Below, in pieces: positions 1 to 64,000 of a DNA stretch of 64,000 nucleotides (position 1 is the stretch's first letter; each line of letters opens with the position of its first letter). The notes beneath the pieces were generated by a model. That model was given only the letters and a program-made list of their open reading frames with translations, did no database searches and was not told where the DNA came from. Origin of the DNA: Tomitella gaofuii. Its GTDB lineage: Bacteria > Actinomycetota > Actinomycetes > Mycobacteriales > Mycobacteriaceae. The stretch spans positions 1,488,001 through 1,552,000 of the forward strand of contig NZ_CP059900.1 of the NCBI RefSeq assembly GCF_014126825.1, in the 5' to 3' direction. The position numbers were made by a program, and so were the translations under genes.

Positions 1-1592
1 GTGTACGACGAGCTCGCCGCAGTGGTGCGGCGTCCTGCGATCCTGGTCGCGTCCTACTTCGGGAGTCTGGGCGATGCGCTGCCGGCGCTCACGGCCACGG
101 GGATCGACGGCATCGCCGTCGATCTGGTCGCCGGCGCGGACGCGCTCGCGGCGGTGCCGGGCCTGGCCCGCAAGCATGTGGTGGCCGGCGTGGTCGACGG
201 GCGCAACGTGTGGCGCACCGACCTCGAGCGTGCGCTCGGCACGCTCGTCACGCTGCTGGGCAGCGTCGGCTCGCTGGCCGTGTCCACGTCGTGCTCGCTG
301 CTGCACGTGCCCTACACGCTCGACGCGGAGACCGGCCTCGACGAGCCGCTGCGTTCGTGGCTCGCGTTCGGTGCGGAGAAGACCGTGGAGGTCGCGACGC
401 TGGCGGCGGCCTTGCGTCAGGGGCGCGACGCCGTGGCGGACGCCGTCGACGAGGGCCGGGCCGCGGTGCGGTCGCGGCGCGAGGATCCGCGCCTGCACGA
501 CCAGTCGCTGCGCGCGCGGATCGACGCGCTGACCGCGGGGACGAGGGGAAGGGGTGGGGCCGACGCCCGCAGGAAGGCCCAGCGCGGACTCGGTCTGCCG
601 TTGCTGCCGACCACGACGATCGGTTCCTATCCGCAGACGCGGGAAATCCGCGTCGCGCGGGCCGAGCTGCGCAAGGGTGTCATCGACGGCGCGGAGTACC
701 GCCGCCGCATGCAGTCCCAGATCGCCGAGGTCGTTGCGCTGCAGGAGGAGCTGGGGCTGGACGTGCTCGTGCACGGGGAGCCGGAGCGCAACGACATGGT
801 GCAGTACTTCGCCGAGCAGCTGGGCGGATTCTTCGCGACAGAGAACGGCTGGGTCCAGTCCTACGGCAGCCGGTGCGTGCGCCCGCCGATCCTCTACGGC
901 GACGTGCGGCGGCCGGCGCCGATGACGACCGAGTGGATCACCTACGCCCAGTCGCTCACCGCCAAGCCCGTGAAGGGGATGCTCACCGGTCCGGTGACGA
1001 TCTTGGCGTGGTCGTTCGTGCGTGACGACCAGCCGCTGGCGGAGACCGCGGACCAGGTGGCGCTGGCGATCCGGGACGAGACGGTGGACCTGCAGGCCGC
1101 GGGCATCAGGATCATCCAAGTGGACGAGCCGGCCCTGCGGGAACTGCTGCCGCTGCGGGCCGCCGACCAGCAGGACTACCTCGACTGGGCGGTGGGGGCG
1201 TTCCGCCTGGCCACCTCCGGCGTGGCCGACTCCACCCAGATCCACACGCACCTGTGCTATTCGGAGTTCGGCGAGGTCATCGGCGCCATCGCCGGGCTCG
1301 ACGCGGACGTGACGTCCCTCGAAGCGGCCCGCTCGCACATGGAGGTGCTCGGCGACCTCAACGCGGTGGTTCGACCTGGGCGTGGGGCCCGGGGGTGTAC
1401 GACATCCACTCGCCGCGCGTGCCGGGCGTCGACGAGATCGCGTCGCTGCTCACAGAGGCGCTGGCGGCGGTGCCGGCGGAGCGCCTGTGGGCCAACCCCG
1501 ATTGCGGGCTCAAGACCCGCGGCGTGGCGGAGACCAAGGAGTCGCTGCGCAACCTCGTCGAGGCGGCGCGGAGCGTGCGGGCCGGGCTCTAG
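1..1592 (+). pseudogene. metE: 5-methyltetrahydropteroyltriglutamate-homocysteine methyltransferase MetE, 5'-truncated by the window edge and frameshifted
   Basis: Cobalamin-independent methionine synthase, which transfers methyl from methyltetrahydrofolate-Glu3 to homocysteine. About 530 residues are visible of a family length near 750, so the start lies before base 1. The C-terminal barrel is clear: [10 protein letters not shown] near residue 204, the zinc-ligand segment [10 protein letters not shown] (His, Cys) near residue 415, and the final ligand Cys in NPDCGLKTR. The frame breaks at about 1366-1395. Up to GDLNAV the protein reads in frame 1; the expected segment FDLGVGPG lies in frame 2; [11 protein letters not shown] onward is in frame 3 and runs to the TAG at 1590-1592. 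This needs two small indels, next to a GG and a GGGGG run. It is either a sequencing error or a recent pseudogene. Confidence 0.9.
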
Positions 1593-1662
1593 GCGGGACC
1601 TGTTGTCGCCGGCGTGCCGGCCGATCGCCTGCGGGCATCTCCGATCCGCGCACCTCGGCGCC

Positions 1663-1709
1663 ATCCGAGCGCCTGTTCCCCTGATCCCCGGGGGAACGGG
1701 TGCTCGGAT
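1663..1709. terminator. Bidirectional terminator between convergent metE and the DUF2339 gene
   Basis: Inverted repeat: arm 1663-1681 begins ATCCGAGC and ends GTTCCCC, arm 1691-1709 is its complement apart from a four-base internal mismatch, and the loop is about 9 bases. It sits in the 129-bp gap between two gene ends. No long T tract follows, which is usual in actinobacteria. Confidence 0.6.
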
Positions 1710-1721
1710 CGGGCATTCTGA

Positions 1722-3638
1722 TCAGTGTTTCCGGGAGCCGGAGGCGGCGGCGGGCTGTCGGTCCGGCCCCTCGCCGGTGTGCCGCTGGGTGTAGGCGACG
1801 CCGAGGGCGAGCAGCACCAGCCCGGCGGCGACGAACGCGATCACCCGGAACATTCCGTTCAACGCCGCAAGATCGAACAGCAGCAGCTTCGCGACCCCTG
1901 CGGCGGCCACGACGAGCCCGGTGGCGAGGACGACGGTCCGCGCACGCCCCTCCGCCGAGCGCGCCCACAGGAGGGCTGCCGCGGCGGCGGCGAACCAGAC
2001 GAGGGTCGCAGCGGTGTGGCCGGCGCGGAATCCACCCTCGGTGCCGCCGGTGACCAGATCCGCTGTGCTGATGCACAGCTGGGTCGCCAGCGTCAGCATG
2101 ACCACGCCGCCGGCGATCCAGATCGGGCCGTCCTCCGTTCTCGGATCGGTGGCCCACATGACGGTCAGCGCGGCTGCGGCGGCGATCGCCACGAGCGAGC
2201 TGGTCAGCATCGACGCCTGCATCGACGGGGCGAGGCCGCCGGGCGCCGTCAGCTGTGCGATCGCGCCGGCGTAGACCATCGCCGCTGCGCCCGCCGCCCC
2301 GAAAGCTGTCGCGATGATCTGCAGCGCCCGTCGCAGATCTCCGGCCCGGCGGGCCCCAAGGGCGATCACCATGCACGTGCTGAGCAGGCACGGCGTGGCG
2401 ACCTCGCCGGAAGCTGCGTAGGCGATGGCCGCGAGTGCGGTGACCGCCGCGGCGGCGAGCCAGGTCGTTCGGCACGAGACCGGCACCGCGGCGCGGCGGG
2501 AAGTGCCCAACGCGCCGGCGGCGAGCAGTACCGTGCAGACCCCGGCGACGACCGCGGCCACCGGACGATCGAGCATCGTGGGGAGCGTGAACACCGGCAG
2601 CGCGGCGGCCGCGGAGCCCAGGCCCAGCAGCGCTCCCCGGGTGCTGGTCGGCAGCAGGGCCATCGCCGACGCGAGTGCGAGGGCGAGGCCGGCGGCCACC
2701 GCGGCGCCGACGAACCACGGGTTCAGGTCGTCGCCGACGCCGGCGAACAGCAACGGCAGGGTGACGGCCGCGGTATTGACCACGAACAAGACCGTCCAGT
2801 CGCGGCCCACCTGCGGCCACAGCATGGCGGCGGTGCAGGCGAGCATGAAGCCGATGAGCACCTCGTCGATGCCCGCGGTGACGATGGGCGCGAACATGAA
2901 CAGCGGGACGGACACCAGAACACAGAGCGCCTGGCTGTCCCAGCGGTGGGCATGCCAGGCGCCGCCGGCGGTGATCGCGGCGCCGGCGGCGATGGCGGCG
3001 GCCGAGGGAATCCAGTGGTAGATGGACGACGCGGCGAGCGTGTCGAACAGCCCTGCCGCGACTCCGGTGGCCACCAGGGCGATCGCCCCGGCACGACGCT
3101 CGGCGTCGCGGCCGATGCGGGCACCCGCGGCGATGAGCGCGACCGCGAGCAACCGCGCCTCCGGCCACCCGCACCTCGGGACGCAGCAGCCCCCCCGGGC
3201 CGCGAGGACGAGCAGCATGACCACCCCCACGAGCGTGATGACCGCGCCGCCGGCGGCCAGCCGCGTCCGACCAGGCCGCGCTCGGCCGCGTCCACGAGCC
3301 GCTCGCGGGAGGCGGTCGCGGGACGGCGGCGACTGTTGCGGACACTGCGGCGGTTGCGGGTACGGCCGCCGTGGTTGCGGCCGTGGCGGGGACAGGGGCT
3401 GTCGTGGGGGTGGGAGCCGTTGCGGGGAAGGGGGAAAGGGTCGTTGCGTCGCGGGCGGCGGCAAGCACTGCGGCGGCAACCCCTGCCGCGGATTGCCGGC
3501 GGCCGGGCCGGCCGCCGGGGATCGCTGTGCGGCGGCGAATGCGGCGAAGTCGGCGCTCACCGCGGCGAGGCGGTGCGCCAGTTCGCGCAGTTGGCCGTCG
3601 ATGCGTTCAGCGGTGGCGGATGGCGCGTAGTCGTTCAT
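1722..3638 (-). CDS. DUF2339 family polytopic membrane protein
   Basis: A 638-residue membrane protein of unknown function. The first ~40 residues are hydrophilic with heptad-like spacing. Residues ~45-125 are a Pro/Gln/Arg-rich low-complexity linker. The remaining ~500 residues are nearly continuous Ala/Leu/Val-rich hydrophobic helices, about 14 or more predicted spans. The C-terminal segment [18 protein letters not shown] followed by a last helix is the conserved ending of DUF2339 proteins, and that is the basis of the call. The ATG at 3638 is the first start of the open frame. It is the third gene of a minus-strand run behind the two-component pair and is separated from the response regulator by 64 bp. 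No enzymatic motif is visible. Confidence 0.8.
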
Positions 3639-3702
3639 GGATCCAGCATCGTCGCGTGCGACACCGAGAACATGCGCAGAACTACTCAGGCGACGTGGTC
3701 AT

Positions 3703-4377
3703 TTACGCCTGTGCGGCGTCGTCGTCCAGGTCGTGCTCGATCGCGTAACGGGTCAACTCCACGCGGTTTCCCAACTGGAGTTTGCGCAGCGTGGCGCCTA
3801 CGTGGTTCTCGACAGTGCGGGTGCTGATGTCCAGGCGCGTGGCGATCTGCTTCGACGACATCCCCTTCGCCACGTGCCTGAGTACCTCGGTCTCGCGGGG
3901 CGTGAGCACCGGGTCGTCGGCGTCTGTGTCGGGGGCGCGGGAGATCCTCCGATACTCGCCGAGCACGAGGCCGGCGAGCCCGGGGGTGAACACGGCCTGC
4001 CCGTCGCCGGTGGCGACGACCGCCGCCACCAGTTCGGACCGCTGCGCGCTCTTGACCAGGTATCCGGTGGCCCCTGCTTTGATCGCGTCGAGGACGTCGT
4101 CGCGCTCGTCGGAGGCGGAGAGCACGAGTACCCGCGCAGCGGGGTGCGCCCGCAACACCTGCGCCGTCGCTTCGGTGCCCGTCCCGTCGGGCATCTGCAT
4201 GTCCATCAGGACCACGTCGGGTCGGACGGCCGCGGCGCGGGTGGCGGCGGAGGCGACGCCGTCGGCGGTGGCGACCACGTCGAAACCCTCCTCTGCGAGG
4301 TCGCGGGCGACGCCGTCGCGCCACAACGGATGGTCGTCCACCACCATCACGCGGAGTGCGGGATGCGACTCGGTCAC
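3703..4377 (-). CDS. NarL/LuxR-family response regulator
   Basis: A 224-residue two-component regulator. The receiver domain (~1-125) has the acidic pair VVDDH near residue 14, phosphoacceptor Asp59 in LMDMQMPDG, and the switch Lys in GYLVKSA. The LuxR-type helix-turn-helix (~160-215) contains LTPRETEVLRHVAKG and TVENHV. The GTG at 4375-4377 is chosen as start because it overlaps the kinase stop (GTGA, stop 4374-4376) and an AAAGG lies upstream. The overlap implies translational coupling with the sensor kinase just upstream. The target genes are not visible. It resembles the M. tuberculosis Rv0844c/Rv0845 type of pair, but the stimulus cannot be inferred. Confidence 0.9.
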   Translation of the reverse strand: MTESHPALRVMVVDDHPLWRDGVARDLAEEGFDVVATADGVASAATRAAAVRPDVVLMDMQMPDGTGTEATAQVLRAHPAARVLVLSASDERDDVLDAIKAGATGYLVKSAQRSELVAAVVATGDGQAVFTPGLAGLVLGEYRRISRAPDTDADDPVLTPRETEVLRHVAKGMSSKQIATRLDISTRTVENHVGATLRKLQLGNRVELTRYAIEHDLDDDAAQA

Positions 4378-5636
4378 CGGGAGCCCGCCTTTCGTCCGGT
4401 CTGCGCCCCTTCCGCACGTGCGGGGACGGTCAGCTCCCATTCTGTCCCGGCGCCCGGTTCCGATTCCAGGCGGGCGCTACCGCCGAGGTCCTCGATCCGC
4501 CCGATGATGGAGTGGGACACGCCCATCCGGCCCTCGTCCGTCGCCTCCCGCAGACGGCCCGGTGCGATACCGGTGCCGTCGTCGCGCACACTGACGACCA
4601 CCTCGTCGCCCACATCTTCGAGCAGGATGTGAGCGCGGGCGCCGGGACCCGCATGCCGCGCCATGTTGTCGAGGATGTTGTGGACGGCGGCGAGTACCTC
4701 GTCGGCCGTCGCGCGGCACAGTTCGACGGCCTCGGCGGGGGTGCTCACGTGGACGCGGTCGTCGGCCAGGGCCCGCAGCGCGGCGCCGAGATCACGCTCC
4801 GCGCTCCCGGCGTCCGCGGCGGAGTCCGTCGGTGCGGAGGCGATGAGCCGCCGGAGGCTGCGCTCCTGTTCGGCGGCGAGCTGTGCCAACTCCTCCGTGG
4901 CGCCGCCGATCTCACACCCGCGCCGGGCGATGAGCGCCAGAACCTGCAAGACACCGTCGTGCACTTCGCGGGCGAGGTGTTCGCGTTCGGCCGACCGGGC
5001 CGCCAGCCCGATCGCCGACGCCAGCCTGTCGTGCGTGACGCGGGCGCGCGTGGCGGCCAGCCCCACGGCCACCGCGGCCGCGGCGAGGAGGATCATCGTC
5101 GCGTTCCGCCCGAAGTTGAGGATGACCTCGTCCTTGACGAAGTAGTTCGCGGCGCCGATGACCACCGCGCCCGCCAGTCCCCAGCGCGCCCCGCCGAGCA
5201 GCGCCGCCGACAGCACCGCGCTCGCCATCCACAGGGTGGTCGGCCAGGTCTGGTTGTGCGCGATCCACTCCGCGTCGGCGACCAGCGAGGTCGAGAGCAT
5301 CATCGCGGCCGACGTCACCAGTTCGCTCGCGACCCACACGCCGCGCCGCGCGAACCCGCGCAGGTAGCCGACGGTCCACGCGAGATTTGCGGCGGTGAGC
5401 ACGCCGAACAGCGCCCAGGTGGCCTTCGGATGCAGCAGGTCCGCATCCACCGCCACGAGGAAGCCGAGCGCATAGAGGAACCCGACGCCGCGGAACGCCT
5501 GGGCCGCTCGCCACAGTGGCCCCGCCGGATCGTCGTCGGCAAGGCCCTGGCGCAGCGAGGCCAGCACGGCGGCGGACGATGCGTGATCGCGGGGCCTCCG
5601 GGTGCGCGGCGCACGGGGGCGGCCGGTTCTCGTCAT
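4374..5636 (-). CDS. MacS-type sensor histidine kinase (HisKA_3)
   Basis: A membrane sensor kinase of 420 residues from the ATG at 5636. The N-terminal half has about five or six hydrophobic segments. The dimerisation/phosphoacceptor segment is HLAREVHDGVLQVL, with the phosphorylated His in EVHDG, typical of HisKA_3 kinases that pair with NarL-type regulators. The ATP-binding domain follows, with an N-box (NILDNMARH), a G1-like VRDDGTGI and a final GAGTEW. It overlaps the response regulator by 4 bp. An upstream ATG at 5717 would add 27 Arg/Asp-rich residues with no domain, so the later Met is preferred. The signal sensed is unknown. Confidence 0.88.
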   Translation of the reverse strand: MTRTGRPRAPRTRRPRDHASSAAVLASLRQGLADDDPAGPLWRAAQAFRGVGFLYALGFLVAVDADLLHPKATWALFGVLTAANLAWTVGYLRGFARRGVWVASELVTSAAMMLSTSLVADAEWIAHNQTWPTTLWMASAVLSAALLGGARWGLAGAVVIGAANYFVKDEVILNFGRNATMILLAAAAVAVGLAATRARVTHDRLASAIGLAARSAEREHLAREVHDGVLQVLALIARRGCEIGGATEELAQLAAEQERSLRRLIASAPTDSAADAGSAERDLGAALRALADDRVHVSTPAEAVELCRATADEVLAAVHNILDNMARHAGPGARAHILLEDVGDEVVVSVRDDGTGIAPGRLREATDEGRMGVSHSIIGRIEDLGGSARLESEPGAGTEWELTVPARAEGAQTGRKAGSR

Positions 5637-5715
5637 CCGTCGATCATGGACCACACTCCGTCGATCAGACGCAAAGCGGACGGGAACTGTCCTGTTCACA
5701 TGCCACGGTGGGGAC

Positions 5716-6279
5716 ATGAACGCATCCGACTGGAATGAGCAACTCCGCTTTCAGATGACCCTGCACTGGGACGAGCAGATACGGCCACGGCTCGCCGGAT
5801 TGACCGATGACGAGTACTTCTGGCGGCCGGCCCCGGGAGCGTGGACGGTGCATCCGAGAGGAGAGGGCACCGCTCCCATCGAGGGGGGCTCGGGGGACTT
5901 CACCATCGACTTCGCAATCCCCGCACCGTCGCCCGCTCCGGTGACGACGATCGCCTGGCGCCTGGGGCACGTCATCGTCGGCGTCCTCGCAATGCGCAAC
6001 GCCGGCCACTTCGGACGCGAGCATGTCGACTACACGTCGTTCGACTACGCCGGCACCGCGCAGGAGGCGCTGGCGCAACTGGACGCCGAGTACGCCGCCT
6101 GGCTCGCAGGCGTCGAACGTCTCGGCGAGGACGGGCTGGCGGCGCCGTGCGGCCCTACGGAAGGCCCGTGGGCGGAGTACCCGATGTCGACTCTCGTCCT
6201 GCACATCCACCGCGAGCTTATCCACCACCTCGCCGAGGTGGCGCTGTTGCGGGACCTCTACCCGTCCGCGCAGCGTTGA
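5716..6279 (+). CDS. DinB superfamily protein
   Basis: A 187-residue DinB/YfiT-type four-helix protein. Features are NEQLRFQMTLHWDEQIRP at the N-terminus, WRLGHVIVGVLAMRN in the middle and LHIHRELIHHLAEVALLRDL at the C-terminus. The conserved His residues in LGHV and HRELIHH are the usual metal ligands. Family members act as metal-dependent thiol-linked transferases or stress proteins, but many are uncharacterised, so no substrate is assigned. Start ATG 5716 follows GGTGGGG. It diverges from the kinase gene (79 bp between starts) and converges on mftR, with 22 bp between the two ends. Confidence 0.85.
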   Translation: MNASDWNEQLRFQMTLHWDEQIRPRLAGLTDDEYFWRPAPGAWTVHPRGEGTAPIEGGSGDFTIDFAIPAPSPAPVTTIAWRLGHVIVGVLAMRNAGHFGREHVDYTSFDYAGTAQEALAQLDAEYAAWLAGVERLGEDGLAAPCGPTEGPWAEYPMSTLVLHIHRELIHHLAEVALLRDLYPSAQR

Positions 6280-6301
6280 CGGACGGGCTGCGCCGGGCGC
6301 G

Positions 6302-7048
6302 TCAGCGGGTCGTGTAGGCGCTTCCGATGGGCCGCGGCCCGGCGTCTGCGGCCGGCTCTGCCGCGCCGGCCGGCGCGGGCCCGGCGGCGGGGCCCGGTGC
6401 CACCGGCAGCGATCCCACGCCGGCGTCGAGCACGCGCATCCCCTCGTCGAGCAGGGCGTGCAGCCGGGCAACCGATCCGGCGCCGCCGGCGGGACAGCCG
6501 TCGGGGGCGCCGTCGGCCCCGTCGAGCCACTTCTCGTAGGCGGACAGCGCCACGCCGAGCATCGTCCACGCCACCGACTGGGGGATGTGCTCGTCGGGGC
6601 GCATACCGGTCCGCCGCGCCACGTATTCGGCGATCGCCTGGCGCCAGTCGGTGTACATGAGCATCGAATACGCCTGCAGCGGCTGCTCGCCCAGGATCAG
6701 CGCCATCCGACGCCGGTGAGTGACGGCCTCCTCGTCGGGGAAGGTGTTGAAGCGGATGAGCACGCGGCGCAGCCCCTCGGCGAGCGGGATGCCGTCGGGG
6801 AGCGCGGCCAGCCCCTCCCGCATGCGCGCCAGGTGGCCCTCGAAGTCTCCCCAGGGCACCGCGTTCTTGGAGGGGAAGTAGCGGAAGAAGGTGCGGCGCG
6901 CTATACCCGCCGTCTCGGCGATCTCGTCGACGCTCGTCGCCTCGAAGCCCTGCTCGGTGAACAGCTTGATCCCGACGGCGCCGATCCGGTCGGCGCTCGT
7001 GGAGGGGCGCCTACCTGCCCGACCGGCGGGTTGTGTGACGTGCGGCAT
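6302..7048 (-). CDS. mftR: Mycofactocin system TetR-family regulator MftR
   Basis: A 248-residue TetR repressor divergent from mftA, the standard position of mftR. The N-terminal helix-turn-helix is clear: GFEATSVDEIAETAGIARRT then FFRYFPSKNA (residues ~34-65). The ligand-binding domain includes LIRFNTFPDEEAVTHRRRMA and ends in a Pro/Ala/Gly-rich tail (~205-248), longer than usual. Start ATG 7048 follows a strong GGGAGGAG. In mycobacteria MftR represses the mft genes and is reported to respond to long-chain acyl-CoA; the ligand here is inferred from that family knowledge. The 102-bp divergent intergenic region carries repeats that could be its operator. Confidence 0.92.
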   Translation of the reverse strand: MPHVTQPAGRAGRRPSTSADRIGAVGIKLFTEQGFEATSVDEIAETAGIARRTFFRYFPSKNAVPWGDFEGHLARMREGLAALPDGIPLAEGLRRVLIRFNTFPDEEAVTHRRRMALILGEQPLQAYSMLMYTDWRQAIAEYVARRTGMRPDEHIPQSVAWTMLGVALSAYEKWLDGADGAPDGCPAGGAGSVARLHALLDEGMRVLDAGVGSLPVAPGPAAGPAPAGAAEPAADAGPRPIGSAYTTR

Positions 7049-7064
7049 CGGATCTCCTCCCGGT

Positions 7065-7093
7065 GATGCAATTATGCACCCGATGCCATTACA
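7065..7093. promoter_or_regulatory. Direct repeats in the mftR-mftA divergent promoter region, candidate MftR operator
   Basis: Two 12-base copies 17 bp apart: GATGCAATTATG at 7065-7076 and GATGCCATTACA at 7082-7093 (9 of 12 identical). They are the only AT-rich patch in the 102-bp intergenic region. The first copy also contains TGCA-ATTA-TGCA, a short palindrome. The second runs into ATTACAGTGATGA (7088-7100), which recurs upstream of the GAF regulator. MftR binding is an inference from position. Confidence 0.45.
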
Positions 7094-7150
7094 GTGATGA
7101 ATCAGGTCACAGTCGCCACCTGGCCGTGGCCATCGTCGAAGGAGGTTCGC

Positions 7151-7255
7151 ATGTCCGACCGCAATGCAGTCCAGGCCGATGCCGTGGACACCGTGGTGGC
7201 CGAGGAGTCGCTGATCGAGGAGGTCTCGATCGACGGCATGTGCGGGGTCTACTGA
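7151..7255 (+). CDS. mftA: Mycofactocin precursor peptide MftA
   Basis: A 34-residue ribosomal peptide precursor. The C-terminus IDGMCGVY is the diagnostic mycofactocin core; the last Val-Tyr pair is decarboxylated and crosslinked by MftC and later released. The leader holds an acidic helix-like stretch (VVAEESLIEEVS) of the kind bound by MftB. The start ATG follows GAAGGAGG at 7138-7145 with good spacing. The stop TGA (7253-7255) overlaps the mftB ATG by one base, so translation is coupled. It is first in the plus-strand mft run and divergent from mftR. Confidence 0.97.
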   Translation: MSDRNAVQADAVDTVVAEESLIEEVSIDGMCGVY

Positions 7256-7551
7256 TGACTGCCGCCGCCCCCGGGTTCGAGACCGAGCCCGGGTGGCGGC
7301 TGCACCCCCAGGTGGCGCTGCGCCCCGAGCCGTTCGGCGCGTTGCTCTACCACTTCGGCACCCGGAAGCTGTCGTTCCTGAAGAACCGGACCGTCGTGGG
7401 GATCGTGCAGTCGTTGCCCGAGCACCCGTCCATCGCCGCCGCCATCGACGCGGCCGGTGTCGATGAGCAGTCGCGGCACCTGTACGTGCACGCGCTGACG
7501 ACGCTCGCGTCGTCGGACATGCTCGTGCGTTCCGGCCAGTCGGCCGCCTGA
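7255..7551 (+). CDS. mftB: Mycofactocin peptide chaperone MftB
   Basis: A 98-residue PqqD/RRE-fold chaperone that binds the MftA leader and delivers the peptide to MftC. The family segment WRLHPQVALRPEPFGALLYH is followed by TRKLSFLKNRTVVGIVQSL, matching MftB proteins in order and length. It starts in the TGATG junction with mftA and ends 30 bp before mftC. It has no cofactor motif, as expected for a recognition element. Confidence 0.95.
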   Translation: MTAAAPGFETEPGWRLHPQVALRPEPFGALLYHFGTRKLSFLKNRTVVGIVQSLPEHPSIAAAIDAAGVDEQSRHLYVHALTTLASSDMLVRSGQSAA

Positions 7552-7581
7552 GCAGCATCCCCGAGCAGTAATGGAGTACCC

Positions 7582-8844
7582 ATGACCGCCACACTTTCGC
7601 AGCCGGCGCCGGTCGGTCGCCTCGTCGACCAGTTCGAGTCCGGCCTCGACGCCCCCATCTGTCTGACCTGGGAGCTCACCTACGCGTGCAACCTGTCGTG
7701 CGTGCACTGCCTGTCCTCGTCGGGGCGGCGCAACCCGGACGAGCTCAGCACGGAGCAGTGCAAGGCCATCATCGACGAGCTGCAGCGCATGCAGGTGTTC
7801 TACGTCAACATCGGCGGCGGTGAGCCCACCGTGCGGCCCGACTTCTGGGAACTCGTCGACTACGCCACCGACCACCAGGTGGGCGTGAAGTTCTCCACGA
7901 ACGGCCTGAAGATCGACCGCGCCGTCGCCGAGCGACTCGCGGCGTCCGACTACGTCGACGTGCAGATCTCCCTCGACGGTGCCACCGCGGAGGTCAACGA
8001 CGCGGTGCGCGGCAAGGGCTCGTTCGCCATGGCCACCACGGCCCTGCAGAACCTGGCCGACGCCGGCTTCAAGGACGCCAAGATCTCGGTGGTCGTCACC
8101 CGCCACAACATCTCCCAGCTCGACGAGTTCAAGGCGCTCGCGGACCGCTTCGGCGCCACCCTGCGCATCACCCGCCTGCGCCCGTCGGGCCGTGCCGTGG
8201 ACGTGTGGGACGAGCTGCACCCGCTGCCCGAGCAGCAGCGCGAGCTCTACGACTGGCTCGTCGCCCACGGCGAAGGGGTCCTCACGGGCGACTCGTTCTT
8301 CCACCTGTCCGCCTACGGCGACGGCACCGGTGCGGGGGGCAACGGCGGCGGGCTGCCGGGGCTCAACCTGTGCGGGGCCGGCCGCGTGGTGTGCCTGATC
8401 GACCCGGTCGGCGACGTCTACGCCTGCCCGTTCGCCATCCACGACGAGTTCCTGGCGGGCAACGTGCTGCGCGACGGCGGCTTCGAGTCGGTGTGGAAGT
8501 CCGCCGAGTTGTTCCGTGAGCTGCGCGAGCCGCAATCCGCGGGCGCGTGCGCCAGCTGCAACTTCTACGACTCGTGCCGCGGCGGATGCATGGCCGCGAA
8601 GTTCTTCACCGGGCTGCCGCTCGACGGTCCCGATCCGGAATGCGTCAAGGGCTACGGCGAGGCGCTGCTGGCCGACCGCGGCATCGACATGGCGCTGCCG
8701 AAGCCCAGCGTCGACCAGTCGCACCGTGGCCGCAAGCGCGGAAGCGGTCCCGGCACGCCCATCCCGCTCAACCTCGTCACGCGGCCTCCGTCGCGCGCAT
8801 GCGACGAGAACCCGCTGGCGGACCTGCCCGAGCAGATGCGCTGA
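7582..8844 (+). CDS. mftC: Mycofactocin radical SAM maturase MftC
   Basis: A 420-residue radical SAM/SPASM enzyme that oxidatively decarboxylates the C-terminal Tyr of MftA and then forms the Val-Tyr carbon-carbon bond. The SAM cluster ligands are Cys36, Cys40 and Cys43 in TYACNLSCVHC. The glycine-rich NIGGGEPTVRP follows, about residue 75. Auxiliary SPASM cluster cysteines lie in NLCGAGRVVCLID, VYACPF, CASCNFYDSCRGGC and the DPEC segment. The last ~60 residues (HRGRKRGSGPGTPIPLNL onward) are a basic, proline-rich tail typical of the family. It lies between mftB and mftD in the usual order. Confidence 0.97.
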   Translation: MTATLSQPAPVGRLVDQFESGLDAPICLTWELTYACNLSCVHCLSSSGRRNPDELSTEQCKAIIDELQRMQVFYVNIGGGEPTVRPDFWELVDYATDHQVGVKFSTNGLKIDRAVAERLAASDYVDVQISLDGATAEVNDAVRGKGSFAMATTALQNLADAGFKDAKISVVVTRHNISQLDEFKALADRFGATLRITRLRPSGRAVDVWDELHPLPEQQRELYDWLVAHGEGVLTGDSFFHLSAYGDGTGAGGNGGGLPGLNLCGAGRVVCLIDPVGDVYACPFAIHDEFLAGNVLRDGGFESVWKSAELFRELREPQSAGACASCNFYDSCRGGCMAAKFFTGLPLDGPDPECVKGYGEALLADRGIDMALPKPSVDQSHRGRKRGSGPGTPIPLNLVTRPPSRACDENPLADLPEQMR

Positions 8845-8891
8845 ATCGGCACCCGCCACCTCCCCTGATCACCGGAAAGAAGTAGCAGCAC

Positions 8892-10064
8892 ATGGTAAAC
8901 CCCTGGTTCGAGACCGTAGCCGAGGCGCAGCGCCGCGCGAAGAAGCGCCTTCCGCGGCCCGTCTACATGGCACTGGTCGCCGGCTCCGAGAAGGGCCTGA
9001 CCACCAGCGACAACATGAACGCCTTCAGTGAACTCGGTTTCGCGCCGCACGTGGCCGGGCTCAAGGACGAGCGCGAGCTCGCCACCGAGGTGATGGGCCA
9101 GCCGCTGTCGATGCCGGTGATGATCTCGCCCACCGGCGTGCAGGCCGTGCACCCGGACGGCGAGGTGGCCGTCGCCCGCGGCGCCGCCAACAGGGGAGTG
9201 GCGATGGGACTGAGCTCCTTCGCCAGCAAGTCCATCGAGGAGGTCGCGGAGGCCAACCCGCAGACGTTCTTCCAGATGTACTGGGTGGGCGACAGGGACA
9301 CCCTCGTCGAGCGCATGGAACGCGCCCGCGCGGCCGGGGCCAAAGGCCTGATCATGACGCTCGACTGGTCGTTCTCCATGGGCCGCGACTGGGGCAGCCC
9401 GGAGATCCCCGAGAAGATGGACTTCACGGCGATGCGCAAGAACGCCCTGCAGGGCGCACTGCACCCCAAGTGGCTTCTGCAGTACGCCAAGTCGGGCGCC
9501 ATCCCGGACCTCACGACGCCGAACCTCAAGAAGCCGGGGCAGCCGGCGCCGACGTTCTTCGGCGCCTACGGCGAGTGGATGGGCACCCCGCTGCCCACGT
9601 GGGAGGACGTGGCCTGGCTGCGCGAGCAGTGGGGTGAGAACTTCATGCTCAAGGGCGTCATGCGCGTCGACGACGCCAAGCGTGCCGTCGATGCGGGCGT
9701 CACCGCGATCTCCGTGTCCAACCACGGCGGCAACAATCTCGACGGCACGCCGGCGCCGATCCGCGCGCTGGGACCCATCGCGGAGGCCGTGGGCGACCAG
9801 GTCGAGGTCGTCATGGACGGCGGCGTGCGCCGCGGCGGCGACGTCGTCAAGGCCCTCGCACTGGGCGCCAAGGCCGTGATGATCGGCCGCGCCTACCTGT
9901 GGGGCCTCGCCGCCAACGGGCAGGCCGGTGTGGAGAACGTGCTGGACATCATGCGCAGCGGCATCGACTCGGCCGTGCTGGGGCTCGGCCACAAGTCGGT
10001 GCACGACCTCAGTCCCGAGGACCTCATCATGGCCGAGGACTTCGTGCGCAAGCTGGGCGCCTGA
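8892..10064 (+). CDS. mftD: Pre-mycofactocin synthase MftD (FMN-dependent alpha-hydroxyacid dehydrogenase family)
   Basis: A 390-residue FMN TIM-barrel enzyme that oxidatively deaminates the crosslinked dipeptide intermediate to the redox-active pre-mycofactocin. Visible motifs are ISPTGVQAVHPDGE (~80), FQMYW (~128), and the flavin/active-site loop SNHGGNNLDGTP (~278). The loop keeps the catalytic His but has Asn-Asn where lactate/glycolate oxidases have Arg-Gln, which fits an amine rather than a hydroxyacid substrate. The C-terminal phosphate-binding part is VMDGGVRRGGDVVKALALGAKAV. It starts 47 bp after mftC and is followed by a strong hairpin. Confidence 0.95.
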   Translation: MVNPWFETVAEAQRRAKKRLPRPVYMALVAGSEKGLTTSDNMNAFSELGFAPHVAGLKDERELATEVMGQPLSMPVMISPTGVQAVHPDGEVAVARGAANRGVAMGLSSFASKSIEEVAEANPQTFFQMYWVGDRDTLVERMERARAAGAKGLIMTLDWSFSMGRDWGSPEIPEKMDFTAMRKNALQGALHPKWLLQYAKSGAIPDLTTPNLKKPGQPAPTFFGAYGEWMGTPLPTWEDVAWLREQWGENFMLKGVMRVDDAKRAVDAGVTAISVSNHGGNNLDGTPAPIRALGPIAEAVGDQVEVVMDGGVRRGGDVVKALALGAKAVMIGRAYLWGLAANGQAGVENVLDIMRSGIDSAVLGLGHKSVHDLSPEDLIMAEDFVRKLGA

Positions 10065-10093
10065 ACGGAGTCGGGCGCCTGAGCAGCGCGACG

Positions 10094-12127
10094 ATGCACG
10101 ATGGCGAACCCGCGCGGCCCGCACCGGCCGCGCGGGTTCCGCTTGCGGGGCGGGTGCGTCTGGCGGGCCGGCGCCCGCCGTCCGCGGTGCTGTTCGGTCC
10201 GCATGTCACCAACCTCGGAGTCGGCCGCGCGCTGTCGTCCGAGCACGCCGCCTACTACGCGGAGCGTGCGGCGGGCGGCGCGGGCATCGTGGTGACCGAG
10301 ACGGCGTCGGTGCACCCGTCGGACTGGCCGTATGAGCGGGCACCACTCGCCGCGGAATGCGCCGACGGCTGGGCGCGGATCGCCGAGTCCTCCCGCCCGC
10401 ACGGCACTATCGTGCTCGCCGGGCTCGGGCACCGTGGATTGCAGGGCAGCAGCGCGTTCGGCGACAGGGGGGCGCTGTGGGGCCCGTCGGCCGTGGCGGA
10501 CCCGGCCACCCGCGAGATGCCCGCGGTGATGGAGCGTGGCGAGATCGCCGCCGTCGTCGCCGGATTCGCGGACGCCGCACGGCGCGCGACCGGGGCCGGG
10601 TGCGACGGCGTGGAGATCGACGTCGGCCCGGCATCCCTGGTGCGGCAGTTCCTCTCCGACCTCACCAACAAGCGGGCCGACGGCTACGGGGAGGACCGTG
10701 CCGCGCTGCTGCTCGAGGTGCTCGGCGCGGTGCGGGCAGCCGTAGGGGACGCAGTGGTCGCGCTGCGGCTCACCTGTGACGAGGCCGTGTCCTGGGGCGG
10801 AATCGGTCCCGACGAGGCGACGGAGGCGGTGCGCCGTGCTGCGGACGCCGCGGATCTGATCACCGTCGTGCGCGGCGGCCTGTACACCGTCGACGCGTAC
10901 CGCCCGGTGGTGCTGCCGCCGTGGTCGCAGGCACATGCGCAGTGGGATACGGCGCCCGGCTTCAACGCGGAACTGTGCCGGGCGATGCGTGCGGCCGCAG
11001 ACGGCCGTGCGGCCGTGGTGCTGCAGGGATCCGTGGTCGATCCGGTTGCCGCCGAGGGGTTCCTGGCGGACGGCACGGCGGACTTCGTCGAGATGACCCG
11101 TGCGCTCATCGCCGACCCGCACCTGGTTTCCCGTGTGCGGGCGGGTGTTGCGCCGCGCCCGTGCCTTCTGTGCAACCAGGGGTGCATGGTGGACGACCCG
11201 CGCAATCCGCTCGTCGACTGCGCCGTGCGGCCGGGTCCGCCGGGGGACTCGATTCCGCCGGGGGAGTCGATTCCGGTGGCGGAGGAGTGCGGGGAGGCCG
11301 TGACCGATTGCGCAGAGGCAACCGCGGCGGATCCGCTCGGAGTGCTGGTGCTCGGCGCAGGGGTCGCCGGCCTTGCTGCCGCGCGCGTCATGGCGGTCGG
11401 TGGTGCGCGGGTGACGGTGCTCGAGCGTGCAGCGGCCCCCGGCGGGGTACTGCAGGCGGCCGCGGTCGCACGCCCGGCGCTCGCCGGCCTCCGCGGCTGG
11501 CTGGAGGGCGAGTGCGCGCGACTCGGTGTGCGGCTCGAGTGCGGTGTGCACGACGGCGCGCGGCGAGCGGCGGAGACGCTGCGACGCGGCACGCCGGTGA
11601 TTCAGGCGACCGGCGGCCTGCCGCGGCCGGCGGGCGTGCCGTGCGAGGCCTGGGCCGAGGCCGCTGCGGTGCTCGATACCGCGGGCGGGGTTCTACCGCT
11701 TCCCGACGGTCCTGTGCTGGTCAACGATCCGATAGGCGGCCCGGTGGGCGTCGCCGTCGCCGAATGGCTGGCCGCGGCCGGCCGCACGGTGCACCTGGTG
11801 ACGCCCGACCCGGTCGCGGGCGCCGAGCTGGCACGCGCGGGCGACCTCGTCGGCGCCAATGTGCGCCTGGCTCGCGCCGGGGTGACGAGGCACGTGCTCT
11901 CGGTGCTGCGCGGGCAACGCGACGGGGCAGCGGTGCTCGAGCACGGCCACACCGGTGAGCGTAGGGAGGTGCCGTGCGTACTGGTGGTGGATTGCGCGCC
12001 TCGGCTGCCTGGAGTATCGCTCGCAGGGGCCGTCCGCGCGGGCGACTGCGTAGCGCCGCGCACCGCGCTCGAGGCGATGCGCGAGGGGGAGGAGGCCGCG
12101 AGAACCACGCTCGCGCGACGCCGATAG
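10094..12127 (+). CDS. Mycofactocin-system FadH/OYE-family NADH:flavin oxidoreductase 1
   Basis: A 677-residue protein of the 2,4-dienoyl-CoA reductase/old-yellow-enzyme class. Residues ~1-370 form an FMN barrel (FGPHVTNLG, GLGHRGLQGSS, DGVEIDVGPASLVRQFLSD). Next is a [4Fe-4S] motif CLLCNQGC-x11-C at ~375-390. The C-terminal part has a Rossmann motif, VLVLGAGVAGLAAARV. The catalytic Asn-His-His type residues are only partly kept (LGHRG where relatives have NHNG). Families of this kind recur in mycofactocin loci, but their substrate is unknown. The start is uncertain: ATG 10094 lies before a perfect hairpin, and GTG 10154 is an alternative. Confidence 0.85.
   Translation: MHDGEPARPAPAARVPLAGRVRLAGRRPPSAVLFGPHVTNLGVGRALSSEHAAYYAERAAGGAGIVVTETASVHPSDWPYERAPLAAECADGWARIAESSRPHGTIVLAGLGHRGLQGSSAFGDRGALWGPSAVADPATREMPAVMERGEIAAVVAGFADAARRATGAGCDGVEIDVGPASLVRQFLSDLTNKRADGYGEDRAALLLEVLGAVRAAVGDAVVALRLTCDEAVSWGGIGPDEATEAVRRAADAADLITVVRGGLYTVDAYRPVVLPPWSQAHAQWDTAPGFNAELCRAMRAAADGRAAVVLQGSVVDPVAAEGFLADGTADFVEMTRALIADPHLVSRVRAGVAPRPCLLCNQGCMVDDPRNPLVDCAVRPGPPGDSIPPGESIPVAEECGEAVTDCAEATAADPLGVLVLGAGVAGLAAARVMAVGGARVTVLERAAAPGGVLQAAAVARPALAGLRGWLEGECARLGVRLECGVHDGARRAAETLRRGTPVIQATGGLPRPAGVPCEAWAEAAAVLDTAGGVLPLPDGPVLVNDPIGGPVGVAVAEWLAAAGRTVHLVTPDPVAGAELARAGDLVGANVRLARAGVTRHVLSVLRGQRDGAAVLEHGHTGERREVPCVLVVDCAPRLPGVSLAGAVRAGDCVAPRTALEAMREGEEAARTTLARRR
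10106..10139 (+). terminator. Terminator-like hairpin after mftD
   Basis: Perfect 14-bp inverted repeat: GAACCCGCGCGGCC at 10106-10119 and its complement at 10126-10139, with a six-base loop. It begins 41 bp past the mftD stop and lies across the first codons of the next open frame. It may end part of the mftABCD transcript or act as an attenuator before the downstream oxidoreductase. Confidence 0.55.
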
Positions 12128-12165
12128 GACGAAGGGGCGTGCGGTCAGGGGCGCGACGGGGGCGG

Positions 12166-12786
12166 TCAGAGCTCCGTCGGCAGCCCGTCGTCGTAGAGGT
12201 CCAGCACGTTGCGGGCGCCGCGGAGCGTGTCGACGACGCACCGCGCCGGCGTCGCGTACAGCTCCGGGTAATCGACCTCGCCGCGAGTCGGATCAATGGT
12301 CCACGCCAGTCGCTCGGCGCCCAGCGAGAACCGCGCGTCGATGCCGCCGGTGTTCCCGCGCGGGTCCTGCCGGTGCCAGGCTTCGCAGAGGTGCACGGCG
12401 ACGAGGCCGTGCAGGACGTGTCCGTCGCCGTGCTCGAGCCGCTGGTAACACAGGCCTGCGGGGATGCCCTGGCACCGCAGCAACGCTGCCAGCAGGTGCG
12501 CCTTGGCGTAGCAGAGGCCCACGCGTTCGGCGAGCACCTCGCCGGCGGTGAGCGTGACGCGTGGGTCGCGGGCGTCGTAGGAATGCGCCACTTCGTCTCG
12601 GACCCACTCGAAAGCCGTTCGGGCATAGGCCGTTGCGGTGGCAGTGGCGGTCGCGGCGGAGCCCGCCCGTGCCCGCAGGCCGCGCGCCAGCGTCAGAATC
12701 TCGGGGTCCGTCGTGTCGACGTAGGAATCGCGGCCGAGGAACGCCGCTGGCGAAGCGGCGGAGAAGCGCGGTGCGGTGCTCGTCAT
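12166..12786 (-). CDS. Transglutaminase-like cysteine protease-fold protein
   Basis: A 206-residue protein with a transglutaminase-like core. The nucleophile Cys is in RVGLCYAKAHLLAALLRCQG (about residue 95). The candidate catalytic His is in HGLVAVHLCEAWHRQDP (~132), and an acidic partner follows in the DPTRGEVDYPE region. Bacterial proteins of this group hydrolyse or crosslink peptides, but the substrate here is unknown. Start ATG 12786 removes an Arg-rich upstream extension. It faces the plus-strand mft genes and lies beside a small Rpf-type gene on the same strand. No signal peptide is visible, so a cytoplasmic site is likely. Confidence 0.75.
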   Translation of the reverse strand: MTSTAPRFSAASPAAFLGRDSYVDTTDPEILTLARGLRARAGSAATATATATAYARTAFEWVRDEVAHSYDARDPRVTLTAGEVLAERVGLCYAKAHLLAALLRCQGIPAGLCYQRLEHGDGHVLHGLVAVHLCEAWHRQDPRGNTGGIDARFSLGAERLAWTIDPTRGEVDYPELYATPARCVVDTLRGARNVLDLYDDGLPTEL

Positions 12787-12981
12787 GCCGACATCATCCC
12801 GTGTCCGGCGACCATCCCCCTCGATGGGCGCGTCGCACCGGTGCGCCCGGGCAGGGGCACCCGGAGATGCGCGGACGGAACGAGGGCTCCTCACCGCCCG
12901 AGCACTTCGTGCGCGTACCGCGCGCCGGTTCCGCCCGGACTGCGGTGCAACAGGTGCTCGGTTTGGGGGGTGCGCCGCAGG

Positions 12982-13500
12982 TCAGGGGAACGGCAGCGCG
13001 ATCGACCCCGGCGGGATCATCGCCGCCGCCGAACCGAGCGGGTCGAACGAGCCCGGATCCATGGACCCCGGCGGCAGTGCCATCGACCCCGGTGGCAGCG
13101 CAACGGACCCCGGGAGCAGGTCCAGCGACCCCGGTGGCAGGAGCCCTTCGGTGGCCAGCGCAGGGCTGATGCCGGGGCGCAGGTGCGTGCCGCACGCCGG
13201 CCATGCGCCGATGCCCTGGCCGGCGAGCACGCGCTCCGCCACCCTGACCTGCTCGGCACGGGTGGCGTGCGCCGGATTGCCGACGCCGCCGTACGCCTGC
13301 CAGGTGGGCATGCTGAACTGCAAGCCGCCGTAGTAGCCGTTGCCGGTGTCGATATGCCAGTTTCCGCCGGACTCGCACTGCGCGACGCCGGTCCAGTCGT
13401 AGGCTGCGGCGGTACCGGCGCCGAGGGTCAATGCGATGCCGAGCGCTGCGCTCGTCGCGATCGTCGCGCCAAGGGTGCGGGTCATTGCGGGTGCGGCCAC
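12982..13500 (-). CDS. Small secreted Rpf-type (transglycosylase-like) protein with a Pro-Gly-Ser repeat tail
   Basis: A 172-residue secreted protein. The signal peptide covers ~1-34 (hydrophobic core [13 protein letters not shown], cleavage after TAAA). The resuscitation-promoting-factor domain is [18 protein letters not shown], then [19 protein letters not shown], with the catalytic Glu in CESGG and paired Cys. The last ~55 residues are about seven imperfect copies of PPGS/LPGS separated by short hydrophobic steps. Start GTG 13500 follows AAGGAG at ideal spacing. Rpf domains cleave peptidoglycan glycan strands. A second, larger Rpf gene lies at 54.2 kb. Why this one sits inside a mycofactocin locus is unclear. 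Confidence 0.88.
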
Positions 13501-13739
13501 GGGGTTCTCCTTCGCGGTCGTTCTCCGAAGCAACTGTAGAGCCTTGGGGCGCTGGATGGTTCGTTTCGGCGGTATCCCATCCCCGGTCCTGGCCTTTACC
13601 AGGGATTCTCGATGTCAGGGGCGGAATCACGATGTTCCCGCCAGCCGGGAGCAAAGCCCCAAAGCCCGGGGAGTGCGAAATGCTGTGCGTCACATATCGA
13701 CCCCTCGCCACTGGCGATGCGCCTGAGGAAGGAATACCC

Positions 13740-14165
13740 ATGGAAGCCCTCGATACCGCACAGAAGTTCTTCCACGCCTGCGAGTCTGCGCAGGGGTGGA
13801 ACGAATGCCGCCAGTACGCCGAACCCGACGCGCAGTTCCACAGCCCCGCCGGCAGCTACACGGGATTGACGACGCTGGCAGCGTACTGCGACCAGGTCGC
13901 CGGGGCGTTCGCCACCACGTTCCGCGGTTCCACCTATGCGCTGGTCGCGTCCGGGTATGACGCGGACGCCGGTATCGCATTGCTGCACGGGATGTCCTAC
14001 GCCCAGCACACGGGGGACGGCGGGCCGGTGCCGCCGACGCACAAGAAGGCGGAGATCCCCTTCGTCTACTCGATCCGGATCAACTCGGAGAACAAGATCA
14101 CCCGCCTGGAGAAGCTGTACGACGAGTCGGCGTCGCGGGAGCTGCTGGGCTGGCCGGCTCTGTAG
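13740..14165 (+). CDS. NTF2/SnoaL-like domain protein
   Basis: A 141-residue protein with an NTF2-like alpha+beta fold. It opens with a helical segment (ALDTAQKFFHACESAQGWNE). Next is CRQYAEPDAQFHSPAGSY, where one expects the cone-lining residues of SnoaL-type proteins, and it ends in FVYSIRINSENKITRLEKLYDE. Proteins of this fold are enzymes or ligand binders with no shared reaction, so function is open. The ATG at 13740 follows GAGGAAGGAA. It lies upstream of, and on the same strand as, the second OYE-type gene, 61 bp away. Confidence 0.7.
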   Translation: MEALDTAQKFFHACESAQGWNECRQYAEPDAQFHSPAGSYTGLTTLAAYCDQVAGAFATTFRGSTYALVASGYDADAGIALLHGMSYAQHTGDGGPVPPTHKKAEIPFVYSIRINSENKITRLEKLYDESASRELLGWPAL

Positions 14166-14226
14166 GCGTACGCGCAGGGCGGAGGGGCGGGTCCGCATCG
14201 CCACTGTCACGACTACCGTCGGATGG

Positions 14227-16352
14227 GTGCGCATCGACCGATCCCCGGCCGCTCCGGCCCCGGCCGTCCCGTTGCTGTCGTCCCCGTTGCGGCTGGGCGC
14301 GGACGGGCGTGCGACGGTGCTGCGCGACCGTGTCGTGTTCTGCGCACACCTGACCAACCTGGCGGCGGACGGCATGCCGAACGCCGATCATGCTGCGTAC
14401 TACGAGGCGCGGGCGCGTGGCGGTGCGGGGTTGATCGTCACCGAGGAGCACACCGTGCACGCCTCGGACCGCCCCTACGAGAAGCTCATCCGCGGATTCG
14501 ACCCGGCGGTGGTGGAGGGCTACCGGCGGATCACGGACCGCGTCCACGCGCACGGCGCTGTCGTCCTCGCCCAGCTCAACCACAACGGTGCGCAGGGCAG
14601 CTCGCTGTACACCCGTCGCCCGCTGTCCGCGCCGAGCCCCGTGTGGGACCCGATGTTCCGTGAGGTTCCCCGCCCGCTGGACCGCGCGGGGATCGCGGAC
14701 ATCGTGCGCGGCTTCGCCGACACCGCCCGGCATTGCCGCCTCGGCGGGTTCGACGGGGTGGAGCTGCAGTGCTCGCAGGCCTCCCTGATCCGGCAGTTCC
14801 TCGCCCGCGGCACCAATCGCCGGGTCGACGACTACGGCGGCACGCCCGCCCGCCGCGCGCGGTTCCTGCTCGAGGTGATCGCCGCCGTGCGAGACGAGCT
14901 CGGCCCCGGGATGATCCTGGGCGTGCGACTGGCGGGGGAGGAGCAGGTCGACGGCGGTATCACGCTCGACGAGGCCGTGGCGCTGGCGCGGACGGTGGAG
15001 GCGACCGGCGCCGTCGACTACATCAACACCTCGATCGGTCTGGCGACGAGCACCCTGCACCTCATCGAGGCGTCGATGGCCACGCCGCCCGGCTACGCGC
15101 TGCACATCCCGTCGGCGCTGCGGGCCGCCGTCGCCCTGCCCGTGGTGGGTGTCGGCAGGTTCTCCCGGCCGAGCGATGCCGAGTCGGCCCTACGCGACGG
15201 CGCCTGCGATCTCGTCGGCGTCGTCCGCGGGCAGATCGCCGACCCGGATTTCACGGCCCAGGCGGTCACGGCCCTGTCCGGCGACGGCACGCCGCGTGTG
15301 TGCTCTGCGTGCAACCAGGAATGCATCGGGCGGGTCGGGTTCAACCGTCCCATCCGCTGCCTCCAGAACCCGCAGGCGGGACGGGAGACGCGGCGCGCAC
15401 CCCCGTCGGACTGTCCCGGCCCGAGCGGAGACTGCGCGTCACCGTGGTGGGCGGCGGCCCGGCGGGGATGCAGGCGGCGGTGTCCGCCGCCGAGAACGGC
15501 CACGAGGTCACCCTGTTCGAGAGGGGCCCGCGGCTCGGCGGCCAGATCACCCTCGCCGCCGCGGCGCCGTACCGGGAGGGCCTGGCGGAGATCACGCGGC
15601 ACCTGGCGCTGCGGTGCGCGGCGGCCGGGGTCCGCATCGAGTGCGGCGTCGCCGTCCGGGCGGGGATGTTCGATGCGGACATGCTTGACGGCGCGGGTGG
15701 AGTGCCCGACGTGGTCGTCGTCGCCACCGGGGCGCTGCCCGCCCCGCCGGGGTGGGCGCGTGGTCTGCCGGCCGACGCATACGCGGACGTGCGCGAGGTG
15801 CTCGCGGCCCCCGACGGGCCGCCGCACGGTTCGACGGCCGCGGGCCGGGTCCTCATCGTCGACGGACTGGGCTTCCACCCGGCCACCTCGGTGGCCGAGC
15901 TGCTCGCGGCGCGCGGCCACGCGGTGACCGTGTGCACGGACGGCATGGTGGTGGGGCAGGATCTGGGTGTGACTCTGGATCGTGAGGGCTGGCTGGCCCG
16001 GGCGCACCGGGCCGGGATCCGGCAGCGCACCGACACCGTCGTCGGCGCAGCGCGGCCGGACGGCTCCGGCGTGCGCGTCACCCTCGTCCACCACCCCACC
16101 GGGACATCATCGGAGGGGCGGTGGGACCGGGTGGTGTATGCGGGGCAGCAGAGGAGCGACGACGCGCTGTGGCGTGACCTGGCGTGCGCCGCACCCGGCA
16201 GGGGACGGCCGGAGACCGCGGGGGCTGCGAGATCCTCCGCAGGGTTCCCGATGTACCGGATCGGTGACGCGCTGGCTCCGCGCCGTGCAGACGCCGCGAT
16301 CCGCGAGGGCGAGCGCGTGGGGGCTCTGTTGGGGTCGGGTGCTGCGCTGTGA
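14227..16352 (+). pseudogene. Mycofactocin-system FadH/OYE-family NADH:flavin oxidoreductase 2, frameshifted
   Basis: Paralog of the 10.1-kb oxidoreductase. The FMN barrel is intact in the first frame, with FCAHLTNLAADG, AQLNHNGAQGSS (catalytic-type NHNG), GGFDGVELQCSQASLIRQFL and GVGRFSRPSDAE. A [4Fe-4S] motif CSACNQEC-x11-C follows. The C-terminal flavoprotein domain (VTVVGGGPAGMQAAVSAAE, then a second nucleotide-binding fold ending at TGA 16350-16352) is in a frame one base out. The break lies at about 15391-15435, near a CCCCC run. The start is probably GTG 14227. The stop overlaps the mftE GTG (GTGA), so the two genes are coupled and the gene is probably functional if the indel is an error. 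Confidence 0.85.
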
Positions 16353-17022
16353 ATCTCGCGGATTCGACATGGGCTGAAACGGCCGTGGACCTGCTGGTGG
16401 TGCCGGTCGGATCCGTAGAACAGCACGGCCCGCACCTGCCGCTGGACACGGACACCCGCATCGCCACCGCCGTCGCCGTTTCGCTGGACGAGGTGGTCGC
16501 ACCCGCCCTCGCCTACGGCGCCAGCGGCGAGCACGAGCAGTTCCCCGGCACCGTGTCGATCGGCTCCGAGGCCCTGCGCCTGCTGCTCGTCGAGTACGGA
16601 CGCTCGGCCTGCCGGTGGGCACGGCGGGTCGTCTTCGTCAACGGGCACGGCGGCAATGCCTCGGCGCTGGCGTCCGCGGTGAAACTGCTGCGCTACGAGG
16701 GCCGCGACGCCGCCTGGTGGACACCGGTGATCCCCGACGGCGACGCCCACGCCGGCCGCACCGAGACGGCGGTGATGCTGTACCTGGCGCCGGGCTCGGT
16801 GCGCATGCGCGCGGCGGCCCCCGGGAACACGGCGCCCGCGGGCGCGCTGTGGCAGGCGATGCGCGAGGGGGGGTGGCCGCGGTGAGCGTTTCGGGCGTCC
16901 TCGGCGACCCCACGGGCGCGACCGCGGACGAGGGGAGACGGATCGTGGAGGCGCTGTGCGCGGAGCTGCGGGCGGCGGTCGATGCGTGGAGTCCGGACGG
17001 GCACGGGAGGATCGCGGCGTGA
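16349..17022 (+). CDS. mftE: Mycofactocin peptidase MftE (creatininase family), C-terminal frameshift in a G run
   Basis: Creatininase-fold metallopeptidase that releases the Val-Tyr-derived moiety from modified MftA. All metal-site segments are in the leading frame: VGSVEQHGPHLPLDTDT (Glu, His, Asp), VNGHGGNAS and GDAHAGRTETA. That frame stops early at 16885 (178 residues). The run gag-GGGGGGG-tgg at 16867-16873 has seven G; eight would continue as EGGVAAVSVSGVLGDPTGAT to the TGA at 17020-17022, giving 224 residues, close to family length. The frameshift is therefore probably an error. Start GTG overlaps the previous stop, and the end overlaps the mftF start (GTGA). Confidence 0.92.
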
Positions 17023-18477
17023 GCGGTGCGCTTCCCATCGGATTCCGCGTCCGCATCGGGGCCTCGGTGCGTGTCCTCGACGGCGGCACGGCGCTGATCG
17101 GCGGCGCACCCACCCGGCTTCTGCGGCTCACACCCCGCGCTGCCGGGCTGCTCGCGTCGGGGGAGTTGACGGTGGTCGACGCGGTGACGGGAACACTCGC
17201 CCGCCGGTTGCTCGACACGGGCATCGCGCACCCCGACCTCTCGCCGGCTGATATCGGTCTGAGCGCCGAGCCGCTGCACGAGGCGACCGTCGTGGTCCCC
17301 GTGCGCGACAACCAGGCGGGCGTCGACCGGCTCCTGCGCGCGCTCGTCGGCGTGCCGGTGATCGTCGTCGACGACGGCTCGCCCACCCCGGTCCGCGCAC
17401 CCGGCGCGCGGGTGATCCGCCACGCCGCACCGCGCGGCCCCGGCCGCCGCCAGGAACGCGGGGCTGGCCGCCTGCGATACGGCGCTCGTCGCGTTCCTCG
17501 ATTCCGACACGGTCCCGCAACCGGGGTGGCTGGACGCGCTGTCGGCGCACTTCGCCGACCCTTCCGTCGCGCTCGCCGCGCCGCGCATCACTGCACTCGC
17601 CGCCGCGGACGAGCCGGGGACGATGCGGCCCGGTATCGGCCTCGTCCGATACGAGGAGATCCGGTCGTCCCTGGACCTGGGCGCGGCGCCGGGCCCGGTG
17701 GTGTCCGGCACCCCGGTGTCGTACGTGCCGAGCGCGGCGATGGTGGTGCGGCGGACGGCGATCACCGGGATCCCGACGGAGTCGTCGGTGGAGGGGGGCT
17801 TCGACGAGCGCATGCACGTGGCCGAAGACGTGGACCTGTGCTGGCGCTTGCACGAGGCCGGTTGGCGGCTGCGCTACGACCCGGCCGCGGTGGTAGCGCA
17901 TGAGCACCGGACGCGGCTGCACGGCTGGTGGGCGCGCAAGGCGTATTACGGGCTCGGGGCGGCGCCGCTCGCCGAGCGCCACCCGGGGCAGGTCGCACCG
18001 CTCATCCTCGCCCCGTGGTCCGCGGCCGCGGGGGCCGCGGTGTTCACGGGCACGCGCGCCGGCCTGGGCGTCGCGATCGTCGTCTCCGCGGCGGCGGGGG
18101 CGCGCATCGCGCGGACGCTCACAGGTCTGCAGCGCCCGCGGCAGACGGCAGGCCGGCTGCTCGCGCTGGGGTGCGGATCCGCACTGTGGCAGCTTGCGCT
18201 GGGGGTGTGCCGGCATTACTGGCCGTTGGCGGTCGCCTCCGCCGCGGTGTCCCGGCGGGCGCGGCGGGTCGTCCTGGTCACGGCGGTCGCCGAAGGGCTC
18301 GTCGATTGGTACGTGCGGGACCTGCGCGGAGGCGAGGGCCGTTGGCGGCGCCCCCGGCTGGATCCTGTCCGATACCTGGTGTGCAAGCGGCTCGACGACG
18401 CCGGCTACGGCTTCGGTCTGTGGCGGGGTGCGATCCGTGCACGCAGTGCCGCGGCGCTGTTGCCGCGGCGGGGGTGA
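17019..18477 (+). pseudogene. mftF: Mycofactocin glycosyltransferase MftF (GT2), frameshifted
   Basis: Family-2 glycosyltransferase that adds the beta-1,4-glucan chain to mycofactocin. The first frame gives the N-terminal domain and the start of the GT-A fold (EATVVVPVRDNQAGVDRLL, VPVIVVDDGSPTP). One extra base near 17430-17446 (ggccccggccgcc) shifts the frame. The protein continues as RNAGLAACDTALVAFLDSDT with the metal-binding DSD, then FDERMHVAEDVDLCWRLHEAGW (acceptor-site ED) and hydrophobic C-terminal segments. The combined length of ~485 residues matches the family. Start GTG 17019 overlaps the mftE stop. Confidence 0.9.
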
Positions 18478-18538
18478 CGGGGCGCCGTCGATCCGGCCCG
18501 TCCGCGAGTACGCAGGATTCCTTCCGCCTGTGACCCTG

Positions 18539-18551
18539 ATTACAGTGGTGA
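18539..18551 (+). promoter_or_regulatory. Promoter-like element shared with the mftA upstream region
   Basis: ATTACAGTGGTGA here matches ATTACAGTGATGA at 7088-7100 in the mftR-mftA region at 12 of 13 positions. It lies 20 bp before the GTG of the GAF regulator, just ahead of its GGAAGGAGG ribosome-binding site. TACAGT could act as a -10 hexamer, or the whole block could be an operator of one regulator controlling both units. Binding is an inference. Confidence 0.4.
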
Positions 18552-18571
18552 TCGTCGGAAGGAGGGCCACG

Positions 18572-20047
18572 GTGGCGGCGAACACGGTTCCCGGGCGGGC
18601 GGGGCAGTGGACTGCGCTGCGCCCGGGCGAGGATGCGGCGGCGGTGGCCCGGCGGCTCGGTGCGGCCCACGACCGGTTCGTCACCGGAGGCGCGCGGCAA
18701 GCGGGCCGGTCGACAAGGAGCGGGCCGGCCGGCGGATCGTCGTGGGGGAGCGCGGCGGGCGACGTGGCGCTGGCGGCGGACGTACGCGCGGTGGTCCTGG
18801 AATCCTGGGAGCGCAGCAGGTGCAGCGGGGTGGACCCGGAGGCGGAGTCCGCCGGTGTGGCCTTCGGCGACGCGGACCTGCGTGAATACCGAGCCGTCCA
18901 TCCTTTGGCCTCGGTGTTGCCGGTGGTGCGCACACTGCTCGTCGACGATGCCGTGGATGCGGAGCTGCTGGTCGCGATCAGCGACGCAGACGGGCGCCTG
19001 CTCTGGGTGGAGGGCGACACGTCGATGCGGGACCGCGCCGCGGCGATGGCGTTCGCGGAGGGGGCCGACTGGAGCGAGTCGGCCATGGGCACGAACGCCC
19101 CCGGCACCTCGCTTGCGCTGGACCACTGTGTGCAGTTGTTCGGCGCCGAGCACTTCGCGCGCACCGTCCGGCGGTGGAGCTGCGCGGCGGCCCCCGTGCA
19201 CGACCCGGCATCCGGCGCGATCCTGGGCTCCATCGACATCACCGGTGGCACTCGGGTGGCCGCACCGGAGGTCCTCACCCTCGTACGGGCGACCGTGGCG
19301 GCGGCCGAGGCGGAGCTGCGGTTGCGCGGCATCGCGGGCGGGCACCGTGCGGACGAGTGGCGCGATGTGTCCGCATCGGGGCCGGCGACGGTCGCCGACG
19401 CGCTCGCACCGCCGGCCGGCGCCGGTTCGCCGCACGCGCGGCGGCTGCGGGTCCTCGGGGGAGATCGGCCGACGCTGCGTGCCGGCCGCGGCGAGTCGCG
19501 GCTGTCGCCGCGGCATGCGGAGATCCTGGTGCTGCTGACCGAACATCCCGACGGGCTGAGCGCCGAGCGTCTCGCTGTGGAGCTCGACGAGCGTTCCCTG
19601 GACGCGGTGACCGTGCGCGCGGAGATGTCGCGATTGCGCCGGGTGCTCGGCGCGGACATGATCGCCTCGCGCCCCTACCGGTTGACGGGTTCCGTACTGA
19701 CCGATGTGATGGCGGTCCGCAGCGCGTTGAGCAGGGGCGATGTCGAGGAAGCGCTGCGCTTGTACCGCGGCCCGGCGCTGCCCGATTCGCTGGCGCCCGG
19801 GGTGTCGGAGGTGCGGGAGTCCCTCGACGCGCGCATGCGTGCGGCGGTGCTCCACAGTGGCGATCCGTCCCTGTTGCAACGCTGGGCCGCGACGTCGACC
19901 GGCCGGGACGACCCCGTCGTCTGGCAGGCGCTCGTCGCCCTGCTCCGCGCGGGTTCGCCCGCGTTCGTACAGGCCAAGGCGCATGCGGACCTGCTGGAGC
20001 GCCGGTTCGGCCGCGCTGCAACCCGGTTGCAACGTCCGCGCACTTAG
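18572..20047 (+). CDS. GAF-domain transcriptional regulator (AcoR-like N-terminus) next to aldehyde dehydrogenase
   Basis: A 491-residue regulator. Residues ~60-255 resemble the sensory part of AcoR-type activators: [54 protein letters not shown] and [19 protein letters not shown]. No sigma-54 ATPase domain (GAFTGA) is present. The C-terminal part (~310-410) has [20 protein letters not shown] and [18 protein letters not shown], a winged-helix-like DNA-binding unit, as in actinobacterial relatives found beside aldehyde dehydrogenase genes. The start is GTG 18572 with GGAAGGAGG upstream. It probably controls the aldehyde dehydrogenase starting 56 bp downstream. Confidence 0.8.
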
Positions 20048-20103
20048 TGTCGTGCATCACGCCCGGTCGGCCGGGTGGAGAACACGAACCCAAGGAGTGC
20101 GCG

Positions 20104-21627
20104 ATGACCGTGTATGCCCGCCCCGGTGCACCGGATGCTGTGATGTCGTTCCAGTCCCGCTACGACAACTGGATCAGCGGCGCCTGGACCGCCCCGGTGG
20201 GCGGCGAGTACTTCGAGAACACCACGCCGGTCACCGGCCAGGCCTTCTGCGAGGTCGCGCGGTCCGGCGCGGCCGACGTCGAGCTGGCGCTGGACGCCGC
20301 ACACGCCGCAGCCCCCGCCTGGGGCAAGACCACCGCCGCCGAACGGGCACTCGTCCTCAACAGCATCGCCGACCGCATGGAGGCGAACCTCGAGTCGATC
20401 GCCGTGGCCGAGTCGTGGGACAACGGCAAGCCGGTCCGCGAGACGCTCAACGCGGACATCCCGCTCGCGATCGACCACTTCCGGTACTTCGCCGGCGCGA
20501 TCCGCGCGCAGGAGGGCTCGCTCTCGCAGATCGACGAGGATACGGTCGCTTACCACTTCCATGAGCCGCTCGGCGTGGTCGGCCAGATCATCCCGTGGAA
20601 CTTCCCGATCCTCATGGCCACCTGGAAGCTGGCGCCCGCGCTCGCCGCCGGCAACGCGATCGTCATGAAGCCGGCCGAGCAGACCCCCGCGTCGATCATG
20701 CACCTGATCTCCCTCGTCGGGGACCTGCTGCCGGACGGCGTCCTCAACATCGTCAACGGCTTCGGCGCCGAGACCGGCAAACCCCTGGCGTCCAGCAACC
20801 GCATCGCCAAGGTGGCGTTCACCGGTGAGACCACCACCGGACGGCTGATCATGCAGTACGCCAGCCAGAACCTCATCCCGGTCACGCTGGAGCTGGGCGG
20901 CAAGAGTCCCAACATCTTCTTCGACGACGTCCTGGCCAAGGCCGACGCGTACCAGGACAAGGCGCTCGAAGGGTTCACGATGTTCGCCCTCAACCAGGGC
21001 GAGGTGTGCACCTGCCCGTCGCGGTCGCTTATCCAGAACACCATCTACGACGAGTTCCTGGAGCTCGCGGCCATCCGGACCAAGGCGGTGCGCCAGGGCG
21101 ATCCGCTCGACACCGAGACGATGATCGGCGCGCAGGCCTCGAACGACCAGTTCGAGAAGATCCTGTCCTACATCGACATCGGCAAGGCCGAGGGCGCCAC
21201 GGTGGTCACGGGCGGCGAGCGGTCCGACCTGGGCGGCGACCTGTCCGGCGGCTATTACATCCAGCCCACCGTGTTCGCGGGCACCAACGACATGCGGATC
21301 TTCCAGGAGGAGATCTTCGGCCCCGTCGTCTCGGTCACCTCGTTCACCGATTACGACGATGCCATCCGCATCGCCAACGACACCCTCTACGGGCTGGGCG
21401 CCGGAGTCTGGTCGCGCAACGGATCGACCGCCTACCGCGCCGGACGCGACATCCAGGCGGGGCGCGTGTGGACCAACACGTACCACCAGTACCCGGCGCA
21501 CGCGGCGTTCGGCGGCTACAAGCAGTCGGGCTTCGGTCGGGAGAACCACCGCATGATGCTCGACCACTACCAGCAGACGAAGAACCTGCTCGTCTCCTAC
21601 GCCGAAGGGGCCCAGGGCTTCTTCTGA
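20104..21627 (+). CDS. NAD-dependent aldehyde dehydrogenase (ExaC/AldA type)
   Basis: A 507-residue aldehyde dehydrogenase that oxidises aldehydes such as acetaldehyde to acids with NAD. Visible are the substrate/cofactor segment [20 protein letters not shown] (~165), catalytic Glu in LELGGKSPN (~263), catalytic Cys in [13 protein letters not shown] (~302), and [10 protein letters not shown] (~405). The CTCPSR context is typical of the ExaC group expressed during ethanol growth. Start ATG follows AAGGAG. Together with the upstream GAF regulator and downstream DUF779 gene it forms a common actinobacterial unit, here joined to a mycofactocin locus, which fits alcohol oxidation through mycofactocin-dependent dehydrogenases. 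Confidence 0.95.
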
Positions 21628-21633
21628 GCGGCT

Positions 21634-21676
21634 TCCCCGGCCGCCGTATCCCCCCTCCCCCCGTGGCGGCCGGGGA
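21634..21676 (+). terminator. Hairpin 1 after aldehyde dehydrogenase
   Basis: Perfect 12-bp stem: TCCCCGGCCGCC at 21634-21645 and its complement at 21665-21676. The 19-base loop is mostly C. It starts 6 bp past the stop codon and is the first of two perfect hairpins in a row before the DUF779 gene. Confidence 0.6.
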
Positions 21677-21681
21677 CTCAC

Positions 21682-21724
21682 GCCGGTGCGGGGGACGAGC
21701 GTCGATGCCGTCCCCCGCACCGGC
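21682..21724 (+). terminator. Hairpin 2 after aldehyde dehydrogenase
   Basis: Perfect 16-bp stem: GCCGGTGCGGGGGACG at 21682-21697 and its complement at 21709-21724, with an 11-base loop. It is stronger than hairpin 1 and ends 40 bp before the DUF779 start. It could be a terminator that sets the ratio between the dehydrogenase and DUF779 messages, or a stabiliser of the upstream mRNA 3' end. Confidence 0.6.
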
Positions 21725-21764
21725 GGCCATCCGACCCGGAACACTCGCGAACCGAGGACCGTTC

Positions 21765-22289
21765 ATGACCGCACCCGCGCGCGTTGTCGCCACCGTGGCG
21801 GCCCGTGACCTGCTGTGCAGCCTTCGCCGCCGGCACGGTCCGCTCATGCTCCACCAGTCCGGCGGCTGCTGCGACGGGTCTTCGCCGATGTGCTACGGCG
21901 CCGGGGAGTTCCTCGTGGGCGACCGCGACGTCCTCCTGGGCGAGCTCGATCTGGCGGCGGTGCCCGGCGCGGTTGCGGCCGAACGCCCCATCGGCGACGA
22001 CGCCGTGGCCGTGTGGATCTCCGGGCCGCAGTACGCGGCGTGGCAGCACACGCAGCTGATCCTCGACGTGGTCGCAGGTCGTGGTGGAGGCTTCAGTCTG
22101 GAGGCGCCCGAGGGCCTCCGGTTCCTCACCCGTTCGCGCCCGTTCATGCGCGCGGAGCTGCGGGCGTTGACCGACGCGCCGCCGCTGACCGGCGTGCAGG
22201 TGGAGGCGGGAGTCGTCCCTCCGACGCCCGGATTCCCCGTGGTGGTGGCGGACGCCGCTGAGGCGGAGGCGGCCTGCGGGTTCCGCTGA
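21765..22289 (+). CDS. DUF779 domain protein
   Basis: A 174-residue protein. The diagnostic DUF779 segment LMLHQSGGCCDGSSPMCYGAGEF (~34-56) supplies three Cys and one His that could bind metal. WISGPQYAAWQHTQLILDVVAGRGGGFSLE follows at ~94-123. The last ~40 residues (PPLTGVQVEAGVVPPTPGF onward) extend past the usual domain. DUF779 genes commonly follow ExaC-type aldehyde dehydrogenases, but their biochemical role is not established. The ATG at 21765 has only a weak GAGGA ribosome-binding site. Confidence 0.88.
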   Translation: MTAPARVVATVAARDLLCSLRRRHGPLMLHQSGGCCDGSSPMCYGAGEFLVGDRDVLLGELDLAAVPGAVAAERPIGDDAVAVWISGPQYAAWQHTQLILDVVAGRGGGFSLEAPEGLRFLTRSRPFMRAELRALTDAPPLTGVQVEAGVVPPTPGFPVVVADAAEAEAACGFR

Positions 22290-22498
22290 GGCGCGATACA
22301 CACGCCGCGGCCTGCGCCGAGCGTTCCCCGCGTGGTCCGGACGCTCGACCCCGCTGCCCCGGCGAGAAGAAGTATTCGGCCCGCGCGGTATTCCATGAAT
22401 TGACGGAACCGGTCGCGGAGGGAGCGCGCGACGGGGATACTGCGTGCATCACGCGATCCGCTGTCGATCAGGCGTACCGCCCGATCAAGGAGCCGCCC

Positions 22499-24034
22499 AT
22501 GCCGCATGGCCCGTTCGCAGGGATGTCGCGCCGTGAGTTCCTGGCCAAAGTCACCGCCGCGGGCGGGATGGCGGTGCTGGCCTCGTGGGCCGGCCCCGTC
22601 ATCGAGCGCGCCTACGCCGCCGACCCCGCGGGGACGGGGTCGCTGGACGACATCGAGCACATCGTCCTGCTCATGAACGAGAACCGCTCGTTCGACCACT
22701 ACTTCGGCACGCTGTCCGGGGTGCGCGGCTTCGGCGACCCGTCCCCGGCGTGGAACCAGTACGGCTACCAGCCGGGTGTGGGGCCCACGCCCGACGGCTA
22801 CGTCAACCCGTTCCGTCTGGACACCAACCGGGGCCCGGCCCTCGACGGCGAGTGCATCAATGACCCCACCCACGCGTGGGGCCCGCAGCACCGTTCCTGG
22901 AACGGCGGTGCGATGGACCGGTGGATCCCCGAGCACATCGCCGCGGACGGGCCCGCCAACGGTCCGGCCACCATGGGCCACTACACGCGCGCGGACCTCC
23001 CGGTGCACTACGACCTGGCCGACGCCTTCACCATCTGCGACAACTACTACTGCTCGGTGATGGGCCCCACCGACCCCAACCGGCTGTACTGGATGAGCGG
23101 CACCATCGACCCCGACGGGACGCACGGCGGGCCGCTGATCACGACGCCGTACCTGATCCCGCAGAACACCTACAGCTGGCGCACCATGCCGGAGAACCTC
23201 GAGGAGGCCGGCGTCTCCTGGAAGATCTACAACAACCGGGACCTGGGGCCGGTGTCCGCAGTGGTGCTCGACGGCATGATGGGGTGTTTCCGCCAGGCCG
23301 CGGATCCCGCGTCGGTGCTGGCGCGCAAGGGCAAGGATCCGACGTACCCGGACGGGTTCCGCGACGATGTGGAGAACGACCGGCTGCCCGCGGTGTCGTG
23401 GTTGATACCGCGCCTGCTCGACTGCGAGCACCCGGCGTTGCCGCCGGCCCTGGGCGCCACCGGACTGCTCATGGCCCTCGACATCCTCACCGCCAACCCG
23501 GCGGTGTGGGAGAAGACGGCGCTCATCGTCAGCTACGACGAGAACGGCGGGTTCTTCGACCACGTGGCCCCGCCCGTGCCGCCGCCCGGCACCCCCGGCG
23601 AGTACCTCACTGTGCCGCTCGGCGGCGTGGACGATTCCGACGGCATCGCGGGTCCGGTGGGGCTCGGTTTCCGCGTGCCGGGCCTGGTGATCTCGCCGTA
23701 CAGCCGCGGCGGGCTCGTCGCATCCGAGGTGTTCGACCACACCTCGCAATTGCGGCTCATCGAGCGACGGTTCGGGGTGGACGTGCCCAATCTGACGCCG
23801 TGGCGCCGCGCCACCTGCGGCGACATGACCTCCACCTTCAACTTCGCCGGGCGTCCCGACCCCACGGTGCCGCCCATGTTCGACGGCTACAGCCGCGTGG
23901 GGCCCGCCGTGCTGCAGTGCGGCGGAAGCATGGGCCTGGGGTTCGTCAACATGGGCGCCTCGTATCCGGTGCCGCCGAACAGCATGCCGGTGCAGGAGCC
24001 GGGCACGAGGGGAAGGCCGTCGGGGATGGCCTGA
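22499..24034 (+). CDS. Tat-exported phospholipase C / phosphoesterase-family protein
   Basis: A 511-residue secreted phosphoesterase. The twin-arginine signal is SRREFLAKVTAAGGMAVLA (~10-28), cleaved near AYA-ADP. The metal/nucleophile segment is HIVLLMNENRSFDHYFGTL (~57-75), where Asn-Glu-Asn-Arg-Ser-Phe-Asp-His is the phospholipase C family signature. Further metal sites are in ALIVSYDENGGFFDHVAPP (~342) and the HTSQLRLIERRFGV segment (~418). Family members cleave phosphatidylcholine or similar lipids at the cell surface, but the substrate is not predictable here. ATG 22499 with AAGGAG is preferred over an upstream start that would bury the Tat motif. The 209 bp before it show nothing firm. 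Confidence 0.92.
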   Translation: MPHGPFAGMSRREFLAKVTAAGGMAVLASWAGPVIERAYAADPAGTGSLDDIEHIVLLMNENRSFDHYFGTLSGVRGFGDPSPAWNQYGYQPGVGPTPDGYVNPFRLDTNRGPALDGECINDPTHAWGPQHRSWNGGAMDRWIPEHIAADGPANGPATMGHYTRADLPVHYDLADAFTICDNYYCSVMGPTDPNRLYWMSGTIDPDGTHGGPLITTPYLIPQNTYSWRTMPENLEEAGVSWKIYNNRDLGPVSAVVLDGMMGCFRQAADPASVLARKGKDPTYPDGFRDDVENDRLPAVSWLIPRLLDCEHPALPPALGATGLLMALDILTANPAVWEKTALIVSYDENGGFFDHVAPPVPPPGTPGEYLTVPLGGVDDSDGIAGPVGLGFRVPGLVISPYSRGGLVASEVFDHTSQLRLIERRFGVDVPNLTPWRRATCGDMTSTFNFAGRPDPTVPPMFDGYSRVGPAVLQCGGSMGLGFVNMGASYPVPPNSMPVQEPGTRGRPSGMA

Positions 24035-24105
24035 CTCCGCTCGATGCCGCGCGTGACGGTGCCGTTCGCGGCATGATGGACCGTGCAGGACGGAGGCGAT
24101 GCGCG

Positions 24106-24465
24106 GTGGATCGCGACGATGCGCAGCCCGGCGGCGATGCGACGCTCGGGTGGCTCTATGCGATGGTCGAGGCTGCGGAGGAGGCCGACCTGATCGAACG
24201 GGTCGACGACGAGCGGCGCAACGGGGAGTTCGTGCGCCTGCTGCGCGACGAACACTGCGTCGACGTCGACGCCGAGGACGAGTCGACGCTGGCTGACGGA
24301 CCGGGGGAGAGCCGTGAGCAGGATTCCGATGAGGAACCGCCCTGGTCTGCGGGGCAGGTGGTCGGCATGATCGAGCACCTGCTGGGTGCGACGGAGGTGT
24401 GGCCGGGGCGCGCGTCCGACGAGACCGACGCGTACCCCGGCGGAAACGAGGGGCCGGAGGAATGA
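24106..24465 (+). CDS. Small acidic hypothetical protein
   Basis: A 119-residue protein not recognised as any family. It has two parts. The first is a helical N-terminal segment, LGWLYAMVEAAEEADLIERV and then EFVRLLRDEHCVDVD. The second is a very acidic middle/C-terminus with GQVVGMIEHLLGATEVWPGR. GTG 24106 is favoured by GGAGG nine bases upstream; ATG 24073 or 24076 would add Arg-rich residues. It follows the phospholipase C gene by 71 bp on the same strand. Codon use (GC-rich third positions) supports coding. Confidence 0.5.
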   Translation: MDRDDAQPGGDATLGWLYAMVEAAEEADLIERVDDERRNGEFVRLLRDEHCVDVDAEDESTLADGPGESREQDSDEEPPWSAGQVVGMIEHLLGATEVWPGRASDETDAYPGGNEGPEE

Positions 24466-24503
24466 TCCGGCCAGACCGTGCGAGGTCGCACGCGTGCGGC
24501 ACT

Positions 24504-25019
24504 TCAGGCCAGGAACACCGCCAGGTCCGTGCGCATGGCGGCCGGGTCCGCATCGGGCGTCGGCTCGGTCACGTACACCTCGAAGAACCGCGTGGTGGGC
24601 GTGTGGCCGGCGGAGGCGACATCACCCATGAACCGGCCCCACGCTTCGCCCAGTCCGTCGTACGAGCCCAGGTGGCTGGTCGCGGCCACGCGCCCGGCGG
24701 GGATCGCCGAGGCGACCACGGTATAGCCGTCACCCAGGTCCAGGGGCCCGGCGAGCGGCGCGGTGACGGGGACGCCGACTGCCATGTCGACGGTGTCGGT
24801 GGGCATCCGCGTGTGCAGCGCCAGCGCCGGTCCGGCGGGCGTGGTGCCCGCGGAGGCGAGCGCGGGGAACAGCCGCGGGAACACCGCGTCCATCAGCTCG
24901 GGCATGCGGGCCAGGGGAAAGTCGCGGACCTCCACCACGGCCAGCGGAACCTCGGGGCCGTCGAGGACGGTGACGCCGTCGTACGCGTCGGCGGGGAAGT
25001 ACGGATGCGGTGCGGTCAT
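24504..25019 (-). CDS. GyrI-like / AraC effector-binding-fold protein
   Basis: A 171-residue stand-alone small-molecule-binding domain of the GyrI-like (SOUL/AraE-bind) type. It opens with GVTVLDGPEVPLAVVEVRDFPL, and then has AGPALALHTRMPTDTVDMAVGVPV and SAIPAGRVAATSHLGSYDGLGEAWGRF, the glycine-rich second repeat of the fold. It ends in FFEVYVTEP. Such proteins bind hydrophobic ligands or act as small hydrolases, and no ligand is evident. Start ATG 25019 follows AAGGAG. It is downstream of the AraC regulator on the same strand, 65 bp apart, so it may be an accessory sensor. Confidence 0.85.
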   Translation of the reverse strand: MTAPHPYFPADAYDGVTVLDGPEVPLAVVEVRDFPLARMPELMDAVFPRLFPALASAGTTPAGPALALHTRMPTDTVDMAVGVPVTAPLAGPLDLGDGYTVVASAIPAGRVAATSHLGSYDGLGEAWGRFMGDVASAGHTPTTRFFEVYVTEPTPDADPAAMRTDLAVFLA

Positions 25020-25084
25020 GGCCGGCTCCTTCCGGTGGGAGTGCGTGCGGGTATGCAGACCGGGCGGCTCCGCGGGAATCATCG

Positions 25085-26098
25085 CTACCGGAATTCTCCG
25101 GGAGTCTTGCCGGTCCACCGCTTGAACGCACGGCGGAAGGCGCTCGGCTCGGAGAACCCGAGGCGTGCGGAGATGACGTCGACGGACTCGCCCGCATCGA
25201 GCCCGGCCACCGCGTACTCCTGCAGCACCGATTCGCGCAGCCGGCCCAGCGACGTGCCCTCCTGGCGGAGCATCCGGCGCAGCTGCGGTTCGCTCACCGC
25301 CAGCGCCGCCGCGACGTCGGATGCGGTGGGCTGGGTGCCGCGGATGCCGAGCTCGACGATCCGCCGCGCGCGTGCGGTCAGGCCGGAGTCGTAGTCGCGC
25401 CGGGACAACAGCCGGCCGGGGGAGTCGCGCAGGAAATCACGCAGCGAGCGCTCGTCCTGCACCACCGGGCTCGCCAGGTCGGCCGCGGCGAACGTGATCG
25501 CGGGGTCGCGGCTGCCGAAGGTGATGGGGATGCCGAACATGTGGTGGTACGCGACGACGTCGACGGGTGCGGGGTCGGTGTAGGGGAGTTCGACGGAGGA
25601 CGGCTCCAGCCGCCGTCCGGTGAGCCAGGCGGCGAACCGGTGCGCCAGCAGCAGGCCGAAGTCGGCGACGACGGAAGCGTCCTCCCACGCGTCGGCGCCC
25701 GCCGCGGGCAGCACCGAGGTGTCGAACCAGAACCGCACCCCGGCTTCGTCGAAGTCGATGCGCACGGGCGCCGACGAGGGGAGCGCGGGGAGGAAACCCG
25801 CGAGCCGGTGCAGCGTCGTGTCGAGGTCGGGGCAGTGGATGATCGCGTGCGAGAGCAGCGCGAATGTTCCGCGGGGCACGGGCGCGAGCCCGAGGCCCAT
25901 GAGCTCGTCGTCGGTGATCTCGGCGGCGCCGAGCATGAACCGGGCGACGTGGTCGACGGTGAGCCGGGTGTCGGGATTGTCGAGCTCGTGGGCGGTGATC
26001 CCCGCGGCCACGAGAGCGGGGCCCAGGTCGATGCCCCGGCGGGCGGACGCGTGCAGCGCCCGCTGGACGAATCCCACCGGCACCATTCGCACCGCCAT
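25085..26098 (-). CDS. AraC-family transcriptional regulator
   Basis: A 337-residue regulator with an N-terminal 'arabinose-binding-like' domain of the type seen in mycobacterial AraC proteins (~1-195, including GTFALLSHAIIHCPDLDTTL and FWFDTSVLP). The C-terminal double helix-turn-helix (~235-335) contains TASDVAAALAVSEPQLRRML and the second-helix signature VDVISARLGFSEPSAFRRAF followed by KRWTGKTPGEFR. Start ATG 26098 follows GGGAGGAGG. It diverges from the acyl-CoA dehydrogenase/CaiB pair (168 bp between starts), so it is a candidate activator of that unit, an inference from layout. Confidence 0.92.
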   Translation of the reverse strand: MAVRMVPVGFVQRALHASARRGIDLGPALVAAGITAHELDNPDTRLTVDHVARFMLGAAEITDDELMGLGLAPVPRGTFALLSHAIIHCPDLDTTLHRLAGFLPALPSSAPVRIDFDEAGVRFWFDTSVLPAAGADAWEDASVVADFGLLLAHRFAAWLTGRRLEPSSVELPYTDPAPVDVVAYHHMFGIPITFGSRDPAITFAAADLASPVVQDERSLRDFLRDSPGRLLSRRDYDSGLTARARRIVELGIRGTQPTASDVAAALAVSEPQLRRMLRQEGTSLGRLRESVLQEYAVAGLDAGESVDVISARLGFSEPSAFRRAFKRWTGKTPGEFR

Positions 26099-26266
26099 GC
26101 CGACCTCCTCCCGCGTCTGCAGGGTCCCGGTCGGATCGGTCACGAACGCTGATCGTTTCTGTCCTTACCGCCGTCCCCGTCCGAGCATACGGTGAGGTGG
26201 AACGCACCCGGACCGGCCCGTGCGCGGGTCCGGTCGGCACACATGTCCGCACAGGAGGGCCACCGT

Positions 26267-27409
26267 ATGGAGCGCACACTTTTCGACGACGACCACAAGC
26301 TCTTCCGCGAGTCCTACCGGGGGTTCCTCGCCGAGCACGTCGCGCCGTTCCATGACCAGTGGGAGGACGACAACATCGTCGACCGTGAAGTGTGGGTGGA
26401 GGCCGGCAAGCTCGGGTTCCTCGGCATGGCGGTGGACGAGAAGTACGGCGGCGGGGGGGTGCAGGATTTCCGGTACAACGCCGTGGTCACCGAGGAGTCG
26501 GTGCGCGGCGGATACAGCGGGCTCGGTTTCATGCTGCACAACGACGTGATCCAGCCCTACCTGATGAACCTGTGCAACGATGAGCAGAAGGAGCGGTGGC
26601 TGCCGCGGTTCTGCACCGGCGAGCTGATCACGGCGATCGCGATGACCGAGCCGGGCACGGGCTCGGACCTGCAGGGCATCAAGACCAACGCCAAACGCGA
26701 CGGGGACGACTGGATCCTCAACGGCGCCAAGACGTTCATCACCAACGGCATCCACTCCGACCTGGTGATCGTCGTGGCGCAGACGGACCCGTCCAAGGGC
26801 GCCCAGGGGTTCTCGCTGCTCGGTGTCGAGCGCGGCATGCCCGGGTTCGAGCGGGGCCGCAACCTCGACAAGATCGGGCTCAAGGCCCAAGACACCGCGG
26901 AGCTGAGCTTCAACGACGTGCGCGTGCCCGCCGCCAACCTCATCGGCGAGGAGGGCATGGGCTTCGCCTACCTCATGCAGAACCTGCCGCAGGAGCGTCT
27001 GTCGATCGCGGTGGTGGCGGCCGCGGCGATGGAGCAGGTGCTCCAGGAGACCATCGAGTACTGCCGTGACCGCAAGGCCTTCGGCCGGTCCATCGGCTCG
27101 TTCCAGAACTCGCGGTTCGTCATGGCCGAGCTGGCCACGGAGACGAAGATCGCCCGGGTGTTCGTCGACCAGTGCATCGAGGCGTTGAACCGCGGCGAAC
27201 TCACCATCGAAGAGGCCGCGATGGCCAAATGGTGGACCACTGAGAAGCAGGTGGCCCTGATCGACCGTTGCCTGCAGATGCACGGCGGCTACGGCTACAT
27301 GCGCGAGTACCCCGTGGCGAAGGCCTACATGGACTCCCGTGTGCAGACGATCTACGGCGGCACCACCGAGATCATGAAGGAGATCATCGGCCGCGGATTG
27401 GGGATGTGA
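26267..27409 (+). CDS. Acyl-CoA dehydrogenase
   Basis: A 380-residue FAD enzyme for the first step of fatty acyl-CoA oxidation. Motifs are [20 protein letters not shown] (~125), [17 protein letters not shown] (~155), [17 protein letters not shown] (~240), and [20 protein letters not shown] then [15 protein letters not shown] at the end, where the catalytic base Glu sits in GGTTEIM. The position of this Glu matches medium/short-chain-like members, but chain length is not assigned. Start ATG 26267 follows AGGAGGG. The stop overlaps the next ATG by one base (TGATG), so it is coupled to the CaiB/BaiF gene. Confidence 0.93.
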
Positions 27410-28536
27410 TGACGTCTCCCGTTCACTCCGGCCCCGCGCGCTCGGACGGGGGCGGCGGTCCGCTCGCCGGACTGCGGGTGCTCGAGCTCGGCGGCATCGG
27501 TCCGGGGCCGCACGCGGCGATGCTGCTCGGTGACCTGGGTGCGGATGTGGTGCGCGTGCGCCGTCCTGGCGGCCTGGTGCTGCCCCCCGAGGACCGCGAC
27601 GTGCTGTTGCGCGGGCGTCGGCTGGTCGACCTCGACATCAAGACGCAGCGCGACGAGCTGCTGGACCTGGTCGAACGTGCGGATGTGCTCATCGAGGGGT
27701 TCCGGCCGGGCGTGTGCGAGCGGCTGGGCATCGGCCCCGACGACTGCGCGCAGCGCAACCCCCGCCTGATCTACGCCCGGATGACCGGATGGGGTCAGGA
27801 CGGGCCGATGGCGCAACGCGCCGGGCACGACATCAATTACCTGTCGATGACGGGATTGCTGTCGACCATCGGACGGAACGGGGAGCCGCCCGTGCCTCCG
27901 CTGAACTTGGCGGCGGATTTCGGCGGCGGATCGATGTTCCTGGTCACAGGGGTGCTGGCCGCGTTGTTCGAGCGGCAGACGTCGGGGCGCGGACAGGTGG
28001 TGGATGCCGCCATGGTCGACGGGGTCAGCGCACTGGGCGCGATGCCGTGGTCGTTCCGCGCGTCGGGCATGTGGCAGGACGAGCGCGAGTCCAACCTGCT
28101 CGACGGCGGCGCACCGTTCTACCGGGTCTACGAGTGCGCCGATGGCCGCTACATGGCGGTGGGCGCGATCGAACCGCAGTTCTACGCGCTGCTGCTCGAG
28201 GGGCTCGAGCTCCCGGCGGACGACCTGCCGATGCAGATCGACCAGTCGCGCTGGCCGGAGCTGCGCGAGCTTTTCGCGGCCCGGTTCGCGACGCGGACCC
28301 GCGACGAGTGGACGAAGGTGTTCGCCGACGTCGACGCGTGCGTCACCCCGGTGCTGACCATGGCGGAAGCGCCCGACGCCGAGCATCTCGCGGCGCGGGG
28401 GACTCTTCCGCGTACGGGGCCGGACGGCGCGCCGCAGCCGGCCGCGGCGCCGCGCTTCTCACGCAAGCCTCCTGCGGACACGGGCGTGCGGCCGCAGGGG
28501 GCGACGCCGCTGGGGCAGATCGGGTGGGATGCCTAG
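27409..28536 (+). CDS. CaiB/BaiF (type III) CoA-transferase family, alpha-methylacyl-CoA racemase-like
   Basis: A 375-residue family III protein. The N-terminal [32 protein letters not shown] is very close to alpha-methylacyl-CoA racemases (Mcr), as is [43 protein letters not shown] contains the His and Asp expected of the racemase catalytic pair. Such racemases invert 2-methylacyl-CoA so that branched or sterol side chains can enter beta-oxidation, which fits its coupling to an acyl-CoA dehydrogenase. It could instead be a CoA-transferase. It ends in a Pro/Ala-rich tail and converges with dapC 40 bp away. Confidence 0.88.
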
Positions 28537-28576
28537 CGTGGACGCGCACACCGGGGCGCCCGGCCGGGGTGCGGGG

Positions 28577-29770
28577 TCATTCCCGCAGCCCGGCCAGACG
28601 TCGTGCCCCCTCGGCGAGCACCTCGTCGCGCTTGCAGAACGCGAAGCGCACGAGGTGCCGCCACGGTCCGGGGTCGTCGGTGAACGGCGCCATCGGCACA
28701 GCGGCGACGCCGATCCGCTCGGGCATCGCGCGGCACAGCTGCGCGCCGTCGTCGTAACCGAGCGGGCGCGGATCGGCCAGCAGGAAATACGTGCCGGCGC
28801 AGTCGTGCACGCCGAACCCCGTCGCGCGCAGGGCGCCGGCGAGGACGTCGCGCTTGCGTTGCAGATCCGTGCGGTTGCGGGCGATCCATTCCTGCTCGGT
28901 GCGCAGCGCCAGCTCCACCGCGGGCTGGAACGGGGTGCCGCCGACGTAGCTGAGGAACTGCTTGGCGCCGCGCGCGGCGGCCACCAGCTCCGCCGGGCCG
29001 CACACCCAGCCCGTCTTCCAGCCGGTGACGTTGAACGTCTTGGCGGCCGACGACACCGTGAGGGTGCGGTCGCCGAGCCCGTCGACGGCGCACAGCGGCA
29101 CGTGCGGGCCGGCCGGGGCGTCCGCGTAGACGAGGTGCTCGTAGACCTCGTCGGAGAGCACGAGCACGTCGTGTGCCACGACGACCTCGGCGATGACCGC
29201 CCGGTCGGCGGCGTCGAAGACGGTGCCCGTGGGGTTGTGCGGCGTGTTGACGATGAGCATCCGCGTCGCATCGGACACGGCCGCGCGCAGACCGTCGTGG
29301 TCGAGCCCGAAGCCGCCTGCGCGCGGGACCAGCGGCACCGTGCGGCGGACCCCGCCGGCGAGCGATATTACCGCCGAGTAGGAGTCGTAGTACGGTTCGA
29401 TCAGGACCACCTCGTCACCGGGTTCCACCAGGCCCAGGACCGCGCCGGCGATCCCCTCGGTGGCGCCCACGGTGATGAGGACCTCGGTGTCGGGGTCGGT
29501 GTCGAGCCCGTAGCGGGCGCGGCGGTCCTCGGCGACGGCGGCGCGCAGGCCGGGCATGCCGAGGCCCGGCGCGTACTGGTTGAGACCGTCCGCGATCGCC
29601 GTGCGTGCGGCGTCGAGCATGGCGGACGGTCCGTCGGTGTCGGGGAACCCCTGGCCGAGGTTGACGGCGTCGTGCCGGACGGCCAGTGCGGTCATCTCGG
29701 CGAAGATCGTCGCGCCGTACGGCTGCAGGCGCCGGACGGTGCGGGGCGGGTGCGGGGCGGGTTCCGGCAT
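28577..29770 (-). CDS. dapC: N-succinyldiaminopimelate aminotransferase DapC
   Basis: A 397-residue PLP fold-type I aminotransferase of lysine/peptidoglycan synthesis. The N-terminal substrate segment is DAVNLGQGFPDTDGP. ITVGATEGIAGAVLGLVEPGDEV, VNTPHNPTGTVF (PLP Asn/Asp region) and VLSDEVYEHLVY follow. The Schiff-base Lys is in TVSSAAKTFNVTGWKTGW (~225). Position supports the name: it directly precedes divergent fadA as Rv0858c does in M. tuberculosis. Other class I aminotransferases (for example kynurenine or glutamine transaminases) share these motifs, so synteny decides. The longer open frame from 29848 is rejected because ATG 29770 starts the conserved region. Confidence 0.87.
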   Translation of the reverse strand: MPEPAPHPPRTVRRLQPYGATIFAEMTALAVRHDAVNLGQGFPDTDGPSAMLDAARTAIADGLNQYAPGLGMPGLRAAVAEDRRARYGLDTDPDTEVLITVGATEGIAGAVLGLVEPGDEVVLIEPYYDSYSAVISLAGGVRRTVPLVPRAGGFGLDHDGLRAAVSDATRMLIVNTPHNPTGTVFDAADRAVIAEVVVAHDVLVLSDEVYEHLVYADAPAGPHVPLCAVDGLGDRTLTVSSAAKTFNVTGWKTGWVCGPAELVAAARGAKQFLSYVGGTPFQPAVELALRTEQEWIARNRTDLQRKRDVLAGALRATGFGVHDCAGTYFLLADPRPLGYDDGAQLCRAMPERIGVAAVPMAPFTDDPGPWRHLVRFAFCKRDEVLAEGARRLAGLRE

Positions 29771-29853
29771 GGGGCCCACCCTAGCCGCGCGTCCCGGCGG
29801 GGCACTGCCGCCGGACTCCGGGGCGGAACAGGGCGTCCCGCCGCCCACAGTGG

Positions 29854-29867
29854 TAGAACACGTTATA
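29854..29867 (+). promoter_or_regulatory. KstR-type palindromic operator candidate upstream of fadA
   Basis: TAGAACACGTTATA matches the KstR-type consensus TnnAACnnGTTnnA at every fixed position. It lies 29 bp before the fadA start and 83 bp before the dapC start, in the divergent intergenic region. TATAGA just inside its right half could be a -10 element, so a bound repressor would block the promoter. The identity of the bound TetR protein is an inference. Confidence 0.55.
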
Positions 29868-29895
29868 GAAACGTACGAGAGAGGAAGGAATGCCG

Positions 29896-31110
<1,215 letters not shown>

Positions 31111-31150
31111 TCGTCACCGGCGGGAATTCCTGAAAGGGCAACACGAACAC

Positions 31151-33286
31151 ATGACTGACAACATCATCGCCTGGGACATCGACGCCGACGGCATCGTCGT
31201 GCTCACCATCGACGACCCCCACCAGGGCGCGAACACGATGAACGAGCGGTACCTGTCGTCGATGAAGGCCACCGTCGACCGCCTCTACGAGGAGAAGGAC
31301 GCGATCACCGGCGTCGTGCTCACCTCGGGCAAGAAGACCTTCTTCGCCGGGGGCGACCTCAACAACCTGCTGGCCGTGCGCAAGGACCAGGCCACGGAGA
31401 TCTACGGGCACAGCCTGGCCGCCAAGGCGGATCTGCGCCGGCTCGAAACGCTGGGCAAGCCCGTCGTCACCGCGATCAACGGCGCGGCGCTGGGCGGCGG
31501 CCTCGAGATCGCGCTGGCCACCCACCACCGCATCGCCGCGGACGTCAAGGGCGTCAAGATCGGCCTGCCGGAGGTCACGCTGGGGCTGCTGCCCGGCGGC
31601 GGCGGCATCGTGCGCACGGTGCGGCTTCTGGGCCTGCAGAACGCGCTGATGGGCGTGCTGCTGCAGGGCCAGCAACGCGGCCCCGCCGCGGCCAAGGAGG
31701 TCGGCCTGATCGACGAGGTGGTCGACTCGGTCGACGCCCTCGTCCCCGCCGCCAAGGCGTGGATCAAGGCGAACCCGGACAGCGGCGTGCAGCCGTGGGA
31801 CGTCAAGGGCTACAAGATCCCGGGCGGCACCCCCGCCACGCCGTCCTTCGCGGCCAACCTGCCGGCGTTCCCCGCGAACCTGCGCAAGCAGCTCAAGGGC
31901 GCACCCATGCCCGCGCCGCGCGCCATCATGTCGGCGGCCGTCGAGGGCTCGCAGGTGGACATCGACAACGCGCTCATCATCGAGGCGCGCTACTTCACCG
32001 AGCTGGTCACCGGCCAGGTGGCGAAGAACATGATCCAGGCGTTCTTCTTCGACCTGCAGTCGATCAACTCGGGCGCCTCCCGGCCCGACGGCATCGAGAA
32101 GACCCCGATCACCAAGGTCGGCGTGCTCGGCGCGGGCATGATGGGCGCGGGCATCGCCTACGTCTCCGCCAAGGCGGGCTTCGAGGTGGTGCTCAAGGAC
32201 GTCGAGCAGGCCGCCGCCGAGCGCGGCAAGGGCTACGCCGAGAAGCTCGAGGAGAAGGCCCTCAAGCGCGGCAAGACCACGGAGGAGAAGTCCAAGGCGC
32301 TGCTCGGCCGCATCCACCCGACGGCCGACGCGGCCGACTTCGCGGGCGTGGACTTCGTCGTCGAGGCCGTCTTCGAGTCCGAGGAGCTCAAGCACAAGGT
32401 CTTCCAGGAGATCGAGGACGTCGTCACCGAGGACGCGCTGCTCGGGTCGAACACCTCGACGCTGCCGATCACCGGCCTGGCCCAGGGGGTCCAGCGCCAG
32501 GAGGACTTCATCGGCATCCACTTCTTCTCGCCGGTGGACAAGATGCCGCTGGTGGAGATCATCCGCGGGGAGAAGACGTCGGACCGCACGCTGGCGCGGG
32601 TGTTCGACTACGTGCAGGCCATCCGCAAGACGCCCATCGTGGTGCATGACTCGCGCGGGTTCTTCACCTCGCGCGTCATCGGCACCTTCATCAACGAGGC
32701 CATCGCCATGGTGGCCGAGGGCGTGCCCCCGGCCACGATCGAGCAGGCCGGCCAGCAGGCGGGCTTCCCGGCCGCGCCGCTGCAGCTGTCCGACGAGCTC
32801 AACCTGACGCTGATGCAGAAGATCCGCAAGGAGACCGCCGACGCGGCCGCCGCCGAGGGGCGGACGCTGCCGGCGGACCCGGCCGGCGACGTCATCAACG
32901 CGCTGGTGGACGCTGGCCGCACCGGCAAGCTCGGCGGCGCCGGGTTCTACGACTACGCGGACGGCAAGCGCACCGGGCTGTGGTCGGGCCTCGCGGGGAT
33001 CGTCGGCGACGCCTCGTCGGACGCTCCGCTGCAGGACCTCATCGAGCGGATGCTGTTCATCGAGGCCATCGAGACGCAGAAGTGCTTCGACGAGGGCGTC
33101 ATCGACACCACCGCCGACGCGAACATCGGCTCGATCATGGGCATCGGCTACCCGGCGTGGACGGGCGGCGTCGCCCAGTACATCGTGGGCTACGAGGGCG
33201 GCAAGGCCGGCTTCGTCACGCGGGCCAAGGAGCTGGCCGCCAAGTACGGTGAGCGCTTCACCCCGCCGGCGAGCCTGGAGGGCTGA
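31151..33286 (+). CDS. fadB: Fatty-acid oxidation complex alpha subunit FadB (enoyl-CoA hydratase / 3-hydroxyacyl-CoA dehydrogenase)
   Basis: A 711-residue two-enzyme protein. The N-terminal hydratase (~1-190) has FFAGGDLNNLLAVRK (oxyanion hole) and the two catalytic Glu in GGGLEIALA and GLPEVTLGLLPGGGG. A linker helix bundle follows. The NAD-binding domain begins at VGVLGAGMMGAGIAYVSAK (~320). The dehydrogenase catalytic His is in FIGIHFFSPVDKMPLVEI (~455), and NEAIAMVAEG and GFPAAPLQLSDE belong to the C-terminal domain. It forms the Rv0859-Rv0860-type trifunctional unit with fadA. A strong hairpin follows. Confidence 0.96.
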   Translation: MTDNIIAWDIDADGIVVLTIDDPHQGANTMNERYLSSMKATVDRLYEEKDAITGVVLTSGKKTFFAGGDLNNLLAVRKDQATEIYGHSLAAKADLRRLETLGKPVVTAINGAALGGGLEIALATHHRIAADVKGVKIGLPEVTLGLLPGGGGIVRTVRLLGLQNALMGVLLQGQQRGPAAAKEVGLIDEVVDSVDALVPAAKAWIKANPDSGVQPWDVKGYKIPGGTPATPSFAANLPAFPANLRKQLKGAPMPAPRAIMSAAVEGSQVDIDNALIIEARYFTELVTGQVAKNMIQAFFFDLQSINSGASRPDGIEKTPITKVGVLGAGMMGAGIAYVSAKAGFEVVLKDVEQAAAERGKGYAEKLEEKALKRGKTTEEKSKALLGRIHPTADAADFAGVDFVVEAVFESEELKHKVFQEIEDVVTEDALLGSNTSTLPITGLAQGVQRQEDFIGIHFFSPVDKMPLVEIIRGEKTSDRTLARVFDYVQAIRKTPIVVHDSRGFFTSRVIGTFINEAIAMVAEGVPPATIEQAGQQAGFPAAPLQLSDELNLTLMQKIRKETADAAAAEGRTLPADPAGDVINALVDAGRTGKLGGAGFYDYADGKRTGLWSGLAGIVGDASSDAPLQDLIERMLFIEAIETQKCFDEGVIDTTADANIGSIMGIGYPAWTGGVAQYIVGYEGGKAGFVTRAKELAAKYGERFTPPASLEG

Positions 33287-33307
33287 TCCGCTTCGGTTCT
33301 GCTTCCG

Positions 33308-33350
33308 CTGCGGGGCCCGGCCGTGTCTTCGGATGCGCCGGGCCCCGCAG
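33308..33350 (+). terminator. Intrinsic terminator after fadB
   Basis: Perfect 14-bp stem: CTGCGGGGCCCGGC at 33308-33321 and its complement at 33337-33350, with a 15-base loop. It lies 22 bp past the fadB stop and 51 bp before the next start. It probably closes the fadAB transcript. Confidence 0.7.
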
Positions 33351-33401
33351 CCTGTCCGCCACGCAGCCGTAGAGTGGTCGATGCGCGAGGAAAGGACCCC
33401 C

Positions 33402-34412
33402 ATGGCTGCCGACACACTCCCCGCCATCGACCTGGCCGCGCTCGACGCGGGCGACCCCGACGCGTTGCGCGCACTGCGCACCGTGACGCACGGCATCGGG
33501 TTCTTCTACCTCGACGGCCACGGGATCGCCCCGCGCGCCGCCGACGATCTGATCGACGCCGCGCGGGAGTTCTTCGCGCTACCGGAGCACGAGAAGCGGG
33601 AGATCGAGAACGTCCGCTCGCCGCACTTCCGCGGATACACGATGCTGGGCGGTGAGCGCACGCAGGGACGCGTGGACTGGCGCGAGCAGCTGGACATCGG
33701 CGCCGAGCGCGCGGCGGCCCCGCTGGACCCGCAGCGGCCGTGGAGGGTGCTCGACGGGCCCAATCAGTGGCCGGCGGGGGTGCCGCGGTTGCGGCGCGCG
33801 GCGCTCGACTGGATGTCGGCGGCCGGGGGCGTGGGCATGCGCCTGCTGCGGGCGTGGGCCGCGTCGCTGGGGGCGCCGGCCGGGCACTTCGACGCCGCGT
33901 TCGCCGATCCCGACCCGCTGCTCAAGATCGTCCGGTACCCCGGGGGCGGCGGGACCGCGAGCGGGCAGGGCGTGGGCGGCCACAAGGACGTGGGCGCGCT
34001 GACGCTGTTGTATCCCGAGCCGGGCACATCCGGCCTGCAGGTGGAGGTGGACGGACGCTGGGTCGACGCCCCGCCCCGGCGGGGGAGCTTCATCGTCAAC
34101 ATCGGCGAGCTGCTGGAGCTGGCCACGGACGGCTACCTCAAGGCCACCCACCACAAGGTGCTGCCGCCGCCGGCGGGCAGCGACCGGATCTCGCTGCCGT
34201 TCTTCCTCAATCCCGGGTTCGACCAGGCGTTGCCGCCCGTGGCGCTGGATCCCGCGCTCGCCGTGGAGGCGCGCGGCGTGGGGCAGGACTCCCACGGGGG
34301 CCGGCTGCATGCGGTGTACGGGCTCAACGCACTCAAATCCCGCCTGCGGGCGCACCCCGACGTGGCCCGCCGCTTCCATCAGGACCTGCTGGAGCTGCCC
34401 GAACTGCGATGA
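33402..34412 (+). CDS. 2-oxoglutarate/Fe(II)-dependent oxygenase, isopenicillin N synthase-like
   Basis: A 336-residue non-haem iron oxygenase. The N-terminal DIOX_N region has IDLAALDAGD, GIGFFYLDGHGI and FFALPEHEKREIE. The iron facial triad begins at GGHKDVGALTLLY (His-x-Asp, ~190-198). The distal His is in KATHHKVLPPP (~248), followed by RISLPFFLNP with the 2-oxoglutarate-binding Arg-x-Ser. The substrate is not predictable. Start ATG follows GAAAGG. It is separated from fadB by a terminator and is convergent with the GAP-type gene. Confidence 0.9.
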   Translation: MAADTLPAIDLAALDAGDPDALRALRTVTHGIGFFYLDGHGIAPRAADDLIDAAREFFALPEHEKREIENVRSPHFRGYTMLGGERTQGRVDWREQLDIGAERAAAPLDPQRPWRVLDGPNQWPAGVPRLRRAALDWMSAAGGVGMRLLRAWAASLGAPAGHFDAAFADPDPLLKIVRYPGGGGTASGQGVGGHKDVGALTLLYPEPGTSGLQVEVDGRWVDAPPRRGSFIVNIGELLELATDGYLKATHHKVLPPPAGSDRISLPFFLNPGFDQALPPVALDPALAVEARGVGQDSHGGRLHAVYGLNALKSRLRAHPDVARRFHQDLLELPELR

Positions 34413-34451
34413 GTGGTCGGCGGCCGCCCCCCCAGGCGGGCGGCACCGCGC

Positions 34452-35108
34452 TCAACCGAGGATCTTCACCACCGCGAACACCGCCCCGACCACGCCGGCG
34501 ACGATGAGCAGCGCCGAGACCACGCGTGACGCCGCGGGAAGGATGCCCTCCACCCGCATGATGAGCCGGTGTCCGGCGTCCTGCGAGCACAGTGCGAGGG
34601 CCGCGAGCAGCGCGGCCACGGGCAGCAGCGCGATGAGGACGAAGACGACGGAGAGCCCCAGCCGGGTGGGCGTGTCGTGTTTGGCCATCACGGCGATCGC
34701 CCCGTAGAAGGGCGCGGAGGTGAGCGACTGCGCACCCCAGGTGATCACTCCGAGGACGAAGGCCAACGCCGGGTGCACCTTCCTGTGCACGGGAAGGGAC
34801 AGCGGCGGCTTGACGAAGCCGCGCGCGGCGACCGCGATCACGGCCACGGCGATGAGCAGGCCGAGGACTGCCACGACCATGCCGGACAGCGCGTCGAGGG
34901 CACGGTGGATGATGTCGAGGATCACGGTGAACGAGAACGCCAGCGTGAGCGCCAGGCCGCAGATTCCGCCCACCATGAAGGCGACGGCGGTGCGGACGTA
35001 GGCCCACCGGGTGGCGCTGGAGATCCACACGTACGACACGGCGAGCAATGCAAGCACGTTGACCGAGTCCACCGCGGCCAGCGGAATGATCGATACGAGC
35101 GACTTCAT
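34452..35108 (-). CDS. GAP/LysE-superfamily-like membrane protein
   Basis: A 218-residue protein with about six predicted membrane helices. The opening MKSLVSIIPLAAVDSVNVLALLA has the 'PLAxxDSxN' pattern of the GAP (Sap-type) proteins in mycobacteria, which are related to LysE exporters. The mid-loop SLPVHRKVHPALAFVLG and a final helix follow. Some GAP proteins help export surface glycolipids, so a role in envelope lipid or small-molecule export is possible but inferred. Start ATG 35108 is used because the upstream extension is hydrophilic and unlike the family. Confidence 0.75.
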   Translation of the reverse strand: MKSLVSIIPLAAVDSVNVLALLAVSYVWISSATRWAYVRTAVAFMVGGICGLALTLAFSFTVILDIIHRALDALSGMVVAVLGLLIAVAVIAVAARGFVKPPLSLPVHRKVHPALAFVLGVITWGAQSLTSAPFYGAIAVMAKHDTPTRLGLSVVFVLIALLPVAALLAALALCSQDAGHRLIMRVEGILPAASRVVSALLIVAGVVGAVFAVVKILG

Positions 35109-35361
35109 GCGTGGGGGGTCCGCCTGTGCAGTCGGAATGGTCGTGGTCACGGATCGGCACCGCGAGGCGGTTCCAGCAAACCATCCTCGCAGTGCCGTCC
35201 GGCGGCCGCGCACCGACCCGCCAGAAAGCGGCCGGACCCGGCCGACCGGACCGGAGTGCGCCGACGCCGTACGGGAGTCAGGAGATGACCGAGGTCATAC
35301 CTGGTCCGCCCGAATGGCCGCGAAACTGACCGTTGGGTAGCGTTGGGCGATCGACAACCGG

Positions 35362-36738
35362 ATGAGGAGGAAGGTGCGTCCCACGTCAACGCGCTCCGCC
35401 GGCCGCGGCGGCACCGACCACGTCGTGGGCCGCCGCACGCGCGTCCACAGCGTCGATCTGATCAGAGTGTCGCTGTTCACGCTGGTCCTGATGGTGCACG
35501 CGACCGGTTCGATCAACTGGGATGCGGACCACGTGCGCGGCATGCAGTTCTTCACCATGATGGTGCACTGCGCACGCTACGGGTTCGTGTTCGTCACCGG
35601 GTTCGTCCTGTTCCTGGCCTATTACCGCAGCTCTATCACCGCTCCGGCCTTCTGGCGGCGGCGCTACGGATTCGTCGCCGCGCCGTACCTGGCATGGTCG
35701 GTCATCTACGTCATCACCGGATACGTGTTCGTCCGCGCGCCGTGGCCGGACACCGGCGCGGTCTTCGGCGACATCGGGACCGCGATACTCCAGGGCAATG
35801 CGCAGTACCAGATGTACTTCCTGCTCATCTCGATGCAGATCTACCTGCTGTTCCCCCTGGTGCGGATGCTGCTGCGCCGTACCGAGGGGCACCACGGCAA
35901 GGTGATGGCGGGGGCGGTGGCGCTGCAGGCCGGCGTGTTCGTGCTGTTCAGCTTCTACCACCCGGACCTGGACTGGTATGGGCACATGTGGAAGGCGCTG
36001 CCCACCTATGCGCTGTTCCTGGTAGGCGGTGCACTGGCCGCCGTGCACTACGAGCGCTTCGCCCCGTGGGTGCGCCGCAACCGGCGGTGGCTGGTGCCCC
36101 TGTCGATCGCCGGGGCGGTCTTCACGATCGTCATGTTCTTCGCGACCACGGGCGGCGGGAACATGCCCGGTCTCGCCTACGCGGCGTGGAGCGTGCAGAA
36201 TCTGCCGTGGTATCTGGCGGCCGTGGCACTGTTCTTCATCGTCGCGCAGGCGTGGGACGACCGCCGCGGGGAAGGGGCCGGGTGGGGCGCCCGGCTCGTC
36301 GACTACGGCGCCGTGCGCGCGTTCGGGATCTTCGCGGTGCATCCGCTCGTGATCGACCTCATCCACCAGTCGGGCTTCGTCGACTGGCTCTACGCCACCT
36401 ACCCGGACACGACGTTGCAACGCAGTGTCCTGCTGGTGCTGGTCACCCTGGTGGCCAGTCTGTGCCTGGTGGAACTCATCCTCTACACACCGCTGGCGCG
36501 TGTGCTCGTCGCGCACGACAGGATCCGCCCGCGGCGCACGCCCGCAGCGGCTACTGCTGCCGATGACAGCACGGCCGACGACGACATCGTCGCGCCGACG
36601 GCGGGCCCGGCCGATGCCGTGCCAGATTCGCGCGCGGCGGCCCTGCCGGTGCACGCTCCTGTCGTCCCGGCACCGCTGGACCCGGAACTCGACGGTGCAG
36701 GTGCCGCCCCGGCGCGTGCGGGGGCGGCGGCCAGGTAG
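35362..36738 (+). CDS. Acyltransferase 3 family membrane protein
   Basis: A 458-residue polytopic protein. RVHSVDLIRVSLFTLVLMVHATG (~28-50) is the first helix of the acyltransferase-3 fold. It carries the Arg and the active-site His (MVHA) near the membrane face. About ten hydrophobic segments follow, including FGIFAVHPLVIDLIH, with a second conserved His-Pro. The C-terminal ~85 residues are an Ala/Pro/Asp-rich tail with no fold. Such enzymes O-acylate surface glycans or lipids. The start at 35362 is uncertain: GAGGAGGAAGG lies inside the first codons, so a later GTG may be used. The 253 bp upstream show no clear element. Confidence 0.85.
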   Translation: MRRKVRPTSTRSAGRGGTDHVVGRRTRVHSVDLIRVSLFTLVLMVHATGSINWDADHVRGMQFFTMMVHCARYGFVFVTGFVLFLAYYRSSITAPAFWRRRYGFVAAPYLAWSVIYVITGYVFVRAPWPDTGAVFGDIGTAILQGNAQYQMYFLLISMQIYLLFPLVRMLLRRTEGHHGKVMAGAVALQAGVFVLFSFYHPDLDWYGHMWKALPTYALFLVGGALAAVHYERFAPWVRRNRRWLVPLSIAGAVFTIVMFFATTGGGNMPGLAYAAWSVQNLPWYLAAVALFFIVAQAWDDRRGEGAGWGARLVDYGAVRAFGIFAVHPLVIDLIHQSGFVDWLYATYPDTTLQRSVLLVLVTLVASLCLVELILYTPLARVLVAHDRIRPRRTPAAATAADDSTADDDIVAPTAGPADAVPDSRAAALPVHAPVVPAPLDPELDGAGAAPARAGAAAR

Positions 36739-36758
36739 GCCGCAGCCCCCCGGCCGCG

Positions 36759-39104
36759 TCACACCGTGCGCGACGGGTCCGAGCCGAACAACTGCGCGTG
36801 CGCCCGGGCACGGACCACGGTGATCGCGTCGATGATCGTTTCGAGGTGGGCGCGTGCGGTGCGGCGTTTGGCCACCTTCGCGTCCGCGTCGTCCCCGGCG
36901 TCGAGCAGTCCGGCCTCGCTGAGATAGGCGTAGCCGCCCTCGAGCATCGCCTTGCCCACGGACGATTCGCCGACGATGAGCTGACGCTCGAGCGCGGTGC
37001 GTCCGTAGCGCAGCGACTTGGCGATGATCTCCTGCTTGTCGGTGGCCTCGCCGGGCGCGAGACCGGCGACGACGGTGGAGACGATCCACCGGGCCTCGAT
37101 GAAAGGCAGCAGAGTGCTGTGGGCGACGAGCGGACGGAATCCGCCCAGCAGCTCGTGCACCGGTTCCTCGCCCGGCCGTGCCAGCGTGGCGCGCCAGTCG
37201 GCGTCGTGGTCGGAGAGCACCTTGTCGACGGCCCGGCGGAACTCCTCCGCCGAGGGCAGGAAGAAGGTGGCCCGGAGCATCGCGTGCAGCTCGTCGGTGG
37301 TCCTTCCGAAGGCCTCCACGCGGGTCTCGGCGGGCGTGGACGCGACGGTGGCCACGCACACCTCCGCCACCGCCTTCTCGATGAAGTAATGCACGATCGT
37401 GTTGCGGTAGTAACCGGCCACCAGGTCCTGGCCCCGGCCCAGTCCGATCAGCTCCACCGACGCCCCGGTGGACCGGCGCAGCACGCCGGTGCCCAGGGCA
37501 TTCTGGAACAGCGTCTCACCCGCGGCGACGTCGCCATCGCGGAGGATGTCCTCCAGCCGGACGCCGCGCGACTTGAGCCAGCGCACGATCTCGCGCGTCG
37601 CCTGATCGAGTTCGACGCGGGTGAGCGCACGCGGCTGTGTGCCCAGCAGCACCAGGCACAGCAGCGACGCCATCGTCACGGGCACACAGGCGTTCGCCCG
37701 GCGCGCGACGTCCGTGGACACCTGGCGCAGGAGTTCGGGAGTCGGCTCCGGCGCCACGCCGTCGAGCACCACCGGCTCGGCGAAGTCCAGGTAGATGTCG
37801 CCCATCGGGGCTCGCAGGCGGCGGAGGTAGTCGACGAACCAGCCGAGGCTCTCCGCCTCCTTGGGCTTGCCCGCCTCTTCGCGCGCGTACTCGGCGGTCT
37901 CGCCGATGAGGTCGTAGTTGATGGACACGGGGATCAGGTGCAGGTCCTCCGTGCCGGTGGCGTGCGCGGCGTCGATCGCGTACTTGAGCAGCCCGAAACG
38001 GGGGCGGCCGATGATGCCGCTGCGTGAGCGCGTCCCCTCGAACGACCAGCTCAACGGGAATCGCTTGGCCATGAGGAAGCCGAGGTACTGCCGCAGGGCC
38101 AGCTTGTAGACAGGGTTGTCGTTGAACTTGCGCCGGATGAAGATGGTGCCGGACCGGCGGCCGGCGTACCCCACTCCGGCGAAGGCCATGTTGATGCCGC
38201 CGATGGAGTGCGGTGCGGGGAAGTCGTTGTCGTACATCACCGACATCAGTGCGATGGCGTCGATGTGCGACTTGTGCGTCCACAGCAGCGCGGACGGATG
38301 GTCGCGCATCATCGCGCGTGCGCGTTCGACGTTGGCCGGGTCGGTGACCACTCTGCGATAGCCGAGCGAGGTGATCCAGCGGGTGAGCGTGCCCATCCAG
38401 TCGATGAAGAACGTGCTGGGGGTGGCCACGAGTTCGTGCAGGTATGCGCGCGCCTCGGTGCGGATGTCCCCGGCGGGGCGGCCGAGGGTCCTGGCCGCGT
38501 CGGCGATGGCCGCGCGGTAGCCGGCGCGCGCCTCGATGCCGGGGATGACGAACCGCGGCACCTTGTAGCGGCGCCCGCGCAGGCCACGCTCCTCCACGTC
38601 GAGTGTGAGATCGGCGTGCCGGGCGATGAATGCGTCGAAGGATTCGCGCTGGTCGTCGTCGGCGGCACCGTCGACGGCGCCCTCCGCCTCGTAACGGACG
38701 CGCAGGTCCGCGATCGTCGCGCCTTCGCCCAGCACCACGAGGCGACGGGTGGGGTCGTCGCGGCGCAGTCGTCGTGCGATCTGGTTGCGGGGCCGCGCCG
38801 GATCGCCCAGCACCAGGTCGCGGAAGCGCGGGGTGGAATCCTGGGTGCCGCGCGCCGGGACCCACGCCCGGCGTACCGGCACCACCGTGGTGTCCTCGTC
38901 GACGGAGGCGACGGCGGCGGCGAGCTCGGCCGTGTCGGGCGCGTCGGTGCCGCAGAAGGCGACCCGGGCGTAGCGGGCGCGCGTGCGGCCACCAGGGTGG
39001 TGGCCGCGCACCCACTCGGCGAGCGAGGCCATCTCCCGCAGGTCCTCGGCGTCGCACAGGAACAGCGTGGCGGTGTCGTCCATCGGCCGGGCCGTCTCAC
39101 TCAT
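36759..39104 (-). CDS. plsB2: Glycerol-3-phosphate 1-O-acyltransferase (PlsB-type)
   Basis: A 781-residue enzyme for the first acylation of glycerol-3-phosphate in phospholipid and triacylglycerol synthesis. Acyltransferase block I is LWTHKSHIDAIALM (His277-x4-Asp282), block II GGINMAFAGVGYAGRRSGTIFIRR, block III SWSFEGTRSRSG (Glu-Gly) and block IV LIPVSINYD. The length and long C-terminal domain match bacterial PlsB. ATG 39104 overlaps the end of the HAD-PlsC gene by 8 bp. The order here matches M. tuberculosis Rv2482c (plsB2), the basis for the symbol. Confidence 0.92.
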   Translation of the reverse strand: MSETARPMDDTATLFLCDAEDLREMASLAEWVRGHHPGGRTRARYARVAFCGTDAPDTAELAAAVASVDEDTTVVPVRRAWVPARGTQDSTPRFRDLVLGDPARPRNQIARRLRRDDPTRRLVVLGEGATIADLRVRYEAEGAVDGAADDDQRESFDAFIARHADLTLDVEERGLRGRRYKVPRFVIPGIEARAGYRAAIADAARTLGRPAGDIRTEARAYLHELVATPSTFFIDWMGTLTRWITSLGYRRVVTDPANVERARAMMRDHPSALLWTHKSHIDAIALMSVMYDNDFPAPHSIGGINMAFAGVGYAGRRSGTIFIRRKFNDNPVYKLALRQYLGFLMAKRFPLSWSFEGTRSRSGIIGRPRFGLLKYAIDAAHATGTEDLHLIPVSINYDLIGETAEYAREEAGKPKEAESLGWFVDYLRRLRAPMGDIYLDFAEPVVLDGVAPEPTPELLRQVSTDVARRANACVPVTMASLLCLVLLGTQPRALTRVELDQATREIVRWLKSRGVRLEDILRDGDVAAGETLFQNALGTGVLRRSTGASVELIGLGRGQDLVAGYYRNTIVHYFIEKAVAEVCVATVASTPAETRVEAFGRTTDELHAMLRATFFLPSAEEFRRAVDKVLSDHDADWRATLARPGEEPVHELLGGFRPLVAHSTLLPFIEARWIVSTVVAGLAPGEATDKQEIIAKSLRYGRTALERQLIVGESSVGKAMLEGGYAYLSEAGLLDAGDDADAKVAKRRTARAHLETIIDAITVVRARAHAQLFGSDPSRTV

Positions 39105-40542
39105 CGTCGCTCGGCCAATCTGCGAGGGTGTCGAGGTACATCTGTCGCACCTCGGCGATGCGCTCGTCGATCTCGTCCAGCTTCCAGTCCGCGGTGGGCA
39201 CCGGGGGCAGCACCGCCACGTCCACCGTGCCGGGGTTGATGGTGACCGCGTCGCGCGCCCCGAGCATCTCCGCGTTGCGGATGACGATCGGCACCACGGG
39301 GATGCCGGCGTGCATGGCGATGCGGAACGCGCCCTTTTTGAACGGTCCCACCTCACGGGTGTCGAGCCGCGTGCCCTCCGGCGCGATGAGCACCGACAGG
39401 CCCTTGTCCGCCATCGCCTCGATGGGCTTGAGCGCCTCGACGGCGGACTTGGTGTTGTCGCGTTCGACGAAGGCGATGTCGGCGAAGCGGCCGAAGGCGC
39501 TGATCATCGGGTCGTCCTTGAGCTCGGCCTTGGCCACCGAGGTGAAGTCCCTGCCGATCAGCGACACGGCGATGAACGGGTCGAAGCCGTTGCGGTGGTT
39601 GAACAGGAACACCGCCGGCCGTGACGCGGTGAGGTTCTCACGCCCGGTCACGTTCATCTCCACGCCGTTGATGCGGAGCATGAGCGTGGACCAGTGGTCG
39701 GTGATGAAGTTGATCGCGCTGCGGCGGTTGCGGGCCAGCAGCCCTTTGGCGGCGCCCAGCCCGGCGATCGGCAGGAAGGTGCTGAAGCCGATGAGCGTGC
39801 GGATCGAAGACCCTGCGCCGCGGCTGGACAGCCGGGTCACCGGCCAGCCCCGCTTGCCGGCGATCTTGGCCATCGTCTCGCCGGGGTTCGTGGGGCGCGG
39901 CTTGCCGACGAGGTACATCAGCGCGACGTCCTCGTCGCCATCGGCGTAGAAGTAGCTCCGGTCGAGGTCGACGCCGTGGTCGGCGGCGAACTGCTGCGCG
40001 GCGTACGCCTTGGTGTCGCCCCAGATGACGGGCTTCGCGACGTGGCCGGTGAGCACACCGTCGTCGTCTTCGAACCGGTTGCACACCACGTGCTCGATAC
40101 CGAGGGCGTCGGCCACCGGCTGCACCTGGAAGGTGGTCGCGGACGAGGTGAGCACCACGGTGTGGCCGGCGTCCTGATGGGCGCGCACGATCTCGCGCAT
40201 CTCGGGGTAGATGCGGCCGGCGACCTTCTTCTTGTACAGCCGCAGCGCCATCTCGTCGAGATCTTCGACGGTGCGGCCGGCCCAGGTGTGCGCGCCGAGG
40301 TCGAGCAGCTCGGCGAACGTGTCCGGGTTGAGCCCGCCGCCGCCGACCATCACGCCGAGGGTGCGCAGCACGTCGACGGGGCCGTACTCGCCGGCCTTCA
40401 TCCGCTCCTCGGTGAGGTAGCGGGCGGTGTAGCCGGCGACGAGCGTGCCGTCGAGGTCGAAGAACGCGCCCACCGCGGGTCCTTCGGGCCCGCCCGCGAT
40501 CTCCTCCACGGTGCCGGGCAGTCTGAGATTCTTGGCCGCCAT
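39097..40542 (-). CDS. plsC: HAD-IB phosphatase / 1-acylglycerol-3-phosphate acyltransferase fusion
   Basis: A 481-residue two-domain protein. The HAD domain (~20-235) has motif I AFFDLDGTLVAGY (Asp29, Asp31), motif II VVLTSSATTF and motif IV SYFYADGDEDVALMYLVGKP. The PlsC domain (~285-460) has FLFNHRNGFDPFIAV (His-x4-Asp) and SVLIAPEGTRLDT (Glu-Gly-Thr-Arg). It should acylate lysophosphatidate; the HAD half may dephosphorylate a lipid or serine phosphate, which is not settled for this family. Its ATG abuts the WS/DGAT stop, and it overlaps plsB2. Same arrangement as Rv2483c. Confidence 0.92.
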   Translation of the reverse strand: MAAKNLRLPGTVEEIAGGPEGPAVGAFFDLDGTLVAGYTARYLTEERMKAGEYGPVDVLRTLGVMVGGGGLNPDTFAELLDLGAHTWAGRTVEDLDEMALRLYKKKVAGRIYPEMREIVRAHQDAGHTVVLTSSATTFQVQPVADALGIEHVVCNRFEDDDGVLTGHVAKPVIWGDTKAYAAQQFAADHGVDLDRSYFYADGDEDVALMYLVGKPRPTNPGETMAKIAGKRGWPVTRLSSRGAGSSIRTLIGFSTFLPIAGLGAAKGLLARNRRSAINFITDHWSTLMLRINGVEMNVTGRENLTASRPAVFLFNHRNGFDPFIAVSLIGRDFTSVAKAELKDDPMISAFGRFADIAFVERDNTKSAVEALKPIEAMADKGLSVLIAPEGTRLDTREVGPFKKGAFRIAMHAGIPVVPIVIRNAEMLGARDAVTINPGTVDVAVLPPVPTADWKLDEIDERIAEVRQMYLDTLADWPSDDE

Positions 40543-42075
40543 CTACTTGTCCCCGTCCTTCGTCGCCGGTGCCTTGCGCGCGGCGGTCTTGCGAGCTGGT
40601 GTCCGGCTTGTGGCCGGCTTCGGCGCGGGCTTGCGCGCCGGCGCCGGGACAGCGGCGGCGTCCTTCGCCGTCGACGAGGGGGCCTCGGCGAGGACCTCGT
40701 CGAAGCCGGCGGTGAGCGCCTGTTCGAGCGCTTCGGTGTCGCTGAACGCGGCGGTGTCGTAGTTGACGCCGACGAAACACTTGCCGGCGAACGAGACCAT
40801 CGTCGCCATCATCGCGACCCCCGGCAGCGGTCCGATGGGCACGCTGCGGGTGATGCGGGTCCCGGCGATATAGCGTTCGGCCACCTTGCCGGGGACGTTG
40901 CTGGCCTGCACGTCGATGCCGAGGCTGCCGGTGCCCGTGCCGGCGAGCAGCTGCTGCGGCAGCCAGGACAGCACGGGGGCGAGGATCGCCGTGGGATCGA
41001 TGGACGATCCGGAGCGGGCGTGCAGCACGCACTTGCGGATGGCGAGCATGCGCGTGGCCACGTCCGGTTCGGCCACCGGCAGCCCCATCGTGATGGCGGA
41101 CCACTGGTTGCCCGCGGTGGCGTCGCCGCCGGCGCGGGCATTGACCGGCATGGCGAGGTTGAGCGAGTCGATGGGCACGCCGAGGCGTTCGTGGTAGATG
41201 CGCATGGCGCCCGCGATGCCCGCCAAGTAGGCGTCGTTGACCGAGCAGCCGTGCGTCTTGGCGGCCGCGCGGATGTCGGCCAGCGGGAAGTCGAGGGTGC
41301 TGAAGCGGTGGTCGAGTCCGCGGCGTCGTAGCAGCGGAGAAGGCTCGGCGGCCGCCGAATCGGCGAGCTTGCGCAGGTCGTCGATGGTGCGTGCGGCGGA
41401 TCCCACCGCGGCGCGCGGGTCGGTGACGGCGTTCCCCGCGCGGCGGGCGATGCCGGCGGCGCGCGAGAGCGACCCGAGTACGAGCCGCTGGGGGAGCCCG
41501 CGGACCGCCGACTGCGTCAACTCGAGCGGGGTGACGTCCTGCGGCACGGGTACCGGGGGCATCGGCTCGGGGGACGGGCCGCGGCTGTCCTGGTGGATCA
41601 TCTGGTCCAACAGCATGCCGCCGACCCCGTCGGTCACGGTGTGGCTGAGCTTCCAGAGCAGTGCGGCCTTCGCGTCGGGCTCGTCGAGGCCTTCCACCAG
41701 CGTGGCCTCCCAGAGGGGGCGGCCCGGGTCGAGCGGCGTGGCGTGCAGGACCTCGGCCAGGTCGAGCAGGTCACGCAACGCACCGGGCCCGGGCAGCACC
41801 ACGCGGCGCAGGTGGTATGCGAGCGAGAAGTCCGGGTCCACCACCCAGCGCGCGGGCGCCAGCGGCAGCAACGGGGCCACCACCCGCTGACGCAGCCGCG
41901 GCACCACACGCGACGCGCGGTCGATCTGCTCGCGCAAGGTCGCGAAGTCGGGGACCTCGTCGAGCGTCTCGATGAACATCAGCGACGTCCGCGAATGGGC
42001 GTCCATGTCGGCCCGGAACATCATGTAGTCGAAGGCGCTGAGTCTGTCGTCGAATTGCACTGTCGTATCGCCCAT
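40543..42075 (-). CDS. WS/DGAT-family wax ester synthase / diacylglycerol O-acyltransferase
   Basis: A 510-residue storage-lipid acyltransferase. The active-site motif, normally HHxxxDG, reads LSHTVTDGVGG (~138): the first His is Ser while the catalytic second His and the Asp-Gly are kept. Other family blocks are DRLSAFDYMMFRADM at the start, the conserved middle Asn in CSVNDAYLAGIAGAM (~287) and the ASNVPGK-like block (~385). The last ~45 residues (KPAPKPATSRTPARKTAARK) are a Lys/Ala/Pro tail resembling histone H1-like tails. It is followed without a gap by the HAD-PlsC gene, as in the Rv2484c locus, which links triacylglycerol formation to phosphatidate supply. Confidence 0.92.
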   Translation of the reverse strand: MGDTTVQFDDRLSAFDYMMFRADMDAHSRTSLMFIETLDEVPDFATLREQIDRASRVVPRLRQRVVAPLLPLAPARWVVDPDFSLAYHLRRVVLPGPGALRDLLDLAEVLHATPLDPGRPLWEATLVEGLDEPDAKAALLWKLSHTVTDGVGGMLLDQMIHQDSRGPSPEPMPPVPVPQDVTPLELTQSAVRGLPQRLVLGSLSRAAGIARRAGNAVTDPRAAVGSAARTIDDLRKLADSAAAEPSPLLRRRGLDHRFSTLDFPLADIRAAAKTHGCSVNDAYLAGIAGAMRIYHERLGVPIDSLNLAMPVNARAGGDATAGNQWSAITMGLPVAEPDVATRMLAIRKCVLHARSGSSIDPTAILAPVLSWLPQQLLAGTGTGSLGIDVQASNVPGKVAERYIAGTRITRSVPIGPLPGVAMMATMVSFAGKCFVGVNYDTAAFSDTEALEQALTAGFDEVLAEAPSSTAKDAAAVPAPARKPAPKPATSRTPARKTAARKAPATKDGDK

Positions 42076-42268
42076 CGGCTGCGCACCCTCCCAGGAGTCG
42101 CCACGGCCTCCGCGTGGCGCGAGTCGTCGTTCGGCGAAGGCGACGTCCGGCGCCCATTCCGTCCCGCGTCACCTCGCTGCCGTGGTCCGTCGCACAGCGG
42201 GCCCCGGCATGTGACAAGCATTGCAGGACGGCGCCGAGAATGTGCGGCGAATACTGGTGATCGGGAGG

Positions 42269-43609
42269 TCAGGTGCGGGTGGCCGCGGCCCATTCCAGGA
42301 ATCGTTCGATTCCCCGTACGGACGCCCGCGTGCGGATCGAGTGCAGATGGTCGTAGGCGTGCTGCGCCCCGGGCAGCTCCGCGAAGGCGACGACGCTGTC
42401 CGAGACCGCGCGCAGGTGGCGGACGAAGTGCCGGGACTCGTCGATCTCCACGCCGGTGTCGTCGGTCCCGTGCAGGACGAAGAACGGCGGCGCGACGGCG
42501 TCGGCGTGCAGCAGCGGCGACGCCAGCGCGAAGTCCGCCGCGTCGTCGACGGGGTCCTTCTTGAGGATCATCGGCGCCAGGAAGCGGTCGCGTCGCTTGG
42601 TCGCGTGCGCGGTCCCGGACTGCGCGGTGAAGTCGTAGATGCCGTACTGGGGCACCGCGGCCTGGACCGAGGTGTCCGCGCCGTCGGCCAGGTGCGGCTG
42701 CAGCCGCGGGTCGTCGGGGGTGAGTGCGGCGAGCGACGCCAGGTGCGCGCCGGCGGAGCCGCCCGTGATCGCGATGAACGACGGGTCCGCGCCGTACTCG
42801 GCGGCGTGCGCGCGCACCCATGCGATGGCGCTCTTCACATCGAGGATCTGGGCGGGGAAAGGGTCCTTGGGGCACAGGCGGTAGTTGATGCTCACGCACA
42901 CCCAGCCGCGCGCGGCCATCCGGTGCAGCAGCGGCAGCGCCTCGTACCGCTTGTCGCTGCCCATCCACATCCCGCCGTGGACGTGCAACAGAACGGGCGC
43001 CGGGCCGGACCCTCCACCGGGGCGCGTCCCGCTGCGCGAGCGGTAGACGTCGAGGCGGCACAGTTTCTCCGCCCGGGCCCGTGCCGCGGGACCGTCCGCG
43101 GCGGGGACGCCGGCCGGGCCGAAGTAGGGGATGTCGCGCAGCACTTCGACGTCGCCTGGCCGCATGGGCACGGGGGACAGGCGCGCGGCGAGGCGCTCGC
43201 GTCCGCCGGCGGGCGGCCGGGAGCGGCCGATCGCCTCGTCCAGCGCGGAGTCCACCGCGCGGCCCGTGGCCAGGGCCCGGCGGACGAGCTCGGCCTGCCC
43301 GGCGATGGTCAGGGCGGACACCGCGGCGGACGCGGCACCGCGCCGCCGCGCCACGCCGACGGCGGCGTCCGCGGCGGAGGCGCCCAGCAGATACGGCGAC
43401 AGCTCGTTGACCGGGCCGCCCACCATCATCGAGCCCGCGCCCAGCCAGTAGTTCGACGGCGGTGCCACGGAGTTGAGCGTCGCCGCGGCGCCTGCCCACA
43501 AGCGGGAGGGGACGCCGCCCGTCACGCGGGTCATCGCACGCAGCGGGCCGCGTCCGCGTCCGCCGTCGCCGTGGTTACGCCGTCCTGATCCACTCGCACC
43601 CCGTTCCAT
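42269..43609 (-). CDS. lipQ: Alpha/beta-hydrolase esterase/lipase (HSL/LipQ-like)
   Basis: A 446-residue hydrolase. It has the HGG oxyanion motif in VLLHVHGGMWMGSDKRYE (~250) and the nucleophile elbow ITGGSAGAHLASLAAL (Ser, ~310). The acid is in FFVLHGTDDTGVE (~390) and the His in LPGAQHAYDHLHSI (~420). The first ~180 residues are Ala-rich helical and resemble mycobacterial LipQ-type N-termini. It is the first gene of the minus-strand lipid operon, 193 bp ahead of WS/DGAT, matching Rv2485c (lipQ). The gene name rests on synteny and the substrate is unproven. Start ATG 43609 is the likeliest of several. Confidence 0.85.
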   Translation of the reverse strand: MERGASGSGRRNHGDGGRGRGPLRAMTRVTGGVPSRLWAGAAATLNSVAPPSNYWLGAGSMMVGGPVNELSPYLLGASAADAAVGVARRRGAASAAVSALTIAGQAELVRRALATGRAVDSALDEAIGRSRPPAGGRERLAARLSPVPMRPGDVEVLRDIPYFGPAGVPAADGPAARARAEKLCRLDVYRSRSGTRPGGGSGPAPVLLHVHGGMWMGSDKRYEALPLLHRMAARGWVCVSINYRLCPKDPFPAQILDVKSAIAWVRAHAAEYGADPSFIAITGGSAGAHLASLAALTPDDPRLQPHLADGADTSVQAAVPQYGIYDFTAQSGTAHATKRRDRFLAPMILKKDPVDDAADFALASPLLHADAVAPPFFVLHGTDDTGVEIDESRHFVRHLRAVSDSVVAFAELPGAQHAYDHLHSIRTRASVRGIERFLEWAAATRT

Positions 43610-43798
43610 GGCCGCTGATGGTATGCGCGGCGTCACGTTTTGTCGCGGATGAGTTCCGGTCCGGAGCCGGGGCCGCCGCCGTGGCGGAAGGCGCGGGCTC
43701 CGGCGCGGGTGGCACGATGGCGGAGGACACGAGGGTGCGGGGCGCGCCGGCGCGGCCGGCATCACCAGGCTTCGCGACACGATCAGAGGGAGTTCACT

Positions 43799-44233
43799 GT
43801 GGGAGAGGTCAAGGCGGTCAGCGAGATCGACATCGTCGCGGAGCCGTCGGCGGTGCTCGAGGCCATCGCCGACTATGCGACGGTGCGTCCGAAGATCCTC
43901 CCGTCCCAGTACCGCGACTATGCGGTGGTGCAGGGCGGGCAGGGGGACGGCACCCTCGTGCGCTGGACGCTGCAAGCGACCAAGAAGCGCGTGCGGTACG
44001 TCGAGGCGGCCGTCTCGGTGAAGGGCGACACCGTGACGGAGACCGACGCCAATTCGACGATGGTCACGACGTGGACGGTCACCCCGATCGCCGACGGGGC
44101 GCGCGTGGCGGTGGAGACCGCGTGGGCGGGAGCCGGCGGCATCGGCGGCGTGTTCGAGGGTCTTTTCGCCCCGCTGGGATTGCGGAAGATCCAGGGGGAG
44201 ACCCTCGCGAACCTGGCCAAGCAGGTCAAGTAG
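43799..44233 (+). CDS. SRPBCC family protein
   Basis: A 144-residue START/Bet v1-like ligand-binding protein. VSEIDIVAEPSAVLEAIADYATVRPKILP opens the fold. The strands RWTLQATKKRVRYVEAAVSV and STMVTTWTVTP follow, and the long C-terminal helix GLRKIQGETLANLAKQVK closes it. Members bind hydrophobic ligands in an internal cavity, and no enzymatic residue stands out. Start GTG 43799 with AGAGGGA upstream matches the domain boundary. A small SRPBCC gene also lies near dapC in M. tuberculosis (Rv0856/Rv0857), so it may be a displaced member of that block. Confidence 0.82.
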   Translation: MGEVKAVSEIDIVAEPSAVLEAIADYATVRPKILPSQYRDYAVVQGGQGDGTLVRWTLQATKKRVRYVEAAVSVKGDTVTETDANSTMVTTWTVTPIADGARVAVETAWAGAGGIGGVFEGLFAPLGLRKIQGETLANLAKQVK

Positions 44234-44242
44234 CCGGGTGGC

Positions 44243-44274
44243 CCCCCGGCGGCGCGCACGCGTGCCGCCGGGGG
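44243..44274. terminator. Bidirectional hairpin between the SRPBCC and amidase genes
   Basis: Perfect 11-bp stem: CCCCCGGCGGC at 44243-44253 and its complement at 44264-44274, with a ten-base loop. It fills the 48-bp gap between two convergent gene ends, so it can terminate both. Confidence 0.6.
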
Positions 44275-44281
44275 CACCGCG

Positions 44282-45697
44282 TCAGCCGCGTGCCGGCCAC
44301 ACCGGGGTGATCGGCCAGGGGCGCTCCCGCTCGAGTTGCGCGGCGACCCGGATCAGCAGGTCTTCGCGGCCGAAGGCCGCCACCAGCTGCACACCGACGG
44401 GCATGCCGTCGCGGTCGGTGCCCAGTGGCAACGAGATCGCCGGCTGGCCGGTGATGTTGAACGGGCTGGTGAGCCCTCCGTAGACGGCACCGTGCGTCCA
44501 GATGGCCTCCACGGAGCCTGCGTCCAGCAGGCCCAGCGGCGGCGTCAGTGCGCCCAGCGTCGGCAGCAGGAGCAGGTCGTGATCGGCGAAGAACGCGCCG
44601 ACCGTCCCGGCCACGGCCGCCAGCTTGTCCAGAGCGACGCCGAAGTCGGCGGCGCTCAGTTTCTTGGTGCGCTCGTAGATCATCCGGCCGACCGCCTCGA
44701 GGTCGTCGTCGCGGAGCCCGCGGCCGAGCGCGGCCAGCCGGGCGTCGACCGACGCGGTCATCGACACCGCCATCCCCGTCGACATGGGTGCCGCCATGTC
44801 GTCGAGCGGGAACGTGGGCGCGCCGGGGGCGACGCGGTGCCCCAGGCCGGACAGCACCGTCGCGATGTCCTCGACAGCGGCGGCGCAGTCGTCGTGCACA
44901 GGTCGGCCGTCGGGGAAACACGTCATCGTCGCGATCGTCAGCATGCCGGGGTCGGCCCCCACCTCCTCGGAGTAGGGGCGCGCCGGCTGCACGATCGTGA
45001 CCGGGTCGCCGATGCGCGGTGCGGAGACGACGTCCAGCAGCAGCGCGGAGTCGCGCACGCTGCGGGTGACGGCGTGCTGCACCGACAGCGGGGCGCCCAG
45101 CGGGTTGCCCGCGCACGTGCGTCCGCGTGACGGCTTGAGCCCCACGAGCCCGGTCATGGCCGCGGGGATGCGGATCGAACCGCCGCCGTCGCTGGCGTGC
45201 GCGGCGGGCAGGATGCCCGCGGCCACGGCCGCCGACGCGCCGCCGGACGACCCGCCGGGGGAGCGGTCCAGGTCGTGGGGGTTGCGTGCGGGGCCGAACA
45301 GGGCGGGCTCCGTGGACGCGTTCTGGCCCCACTCCGGGGTGTTCGTCTTGCCGACGACGGCCAGGCCCGCGCGCCGGTACGCCGACACGATCGGGGAGTC
45401 GGCGGTGGCCGTCGCGTCCGCGAACAGGCGGCTCCCGTTGGTGGTGGGCAGACCGGCGACGTCCGCGCCGAGGTCCTTGATGGCGAACGGGACCCCGTGC
45501 AGCGGCCCCGCCGGCAGTCCGGCGTCCACCTCGGCGCGCACCTCGTCGGCGCGGGTGGCGACGACCGCGTTCACCGTGGGGTTGCGCTGTGCGATGCGGT
45601 CGAGCGCGAACTCGACGACCTCGCGCGCGGACACCTCGCCGCCGCTGATCGCCTGCGCCAGGCCCGTCATGTCGCGCGTGTCGAACAGCTCTTCCAT
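44282..45697 (-). CDS. Amidase signature family hydrolase
   Basis: A 471-residue amidase. The Ser-cisSer-Lys triad is visible: Lys in GVPFAIKDLGADVAG (~77), cis-Ser and the Gly-Ser-rich loop in DRSPGGSSGGASAAVAAG (~153), and the nucleophile Ser in ASDGGGSIRIPAAMTGLVGL (~177). The C-terminal region LTSPFNITGQPAISLPLG is also typical. Substrates range from aryl amides to nitrile-derived amides, and none can be named. Start ATG 45697 follows AAGGAG. It diverges from the monooxygenase gene, and the 189 bp between them show no clear operator. Confidence 0.93.
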   Translation of the reverse strand: MEELFDTRDMTGLAQAISGGEVSAREVVEFALDRIAQRNPTVNAVVATRADEVRAEVDAGLPAGPLHGVPFAIKDLGADVAGLPTTNGSRLFADATATADSPIVSAYRRAGLAVVGKTNTPEWGQNASTEPALFGPARNPHDLDRSPGGSSGGASAAVAAGILPAAHASDGGGSIRIPAAMTGLVGLKPSRGRTCAGNPLGAPLSVQHAVTRSVRDSALLLDVVSAPRIGDPVTIVQPARPYSEEVGADPGMLTIATMTCFPDGRPVHDDCAAAVEDIATVLSGLGHRVAPGAPTFPLDDMAAPMSTGMAVSMTASVDARLAALGRGLRDDDLEAVGRMIYERTKKLSAADFGVALDKLAAVAGTVGAFFADHDLLLLPTLGALTPPLGLLDAGSVEAIWTHGAVYGGLTSPFNITGQPAISLPLGTDRDGMPVGVQLVAAFGREDLLIRVAAQLERERPWPITPVWPARG

Positions 45698-45886
45698 CCG
45701 TGCTCCTTCGCTGTGGCCGGGGCCGCCCGCCCGGAACGTGCCGCCATGGACGGCGTCATTGTCGGCCGCGGCGGCGGACCGGTGCCACCGGAGTCCCTGT
45801 GAGCGGGTGACCGTCGTCACGGCGACGGTACGGTGGGTGCGGCGGCGCGGAGAGCCGGATCATGCTGGATGCGAGGCGGGAGCGGG

Positions 45887-47401
45887 ATGTCGGGAGCGGA
45901 CGGGTACGGATTCGCCATCATCGGTGCCGGCCTGGGCGGGCTGGCGGCGGCCATGGAACTGGCGCGGTCCGGGCGCACGGACTTCGTCATCCTCGAGCGC
46001 GCGGCCGGGGCGGGCGGGGTCTGGCGGGACAACACCTACCCGGGGGCGGCATGCGACGTGCCGTCGCCGTACTACTCGTACTCGTATGCGCCGGAGCCGG
46101 ACTGGCCGCGCAGGTATGCGCAGCAGCCGGACATCCTCGCCTACATCCGGCGTCTCGTCGGCGAGTACGGGTTGCTCTCGCACATCCGCTTCGGCGCCGA
46201 GGCGACCGCGGCGCGTTTCGACGAGGCCTCGGCCCGGTGGGAGATCACGCTGGGCGACGGCGACGTGGTCCGTGCGCGCTTCCTGGTGCCCGCGGTGGGC
46301 CAGTTGTCCACCCCGGCGCTGCCGCCGATTCCGGGCATCGGCACGTTCTCCGGGCCGGCCTTCCACTCCGCCCGGTGGCGGCATGACGTCGACCTCTCGG
46401 GCAAGCGGGTGGCGGTGATCGGCACCGGCGCCAGCGCCGTCCAATTCATCCCGCACGTGCAGGCCGCCGCGGCGCACCTGACGGTGTTCCAGCGCTCCGC
46501 CCCCTACCTGCTTCCGCGCCTGGACCGGGCCTACGGCGCCCGCCACCGCAGGCTCTTCCGCGCCGTCCCGGCGACCCTGGCGGCGGAACGGCTCTTCTGG
46601 TGGTGCTTCGCCGAACTGTGGACGCTGCAGATGAAGGGCAACCGCGCCGTGTCCGCCCTGTTCCGTGCCTGGTCGGCCCTGCACCGGCGCCGGGGCGTGC
46701 GGGACGCGACGCTGCGGGCGGTGCTCACCCCGGACTACCCGATGGGATGCAAGCGTGTGCTGTTCTCCAGCGACTACTACCCGGCGGTGGCGCAGTCTGA
46801 TGTCACGGTCGAGACCGACACCGTCGCCGAGGTGATGCCCGATGGCATCCTCACGGCGTCCGGCGTGCGGCACCGGGCGGACGTGCTCATCTTCGGCACC
46901 GGATTCCGTGCGCAGGAGTTCTGCACGGCCGTCGATATCCGCGGCGCCGGCGGGGCGTCGCTGGCCGAGCGGTGGGCCGACGGCGCGCGAGCGTACCTGG
47001 GGATCGCGGTGCCCGGGTTCCCCAACCTGCTGATGATGTACGGGCCCAACACGAACCTCGGTTCGGGTTCGATCCTGTTCATGCTCGAGCGCCAGGCCGT
47101 GTACATCCGGCGCCTGGCCGAACTGGCGGACGCGGCCGGTGCGGACGCCGTCGACGTGCGCGCGGACGTGGACGACCGGTTCGACGCGGACGTGCAACGG
47201 CAGCTGGCGCACAGCGCGTGGACCGGCTGCGACAGCTGGTACGTCGCCGCGTCGGGCCGCATCTCCAGCAACTGGCCGGACACCGTCTCCGCCTACCGGC
47301 GCATCACGTCACGGGTGTCGCTGGACGACTACGTGCTGCTCAGGGCGGATCAGTCGCGCAACGCGTCCGGCAGGTCCCGATTGGACAGCAGGATCATCTG
47401 A
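45887..47401 (+). CDS. Flavin-dependent Baeyer-Villiger-type monooxygenase
   Basis: A 504-residue FAD/NADPH monooxygenase. The FAD fold is FAIIGAGLGGLAAAMELA (~9). The Baeyer-Villiger fingerprint FSGPAFHSARW (FxGxxxHxxxW, ~155) precedes the NADPH fold VAVIGTGASAVQFIPHVQ (~178), and FGTGF is present at ~344. It would insert oxygen next to a ketone, or sulfoxidise (EthA-like). Start ATG 45887 follows GGCGGGAGC. The last ~17 residues past VLLRADQS are unlike the family and overlap the 3' end of the opposite-strand DUF3239 gene by 52 bp. Confidence 0.92.
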   Translation: MSGADGYGFAIIGAGLGGLAAAMELARSGRTDFVILERAAGAGGVWRDNTYPGAACDVPSPYYSYSYAPEPDWPRRYAQQPDILAYIRRLVGEYGLLSHIRFGAEATAARFDEASARWEITLGDGDVVRARFLVPAVGQLSTPALPPIPGIGTFSGPAFHSARWRHDVDLSGKRVAVIGTGASAVQFIPHVQAAAAHLTVFQRSAPYLLPRLDRAYGARHRRLFRAVPATLAAERLFWWCFAELWTLQMKGNRAVSALFRAWSALHRRRGVRDATLRAVLTPDYPMGCKRVLFSSDYYPAVAQSDVTVETDTVAEVMPDGILTASGVRHRADVLIFGTGFRAQEFCTAVDIRGAGGASLAERWADGARAYLGIAVPGFPNLLMMYGPNTNLGSGSILFMLERQAVYIRRLAELADAAGADAVDVRADVDDRFDADVQRQLAHSAWTGCDSWYVAASGRISSNWPDTVSAYRRITSRVSLDDYVLLRADQSRNASGRSRLDSRII

Positions 47402-48021
47402 TTGGGGGACTTGTCCACCTCGGCAGCGCGCGCAATGCTGCGCTGCAGAAGGTCCCACTCGTAGCCCGCGATCAGCGACTGCCCCTGGCCGATCACGGAC
47501 TTGTCCTTGGTTCCCCACGACAACGGCATCAGGCTCGCGGTCTGCCACGACGCGCCCCGGTACCGGCTGGACCGGTCCTGCAGCACGGCGACGCAGGGGA
47601 TCTTGGCGCCGACCACCATCGGATGCCCGGTCACGGCCGTCGCGGTGCGCGTCACCAGTGCGTAGACGGGGTCCACGTCGCCGGTGCGCGAGACGTTGAC
47701 CAGCCCCAGCAGGGTGACGCCGTGGCGACGCTTCTCCGCGAGGACGGCGCCGACCAGCTGGCTGCGCTCGTACTGCTGCTTGATGGAGCCGACCTTGCGG
47801 GGCAGCAGGTACGCCATGACGATGGATCCGACGCCCATGACCACGAGCGCTGCGGCCAGGATGTACCAGCCGCCCGAGCCGAAGACCGCGGCCGCGACGC
47901 CGCCCGCGATCCACAGCAGTGCGACGAGAATCGAGGAGATGCGCAGCCGGCGCAGCTCTTGGTAGTTCTCGTTGACACTTCTGGCGTACTTGACATCGAC
48001 GGGGAACGGCAGTTGGCGCAC
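47350..48021 (-). CDS. DUF3239 family membrane-anchored protein
   Basis: A 223-residue protein of a Mycobacteriales-specific family. The sequence RQLPFPVDVKYARSVNENYQELRRLR is followed by two adjacent hydrophobic segments, LVALLWIAGGVAAAVF and WYILAAALVVMGVGSIVMAYL (~30-75). A ~145-residue soluble domain follows, with LLGLVNVSRTGDVDPVYALVTRT and IPCVAVLQDRS. Function is unknown. The start is GTG 48021; upstream codons form a Pro/Ala-rich extension without homology. It lies just downstream of XPB on the same strand and overlaps the monooxygenase gene tail to tail. Confidence 0.82.
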   Translation of the reverse strand: MRQLPFPVDVKYARSVNENYQELRRLRISSILVALLWIAGGVAAAVFGSGGWYILAAALVVMGVGSIVMAYLLPRKVGSIKQQYERSQLVGAVLAEKRRHGVTLLGLVNVSRTGDVDPVYALVTRTATAVTGHPMVVGAKIPCVAVLQDRSSRYRGASWQTASLMPLSWGTKDKSVIGQGQSLIAGYEWDLLQRSIARAAEVDKSPNQMILLSNRDLPDALRD

Positions 48022-48085
48022 GCCACCGATCCTAGCGGCCGCCTCTGCGGCGGCGCCCGCCGCCGGGTCGGTGCCCGGCCCCGCG

Positions 48086-49777
48086 TCAGGCTTCGGCGTC
48101 GGGCAGGTCGCCCTCCACATCGGGGATCGGCGGGCCCAGCAACTCGTCGGCGTCGACGATCCGGTAGGCATAGCCCTGTTCTGCCAGGAACCGCTGCCGG
48201 TGCGCCGCGTAGTCGGCGTCGAGGGTGTCGCGCGACACCACCGAGTAGAAGTGCGCCTGCCCGCCGTCGCGCTTGGGCCGCAGCAACCGGCCGAGGCGCT
48301 GCGCCTCCTCCTGTCGGGAGCCGAAGGTGCCGGAGACCTGCACGGCCACGGCGGCCTCGGGCAGGTCGATCGAGAAGTTGGCGACCTTGCTCACCACGAG
48401 GGTCCGGATCTCGCCGCTGCGGAACCTGTCGAAGAGCCGCTCGCGCTCGGCGGTGCGGGTGGAGCCCTGGATGACCGGCGCGTCCAGCGCGGCGCCGAGC
48501 TCCTCGAGCTGGTCGAGATACGCGCCGATGACGAGCGTCTGCGCGCCCGCGTGCCGGTCGAGGATCGCCTGGACCACCGGCACCTTCGTCTCCGCGGTGG
48601 AGCACAGCCGGTAGCGGTCCTCGGTTTCGGCGGTGGCGTAGATCATCCGTTGGTTCTCGGTCAGCGTCACCCGGACCTCGACGCAGTCGGCAGGGGCGAT
48701 CCAGCCCTGCGCCTCGATGTCGCGCCACGGGGCGTCGTACCGCTTGGGGCCGATCAGCGAGAACACGTCGCCCTCCCGGCCGTCCTCGCGCACCAGCGTG
48801 GCGGTGAGCCCCAGCCTGCGCCGCGACTGCAGGTCGGCCGTCATCCGGAACACCGGGGCGGGCAGCAGGTGCACCTCGTCGTAGACGACCAGCCCCCAGT
48901 CGCGCGAGTCGAACAGCTCGAGGTGCTTGTACTCGCCCTTCGACCTGCGCGTGATGACCTGGTAGGTGGCGATGGTGACGGGACGGATCTCCTTCTTCTC
49001 GCCCGAGTACTCGCCGATCTCGTCCTCGGTGAGGGTGGTGCGGTCGATCAGCTCCCGCTTCCACTGGCGGCCGGCGACGGTGTTGGTGACCAGGATCAGC
49101 GTGGTCGCCCGCGCCTTGGCCATCGCGGCGGCGCCGACCATCGTCTTGCCCGCGCCGCACGGCAACACCACCACGCCGGATCCGCCGTCCCAGAACGAGT
49201 CGGCGGCCAGCTGCTGGTAATCGCGCAGCCGCCAGGGATGGGTGTCGGTGTCCAGGGCGATCTCGTGGGCCTCGCCGTCGACGTATCCGGCCAGGTCCTC
49301 GGCCGGCCAGCCCACCTTGAGCAGCATCTGCTTGAGCCGCCCGCGTTCGCTGGGGTGCACGCGCACCGTGTCGTCGTCGATGCGGTCGCCGAGCATCGGC
49401 TTGATCTTCTTGTGCCGCATCACCTCTTCGAGCACCGCGCGATCGAGGCTGATCAGGGTGAGCCCGTGCGCGGGGTGCTTGACCAGTTGCAGCCGCCCGT
49501 ATCGGGCCATGGTGTCGGCCACGTCCACCAGGAGCGGCTGCGGCACGGGGAAGCGTGAGTATGTGACGAAGGCGTCGACCACCTGTTCGGCGTCGTGGCC
49601 CGCGGCGCGCGCGTTCCACAGCGCCAGCGGCGTCACACGGTAGGTGTGCACGTGCTCGGGGGCGCGCTCGAGTTCCGCGAACGGCGCGATGGCCGCGCGG
49701 GCGTCCGCGGCCTGCGGGTGGTCCACCTCCAGCAGCAGCGTCTTGTCGGACTGGACGATCAGCGGTCCGTCGCTCAC
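48086..49777 (-). CDS. xpb: XPB/Ssl2-type DNA repair helicase
   Basis: A 563-residue SF2 3'-5' helicase of the bacterial XPB group. The opening SDGPLIVQSDKTLLLEVDHP and the N-terminal damage-recognition-type domain (~1-170) match M. tuberculosis Rv0861c. Helicase motifs are I VVVLPCGAGKTMVG (~218), II VVYDEVHLLPAP (Asp-Glu-Val-His, ~308), III GLTATLVREDG (~335) and VI EEAQRLGRLLRPK (~500). It unwinds DNA with ATP; a role in repair or transcription is inferred from the family. Start GTG 49777 follows GGGGAGG. It is downstream of the Rv0862c-like gene, 26 bp away. Confidence 0.95.
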   Translation of the reverse strand: MSDGPLIVQSDKTLLLEVDHPQAADARAAIAPFAELERAPEHVHTYRVTPLALWNARAAGHDAEQVVDAFVTYSRFPVPQPLLVDVADTMARYGRLQLVKHPAHGLTLISLDRAVLEEVMRHKKIKPMLGDRIDDDTVRVHPSERGRLKQMLLKVGWPAEDLAGYVDGEAHEIALDTDTHPWRLRDYQQLAADSFWDGGSGVVVLPCGAGKTMVGAAAMAKARATTLILVTNTVAGRQWKRELIDRTTLTEDEIGEYSGEKKEIRPVTIATYQVITRRSKGEYKHLELFDSRDWGLVVYDEVHLLPAPVFRMTADLQSRRRLGLTATLVREDGREGDVFSLIGPKRYDAPWRDIEAQGWIAPADCVEVRVTLTENQRMIYATAETEDRYRLCSTAETKVPVVQAILDRHAGAQTLVIGAYLDQLEELGAALDAPVIQGSTRTAERERLFDRFRSGEIRTLVVSKVANFSIDLPEAAVAVQVSGTFGSRQEEAQRLGRLLRPKRDGGQAHFYSVVSRDTLDADYAAHRQRFLAEQGYAYRIVDADELLGPPIPDVEGDLPDAEA

Positions 49778-49803
49778 GTGGCCTCCCCGGTGTGCAATGT
49801 TCC

Positions 49804-52187
49804 TCAGTCCGCCCACGATACCGACGTGATCCGGTGCAGGGAAAACACGTGGCGGGCGCCGGTGACGGCATCGAGCGCCTCGAGGACGCCGCCGTGGAAT
49901 CCGACCGGCTCGACCAGGCGGTGGATCGCCGTGCCCTGCGCGTCCACGTAGCCGACCGACACCGTCCGCCCCGTGCGCGTCGCGGTCTGCAGCAGCGCGA
50001 CGGTGGCGGCGCCGCCCGCGCGCGTGCCGTCGGCCCGGACGGTACGTGCACCGGAGACGTCCTCCGCCTTGTCGCCCGCGCGCATGCCGGCCACGATCTC
50101 CGCCAGCGCCGCGTCGCCGAGGGCCGCCGGGCGGGGGCGGTGCACGTTCTGCCGCGTGCGGCGCGGCGTCGCGACCCGCGCGCCGCGCGGTCGCAGGTCC
50201 AGCACGCCGCCGTGCACGTCCTCGCCGACCGCCGCGACGCCGGCGCCGCGCAACGCTGCCATCAGGTCCGCCAGTTCCAGGGAGGACACGGCGACGGTCG
50301 GGGCGAGCCTGCGCAGCCCCAGGTCGGGCAGGCGGGTGAACACCTCGGACAGCAGGACCTCGTCCTCGCACCGCAGGAACGAGTTGGCGAAGCCGATGCG
50401 CAGCCGGCCGTACCGGCGGGCCGCATCGTCGATCAGGTAGGTCAGCGCCTGCGGGACCGGCGTGCGCGAGGCCCCGGCGAACAGCGCGTGCAGATCGGCG
50501 CCGCTCATCCCGGAGTCCAGTCCGGCGCGCAGCGAATCCTCGGTGATCCGGTACACCGTGGCGGCCCCGGCCGACTCGACCTCGGCCACCCGCGCGACCT
50601 TGGCCGCGAGCTCCGGTACGAGCGGTCCGGGGGCGATCATGGTGAGGTCGGCCTGCAGCAGCACGTGGTCCACCGGGTCCGGCATGGCGTCCGACATCGC
50701 GGCCGCCGCCGGGTCCGCGTCCGGGCCGGGCCCCGGGTCGGACCCGGGATCGGCCCCCGGCGCCTCCGTCAGCGCACGGCCGGGGGCGGACAGCGCCCCC
50801 TGGGCGACCGCCCCCAGGTCCTGTGCTTCGGCCAGCAGGTATTCGACGTATCCCCGCGGCATGCGTGCGTGGCGCCGCGGGCGGAGCCACTGCAGCGAGG
50901 CGAGCAGGTCGGACGCGCCCAAGCCGGTGCCGGGCGGCTCGGCGGCCAGGCGCCCCAGCACGGCCTCCCGGTCGGCGGCGACCCCCGGCGCGTGGAGTTC
51001 GGCGGACAGCGCCGGCACCACCTTGTCCGCGGCGTCGCGCGTGCCGATCTCCCAGATGCGCCGCGGCATCCGCAGCCACGCCCGGGCCAGCACCGCCCAC
51101 CGGACTGCCGGCTCCAGTCCCAGCCAGGCGTCGATCTCCGCCGACGGCGCCCAGTAGGAGTCTGCGGTGTCGTGCTCCGGCACGGGGTCGGGCAGGCCGG
51201 AACGGATGAGGTCCGCGCGAGCGAGCAGCTCGAGCAGGAACCCGACGCGCCGCTCGTCCAGGGACAGCTCTTTGGCGAGCCGCCGGATCTCCCGCACGCC
51301 GACGCCGCCGCTGCGCAGCACCGGCACCGGATGCGCGCCGAGCGAGTCGAGGACGGCGCCCGCGTGCCGCAGCAGCTCCCCGGCTCGCCGGCGGCGGCGG
51401 CATCGACGGTCTTCGGTTCGTGCGCCGTCGGCGCGATCGGCGGCGGCGTGAGCCGCACCTGCGCGGCGGCCAGGGAACCGGCCGCGGCCCGCACGGCCTC
51501 GGGCAGCCGGACGGTGTGGTCGTCCACCTTCTCGAGCAGCCCGGCACGGAGCAGGCGCTGCACCGGGCTCGTCGGCGGCGCGTCGTCCGCGGCGGTCCGT
51601 GTCCTGCCGAGCCCGCCGCCGGAGAGCAGTGCTGTCACCATGGCGCGCTCGTCGTCGGGCAGGGCGGCGAGCCGCGCGGCCACCCCGTCCGCCGCCTCGC
51701 CGCCGGAGCCGCCGGCGGGGCCGTCTGCACGGCGGGCGGCCGGGGCGAATCCGGCGGGCGGCGCCGGCAGGACCTCCCGCGCCGCGGACACCATCTGCAG
51801 GCGGTCGTCCCCCCACACCAGCGCGGCCGCGCGCAGTGCACCGAGCGCGTGATCCACGGCGGCGGGCCCTGCGGCCTCGTCGAGAGCGTCGTGCACCGCG
51901 TCGACCGGGACCGGGGCCGCGTCGGCGTCGGCGTCGGCCAGCACGGCCACAACCGCCATCGCCAGCGTGTCGTGGTCCTCGGCGGCCCGGTGCACCGACA
52001 TGCGCTGCGCGGCGCGGTCCGCCAGCACCGTCGTCGAGGCGGGAGGCGCGACGGCGAGGTCCGGGCGCAGCCGTACGAGCTGCGCAAGCTCGTCGTCCGT
52101 GCGGCTGCGCAGCCACTCGGCGAGCCCGATACCACCGCCGTCCGGCTCGTGGTCGACGTCGGGGTCTGCTGTACTTTCCGTGGCCAT
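49804..52187 (-). pseudogene. Helicase-associated protein (XPB/Ssl2 N-terminal-like, Rv0862c family), frameshifted
   Basis: A large protein (~794 residues if joined) found next to XPB in Mycobacteriales. The N-terminal ~270 residues read in one frame, from IGLAEWLRSRTDDELAQLVR through VRLTPPPIAPTAHEPKTVD. After AAAGEPG the frame is lost, and ELLRHAGAVLDSLGAHPVPV onward continues one base out to the stop at 49804. It ends in a helicase-C-3-like region, DHVLLQADLTMIAPGPLVPEL, and a final beta-rich segment, TVSVGYVDAQGTAIHRLVEP. One G missing from the run at 51378-51381 (CCCC on the plus strand) repairs the frame. It probably works with XPB; the mechanism is unknown. Confidence 0.88.
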
Positions 52188-52235
52188 CGGGACTCAGGTT
52201 AGTGACCTGGGCTGGCCCATGTCGGCGGCGACTGT

Positions 52236-52250
52236 CAAAATGGGGCCGTG
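52236..52250 (+). promoter_or_regulatory. Candidate leaderless promoter -10 (CAAAAT) with GTG start
   Basis: CAAAAT at 52236-52241 is six bases before the GTG at 52248, the spacing expected if transcription begins at the start codon. No ribosome-binding site is present. The same CAAAATGGGG core precedes the DUF3027 gene at 63030. Confidence 0.4.
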
Positions 52251-52472
52251 GCTGAGAATTCGGTGGCGGAGAACGCCCACATCGTCGAGATCGCTGAGTC
52301 CCATCATCGTCATGATTCGGGATGGCCAGAGCTTCCCGCAGGCGAGCATGCCGTGACGGAGCTGTCGTCCGCGCGTTCGGGCGGGCTGTCGCCTTTCGGT
52401 GAGCTCATCGAGTTGCCGCTGCCCGCGGAGAACCTGCCGTACGTGCACCCCATCACGGTGCCGAACCGCTGA
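52248..52472 (+). CDS. Conserved small protein, Rv0863-like
   Basis: A 74-residue conserved protein of unknown function. The central block SHHRHDSGWPELPAGEHAVTELSSARSGGLSPFGE is very like the small proteins found between the XPB pair and moaC in mycobacteria. The end is ENLPYVHPITVPNR. It has no membrane segment or known fold. The first residues (VAENSVAENAHIVEIAE) suggest a GTG start at 52248, and leaderless expression is likely because no Shine-Dalgarno sequence precedes it. The histidine cluster SHHRH may bind metal. Confidence 0.75.
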   Translation: MAENSVAENAHIVEIAESHHRHDSGWPELPAGEHAVTELSSARSGGLSPFGELIELPLPAENLPYVHPITVPNR

Positions 52473-52542
52473 CCGCCCGCATGCCGGGCGTCGGTGCGGC
52501 GCCGGAGGCGGGCACGCACGCGATGTCGCAGGAGGTGTCACG

Positions 52543-53028
52543 ATGAGCGCCGACGACGGGGCTGCGTTGACGCATGTCGACGACGCGGGACATGCCAGGA
52601 TGGTCGACGTCGGCGGCAAGCCGGCGAGCGCCCGCCGCGCCGTCGCCGCCGGAACTTTCCGCACCACCGCGCAGGTGGTCGGCCTGCTGGCGGACGGCAC
52701 ACTGCCCAAGGGCGACGCGCTGGCGGCGGCGCGCATCGCCGGGATCATGGCGGCGAAGAAGACGCCCGAACTGGTGCCCCTGTGCCACCCCATCGCCATA
52801 TCCGGAGTCACGGTGGAGTTCGAGGTGGGGGACGAGTCCGTCGGTGTGATGGCGACAGTCCGCACCACGGACCGCACCGGGGTGGAGATGGAGGCGCTCA
52901 CCGCGGTGGCGGTGGCCGGCCTCACCTTGCATGACATGGTCAAGGCCGTCGATCCCGAGGCGAGGATGGACGACGTGCGCGTGCTCGCCAAGGACGGCGG
53001 CAAGACCGGCGAATGGCGCCGGTCGTGA
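52543..53028 (+). CDS. moaC: Cyclic pyranopterin monophosphate synthase MoaC
   Basis: A 161-residue enzyme that, with MoaA, turns GTP into cyclic pyranopterin monophosphate, the first step of molybdenum cofactor synthesis. It has ARMVDVGGKPASARRAVAAG at the N-terminus, the hallmark KKTPELVPLCHPIAISGVTVEF (~67-90) and TGVEMEALTAVAVAGLTLHDMVKAVD near the end. Start ATG 52543 follows GGAGGTG. Its last 16 bp overlap the mog start, so moaC-mog-moaE are coupled. Confidence 0.96.
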   Translation: MSADDGAALTHVDDAGHARMVDVGGKPASARRAVAAGTFRTTAQVVGLLADGTLPKGDALAAARIAGIMAAKKTPELVPLCHPIAISGVTVEFEVGDESVGVMATVRTTDRTGVEMEALTAVAVAGLTLHDMVKAVDPEARMDDVRVLAKDGGKTGEWRRS

Positions 53029-53552
53029 CCACCGGTGCGCGCAAGGGACGAGCGGCCACCGACGGGGCCGGTTCCGCGGCGCGCACCGCGGTCGTCATCG
53101 TCGCCTCGACGCGGGCGGCCGGAGGCGTCTACCCGGATCGCGCGGGGCCGCTGGCGGTGGCCTGGTTGCGTGAGCGCGGCTACGCCACCGGGGACGCCCT
53201 TGTGGTGCCGGACGGCGACGCGGTGGGCGCCGCACTCGGCGACGCGCTGCGGGGCCGTCCCGACGTCATCCTCACCTCCGGCGGCACGGGCATCTCTCCC
53301 ACGGACACGACCCCGGAGCAGACGGCCCCCCTCCTGGACAAGACGGTGCCCGGCCTGGCGGACGCGATCCGCGACGCCGGCGCGCCCTCGGTGCCGACGG
53401 CCGTGCTCTCGCGCGGGCTCGCGGGAGTGGCGGGCGGCACCCTGGTGGTGAACCTTCCCGGATCGTCCGGAGGCGTGCGCGACGGCCTCGGCGTACTCGA
53501 CGGGGTGCTCGACCACGCCGTCGACCAACTGCGGGGCGGAGACCACGCATGA
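53013..53552 (+). CDS. mog: Molybdopterin adenylyltransferase family protein (Mog/MoaB)
   Basis: A 179-residue MoaB/Mog-fold protein that adenylates molybdopterin before metal insertion. [21 protein letters not shown] opens the domain. The molybdopterin-binding signature [18 protein letters not shown] is at ~86. [33 protein letters not shown] and the closing helix [14 protein letters not shown] follow. It overlaps moaC by 16 bp and moaE by 4 bp. Bacterial MoaB proteins without activity share the fold, but the operon context favours the adenylyltransferase. Confidence 0.92.
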
Positions 53553-54010
53553 CCACCGACGCGCCGGGCGGTGCGGATGCGACGACGGGCGCGGTGCGTC
53601 GCGCCGCGGTCTGCGCCGAGCGGATCACCCTGCGCGGACACGAGGATCTCGTCGGGCACGATTCCGCCGGCGCTGTCGTGGGCTTCTGCGGCGTCGTCCG
53701 CGATCACGACGGCGGCCGCGGCGTGCTCCGCCTCCACTACACCGCGCACCCTGGTGCGCAGGACGTACTCGAGCGCGTGGCGGACGGTATCGCCGGCGCC
53801 CATCCGGGTATCCGGGCCATCGCCGTGAGTCACCGCGTGGGCGACCTCGAGATCGGCGACGAGGCCCTCGTGGCGGCCGTCTCCGCCGACCATCGGGGCG
53901 CGGCGTTCACCGCCTGCGCGGCGCTCGTCGAGGCGGTCAAGGAACAGATTCCCGTGTGGAAGCACCAGTTCTTCTCCGACGGCACCGACGAGTGGGTGGG
54001 CTGCGCGTAG
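53549..54010 (+). CDS. moaE: Molybdopterin synthase catalytic subunit MoaE
   Basis: A 153-residue subunit that moves sulfur from MoaD thiocarboxylate to cyclic pyranopterin monophosphate. Conserved pieces are [65 protein letters not shown], and the catalytic Lys region [25 protein letters not shown]. Its ATG overlaps the mog stop (ATGA). It is followed by a perfect bidirectional terminator. The partner moaD lies across rpfA on the other strand. Confidence 0.96.
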
Positions 54011-54096
54011 AGGCGGCGCGGACGCGGCGTGCCCGCACGGCGTGCGGCCGGCCTCCAGGCACCACCGCATCCTGCGGGCGCACGTCCTTCCAGGGC

Positions 54097-54137
54097 AAGA
54101 GTCCGGCCCGCACCACATCGGTGCGGGCCGGACTCTT
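54097..54137. terminator. Strong bidirectional terminator between moaE and rpfA
   Basis: Perfect 18-bp stem: arm AAGAGTCCGGCCCGCACC at 54097-54114, complement at 54120-54137, five-base loop, then T at 54138. The A-rich left end serves as the T-run on the other strand. It sits between two convergent gene ends. Confidence 0.85.
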
Positions 54138-54161
54138 TCGGCGTTCTCCGCCGGGCCGGTA

Positions 54162-55062
<901 letters not shown>

Positions 55063-55241
55063 TACGGGGCCGGATCGGCCGAGTCATCGACCGCGGACGA
55101 CGCTATCCGTTACGAGACCGTGAGTCACGCCTGTCCTCGTCGCGTGCGCTTGATAGTCCATTACTGGTCTTCATTGCAAATCCGCGACATCAATGCAGGT
55201 AGTGACGGTGTGTTACTTAACGATGCTGGACCGTTACCCTA

Positions 55242-55264
55242 ACGTGACGTGATGCACGTCACGT
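55242..55264 (-). promoter_or_regulatory. Palindromic CRP/GlxR-type site upstream of the rpfA riboswitch
   Basis: A perfect 10-bp inverted repeat with a three-base spacer (ACGTGACGTG-ATG-CACGTCACGT). Inside it, CGTGA-N6-TCACG at 55248-55263 fits the CRP/GlxR pattern TGTGA-N6-TCACA except for the outermost bases. It lies ~180 bp upstream of the aptamer, between moaD and rpfA. The rest of this 548-bp non-coding stretch outside the riboswitch (55063-55241 and 55265-55363) shows nothing else firm. Confidence 0.55.
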
Positions 55265-55363
55265 GCAGTCAAGGTAGGAGGCTTGTTTCGGTGTGTCGTG
55301 GTCGACTCCATGACCGGCGCGGGGAAGGCGCCCCGTCGTCGCTCCCGGGGGTCGCGACGGGGC

Positions 55364-55633
55364 TCAGCCGCCCGCGAACGGCGGGAGGACGTCCAGCGTG
55401 CCCCCCTCGGAGTCGAGGGGCAGCGGAGCGCTGTGGTCGCGCACCGCCACGCCGCTCCAGAGGAACGAGCAACGCGTGAGCACCTCGGCGACCTCCGGGC
55501 GCACGCCCGTGAGGTGCTCGAGGACGCTGTCGAGGCTCGGCGCGGGCGAAGGGCATGCGATGCACTCCTCGTCGCGGCCGGCCGCGGAGGCCGCTCCGGC
55601 GAAGTAACGGATCGTGATCGTCGGGGCGCTCAC
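55364..55633 (-). CDS. moaD: Molybdopterin synthase sulfur carrier subunit MoaD
   Basis: An 89-residue ubiquitin-fold carrier. It starts SAPTITIRYFAGAASAAG and ends in LDVLPPFAGG; the terminal Gly-Gly is the site of adenylation and thiocarboxylation that feeds MoaE. SLDSVLEHLTGVRPEVAEVL forms the central helix. Two Cys in ECIACP are unusual for the family but outside the active end. It lies 45 bp after moaA on the same strand with AGGAGG at 55652-55657. Confidence 0.92.
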   Translation of the reverse strand: MSAPTITIRYFAGAASAAGRDEECIACPSPAPSLDSVLEHLTGVRPEVAEVLTRCSFLWSGVAVRDHSAPLPLDSEGGTLDVLPPFAGG

Positions 55634-55678
55634 AGGCGTCGCCTTTCCATCAGGAGGTGTATCCGGTGGGGTCCGCCG

Positions 55679-56755
55679 TCAGCCGCCGATGGCGCTCATC
55701 GGCCTGTCCGGCTGGTGGAAGCCGGGGGAGTCGATGCCGTGCCCGGCCTTCTTCGCCCACATCGCAGCGCGCCAGCGGCGGGCGACGGCGTCATCGTCCG
55801 CACCGCCGCGCAGCAGCGCGCGCAGGTCGGACTCCTCGCGTGCGAAGAGGCAATTGCGCACTTGGCCGTCGGCGGTGAGCCGGGTCCGGTCGCAGGAGGC
55901 GCAGAACGGCTCGGTCACCGACGCGATGATGCCGACGGTCGCCGGGCCGCCGTCGACCAGCCACCGCTGTGCCGGGGCGGAACCGCGGTGGGCCGGATCG
56001 GGGGTCAGGCGGAAATGCGCGCCCAGCACCTCGCGGGTCTGCTGCGCCGTCACCATCGTCGACCGGCGCCAGTCGTGGCCCGCATCCAGTGGCATCTGTT
56101 CGATGATCCGCAGCTCGTAGCCGTGCTCCAGGCAGTACTCGAGCAGAGCCGGCGCGTCCTCCGCATTGAGGTCCGGCTTGAGCACCGCGTTGACCTTGAC
56201 GGGGGTCAGGCCGGCATCCCGCGCCGCCCGCAGGCCGGCGAGGGCGTCGTCCAGCCGGTCGCGCCGGGTGATGGCCGCGTACTCCTCGGGGTCGATGGTG
56301 TCGAGTGAGACGTTGACCCGGTCGAGGCCCGCGTCGGCGAGCGCCTGCGCCTTGCGGGCGAGCCCGACGCCGTTCGTGGTCAGTGCCAGTGCGGGGCGCG
56401 GGTCCAGGGCCGCTGCGGCGGCGATGATGTCGACGATGTCGCGGCGCAGCAGTGGCTCACCGCCGGTGAACCGGATCTGCGTGATGCCGAGGTCCCGCGT
56501 GCCGATGCGCAACAGCCGCCCGAGCTCGTCCGCGGTGAGGACCTCGTCCGTGGGCAGCCATTCGAGTCCCTCGGCCGGCATGCAGTACGTGCATCGGAGG
56601 TTGCATCGGTCTGTCAGCGATACGCGCAGGTCCGTGGCGACGCGCCCGAAGGTGTCCGCCAGCGGGCCGTGGGCGAACCGCGCGTCGGCCTCGTCGGGCC
56701 CCGACGGGCCGGCAGCCTTGCCCATGGACGGTAGCCCCAGGTTGACTGCTGTCAT
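55679..56755 (-). CDS. moaA: GTP 3',8-cyclase MoaA
   Basis: A 358-residue radical SAM enzyme that, with MoaC, makes cyclic pyranopterin monophosphate. The SAM cluster Cys are in LTDRCNLRCTYCMP (~52-60). RFTGGEPLLRRDIVDII and LTTNGVGLA follow. The C-terminal second cluster has SVTEPFCASCDRTRLTADGQVRNCLF (C-x2-C-x13-C). The protein ends in SAIGG, the C-terminal Gly-Gly needed for the cyclase. Start ATG 56755 is 143 bp from the divergent modB start. Confidence 0.96.
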   Translation of the reverse strand: MTAVNLGLPSMGKAAGPSGPDEADARFAHGPLADTFGRVATDLRVSLTDRCNLRCTYCMPAEGLEWLPTDEVLTADELGRLLRIGTRDLGITQIRFTGGEPLLRRDIVDIIAAAAALDPRPALALTTNGVGLARKAQALADAGLDRVNVSLDTIDPEEYAAITRRDRLDDALAGLRAARDAGLTPVKVNAVLKPDLNAEDAPALLEYCLEHGYELRIIEQMPLDAGHDWRRSTMVTAQQTREVLGAHFRLTPDPAHRGSAPAQRWLVDGGPATVGIIASVTEPFCASCDRTRLTADGQVRNCLFAREESDLRALLRGGADDDAVARRWRAAMWAKKAGHGIDSPGFHQPDRPMSAIGG

Positions 56756-56886
56756 ACGACCACCCTATCCGCCATCGGCGCCGCGTCGAGCCGTGAACCG
56801 TGGATAAGTCGCCGTCCGGGCGGCGGGCAGCGTCGGTGCCGCGCATCGAAACGCATATGCCAGCATGCAGCGACGAAAAAGACGCA

Positions 56887-56901
56887 TATGATGTGCGAAT
56901 G
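56887..56901 (+). promoter_or_regulatory. Candidate leaderless modB promoter (TATGAT -10)
   Basis: TATGAT at 56887-56892 is six bases before the ATG at 56899, the usual distance from -10 to the transcription start, and no ribosome-binding site is present. A nine-base direct repeat ACGCATATG occurs at 56851-56859 and 56882-56890 in the moaA-modB divergent region. The second copy overlaps the -10, so it could be an operator. Confidence 0.5.
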
Positions 56902-57762
56902 CTGCGGACGTGGACCGGGACCCGGCGGCGAAACGCCGTCGCCGCACCCGGGTGGCTGTTCCTGCCCGCCGCGGTCGGGGTCCTCGTCATCGGACTGCCC
57001 ATCGCGGGACTCGCGGCGACGGTGCCGTGGGACCGGTTCCTGCGCCTGATCTCGTCGCCGTCGTCTCTCACGGCCCTGCGCCTGAGTCTGCAGACCGCGG
57101 CGGCCGCCACGGTGATCGTGGTGGTACTGGGCGTGCCGATGGCGATCCTCCTGTCCCGGTCCGCAGGGCGCTGGGTGCGGCCGGTGCGGGCGGTGGTGCT
57201 CGTCCCCTTGGTCCTTCCCCCGGTGGTGGGCGGCCTCGCGTTGCTCTACACCTTCGGCCGGAGCGGCATCGCGGGGGAGCGGCTGCAGGCGCTGGGCATC
57301 GACATCGCCTTCTCCACCACCGCGGTCGTGCTGGCCCAGGTGTTCGTGTCCCTCCCGTTCCTTGTGTTGAGCCTGGAGGGCGCGCTTCGAGGCATGGACA
57401 CGCGCTACGAGGCGGTGGCGTCGACGCTGGGGGCCCGCCCGGGCCGCGTGCTCCGCAAGATCACGCTGCCGATGGTGCTGCCCGGGCTGGTCTCCGGCGT
57501 CGTCCTGGCGTTCGCGCGGTCGCTGGGGGAGTTCGGCGCGACGATCACCTTCGCGGGCAGCCTGCAGGGGCGGACCCGTACGCTGCCCCTGGAGATCTAC
57601 TTGCAGCGTGTGGACGATCCGGACGCGGCGGTGGCCCTGTCGATGGTGCTCATCGTCGTGGCGGTGGTCGTCGTCGTCGCGATTCACGGCCGGGATGCCG
57701 CGGGACTCGCCCGGCGCAGGGGGCTCGTGAGGAGTCGGTCGCGTGAGGAGCCGGCCGCATGA
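56899..57762 (+). CDS. modB: Molybdate ABC transporter permease ModB
   Basis: A 287-residue permease with about six membrane segments. The binding-protein-dependent transport signature is [27 protein letters not shown] (~172-198). [26 protein letters not shown] is the highly conserved ModB/CysT segment facing the substrate path. ATG 56899 is preferred to an earlier in-frame ATG at 56800, which would add 33 hydrophilic residues before the first helix. It overlaps modC by 4 bp (ATGA). The expected binding protein gene modA is not in the window. Confidence 0.92.
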
Positions 57763-59073
57763 GGAATGACGGGAGCGTGGGCGTGTCCGGAATCGGAGAG
57801 CGGGACGGGGGTGCGGACGCCGGCGGCGCGCCGTGGCTGTCGGTCGAGGCGACGGTGATCGAGCGGGGATTCGCCGTGTCCCTGCGCCTCGCGCCGGGCG
57901 AGGTGGTCGCGGTGCTCGGCCCCAACGGGGCCGGCAAGTCGACGTTGCTTTCGGTGATCGCAGGCCTGGTGCACCCGGACTCGGGGCGCGTCCGTGCGGG
58001 CGACCGTGTGCTGCTCGACACGGAGGCGGGAACGGACGTACCCGTGGCCCGGCGCAGGGTGGGTTTGCTGGCGCAGGATTCGCTGCTGTTCGGCAGCCTG
58101 TCGGCGGCGGAGAACGTCGAGTTCGGCCCCCGCAGCCAGGGCCTGGGCAGGCAGGAGTCCGCAGAGACGGCGCGTCGCTGGTTGGCGGAGGTCGGTGCCG
58201 CGGACCTGGCGGCACGCAAGCCGCGGAAACTCTCCGGCGGTCAGGCGCAGCGCGTGGCCATCGCCCGGGCGCTCGCCGCAGGACCGGAGGTGCTGCTGCT
58301 GGACGAGCCGATGGGGTCGCTCGACGTGGCGGTCGCCGCACAGGTGCGGTCGATGCTGCGGCGTGTGCTGCACGACCGCGCGGCCGCGACGGGCGGGCGT
58401 AGCGCGGCCCTCATCGTCACGCACGACGTGGTCGACGCGCTGACGCTGGCGGACAGGATCATCGTGCTCGACAACGGGACCGTCGTCGACGACGGTCCCG
58501 TCGAACAGGTGCTGCGGTCGCCGCGGAGCCCGTTCGCCGCCGACCTCGCCGGCACCAACATGGTGTCGGGGCGCGCGGTCGACGCCGTCGACGCGGCGCC
58601 GGCCTCGGCCGGGACCGGTGCGGCAGGTCGCGCCGGCGGTCGGTTCCGCCGGCCGTGGCCGGGCGGCCCGGCCCGAAGGCGCGCCGACCGCGAGGCAGGG
58701 TTCCGCGCCCGCGGCCGTGGAGCGCGACGCGCCGTCGTCCCCGGCGGCGATCCGCACAGTCTCCGACGCACAGGTGCGGGGCGCCACGCTGCATCAGCTG
58801 GCGGCGGGCGAGCCCGCGGTGGCGGTGTTCCCGCCCCGGGCGGTCGCGGTGTACCGCACGGCGCCGCAGGGTAGCCCGCGCAATGTGTTCCCGGTGCGCG
58901 TGACCGCGGTGGAGGCCCGCGGCGACGCGATCCGCGTGCGCGCGTCCGGTGGTCCGGACATCCCTCTGATGGCGGAGATGACCGCGACGGCGGCCCGGGA
59001 ACTGGGCATCGCCGCCGGCGACGAGGCCGTGTTCGTGGTCAAGGCCTCGGAGGTGCGGGTGTACCCCGGCTAG
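57759..59073 (+). CDS. modC: Molybdate ABC transporter ATPase ModC, TOBE domain out of frame
   Basis: ATPase subunit of the molybdate importer. The ATPase domain is complete in the first frame: Walker [18 protein letters not shown] (~50), signature [16 protein letters not shown] (~150), Walker [13 protein letters not shown] (~172) and the switch His in [10 protein letters not shown] (~206). That frame stops at 58874 with a low-complexity tail. The molybdate-binding TOBE domain ([20 protein letters not shown] to [15 protein letters not shown]) is one base out of frame and ends at 59073. An extra base near 58565-58640 explains this. It is either a sequencing error or a true loss of the regulatory domain. 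Confidence 0.9.
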
Positions 59074-59088
59074 GGAGGCGGCGGCCGG

Positions 59089-59376
59089 TCAGGCGCGTCG
59101 TCTGCGGCCCGACGCGAGGGCGCCGACGACCCCGACGATCATGCCGAGGGGGCAGAGCATGGCGGCGAAGTAGAAGTAGGTGCTCAGGTGCGCGTGGAAG
59201 ATCGGCGCGGCGAACGAGACCACGATCGCGACCAGACCGACGGCGAACAGCACGACGCCGAGCCGGATGATCGCCGTCGAGACCGGGTGGCCGACGGTGC
59301 CGGGTGCCGGCGCGGTGCCGGTCTCGGCCGTGGTGCCGGGTCGTGCGGTACTGGCGGGGGTCGGTACGTCGCTCAC
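59089..59376 (-). CDS. Small two-helix membrane protein, Rv0870c-like
   Basis: A 95-residue protein. An Ala/Thr/Pro-rich N-terminus (~1-30) precedes two hydrophobic helices, IIRLGVVLFAVGLVAIVVSFAAPIF and YFYFAAMLCPLGMIVGVVGAL. They are joined by a short His-containing loop, and the end is basic (SGRRRR). The arrangement suggests a small integral membrane protein of unknown role. Start GTG 59376 begins VSDVPTPAS. Its position, divergent from cspB, matches Rv0870c. It converges with modC 15 bp away. Confidence 0.75.
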   Translation of the reverse strand: MSDVPTPASTARPGTTAETGTAPAPGTVGHPVSTAIIRLGVVLFAVGLVAIVVSFAAPIFHAHLSTYFYFAAMLCPLGMIVGVVGALASGRRRRA

Positions 59377-59707
59377 CTGTACCACGGTAGCGCGTCGGCG
59401 CGGCGTGCAGGCCGCCGACCGTGCGTGCGGTGCTCGCGCGGGCGGCCGTCGAAACAAGGAACGGCGGCGCCGGTCGGGCACGGCGCGGGGCGTGCGGCAT
59501 CGGGGGTAGTGTCGGTGGCAGGACGCGTCCTGCGGTGTGCGGGGCGCGTCAGTCGTGCGGGCGGCGTGCGCCCGCACGATGCGTGAAGCTCCCCGCGGCG
59601 GGTCCGGCAGGTCCCGCGGTGCGGGTCTGCGAGCACAATGGCGGTGGATCGAGCACGGCGACGGTCTTCGCGCAGTCGCGTTCTTTCGCTTCGAGAGGGT
59701 GAACACG
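59377..59707. other. Non-coding divergent region upstream of cspB
   Basis: 331 bp with no convincing gene. It holds a perfect 12-bp palindrome AGGACGCGTCCT at 59521-59532. It also holds a perfect 10-bp hairpin, CGTGCGGGCG at 59555-59564 with its complement at 59570-59579. Near the end is a GAGAGGG ribosome-binding site about 8 bases before the cspB GTG. A long structured 5' leader is common for cold-shock genes, but no known thermosensor motif is recognised. Confidence 0.5.
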
Positions 59708-60118
59708 GTGCCGACGGGCAAAGTGAAGTGGTACGACAACGCGAAGGGCTTCGGTTTCCTCGCACAGGACTCGGGGGAGGACGTCTACGTCCGGTCGGGC
59801 GCGTTGCCCGACGGGGTCGAGTCGCTCAAGGCAGGTCAGCGGGTCGAATTCGACATGGCGACGGGGCGGCGCGGACCGCAGGCGCTGCGCGTGCAGGTTC
59901 TCGAGCCGGCGCCGTCGGTGCGCCGCGGACGGCAGTCCCGCCGCGACGCCGCGCACCGGCGTTCCCCCGACGAGCTGCACGGGATGGTCGAGGACATGAT
60001 CACCCTGCTCGAGGCGACGGTGCAGCCCGATCTGCGCAAGGGGCGGTATCCGGACCGCAAGACGGCACAGCGGATCTCCGAGGTGGTGAGGGCGGTCGCG
60101 CGCGAGTTGGACGCGTGA
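59708..60118 (+). CDS. cspB: Cold-shock domain protein CspB with conserved C-terminal extension
   Basis: A 136-residue RNA-binding protein. The cold-shock domain (~1-66) has [18 protein letters not shown] (RNP-1-like GFGF), [10 protein letters not shown] (RNP-2 region) and AGQRVEF. The C-terminal extension [20 protein letters not shown] through [20 protein letters not shown] is very like that of M. tuberculosis CspB (Rv0871), longer than the ~67-residue classic Csp. It probably acts as an RNA chaperone. The start is GTG 59708. Confidence 0.94.
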
Positions 60119-60150
60119 TCGCCGCACGCCGACTCGAGCCGGTGCGCAGC

Positions 60151-60182
60151 GGAGCGGCCGGGCCCGCCCGCCCGGCCGCTCC
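60151..60182. terminator. Bidirectional terminator between cspB and the DUF2771 gene
   Basis: Perfect 13-bp stem: GGAGCGGCCGGGC at 60151-60163 and its complement at 60170-60182, with a six-base loop. It lies in the 83-bp gap between convergent genes. Confidence 0.75.
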
Positions 60183-60201
60183 CTCACTCACAAGAGAGCG
60201 A

Positions 60202-60783
60202 TCAGCGGGTCTTGATGGACCACGTCGCGTGGTCGATGTAGGTGACGTCGCCGGTCGCCTGGTCGATGATGCCGGTGGGGAGGGTGATCTCGACGCCGGC
60301 GAGAACGTTGCCGTCCGGATTCACCGGCGGCACGGTGACGCTATGGGTGCTGCCGGGAGTGAAGATCTGCTCGTCCGGGATCAGTGACCCCACCCCGCCG
60401 TCCACGACGCCGGGGTCGACGTAATAGCGCTTCAGGCTCCACGGGGCGTTCGCGATGGCGTCGGGGACATCGATGACCAGCGGGGTGCCCTCGGCCACGG
60501 GGATGTCGGCCGTCTCGCCGGGAGGATCGCACTCGGTGGGCGTCTGCGGGTCGCACCATTCGAAGGGCTCCACCTTCACGGTGCGGTCACCGGCTGTGGC
60601 TGTGACCACGGGGCGTTCGACCGTGTCGTCGGAGACGATGGCCACGATGAGGAATGTGACACCCACGACGGCGGCCACGGCGACGACCGCGACGAGGCTG
60701 CGCAGGATCAGCCGGGTGCGGCGGCTGCGGACCCGGCGCGGGCGCTTCGTGCTCCGGCGCTTGCGTGCGTCGGTTGTGCTCAC
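60202..60783 (-). CDS. DUF2771 family membrane-anchored exported protein
   Basis: A 193-residue protein. A strongly basic N-terminus (RKRRSTKRPRRVRSRRTR) precedes one membrane helix, SLVAVVAVAAVVGVTFLIVAIV (~30-51), so the rest lies outside the membrane. The outer domain has two Cys (EWCDPQTPTECDPP) likely disulfide-bonded, then ETADIPVAEGTPLVIDVPDAIANAPWSLKR, typical of DUF2771. The function is unknown, but the family is confined to mycolic-acid actinobacteria. It follows the MFS-like gene on the same strand, in Rv0875c-Rv0876c order. Confidence 0.85.
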   Translation of the reverse strand: MSTTDARKRRSTKRPRRVRSRRTRLILRSLVAVVAVAAVVGVTFLIVAIVSDDTVERPVVTATAGDRTVKVEPFEWCDPQTPTECDPPGETADIPVAEGTPLVIDVPDAIANAPWSLKRYYVDPGVVDGGVGSLIPDEQIFTPGSTHSVTVPPVNPDGNVLAGVEITLPTGIIDQATGDVTYIDHATWSIKTR

Positions 60784-60925
60784 CTGGTGCTCCTCAATAT
60801 CTGCGTCGCCGGTTCTTCCCGGCGTTCGGGCCGCCCATCGTGCACGGCCTGTCCGTCCTGCGAAACGCGCCCGTTCTGCGTCGGGCGTCCGTCGTCCGAT
60901 GCCCGCCCGGGGCCGGAGATCCGGA

Positions 60926-62899
60926 TCAGCCCGCGGGCGATGACCGTGACCCGTCGGCTGCGACCTCGGGCGCGACGGTGTCGGGCCTGCGGCCCCGGAA
61001 GGCGGGGATCACCGACCTGCCCTGCGATATGAGCACGGTCTGGATCAGCCCCACGCCCAGGATGCACGAGATCACCGTGAACCCTATCCAGTAGTCGGTG
61101 GGCAGCAGCACGCCGAGGGCGCCGCCGAGGACCCAGCTGAGCTGGAGGATCGTCTCCGAACGCCCGAAGGCCGAGGCCCGGGACCGGTCGGGGAGGTCCT
61201 GCTGGATCGCGGCGTCGAGCGAAACCTTGGCCAGCGCGCTGGCGATGTTGCCGAGCAGCGCGGCCAGCGCCACGGTCGCGAGCACATGCGTGCCGGCCGC
61301 GAAGGCCGCGGCGATGAATGCGGCCGCGGTGCACCAGAGCACGACAGTCGCGGGCTTACGCAGTGTGAGCCGTGCGCCCGCCGCGTTGCCCGCGACGTTG
61401 CCGGCGCCGGCGGCGACCGCGATCATCCCCGTGAGTATCAGGCCCAGCAGGCCTTCCTCGTCGGCGTGCGCCTTGGCGACGAACGGGATGTACAGGAACA
61501 GGAAACCGATGAGGACCTTGATCGTGCCGGTTCCCCACAGCCCGGTGAGGATGTTGTGGCCCAACGGCTGGCGCAGGGTGGAGGACGCGGACCTGCCGCG
61601 TCCGAAGCGGCGGCGTCGCGTGCCGTCGCGTGCCGTCGCGCCGGGCCGGCCTTCCAGGTCGGGTGCGGCGGCGGGGGCGGGTGTGCCGTGGTAGGTGAAG
61701 GTGGTGGCGATCTCGCCCTCGGTGACCTCCACCCACGCGGGGATGCGCATGCTCAGGTACGCGCCGCCGAGGGCGAACACCGCCGTGAGCCACAGCGCGC
61801 CCGACGACCCGGTCGCGAACGCCACGATCCCGGCGATCGCGCCCGCGACCGTGGTGCCGCCCACCAGGCCGAAGATCTGCAGCCGGGAGTTGACGCGCAC
61901 CAGGTCCATGTCCGGGGGCAGGAGGCGCGGCGTGACGGCGGATTTGAGGACGGAGAACGACTTGCTCATCACCAGCATGCCGAGGGCGGCCGGGTAGAGC
62001 ACCCACGAGTCGAAGTTGAGCGCGAGGATGATCGCGAGCACCACCCGCACCCCGTAGGAGGAGGCGAGCGCGATGCGGCGTCCGCGCTGGATCCGGTCCA
62101 GTGCGGGGCCGATCAACGGCGCGATGACGGCGAACGGGGCCAACGTCACCAGCAGGTACAGGGCCACCTTGGTCTTCGACTCGCCGGTGGCCGCGGAGAA
62201 GAACAGCGTGTTCGCCAGGGCCACTGTCAACGCCGCGTCACAGGCGAAGTTGGCCATGTACGCCCAGATGAGGGCGGTGAGTCCGGATTTGTCCGCGCCG
62301 TCCGCGCTGGCCGCGCGGCGCACGGAGGCGATCCCCTGGGCGGTGAGCTGGCGGCTGCGCATGGCCGCCACACGGGTGACGGTGATCTTGCGCGGCAGGC
62401 CCCCGCCGCGCCGTCCGCCGCGGGCGCCGCCCTGCCGGTCCCGGTCCGCGTCGTCGGTGGAACCGTCCGCGTGCGGCGCGCGGACCTCGTCGGCGTCGCC
62501 CGGCGTGTCGGGGGCGTCGAATGCGCGGGTGCGTCCTGCCGCGTCGTCTCCGCGCAGTGGCGGGAGAGGCGGGCGGCGCGGCGGGTCCTGACGGTGGGGT
62601 CGGGGCGCGCGGTGGGGGAGTCCAGGATGCCCATCGTGGGTGCCGGGATCGTCCCCGCGGGCGCCGTGCGCACCGTCCCCCGAGTACGGGTCGGGGTGGG
62701 TCGGGTAATTCGCCATCCCCGGGTGGCGGGGCGCGGAGGGCGTGTACGGGATGTACTCCGTACCGTCGGGGGTGCCGACACTCCGCCCGTCGAGCGGCGT
62801 GTGCGGGTATGCGGTGTCACCGTGGCCGTCCGGGCCGCCGTCGCGTGGCGGTCGCCTGTGCGGCCACCCGGGCCGGTGGCGTGGATCGTCTTCGGTCAC
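60926..62899 (-). CDS. MFS-like multi-pass membrane protein, Rv0876c family
   Basis: A 657-residue protein. The first ~180 residues are a hydrophilic Pro/Asp/His/Arg-rich tail. A conserved boundary, RKITVTRVAAMRSRQLTAQGI, follows, then about 10-12 membrane helices. The loop segment ALDRIQRGRRIALASSYGVRV resembles the MFS loop 2-3 motif, and DRSRASAFGRSETILQLSWVLGGALGVLLP lies in the second half. The transported substrate is unknown. The start is probably GTG 62899. The disordered N-terminus is longer than in the 548-residue mycobacterial homolog. It diverges from the DUF3027 gene. Confidence 0.85.
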   Translation of the reverse strand: MTEDDPRHRPGWPHRRPPRDGGPDGHGDTAYPHTPLDGRSVGTPDGTEYIPYTPSAPRHPGMANYPTHPDPYSGDGAHGARGDDPGTHDGHPGLPHRAPRPHRQDPPRRPPLPPLRGDDAAGRTRAFDAPDTPGDADEVRAPHADGSTDDADRDRQGGARGGRRGGGLPRKITVTRVAAMRSRQLTAQGIASVRRAASADGADKSGLTALIWAYMANFACDAALTVALANTLFFSAATGESKTKVALYLLVTLAPFAVIAPLIGPALDRIQRGRRIALASSYGVRVVLAIILALNFDSWVLYPAALGMLVMSKSFSVLKSAVTPRLLPPDMDLVRVNSRLQIFGLVGGTTVAGAIAGIVAFATGSSGALWLTAVFALGGAYLSMRIPAWVEVTEGEIATTFTYHGTPAPAAAPDLEGRPGATARDGTRRRRFGRGRSASSTLRQPLGHNILTGLWGTGTIKVLIGFLFLYIPFVAKAHADEEGLLGLILTGMIAVAAGAGNVAGNAAGARLTLRKPATVVLWCTAAAFIAAAFAAGTHVLATVALAALLGNIASALAKVSLDAAIQQDLPDRSRASAFGRSETILQLSWVLGGALGVLLPTDYWIGFTVISCILGVGLIQTVLISQGRSVIPAFRGRRPDTVAPEVAADGSRSSPAG

Positions 62900-63042
62900 G
62901 TGTCGATTCTTCCCCAGACGCGCGCACCGCGCCGACAGGGGCGGCCCGGAATGTCCCCGAATGTGACGGTGCCCACCGCCGTGCGGGGCGGCAGGCGGCG
63001 GCCGCCGTGACGGACTCGGGGCCATACGGCAAAATGGGGGCT

Positions 63043-63921
63043 GTGAATTCCGTCGACTATCCCACTGCAGGTGATCGTGCCGTCGCGGCGTCCGCGGACG
63101 CTGCGGACTCCGCCGCGGCGAACGTGCCGCCCGTGCTCGCGGAGGCGGTCACGCTCGCGCGCGCCGCGGTCGTCGAGCTCGGCGAGGGCGCCGTGGGCGA
63201 GCATCTCGCCACGGTGGGCGAGGACGATGCGTCCGCATCGCACTACTTCGCCGCGGACATCCAGGGATACCGCGGATGGCAGTGGGTTGTGGTGGTCGCG
63301 GCCGCGCCGGATTCGGATGAGGCGACGGTCAGCGAGATCGCACTGCTTCCGGGGGTCGATGCGCTCGTCGCGCCGCAATGGACGCCGTGGGAGGAGCGGG
63401 TGCGTCCCGGCGACCTCGGCCCCGGCGACCTTCTGCCCCCGCCCGCCGACGACCCGCGCCTGGTTCCCGGCTACGTCGCGAACGGCGATCCGGAGATCGA
63501 CGAGGTGGCGTGGGAGGTCGGGCTGGGCCGGCGTCAGGTGATGAGCCGTGAGGGGCGCGATCTCGCCGCGCAGCGCTGGCACGACGGCGACCACGGGCCG
63601 GGCTCGGGGATGGCCAAGGCGGCGCCGGGCACGTGCGACGGGTGCGGCTTCTACCTTCCGCTGGCGGGGGCGCTCCACGGGGAGTTCGGCGTGTGCGGAA
63701 ACGAGTTCGCCGCAGACGGCACGGTGGTGCACGCCCACTACGGCTGCGGTGCGCACTCGGACACCTCGCTGCCCGCCGGCGCCGGCTCACCCGCCTACGA
63801 GCCGTATGACGACGGGGCGCTCGAGTCTGTGACTGTGCAGTCGCCCGGGCAGGCCGACGACGCCGCCCCCGCGTCCGGCGCGGCTCACGGGGTGCCGTCC
63901 ACGGGGACCAGTGACGACTGA
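63043..63921 (+). CDS. DUF3027 family protein, Rv0877-like
   Basis: A 292-residue protein of unknown function. The domain runs from LAEAVTLARAAVVELGEGAVGEH (~27) through HYFAADIQGYRGWQWVVVVAAAP and the VDALVAPQWTPWEERVRPGDL block. A cysteine-rich part follows, GTCDGCGFYLPL and FGVCGNEFAADGTVVHAHYGCGAHSD, which may bind metal. The last ~35 residues are low-complexity. GTG 63043 is chosen because CAAAAT lies seven bases upstream (leaderless expression); an in-frame ATG at 63034 is the alternative. It matches Rv0877 in order. Confidence 0.85.
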   Translation: MNSVDYPTAGDRAVAASADAADSAAANVPPVLAEAVTLARAAVVELGEGAVGEHLATVGEDDASASHYFAADIQGYRGWQWVVVVAAAPDSDEATVSEIALLPGVDALVAPQWTPWEERVRPGDLGPGDLLPPPADDPRLVPGYVANGDPEIDEVAWEVGLGRRQVMSREGRDLAAQRWHDGDHGPGSGMAKAAPGTCDGCGFYLPLAGALHGEFGVCGNEFAADGTVVHAHYGCGAHSDTSLPAGAGSPAYEPYDDGALESVTVQSPGQADDAAPASGAAHGVPSTGTSDD

Positions 63922-64000
63922 CCGCGTAGCGGGTCGCCTGGACGCCCCGCCGGGGAAAGGGGACCCGTTCGATCCGGATGACCCGTTCGACACCGCGGAC
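63911..64000 (+). CDS. 5' end of an unidentified gene, cut by the window end
   Basis: An open frame begins at GTG 63911, overlapping the DUF3027 stop by 11 bp, and reads VTTDRVAGRLDAPPGKGDPF, then Asp/Pro-rich residues to the edge. Only 30 codons are seen, so no family can be named. The overlap and high third-position GC favour a real coupled gene. It could instead start further downstream. Confidence 0.4.
   Translation, partial: MTTDRVAGRLDAPPGKGDPFDPDDPFDTAD

Follow-up and report, generated by a model that had tools for sequence, protein, structure and literature searches.

Paired OYE-type oxidoreductases of the mycofactocin system stand in the mftD place in a number of bacteria and may perform the MftD step

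The two oxidoreductases OYE1 and OYE2 belong to the mycofactocin system, and the place of the pair at the mftD position in a number of other bacteria suggests that it can do the MftD step. We analyzed the pair starting from a mycofactocin locus of Tomitella gaofuii, in a stretch of 64,000 nucleotides (the window) in which three of the genes listed below are not intact as sequenced. The exchange of slots ties the reaction of the OYE families to how mftD-free clusters make the cofactor, and it names species and a reaction. If this reading is true, mycofactocin has two unrelated enzymes for its redox-centre step, one possibly oxygen-independent, and annotation rules that require mftD overlook some of the producers. 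The features of the locus are as follows.

6302..7048, minus strand: mftR, TetR-type regulator (TIGR03968, 257 bits; cut-off 225)
7151..7255, plus strand: mftA, precursor peptide with the C terminus IDGMCGVY (TIGR03969, above cut-off)
7255..7551, plus strand: mftB, chaperone, its start overlapping the mftA stop (TIGR03967, 110 bits; cut-off 33)
7582..8844, plus strand: mftC, radical SAM maturase (TIGR03962, 643 bits; cut-off 265)
8892..10064, plus strand: mftD, pre-mycofactocin synthase (TIGR03966, 694 bits; cut-off 471)
10094..12127, plus strand: OYE1, oxidoreductase with an FMN barrel and 4Fe-4S cysteines, the more degenerate of the pair (TIGR03996, 705 bits; cut-off 627.9; PF00724)
12166..12786, minus strand: transglutaminase-core protein, convergent with OYE1 (PF01841)
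12982..13485, minus strand: secreted Rpf-type transglycosylase (PF06737; RpfC-like at 117 bits, below the cut-off of 200)
13740..14165, plus strand: SnoaL-like small protein that opens a second plus-strand unit (PF12680, 25 bits, below the cut-off of 27)
14227..15400, plus strand: OYE2, N-terminal piece, FMN and 4Fe-4S (TIGR03997 profile 2-368, 564 bits)
15400..16352, plus strand: OYE2, C-terminal piece, nucleotide-binding, in another frame (TIGR03997 profile 334-643, 248 bits)
16349..17022, plus strand: mftE, in two frames (TIGR03964 1-181, 256 bits, and 179-227, 52 bits)
16986..18477, plus strand: mftF, in two frames (TIGR03965 1-149, 97 bits, and 137-464, 373 bits)
18530..20047, plus strand: probable transcriptional regulator of the aldehyde dehydrogenase unit, partly DhaR-like (NF008485, partial, 59 bits, far below the cut-off of 551)
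20104..21627, plus strand: ExaC-type aldehyde dehydrogenase (NF050026, 948 bits; cut-off 900)
21705..22289, plus strand: DUF779 protein adjoining the aldehyde dehydrogenase (PF05610, 138 bits)

The profile search placed mftR, mftA, mftB, mftC and mftD each above its NCBIfam cut-off, with the IDGMCGVY precursor beside mftB and mftC by which a mycofactocin cluster is recognized. The earlier note had seen all core genes here, which holds for these five; mftE and mftF are present only as two-frame pieces. Its two FMN/FeS oxidoreductases are likewise borne out by OYE1, and OYE2 is split over two frames. The order of mftR, A, B, C and D and the core peptide are those of the mycobacterial mftA-F cluster (Haft 2011, PMC3023750; Pena-Ortiz 2020, PMC7491314), but in the window two reverse genes interrupt the cluster, which also includes OYE1 and OYE2 and has frame-broken mftE and mftF. 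The window mftD is 99% identical to the Tomitella cavernea copy. The genome also encodes MftG above cut-off, in a gene that ends 1.7 kb left of the window. The aldehyde dehydrogenase unit had been recognized correctly, with an ExaC-type enzyme and the DUF779 gene behind it. Its probable regulator gave no family in a Pfam search and has a counterpart behind mftF in four other Tomitella genomes. An Rfam scan of the window yielded one c-di-AMP riboswitch, away from the mycofactocin locus.

The genes between mftD and mftE do not form one group. The identities proposed for the three small genes were confirmed for the transglutaminase-core and Rpf-type proteins and were weak for the SnoaL-like protein, whose T. 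cavernea copy scored 27.8 bits against PF12680. Because the transglutaminase-like and Rpf-type genes lie on the minus strand, they are not part of an mftA-mftF operon, and the plus-strand genes fall into two units, mftA-OYE1 and SnoaL-OYE2-mftE-mftF. A single mftA-mftF transcript is thus unlikely, with two reverse genes standing in the middle of the locus. A promoter and terminator scan of positions 6000-22500 found none (shuffled sequence gave 0.5 and 2.4 on average). OYE2 and mftE do overlap, at 16349-16352, but the part of OYE2 involved is its C-terminal piece. The suggested co-occurrence of the three small genes with mft loci failed; among the best 80 of 172 mftD loci they were found in one (T. 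cavernea), as well as in genome G003, so that outside the window only two other Tomitella genomes carry them among the loci examined. They were not found in T. biformata. The three small genes are not members of the mycofactocin system, and we rejected the five extra genes as a single module on strand and distribution.

The OYE pair, by contrast with these three genes, is tied to mycofactocin, as the earlier note had it. Among the best 80 of 172 mftD loci, 26 carried both OYE genes, none carried one, and 49 with enough room carried neither; 5 were too short to judge. The loci in this set that had two mftD genes and room were OYE-free (14 of 14). In 101 relatives, OYE1 was above cut-off in 21 of 65 mftC-positive and 0 of 36 mftC-negative genomes, and every genome with OYE1 above cut-off had mftC (59/59). 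One draft, G001 (81% complete), had OYE1 and OYE2 below cut-off, and mftC was not found in it. OYE1 adjoined OYE2 in all 20 relatives with OYE2 above cut-off. In G098 a single open frame of 1335 residues covers both genes, a fusion that supports OYE1-OYE2 as a physical pair.

The position of the pair bears on its role. Outside the window's own family, OYE1 started 122-332 bp behind mftC, the usual mftD place, in 43 of 43 OYE1-positive genomes, and in none of these was MftD encoded in the 20 kb that follow this mftC downstream. Where mftC genomes lacked OYE1, MftD lay ≤350 bp downstream of mftC in 31 of 44. OYE2 was found in all 17 OYE-slot loci examined. This placement of OYE1 points rather to biosynthesis than to the use or regeneration of the cofactor. 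Two genomes (G367 and G435) have two mft loci each, with mftD directly behind mftC in one and OYE1 in the other, and G406 has one OYE1 locus and a second with mftD behind mftE-mftF. On a tree of 53 chosen MftC proteins, the OYE-slot label changed at least 5 times. MftD is still encoded elsewhere in the genome in 39 of the 43 OYE-slot genomes. In the other four (G068, G399, G427 and G484, the last a single contig), which make up 4 of all 59 OYE1-positive genomes, MftD above cut-off was not found. Among OYE1-negative mftC genomes at least 90% complete, 0 of 42 lacked it, or 2 of 44 with the poorer drafts G065 and G091; this absence contrast alone is not significant (4/59 versus 0/42, P 0.14) and is weaker with the two drafts. 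In the window's own family, the pair follows an in-place mftD in 14 of 16 genomes and lies on a different contig from mftC in the other two (G022 and G047).

Next, we compared the active sites. The FadH catalytic residues, which we take to be Tyr166 and His252, were mapped onto the OYE rows by alignment. The Tyr166 place holds Ser, Ala or Gly in 43/43 OYE1 and 42/42 OYE2 rows, and the His252 place is not His in 42/43 OYE1 rows (the exception being L141) and 42/42 OYE2 rows. Window OYE1 is among these rows, and the N-terminal piece of window OYE2 shows the same residues. All four 4Fe-4S cysteines are kept in 42/42 OYE2 and 37/43 OYE1 rows, window OYE1 among the 37. In the rows examined the FMN and 4Fe-4S residues of OYE2 are invariant, and the FMN site of OYE1 is degenerate. 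The GxGxxG place of the nucleotide domain reads DxLGFHxxTSVAE in OYE2 and DPxGGPVxVAVAE in OYE1. Two rows were dropped from these counts, OYE1 of L035, whose match starts in a different frame, and OYE2 of L140, which the region end truncates; the OYE1 row of L142 is a fused frame, and its Gln and Arg at two places apparently come from the OYE2 half. Of the solved structures, 2,4-dienoyl-CoA reductase (1ps9) was the best match for OYE2 and the second for OYE1, and OYE2 also matched trimethylamine dehydrogenase and histamine dehydrogenase. The OYE pair shares an FMN barrel, 4Fe-4S cysteines and nucleotide domains with these enzymes but has the FadH catalytic residues replaced, save for the single His of L141. 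In the trimethylamine/histamine dehydrogenase site, the supposed catalytic Tyr position is Gln in 42/42 OYE2 rows; at the supposed His position, 23 of the 42 have Gln and 19 have His.

NCBIfam lists TIGR03996 and TIGR03997 as mycofactocin system FadH/OYE family oxidoreductases 1 and 2, and both OYE2 pieces in the window match TIGR03997 best; these names carry no reaction. In the open literature searched, partly as excerpts, we found no paper that assigns a reaction to the mycofactocin OYE genes. In excerpt, PMC7913881 files Pseudomonas XenA-like reductases under the OYE family name, with no mycofactocin context. Pre-mycofactocin in M. smegmatis requires MftD (PMC7491314, in excerpt), and the MftD step has been called aerobic (PMC8406134). 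As excerpted, the BGCFlow paper (PMC11162802) describes Saccharopolyspora clusters without mftD that contain TIGR03997; the window has mftD too. A reference in that excerpt credits S. erythraea with production of methylated mycofactocin. The excerpt notes the mftD gap without a proposal that the OYE gene fills it and without the OYE1 partner.

From the sequence comparisons, we tentatively propose, at somewhat less than even confidence, that OYE1 and OYE2 form a paired flavo-iron-sulphur oxidoreductase of mycofactocin biosynthesis that carries out, substitutes for or backs up the MftD step. The candidate reaction would oxidize the amino-lactam intermediate AHDP and give the alpha-keto lactam pre-mycofactocin as product. 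OYE2 would likely be the catalytic chain, and OYE1, with its degenerate FMN site, the partner chain of a putative heteromer that passes electrons to a presumed acceptor. In the window's lineage the pair would run beside MftD, and in other families it would occupy the mftD place. The trimethylamine and histamine dehydrogenase matches were counted in favor, as that protein family includes amine dehydrogenases. Counted against were the MftD kept by 39 of 43 OYE-slot genomes together with the P value of the absence contrast, the own-family arrangement, and the apparent replacement of the trimethylamine dehydrogenase active-site residues as well. A bolder form, which we consider rather unlikely, would make the pair a non-homologous, oxygen-independent AHDP dehydrogenase and a second widespread route to the redox centre. 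Catalytic OYE2 and degenerate OYE1 would then pass electrons through the 4Fe-4S cluster to a protein acceptor, not to oxygen, and the cofactor would be made where MftD is absent or unable to work.

The pair could instead use or recharge finished mycofactocin, moving electrons between the mycofactocin pool and another carrier, a role that we find unlikely though worth serious weight. It would account for OYE1 above cut-off occurring solely alongside mftC, and it is also in keeping with the mycofactocin-coupled short-chain dehydrogenase (SDR) genes that separate the OYE genes in several loci. SDR genes of one cluster separate OYE1 from OYE2 in 10 of the 26 OYE loci among the best 80 of 172, and a gene of this cluster lies behind mftD in OYE-free L054; three members tested were mycofactocin-coupled SDRs above the TIGR03971 cut-off, and G239, G174 and G071 likewise have SDR genes between OYE1 and OYE2. 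However, this role leaves unexplained why OYE1 fills the mftD slot and is present in MftD-free genomes, and the second nucleotide-binding motif without GxGxxG speaks against a plain NAD(P)H link. Neither is the pair a stand-in for MftG, the known mycofactocin dehydrogenase; we rejected that candidate since MftG was above cut-off in 43 of 50 genomes searched, including all 26 with OYE (draft G001, whose best MftG match was below cut-off, was left out of the 26).

A tailoring step that yields a modified mycofactocin, rather than a replacement of MftD, would fit the coexistence of MftD and OYE in most genomes and the changed active site. We judge it improbable, as the four MftD-free genomes would need some further enzyme for amine removal and all 20 loci examined retain the same precursor end, DGMCGVY. 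Most improbable is that the OYE proteins are ordinary catabolic FadH-type ene-reductases co-regulated with mft by chance, as the ranking of 1ps9 might suggest. The own genome's FadH paralogue keeps both catalytic residues and GxGxxG, whereas the OYE rows have lost Tyr166 throughout and His252 in all but L141, and the OYE genes follow mftC or mftD, not catabolic genes; on the active-site residues, we rejected an ordinary FadH.

The proposed MftD-step role aside, the pathway may be off in this strain, if the sequence is right. OYE2, mftE and mftF, intact in other Tomitella genomes, are each interrupted by a one-base frame change (near 15390, 16870 and 17440, respectively), which the earlier note did not mention. 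Each is a single-nucleotide length difference from T. cavernea, where all three genes stay open in one frame. Because of its break, OYE2 as read here falls below the TIGR03997 cut-off of 793.15; the intact T. cavernea gene scores 814 bits. Of the cluster's later genes, mftD is intact, and mftE and mftF are not. A search of the own genome gave no second mftE, and its other mftF matches are all below cut-off (the highest scores 216 bits and contains two stops).

That the breaks reflect true decay in the 3' half of the locus, rather than sequencing error, is quite possible but somewhat doubtful. The three breaks fall within 2.05 kb, with a lower rate elsewhere in the approximately 230 kb aligned to T. 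cavernea, and other Tomitella genomes keep these genes intact. If the baseline is estimated at 4, 8 or 22 breaks elsewhere, three would fall in one particular 2-kb stretch with a probability of 7e-6, 6e-5 or 1e-3, and correction for 112 places raises this to 8e-4, 6e-3 or 0.12. This baseline is rough, since the comparison with T. cavernea (11 frame changes in 182 orthologues in one direction and 7 in 186 in the other) overlooked mftE, and several of the changes that it counted seem to lie at the ends of genes or in questionable open frames. However, all three breaks are one-base changes in, or creating, homopolymer runs. The window's metE, too, appears interrupted close to its end, which is what an assembly prone to errors would produce. 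Nor is there a clear loss of constraint: the large OYE2, mftE and mftF pieces have dN/dS values of 0.44, 0.44, 0.25 and 0.27, the short mftE and mftF pieces 0.75 and 0 (resting on one to three changes), and the intact neighbouring regulator 0.39.

The window lies in a one-contig Tomitella genome of 4.35 Mb, for which the nearest named relative that we found was Tomitella cavernea JCM 18542, with an mftD 99% identical. A divergent mftR is followed on the plus strand by mftA, mftB, mftC, mftD, and OYE1, which with OYE2 makes up the two FMN/4Fe-4S oxidoreductases of the locus (NCBIfam TIGR03996 and TIGR03997). A transglutaminase-core gene convergent with OYE1 and then an Rpf-type gene occupy the minus strand. 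Beyond them, the plus-strand genes are, in order, a SnoaL-like gene, OYE2, mftE, mftF, a regulator with partial similarity to DhaR, the gene for an ExaC-type aldehyde dehydrogenase, and a DUF779 gene. Every gene listed in an earlier note on this locus was present, but two of its five extra genes run on the opposite strand, and the mft genes form two units. Promoter and terminator patterns at the locus were uninformative. A gene for MftG, over its cut-off (495 bits), is located left of the window at G000:C1:1484810-1486261, ~8 kb from mftR.

We searched 396 genomes of the order, each at least 95% complete, for OYE1. OYE1 exceeded its cut-off in 47, all 47 of which, when searched, carried mftC; together with the relatives, 59 genomes were OYE1 positive. 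Within the window's family, the order mftC-mftD-OYE1 was found in 14 of 16 OYE1-positive genomes, and OYE1 was on a different contig in G022 and G047. In the other families, OYE1 stood directly behind mftC, the usual place of mftD, in 43 of 43 genomes (gap of 122 to 332 bp between profile ends), and in none of them did the 20 kb downstream of this mftC contain an MftD. Among 44 OYE1-negative relatives with mftC, MftD was found downstream within 350 bp in 31 and at 3 to 4 kb in 3, and 10 had none downstream on the mftC contig. In two of these 10, G065 (86% complete) and G091 (74% complete), MftD was not found at all. Four of the 59 OYE1-positive genomes lacked MftD over the cut-off: G399 and G484 held subthreshold relatives (332 and 241 bits), and G068 and G427 had none at an E value of 1e-60. 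We fetched 20 regions from 17 genomes. The precursor end was present in all 20, and OYE2 was present in all 17 loci with OYE1 in the mftD slot, one copy being cut by the region end. A second locus with mftD accompanied the OYE-slot locus in three genomes, directly behind mftC in G367 and G435 and behind mftE-mftF in G406. A tree built from 53 selected MftC proteins required the OYE-slot label to change at least five times on well-supported branches; thus, the slot exchange was repeated several times or reversed.

OYE1 and OYE2 occurred as a pair and, over the cut-off, only with mftC. Among the best 80 of 172 mftD loci, 26 carried both OYE genes, none carried a single one, 14 carried two mftD copies and no OYE, 35 carried neither, and 5 were too short. 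The 14 tandem loci are from Rhodococcus/Rhodococcoides (L013, L016, L018, L019, L020, L022, L024, L028, L029, L032, L034, L037, L038, and L040), and the second mftD copy of L016 exceeds the MftD cut-off at 681 bits. Of 101 relatives, 21 had OYE1 over its cut-off. OYE2 passed its own cut-off in 20 of these and in no others; the one missing is the window's own genome, in which OYE2 is broken. All 21 also had mftC, and OYE1 over the cut-off was absent from all 36 mftC-negative relatives (Fisher P = 5e-5). In the draft genome G001 (81% complete), both OYE genes were under the cut-off and mftC was not found. Wherever both genes were over the cut-off (20 of 20 relatives), they lay within ~4.2 kb on one contig and one strand. 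In one genome, G098, they share a single open frame of 1,335 residues (OYE1, 8 to 636; OYE2, 685 to 1335):

G098:C7:137000-155000, minus strand, fused OYE1-OYE2 (L142), behind mftC

We read this frame as a natural fusion, in support of a physical OYE1-OYE2 pair; less likely, it represents two adjacent genes whose intervening stop is missing by a sequence accident. A second OYE2-like protein is encoded outside the mft locus of the window's genome (L148, G000:C1:4252598-4254526); it scores 585 bits against TIGR03997, under the cut-off, and its second domain lacks GxGxxG.

We aligned 43 OYE1 and 42 OYE2 rows to the solved FadH (1ps9), whose catalytic residues are Tyr166 and His252. The Tyr166 position holds Ser in all 42 OYE2 rows and Ser, Ala, or Gly in all 43 OYE1 rows. 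At the position of His252, OYE2 has Ala (42/42) and OYE1 a residue other than His (42/43, the exception being L141); a FadH paralogue in the window's own genome keeps both Tyr and His. The FMN Gln is kept in all OYE2 rows (42/42) and lost in 42 of 43 OYE1 rows; we read the single Gln in the OYE1 rows (L142) as belonging to the OYE2 part of that fused protein. The four cluster cysteines are complete in 37 of 43 OYE1 and 42 of 42 OYE2 rows, and neither protein has GxGxxG as its second nucleotide motif. Taken together, these residues suggest a catalytic OYE2 with a degenerate OYE1 partner and a substrate other than dienoyl-CoA.

According to PMC7491314, the amino-lactam AHDP is released by MftE and then oxidatively deaminated by MftD to pre-mycofactocin, which M. 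smegmatis without mftD does not make; the MftD step is termed aerobic in PMC8406134. In PMC11162802, Saccharopolyspora clusters have TIGR03997 and no mftD, and S. erythraea reportedly makes a methylated mycofactocin. We propose that OYE1 and OYE2 oxidize AHDP to pre-mycofactocin, the step performed by MftD. The exchange at the slot, the pairing, and the restriction to mftC genomes were observed directly, whereas the reaction, the heteromer, and its electron acceptor are inferred. The main weakness of this proposal is that most OYE-slot genomes keep MftD elsewhere. A role as a substitute for MftG, the known mycofactocin dehydrogenase (PMC11778925), was ruled out because MftG is present too. NCBIfam already names both families, and a lack of mftD next to TIGR03997 had been noted for one genus, so the kind is known. 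The portions of the mycofactocin and OYE literature searched reported no reaction for the OYE genes, no slot exchange, and no fusion, and the words FadH, OYE, TIGR03996, and TIGR03997 are absent from Haft 2011 (PMC3023750).

The three small genes (transglutaminase, Rpf, and SnoaL) were all present in only 1 of the best 80 of 172 mftD loci, that of T. cavernea, and also in G003; T. biformata lacks them, and the short contig of G001 showed none. In 10 of 26 OYE loci, OYE1 and OYE2 are separated by an SDR gene belonging to one cluster, and the OYE-free locus L054 has one of the same cluster behind mftD. The three SDRs tested (L008, L030, and L054) are mycofactocin-coupled, over the TIGR03971 cut-off. 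Two loci of family f16 have a row of SDR genes behind OYE1 and ahead of OYE2, three in L139 and four in L140.

Finally, OYE2, mftE, and mftF of the window each match their family as two successive pieces in differing frames. Window positions 13690-20050 are 98.2% identical to T. cavernea in nucleotide alignment, with one single-nucleotide length difference per gene, near 15390 (OYE2), 16870 (mftE), and 17440 (mftF); all three genes are open in one frame in T. cavernea, G003, T. biformata, and the short G001 contig. Frame changes were less frequent elsewhere in the ~231 kb aligned to T. cavernea. Counting those in the mft genes, this alignment held 57 clean indels whose length is not a multiple of three, and 25 of the 57 fall in called genes. 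Among 182 orthologues there were 11 frame changes, including OYE2 and mftF, by a procedure that missed mftE. The clustering of the three breaks within 2 kb favors recent decay in this strain, but they are homopolymer-type changes, the form that sequencing errors take, and we lean slightly toward error. One of the other apparent frame changes relative to T. cavernea falls near the end of the B12-independent methionine synthase gene, metE (window ~1368-1390). The three mft breaks all fall inside a block, window 14 to 22 kb, in which 1-kb steps are 97.4 to 98.8% identical to T. cavernea; the other steps from 1 to 34 kb are 81 to 97% identical, and G003 is 75 to 95% identical within the block. This block takes in OYE2, mftE, mftF, the regulator, and the aldehyde dehydrogenase, and dS is 0.01 to 0.04 from OYE2 to the regulator versus 0.08 to 0.33 from mftR to OYE1. 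Thus, a recent recombination between Tomitella lineages seems to have replaced the 3' half of the locus.

Elsewhere in the genome, an MftF-like match at G000:C1:2423001-2423978 is under the cut-off (216 bits) and has two internal stops. The window also holds a second gene for an Rpf-type transglycosylase (open frame 54162-54851, minus strand; PF06737, 121 bits), with a c-di-AMP riboswitch on its 5' side (window 54825-55000, minus strand; RF00379, 41 bits; cut-off, 38).
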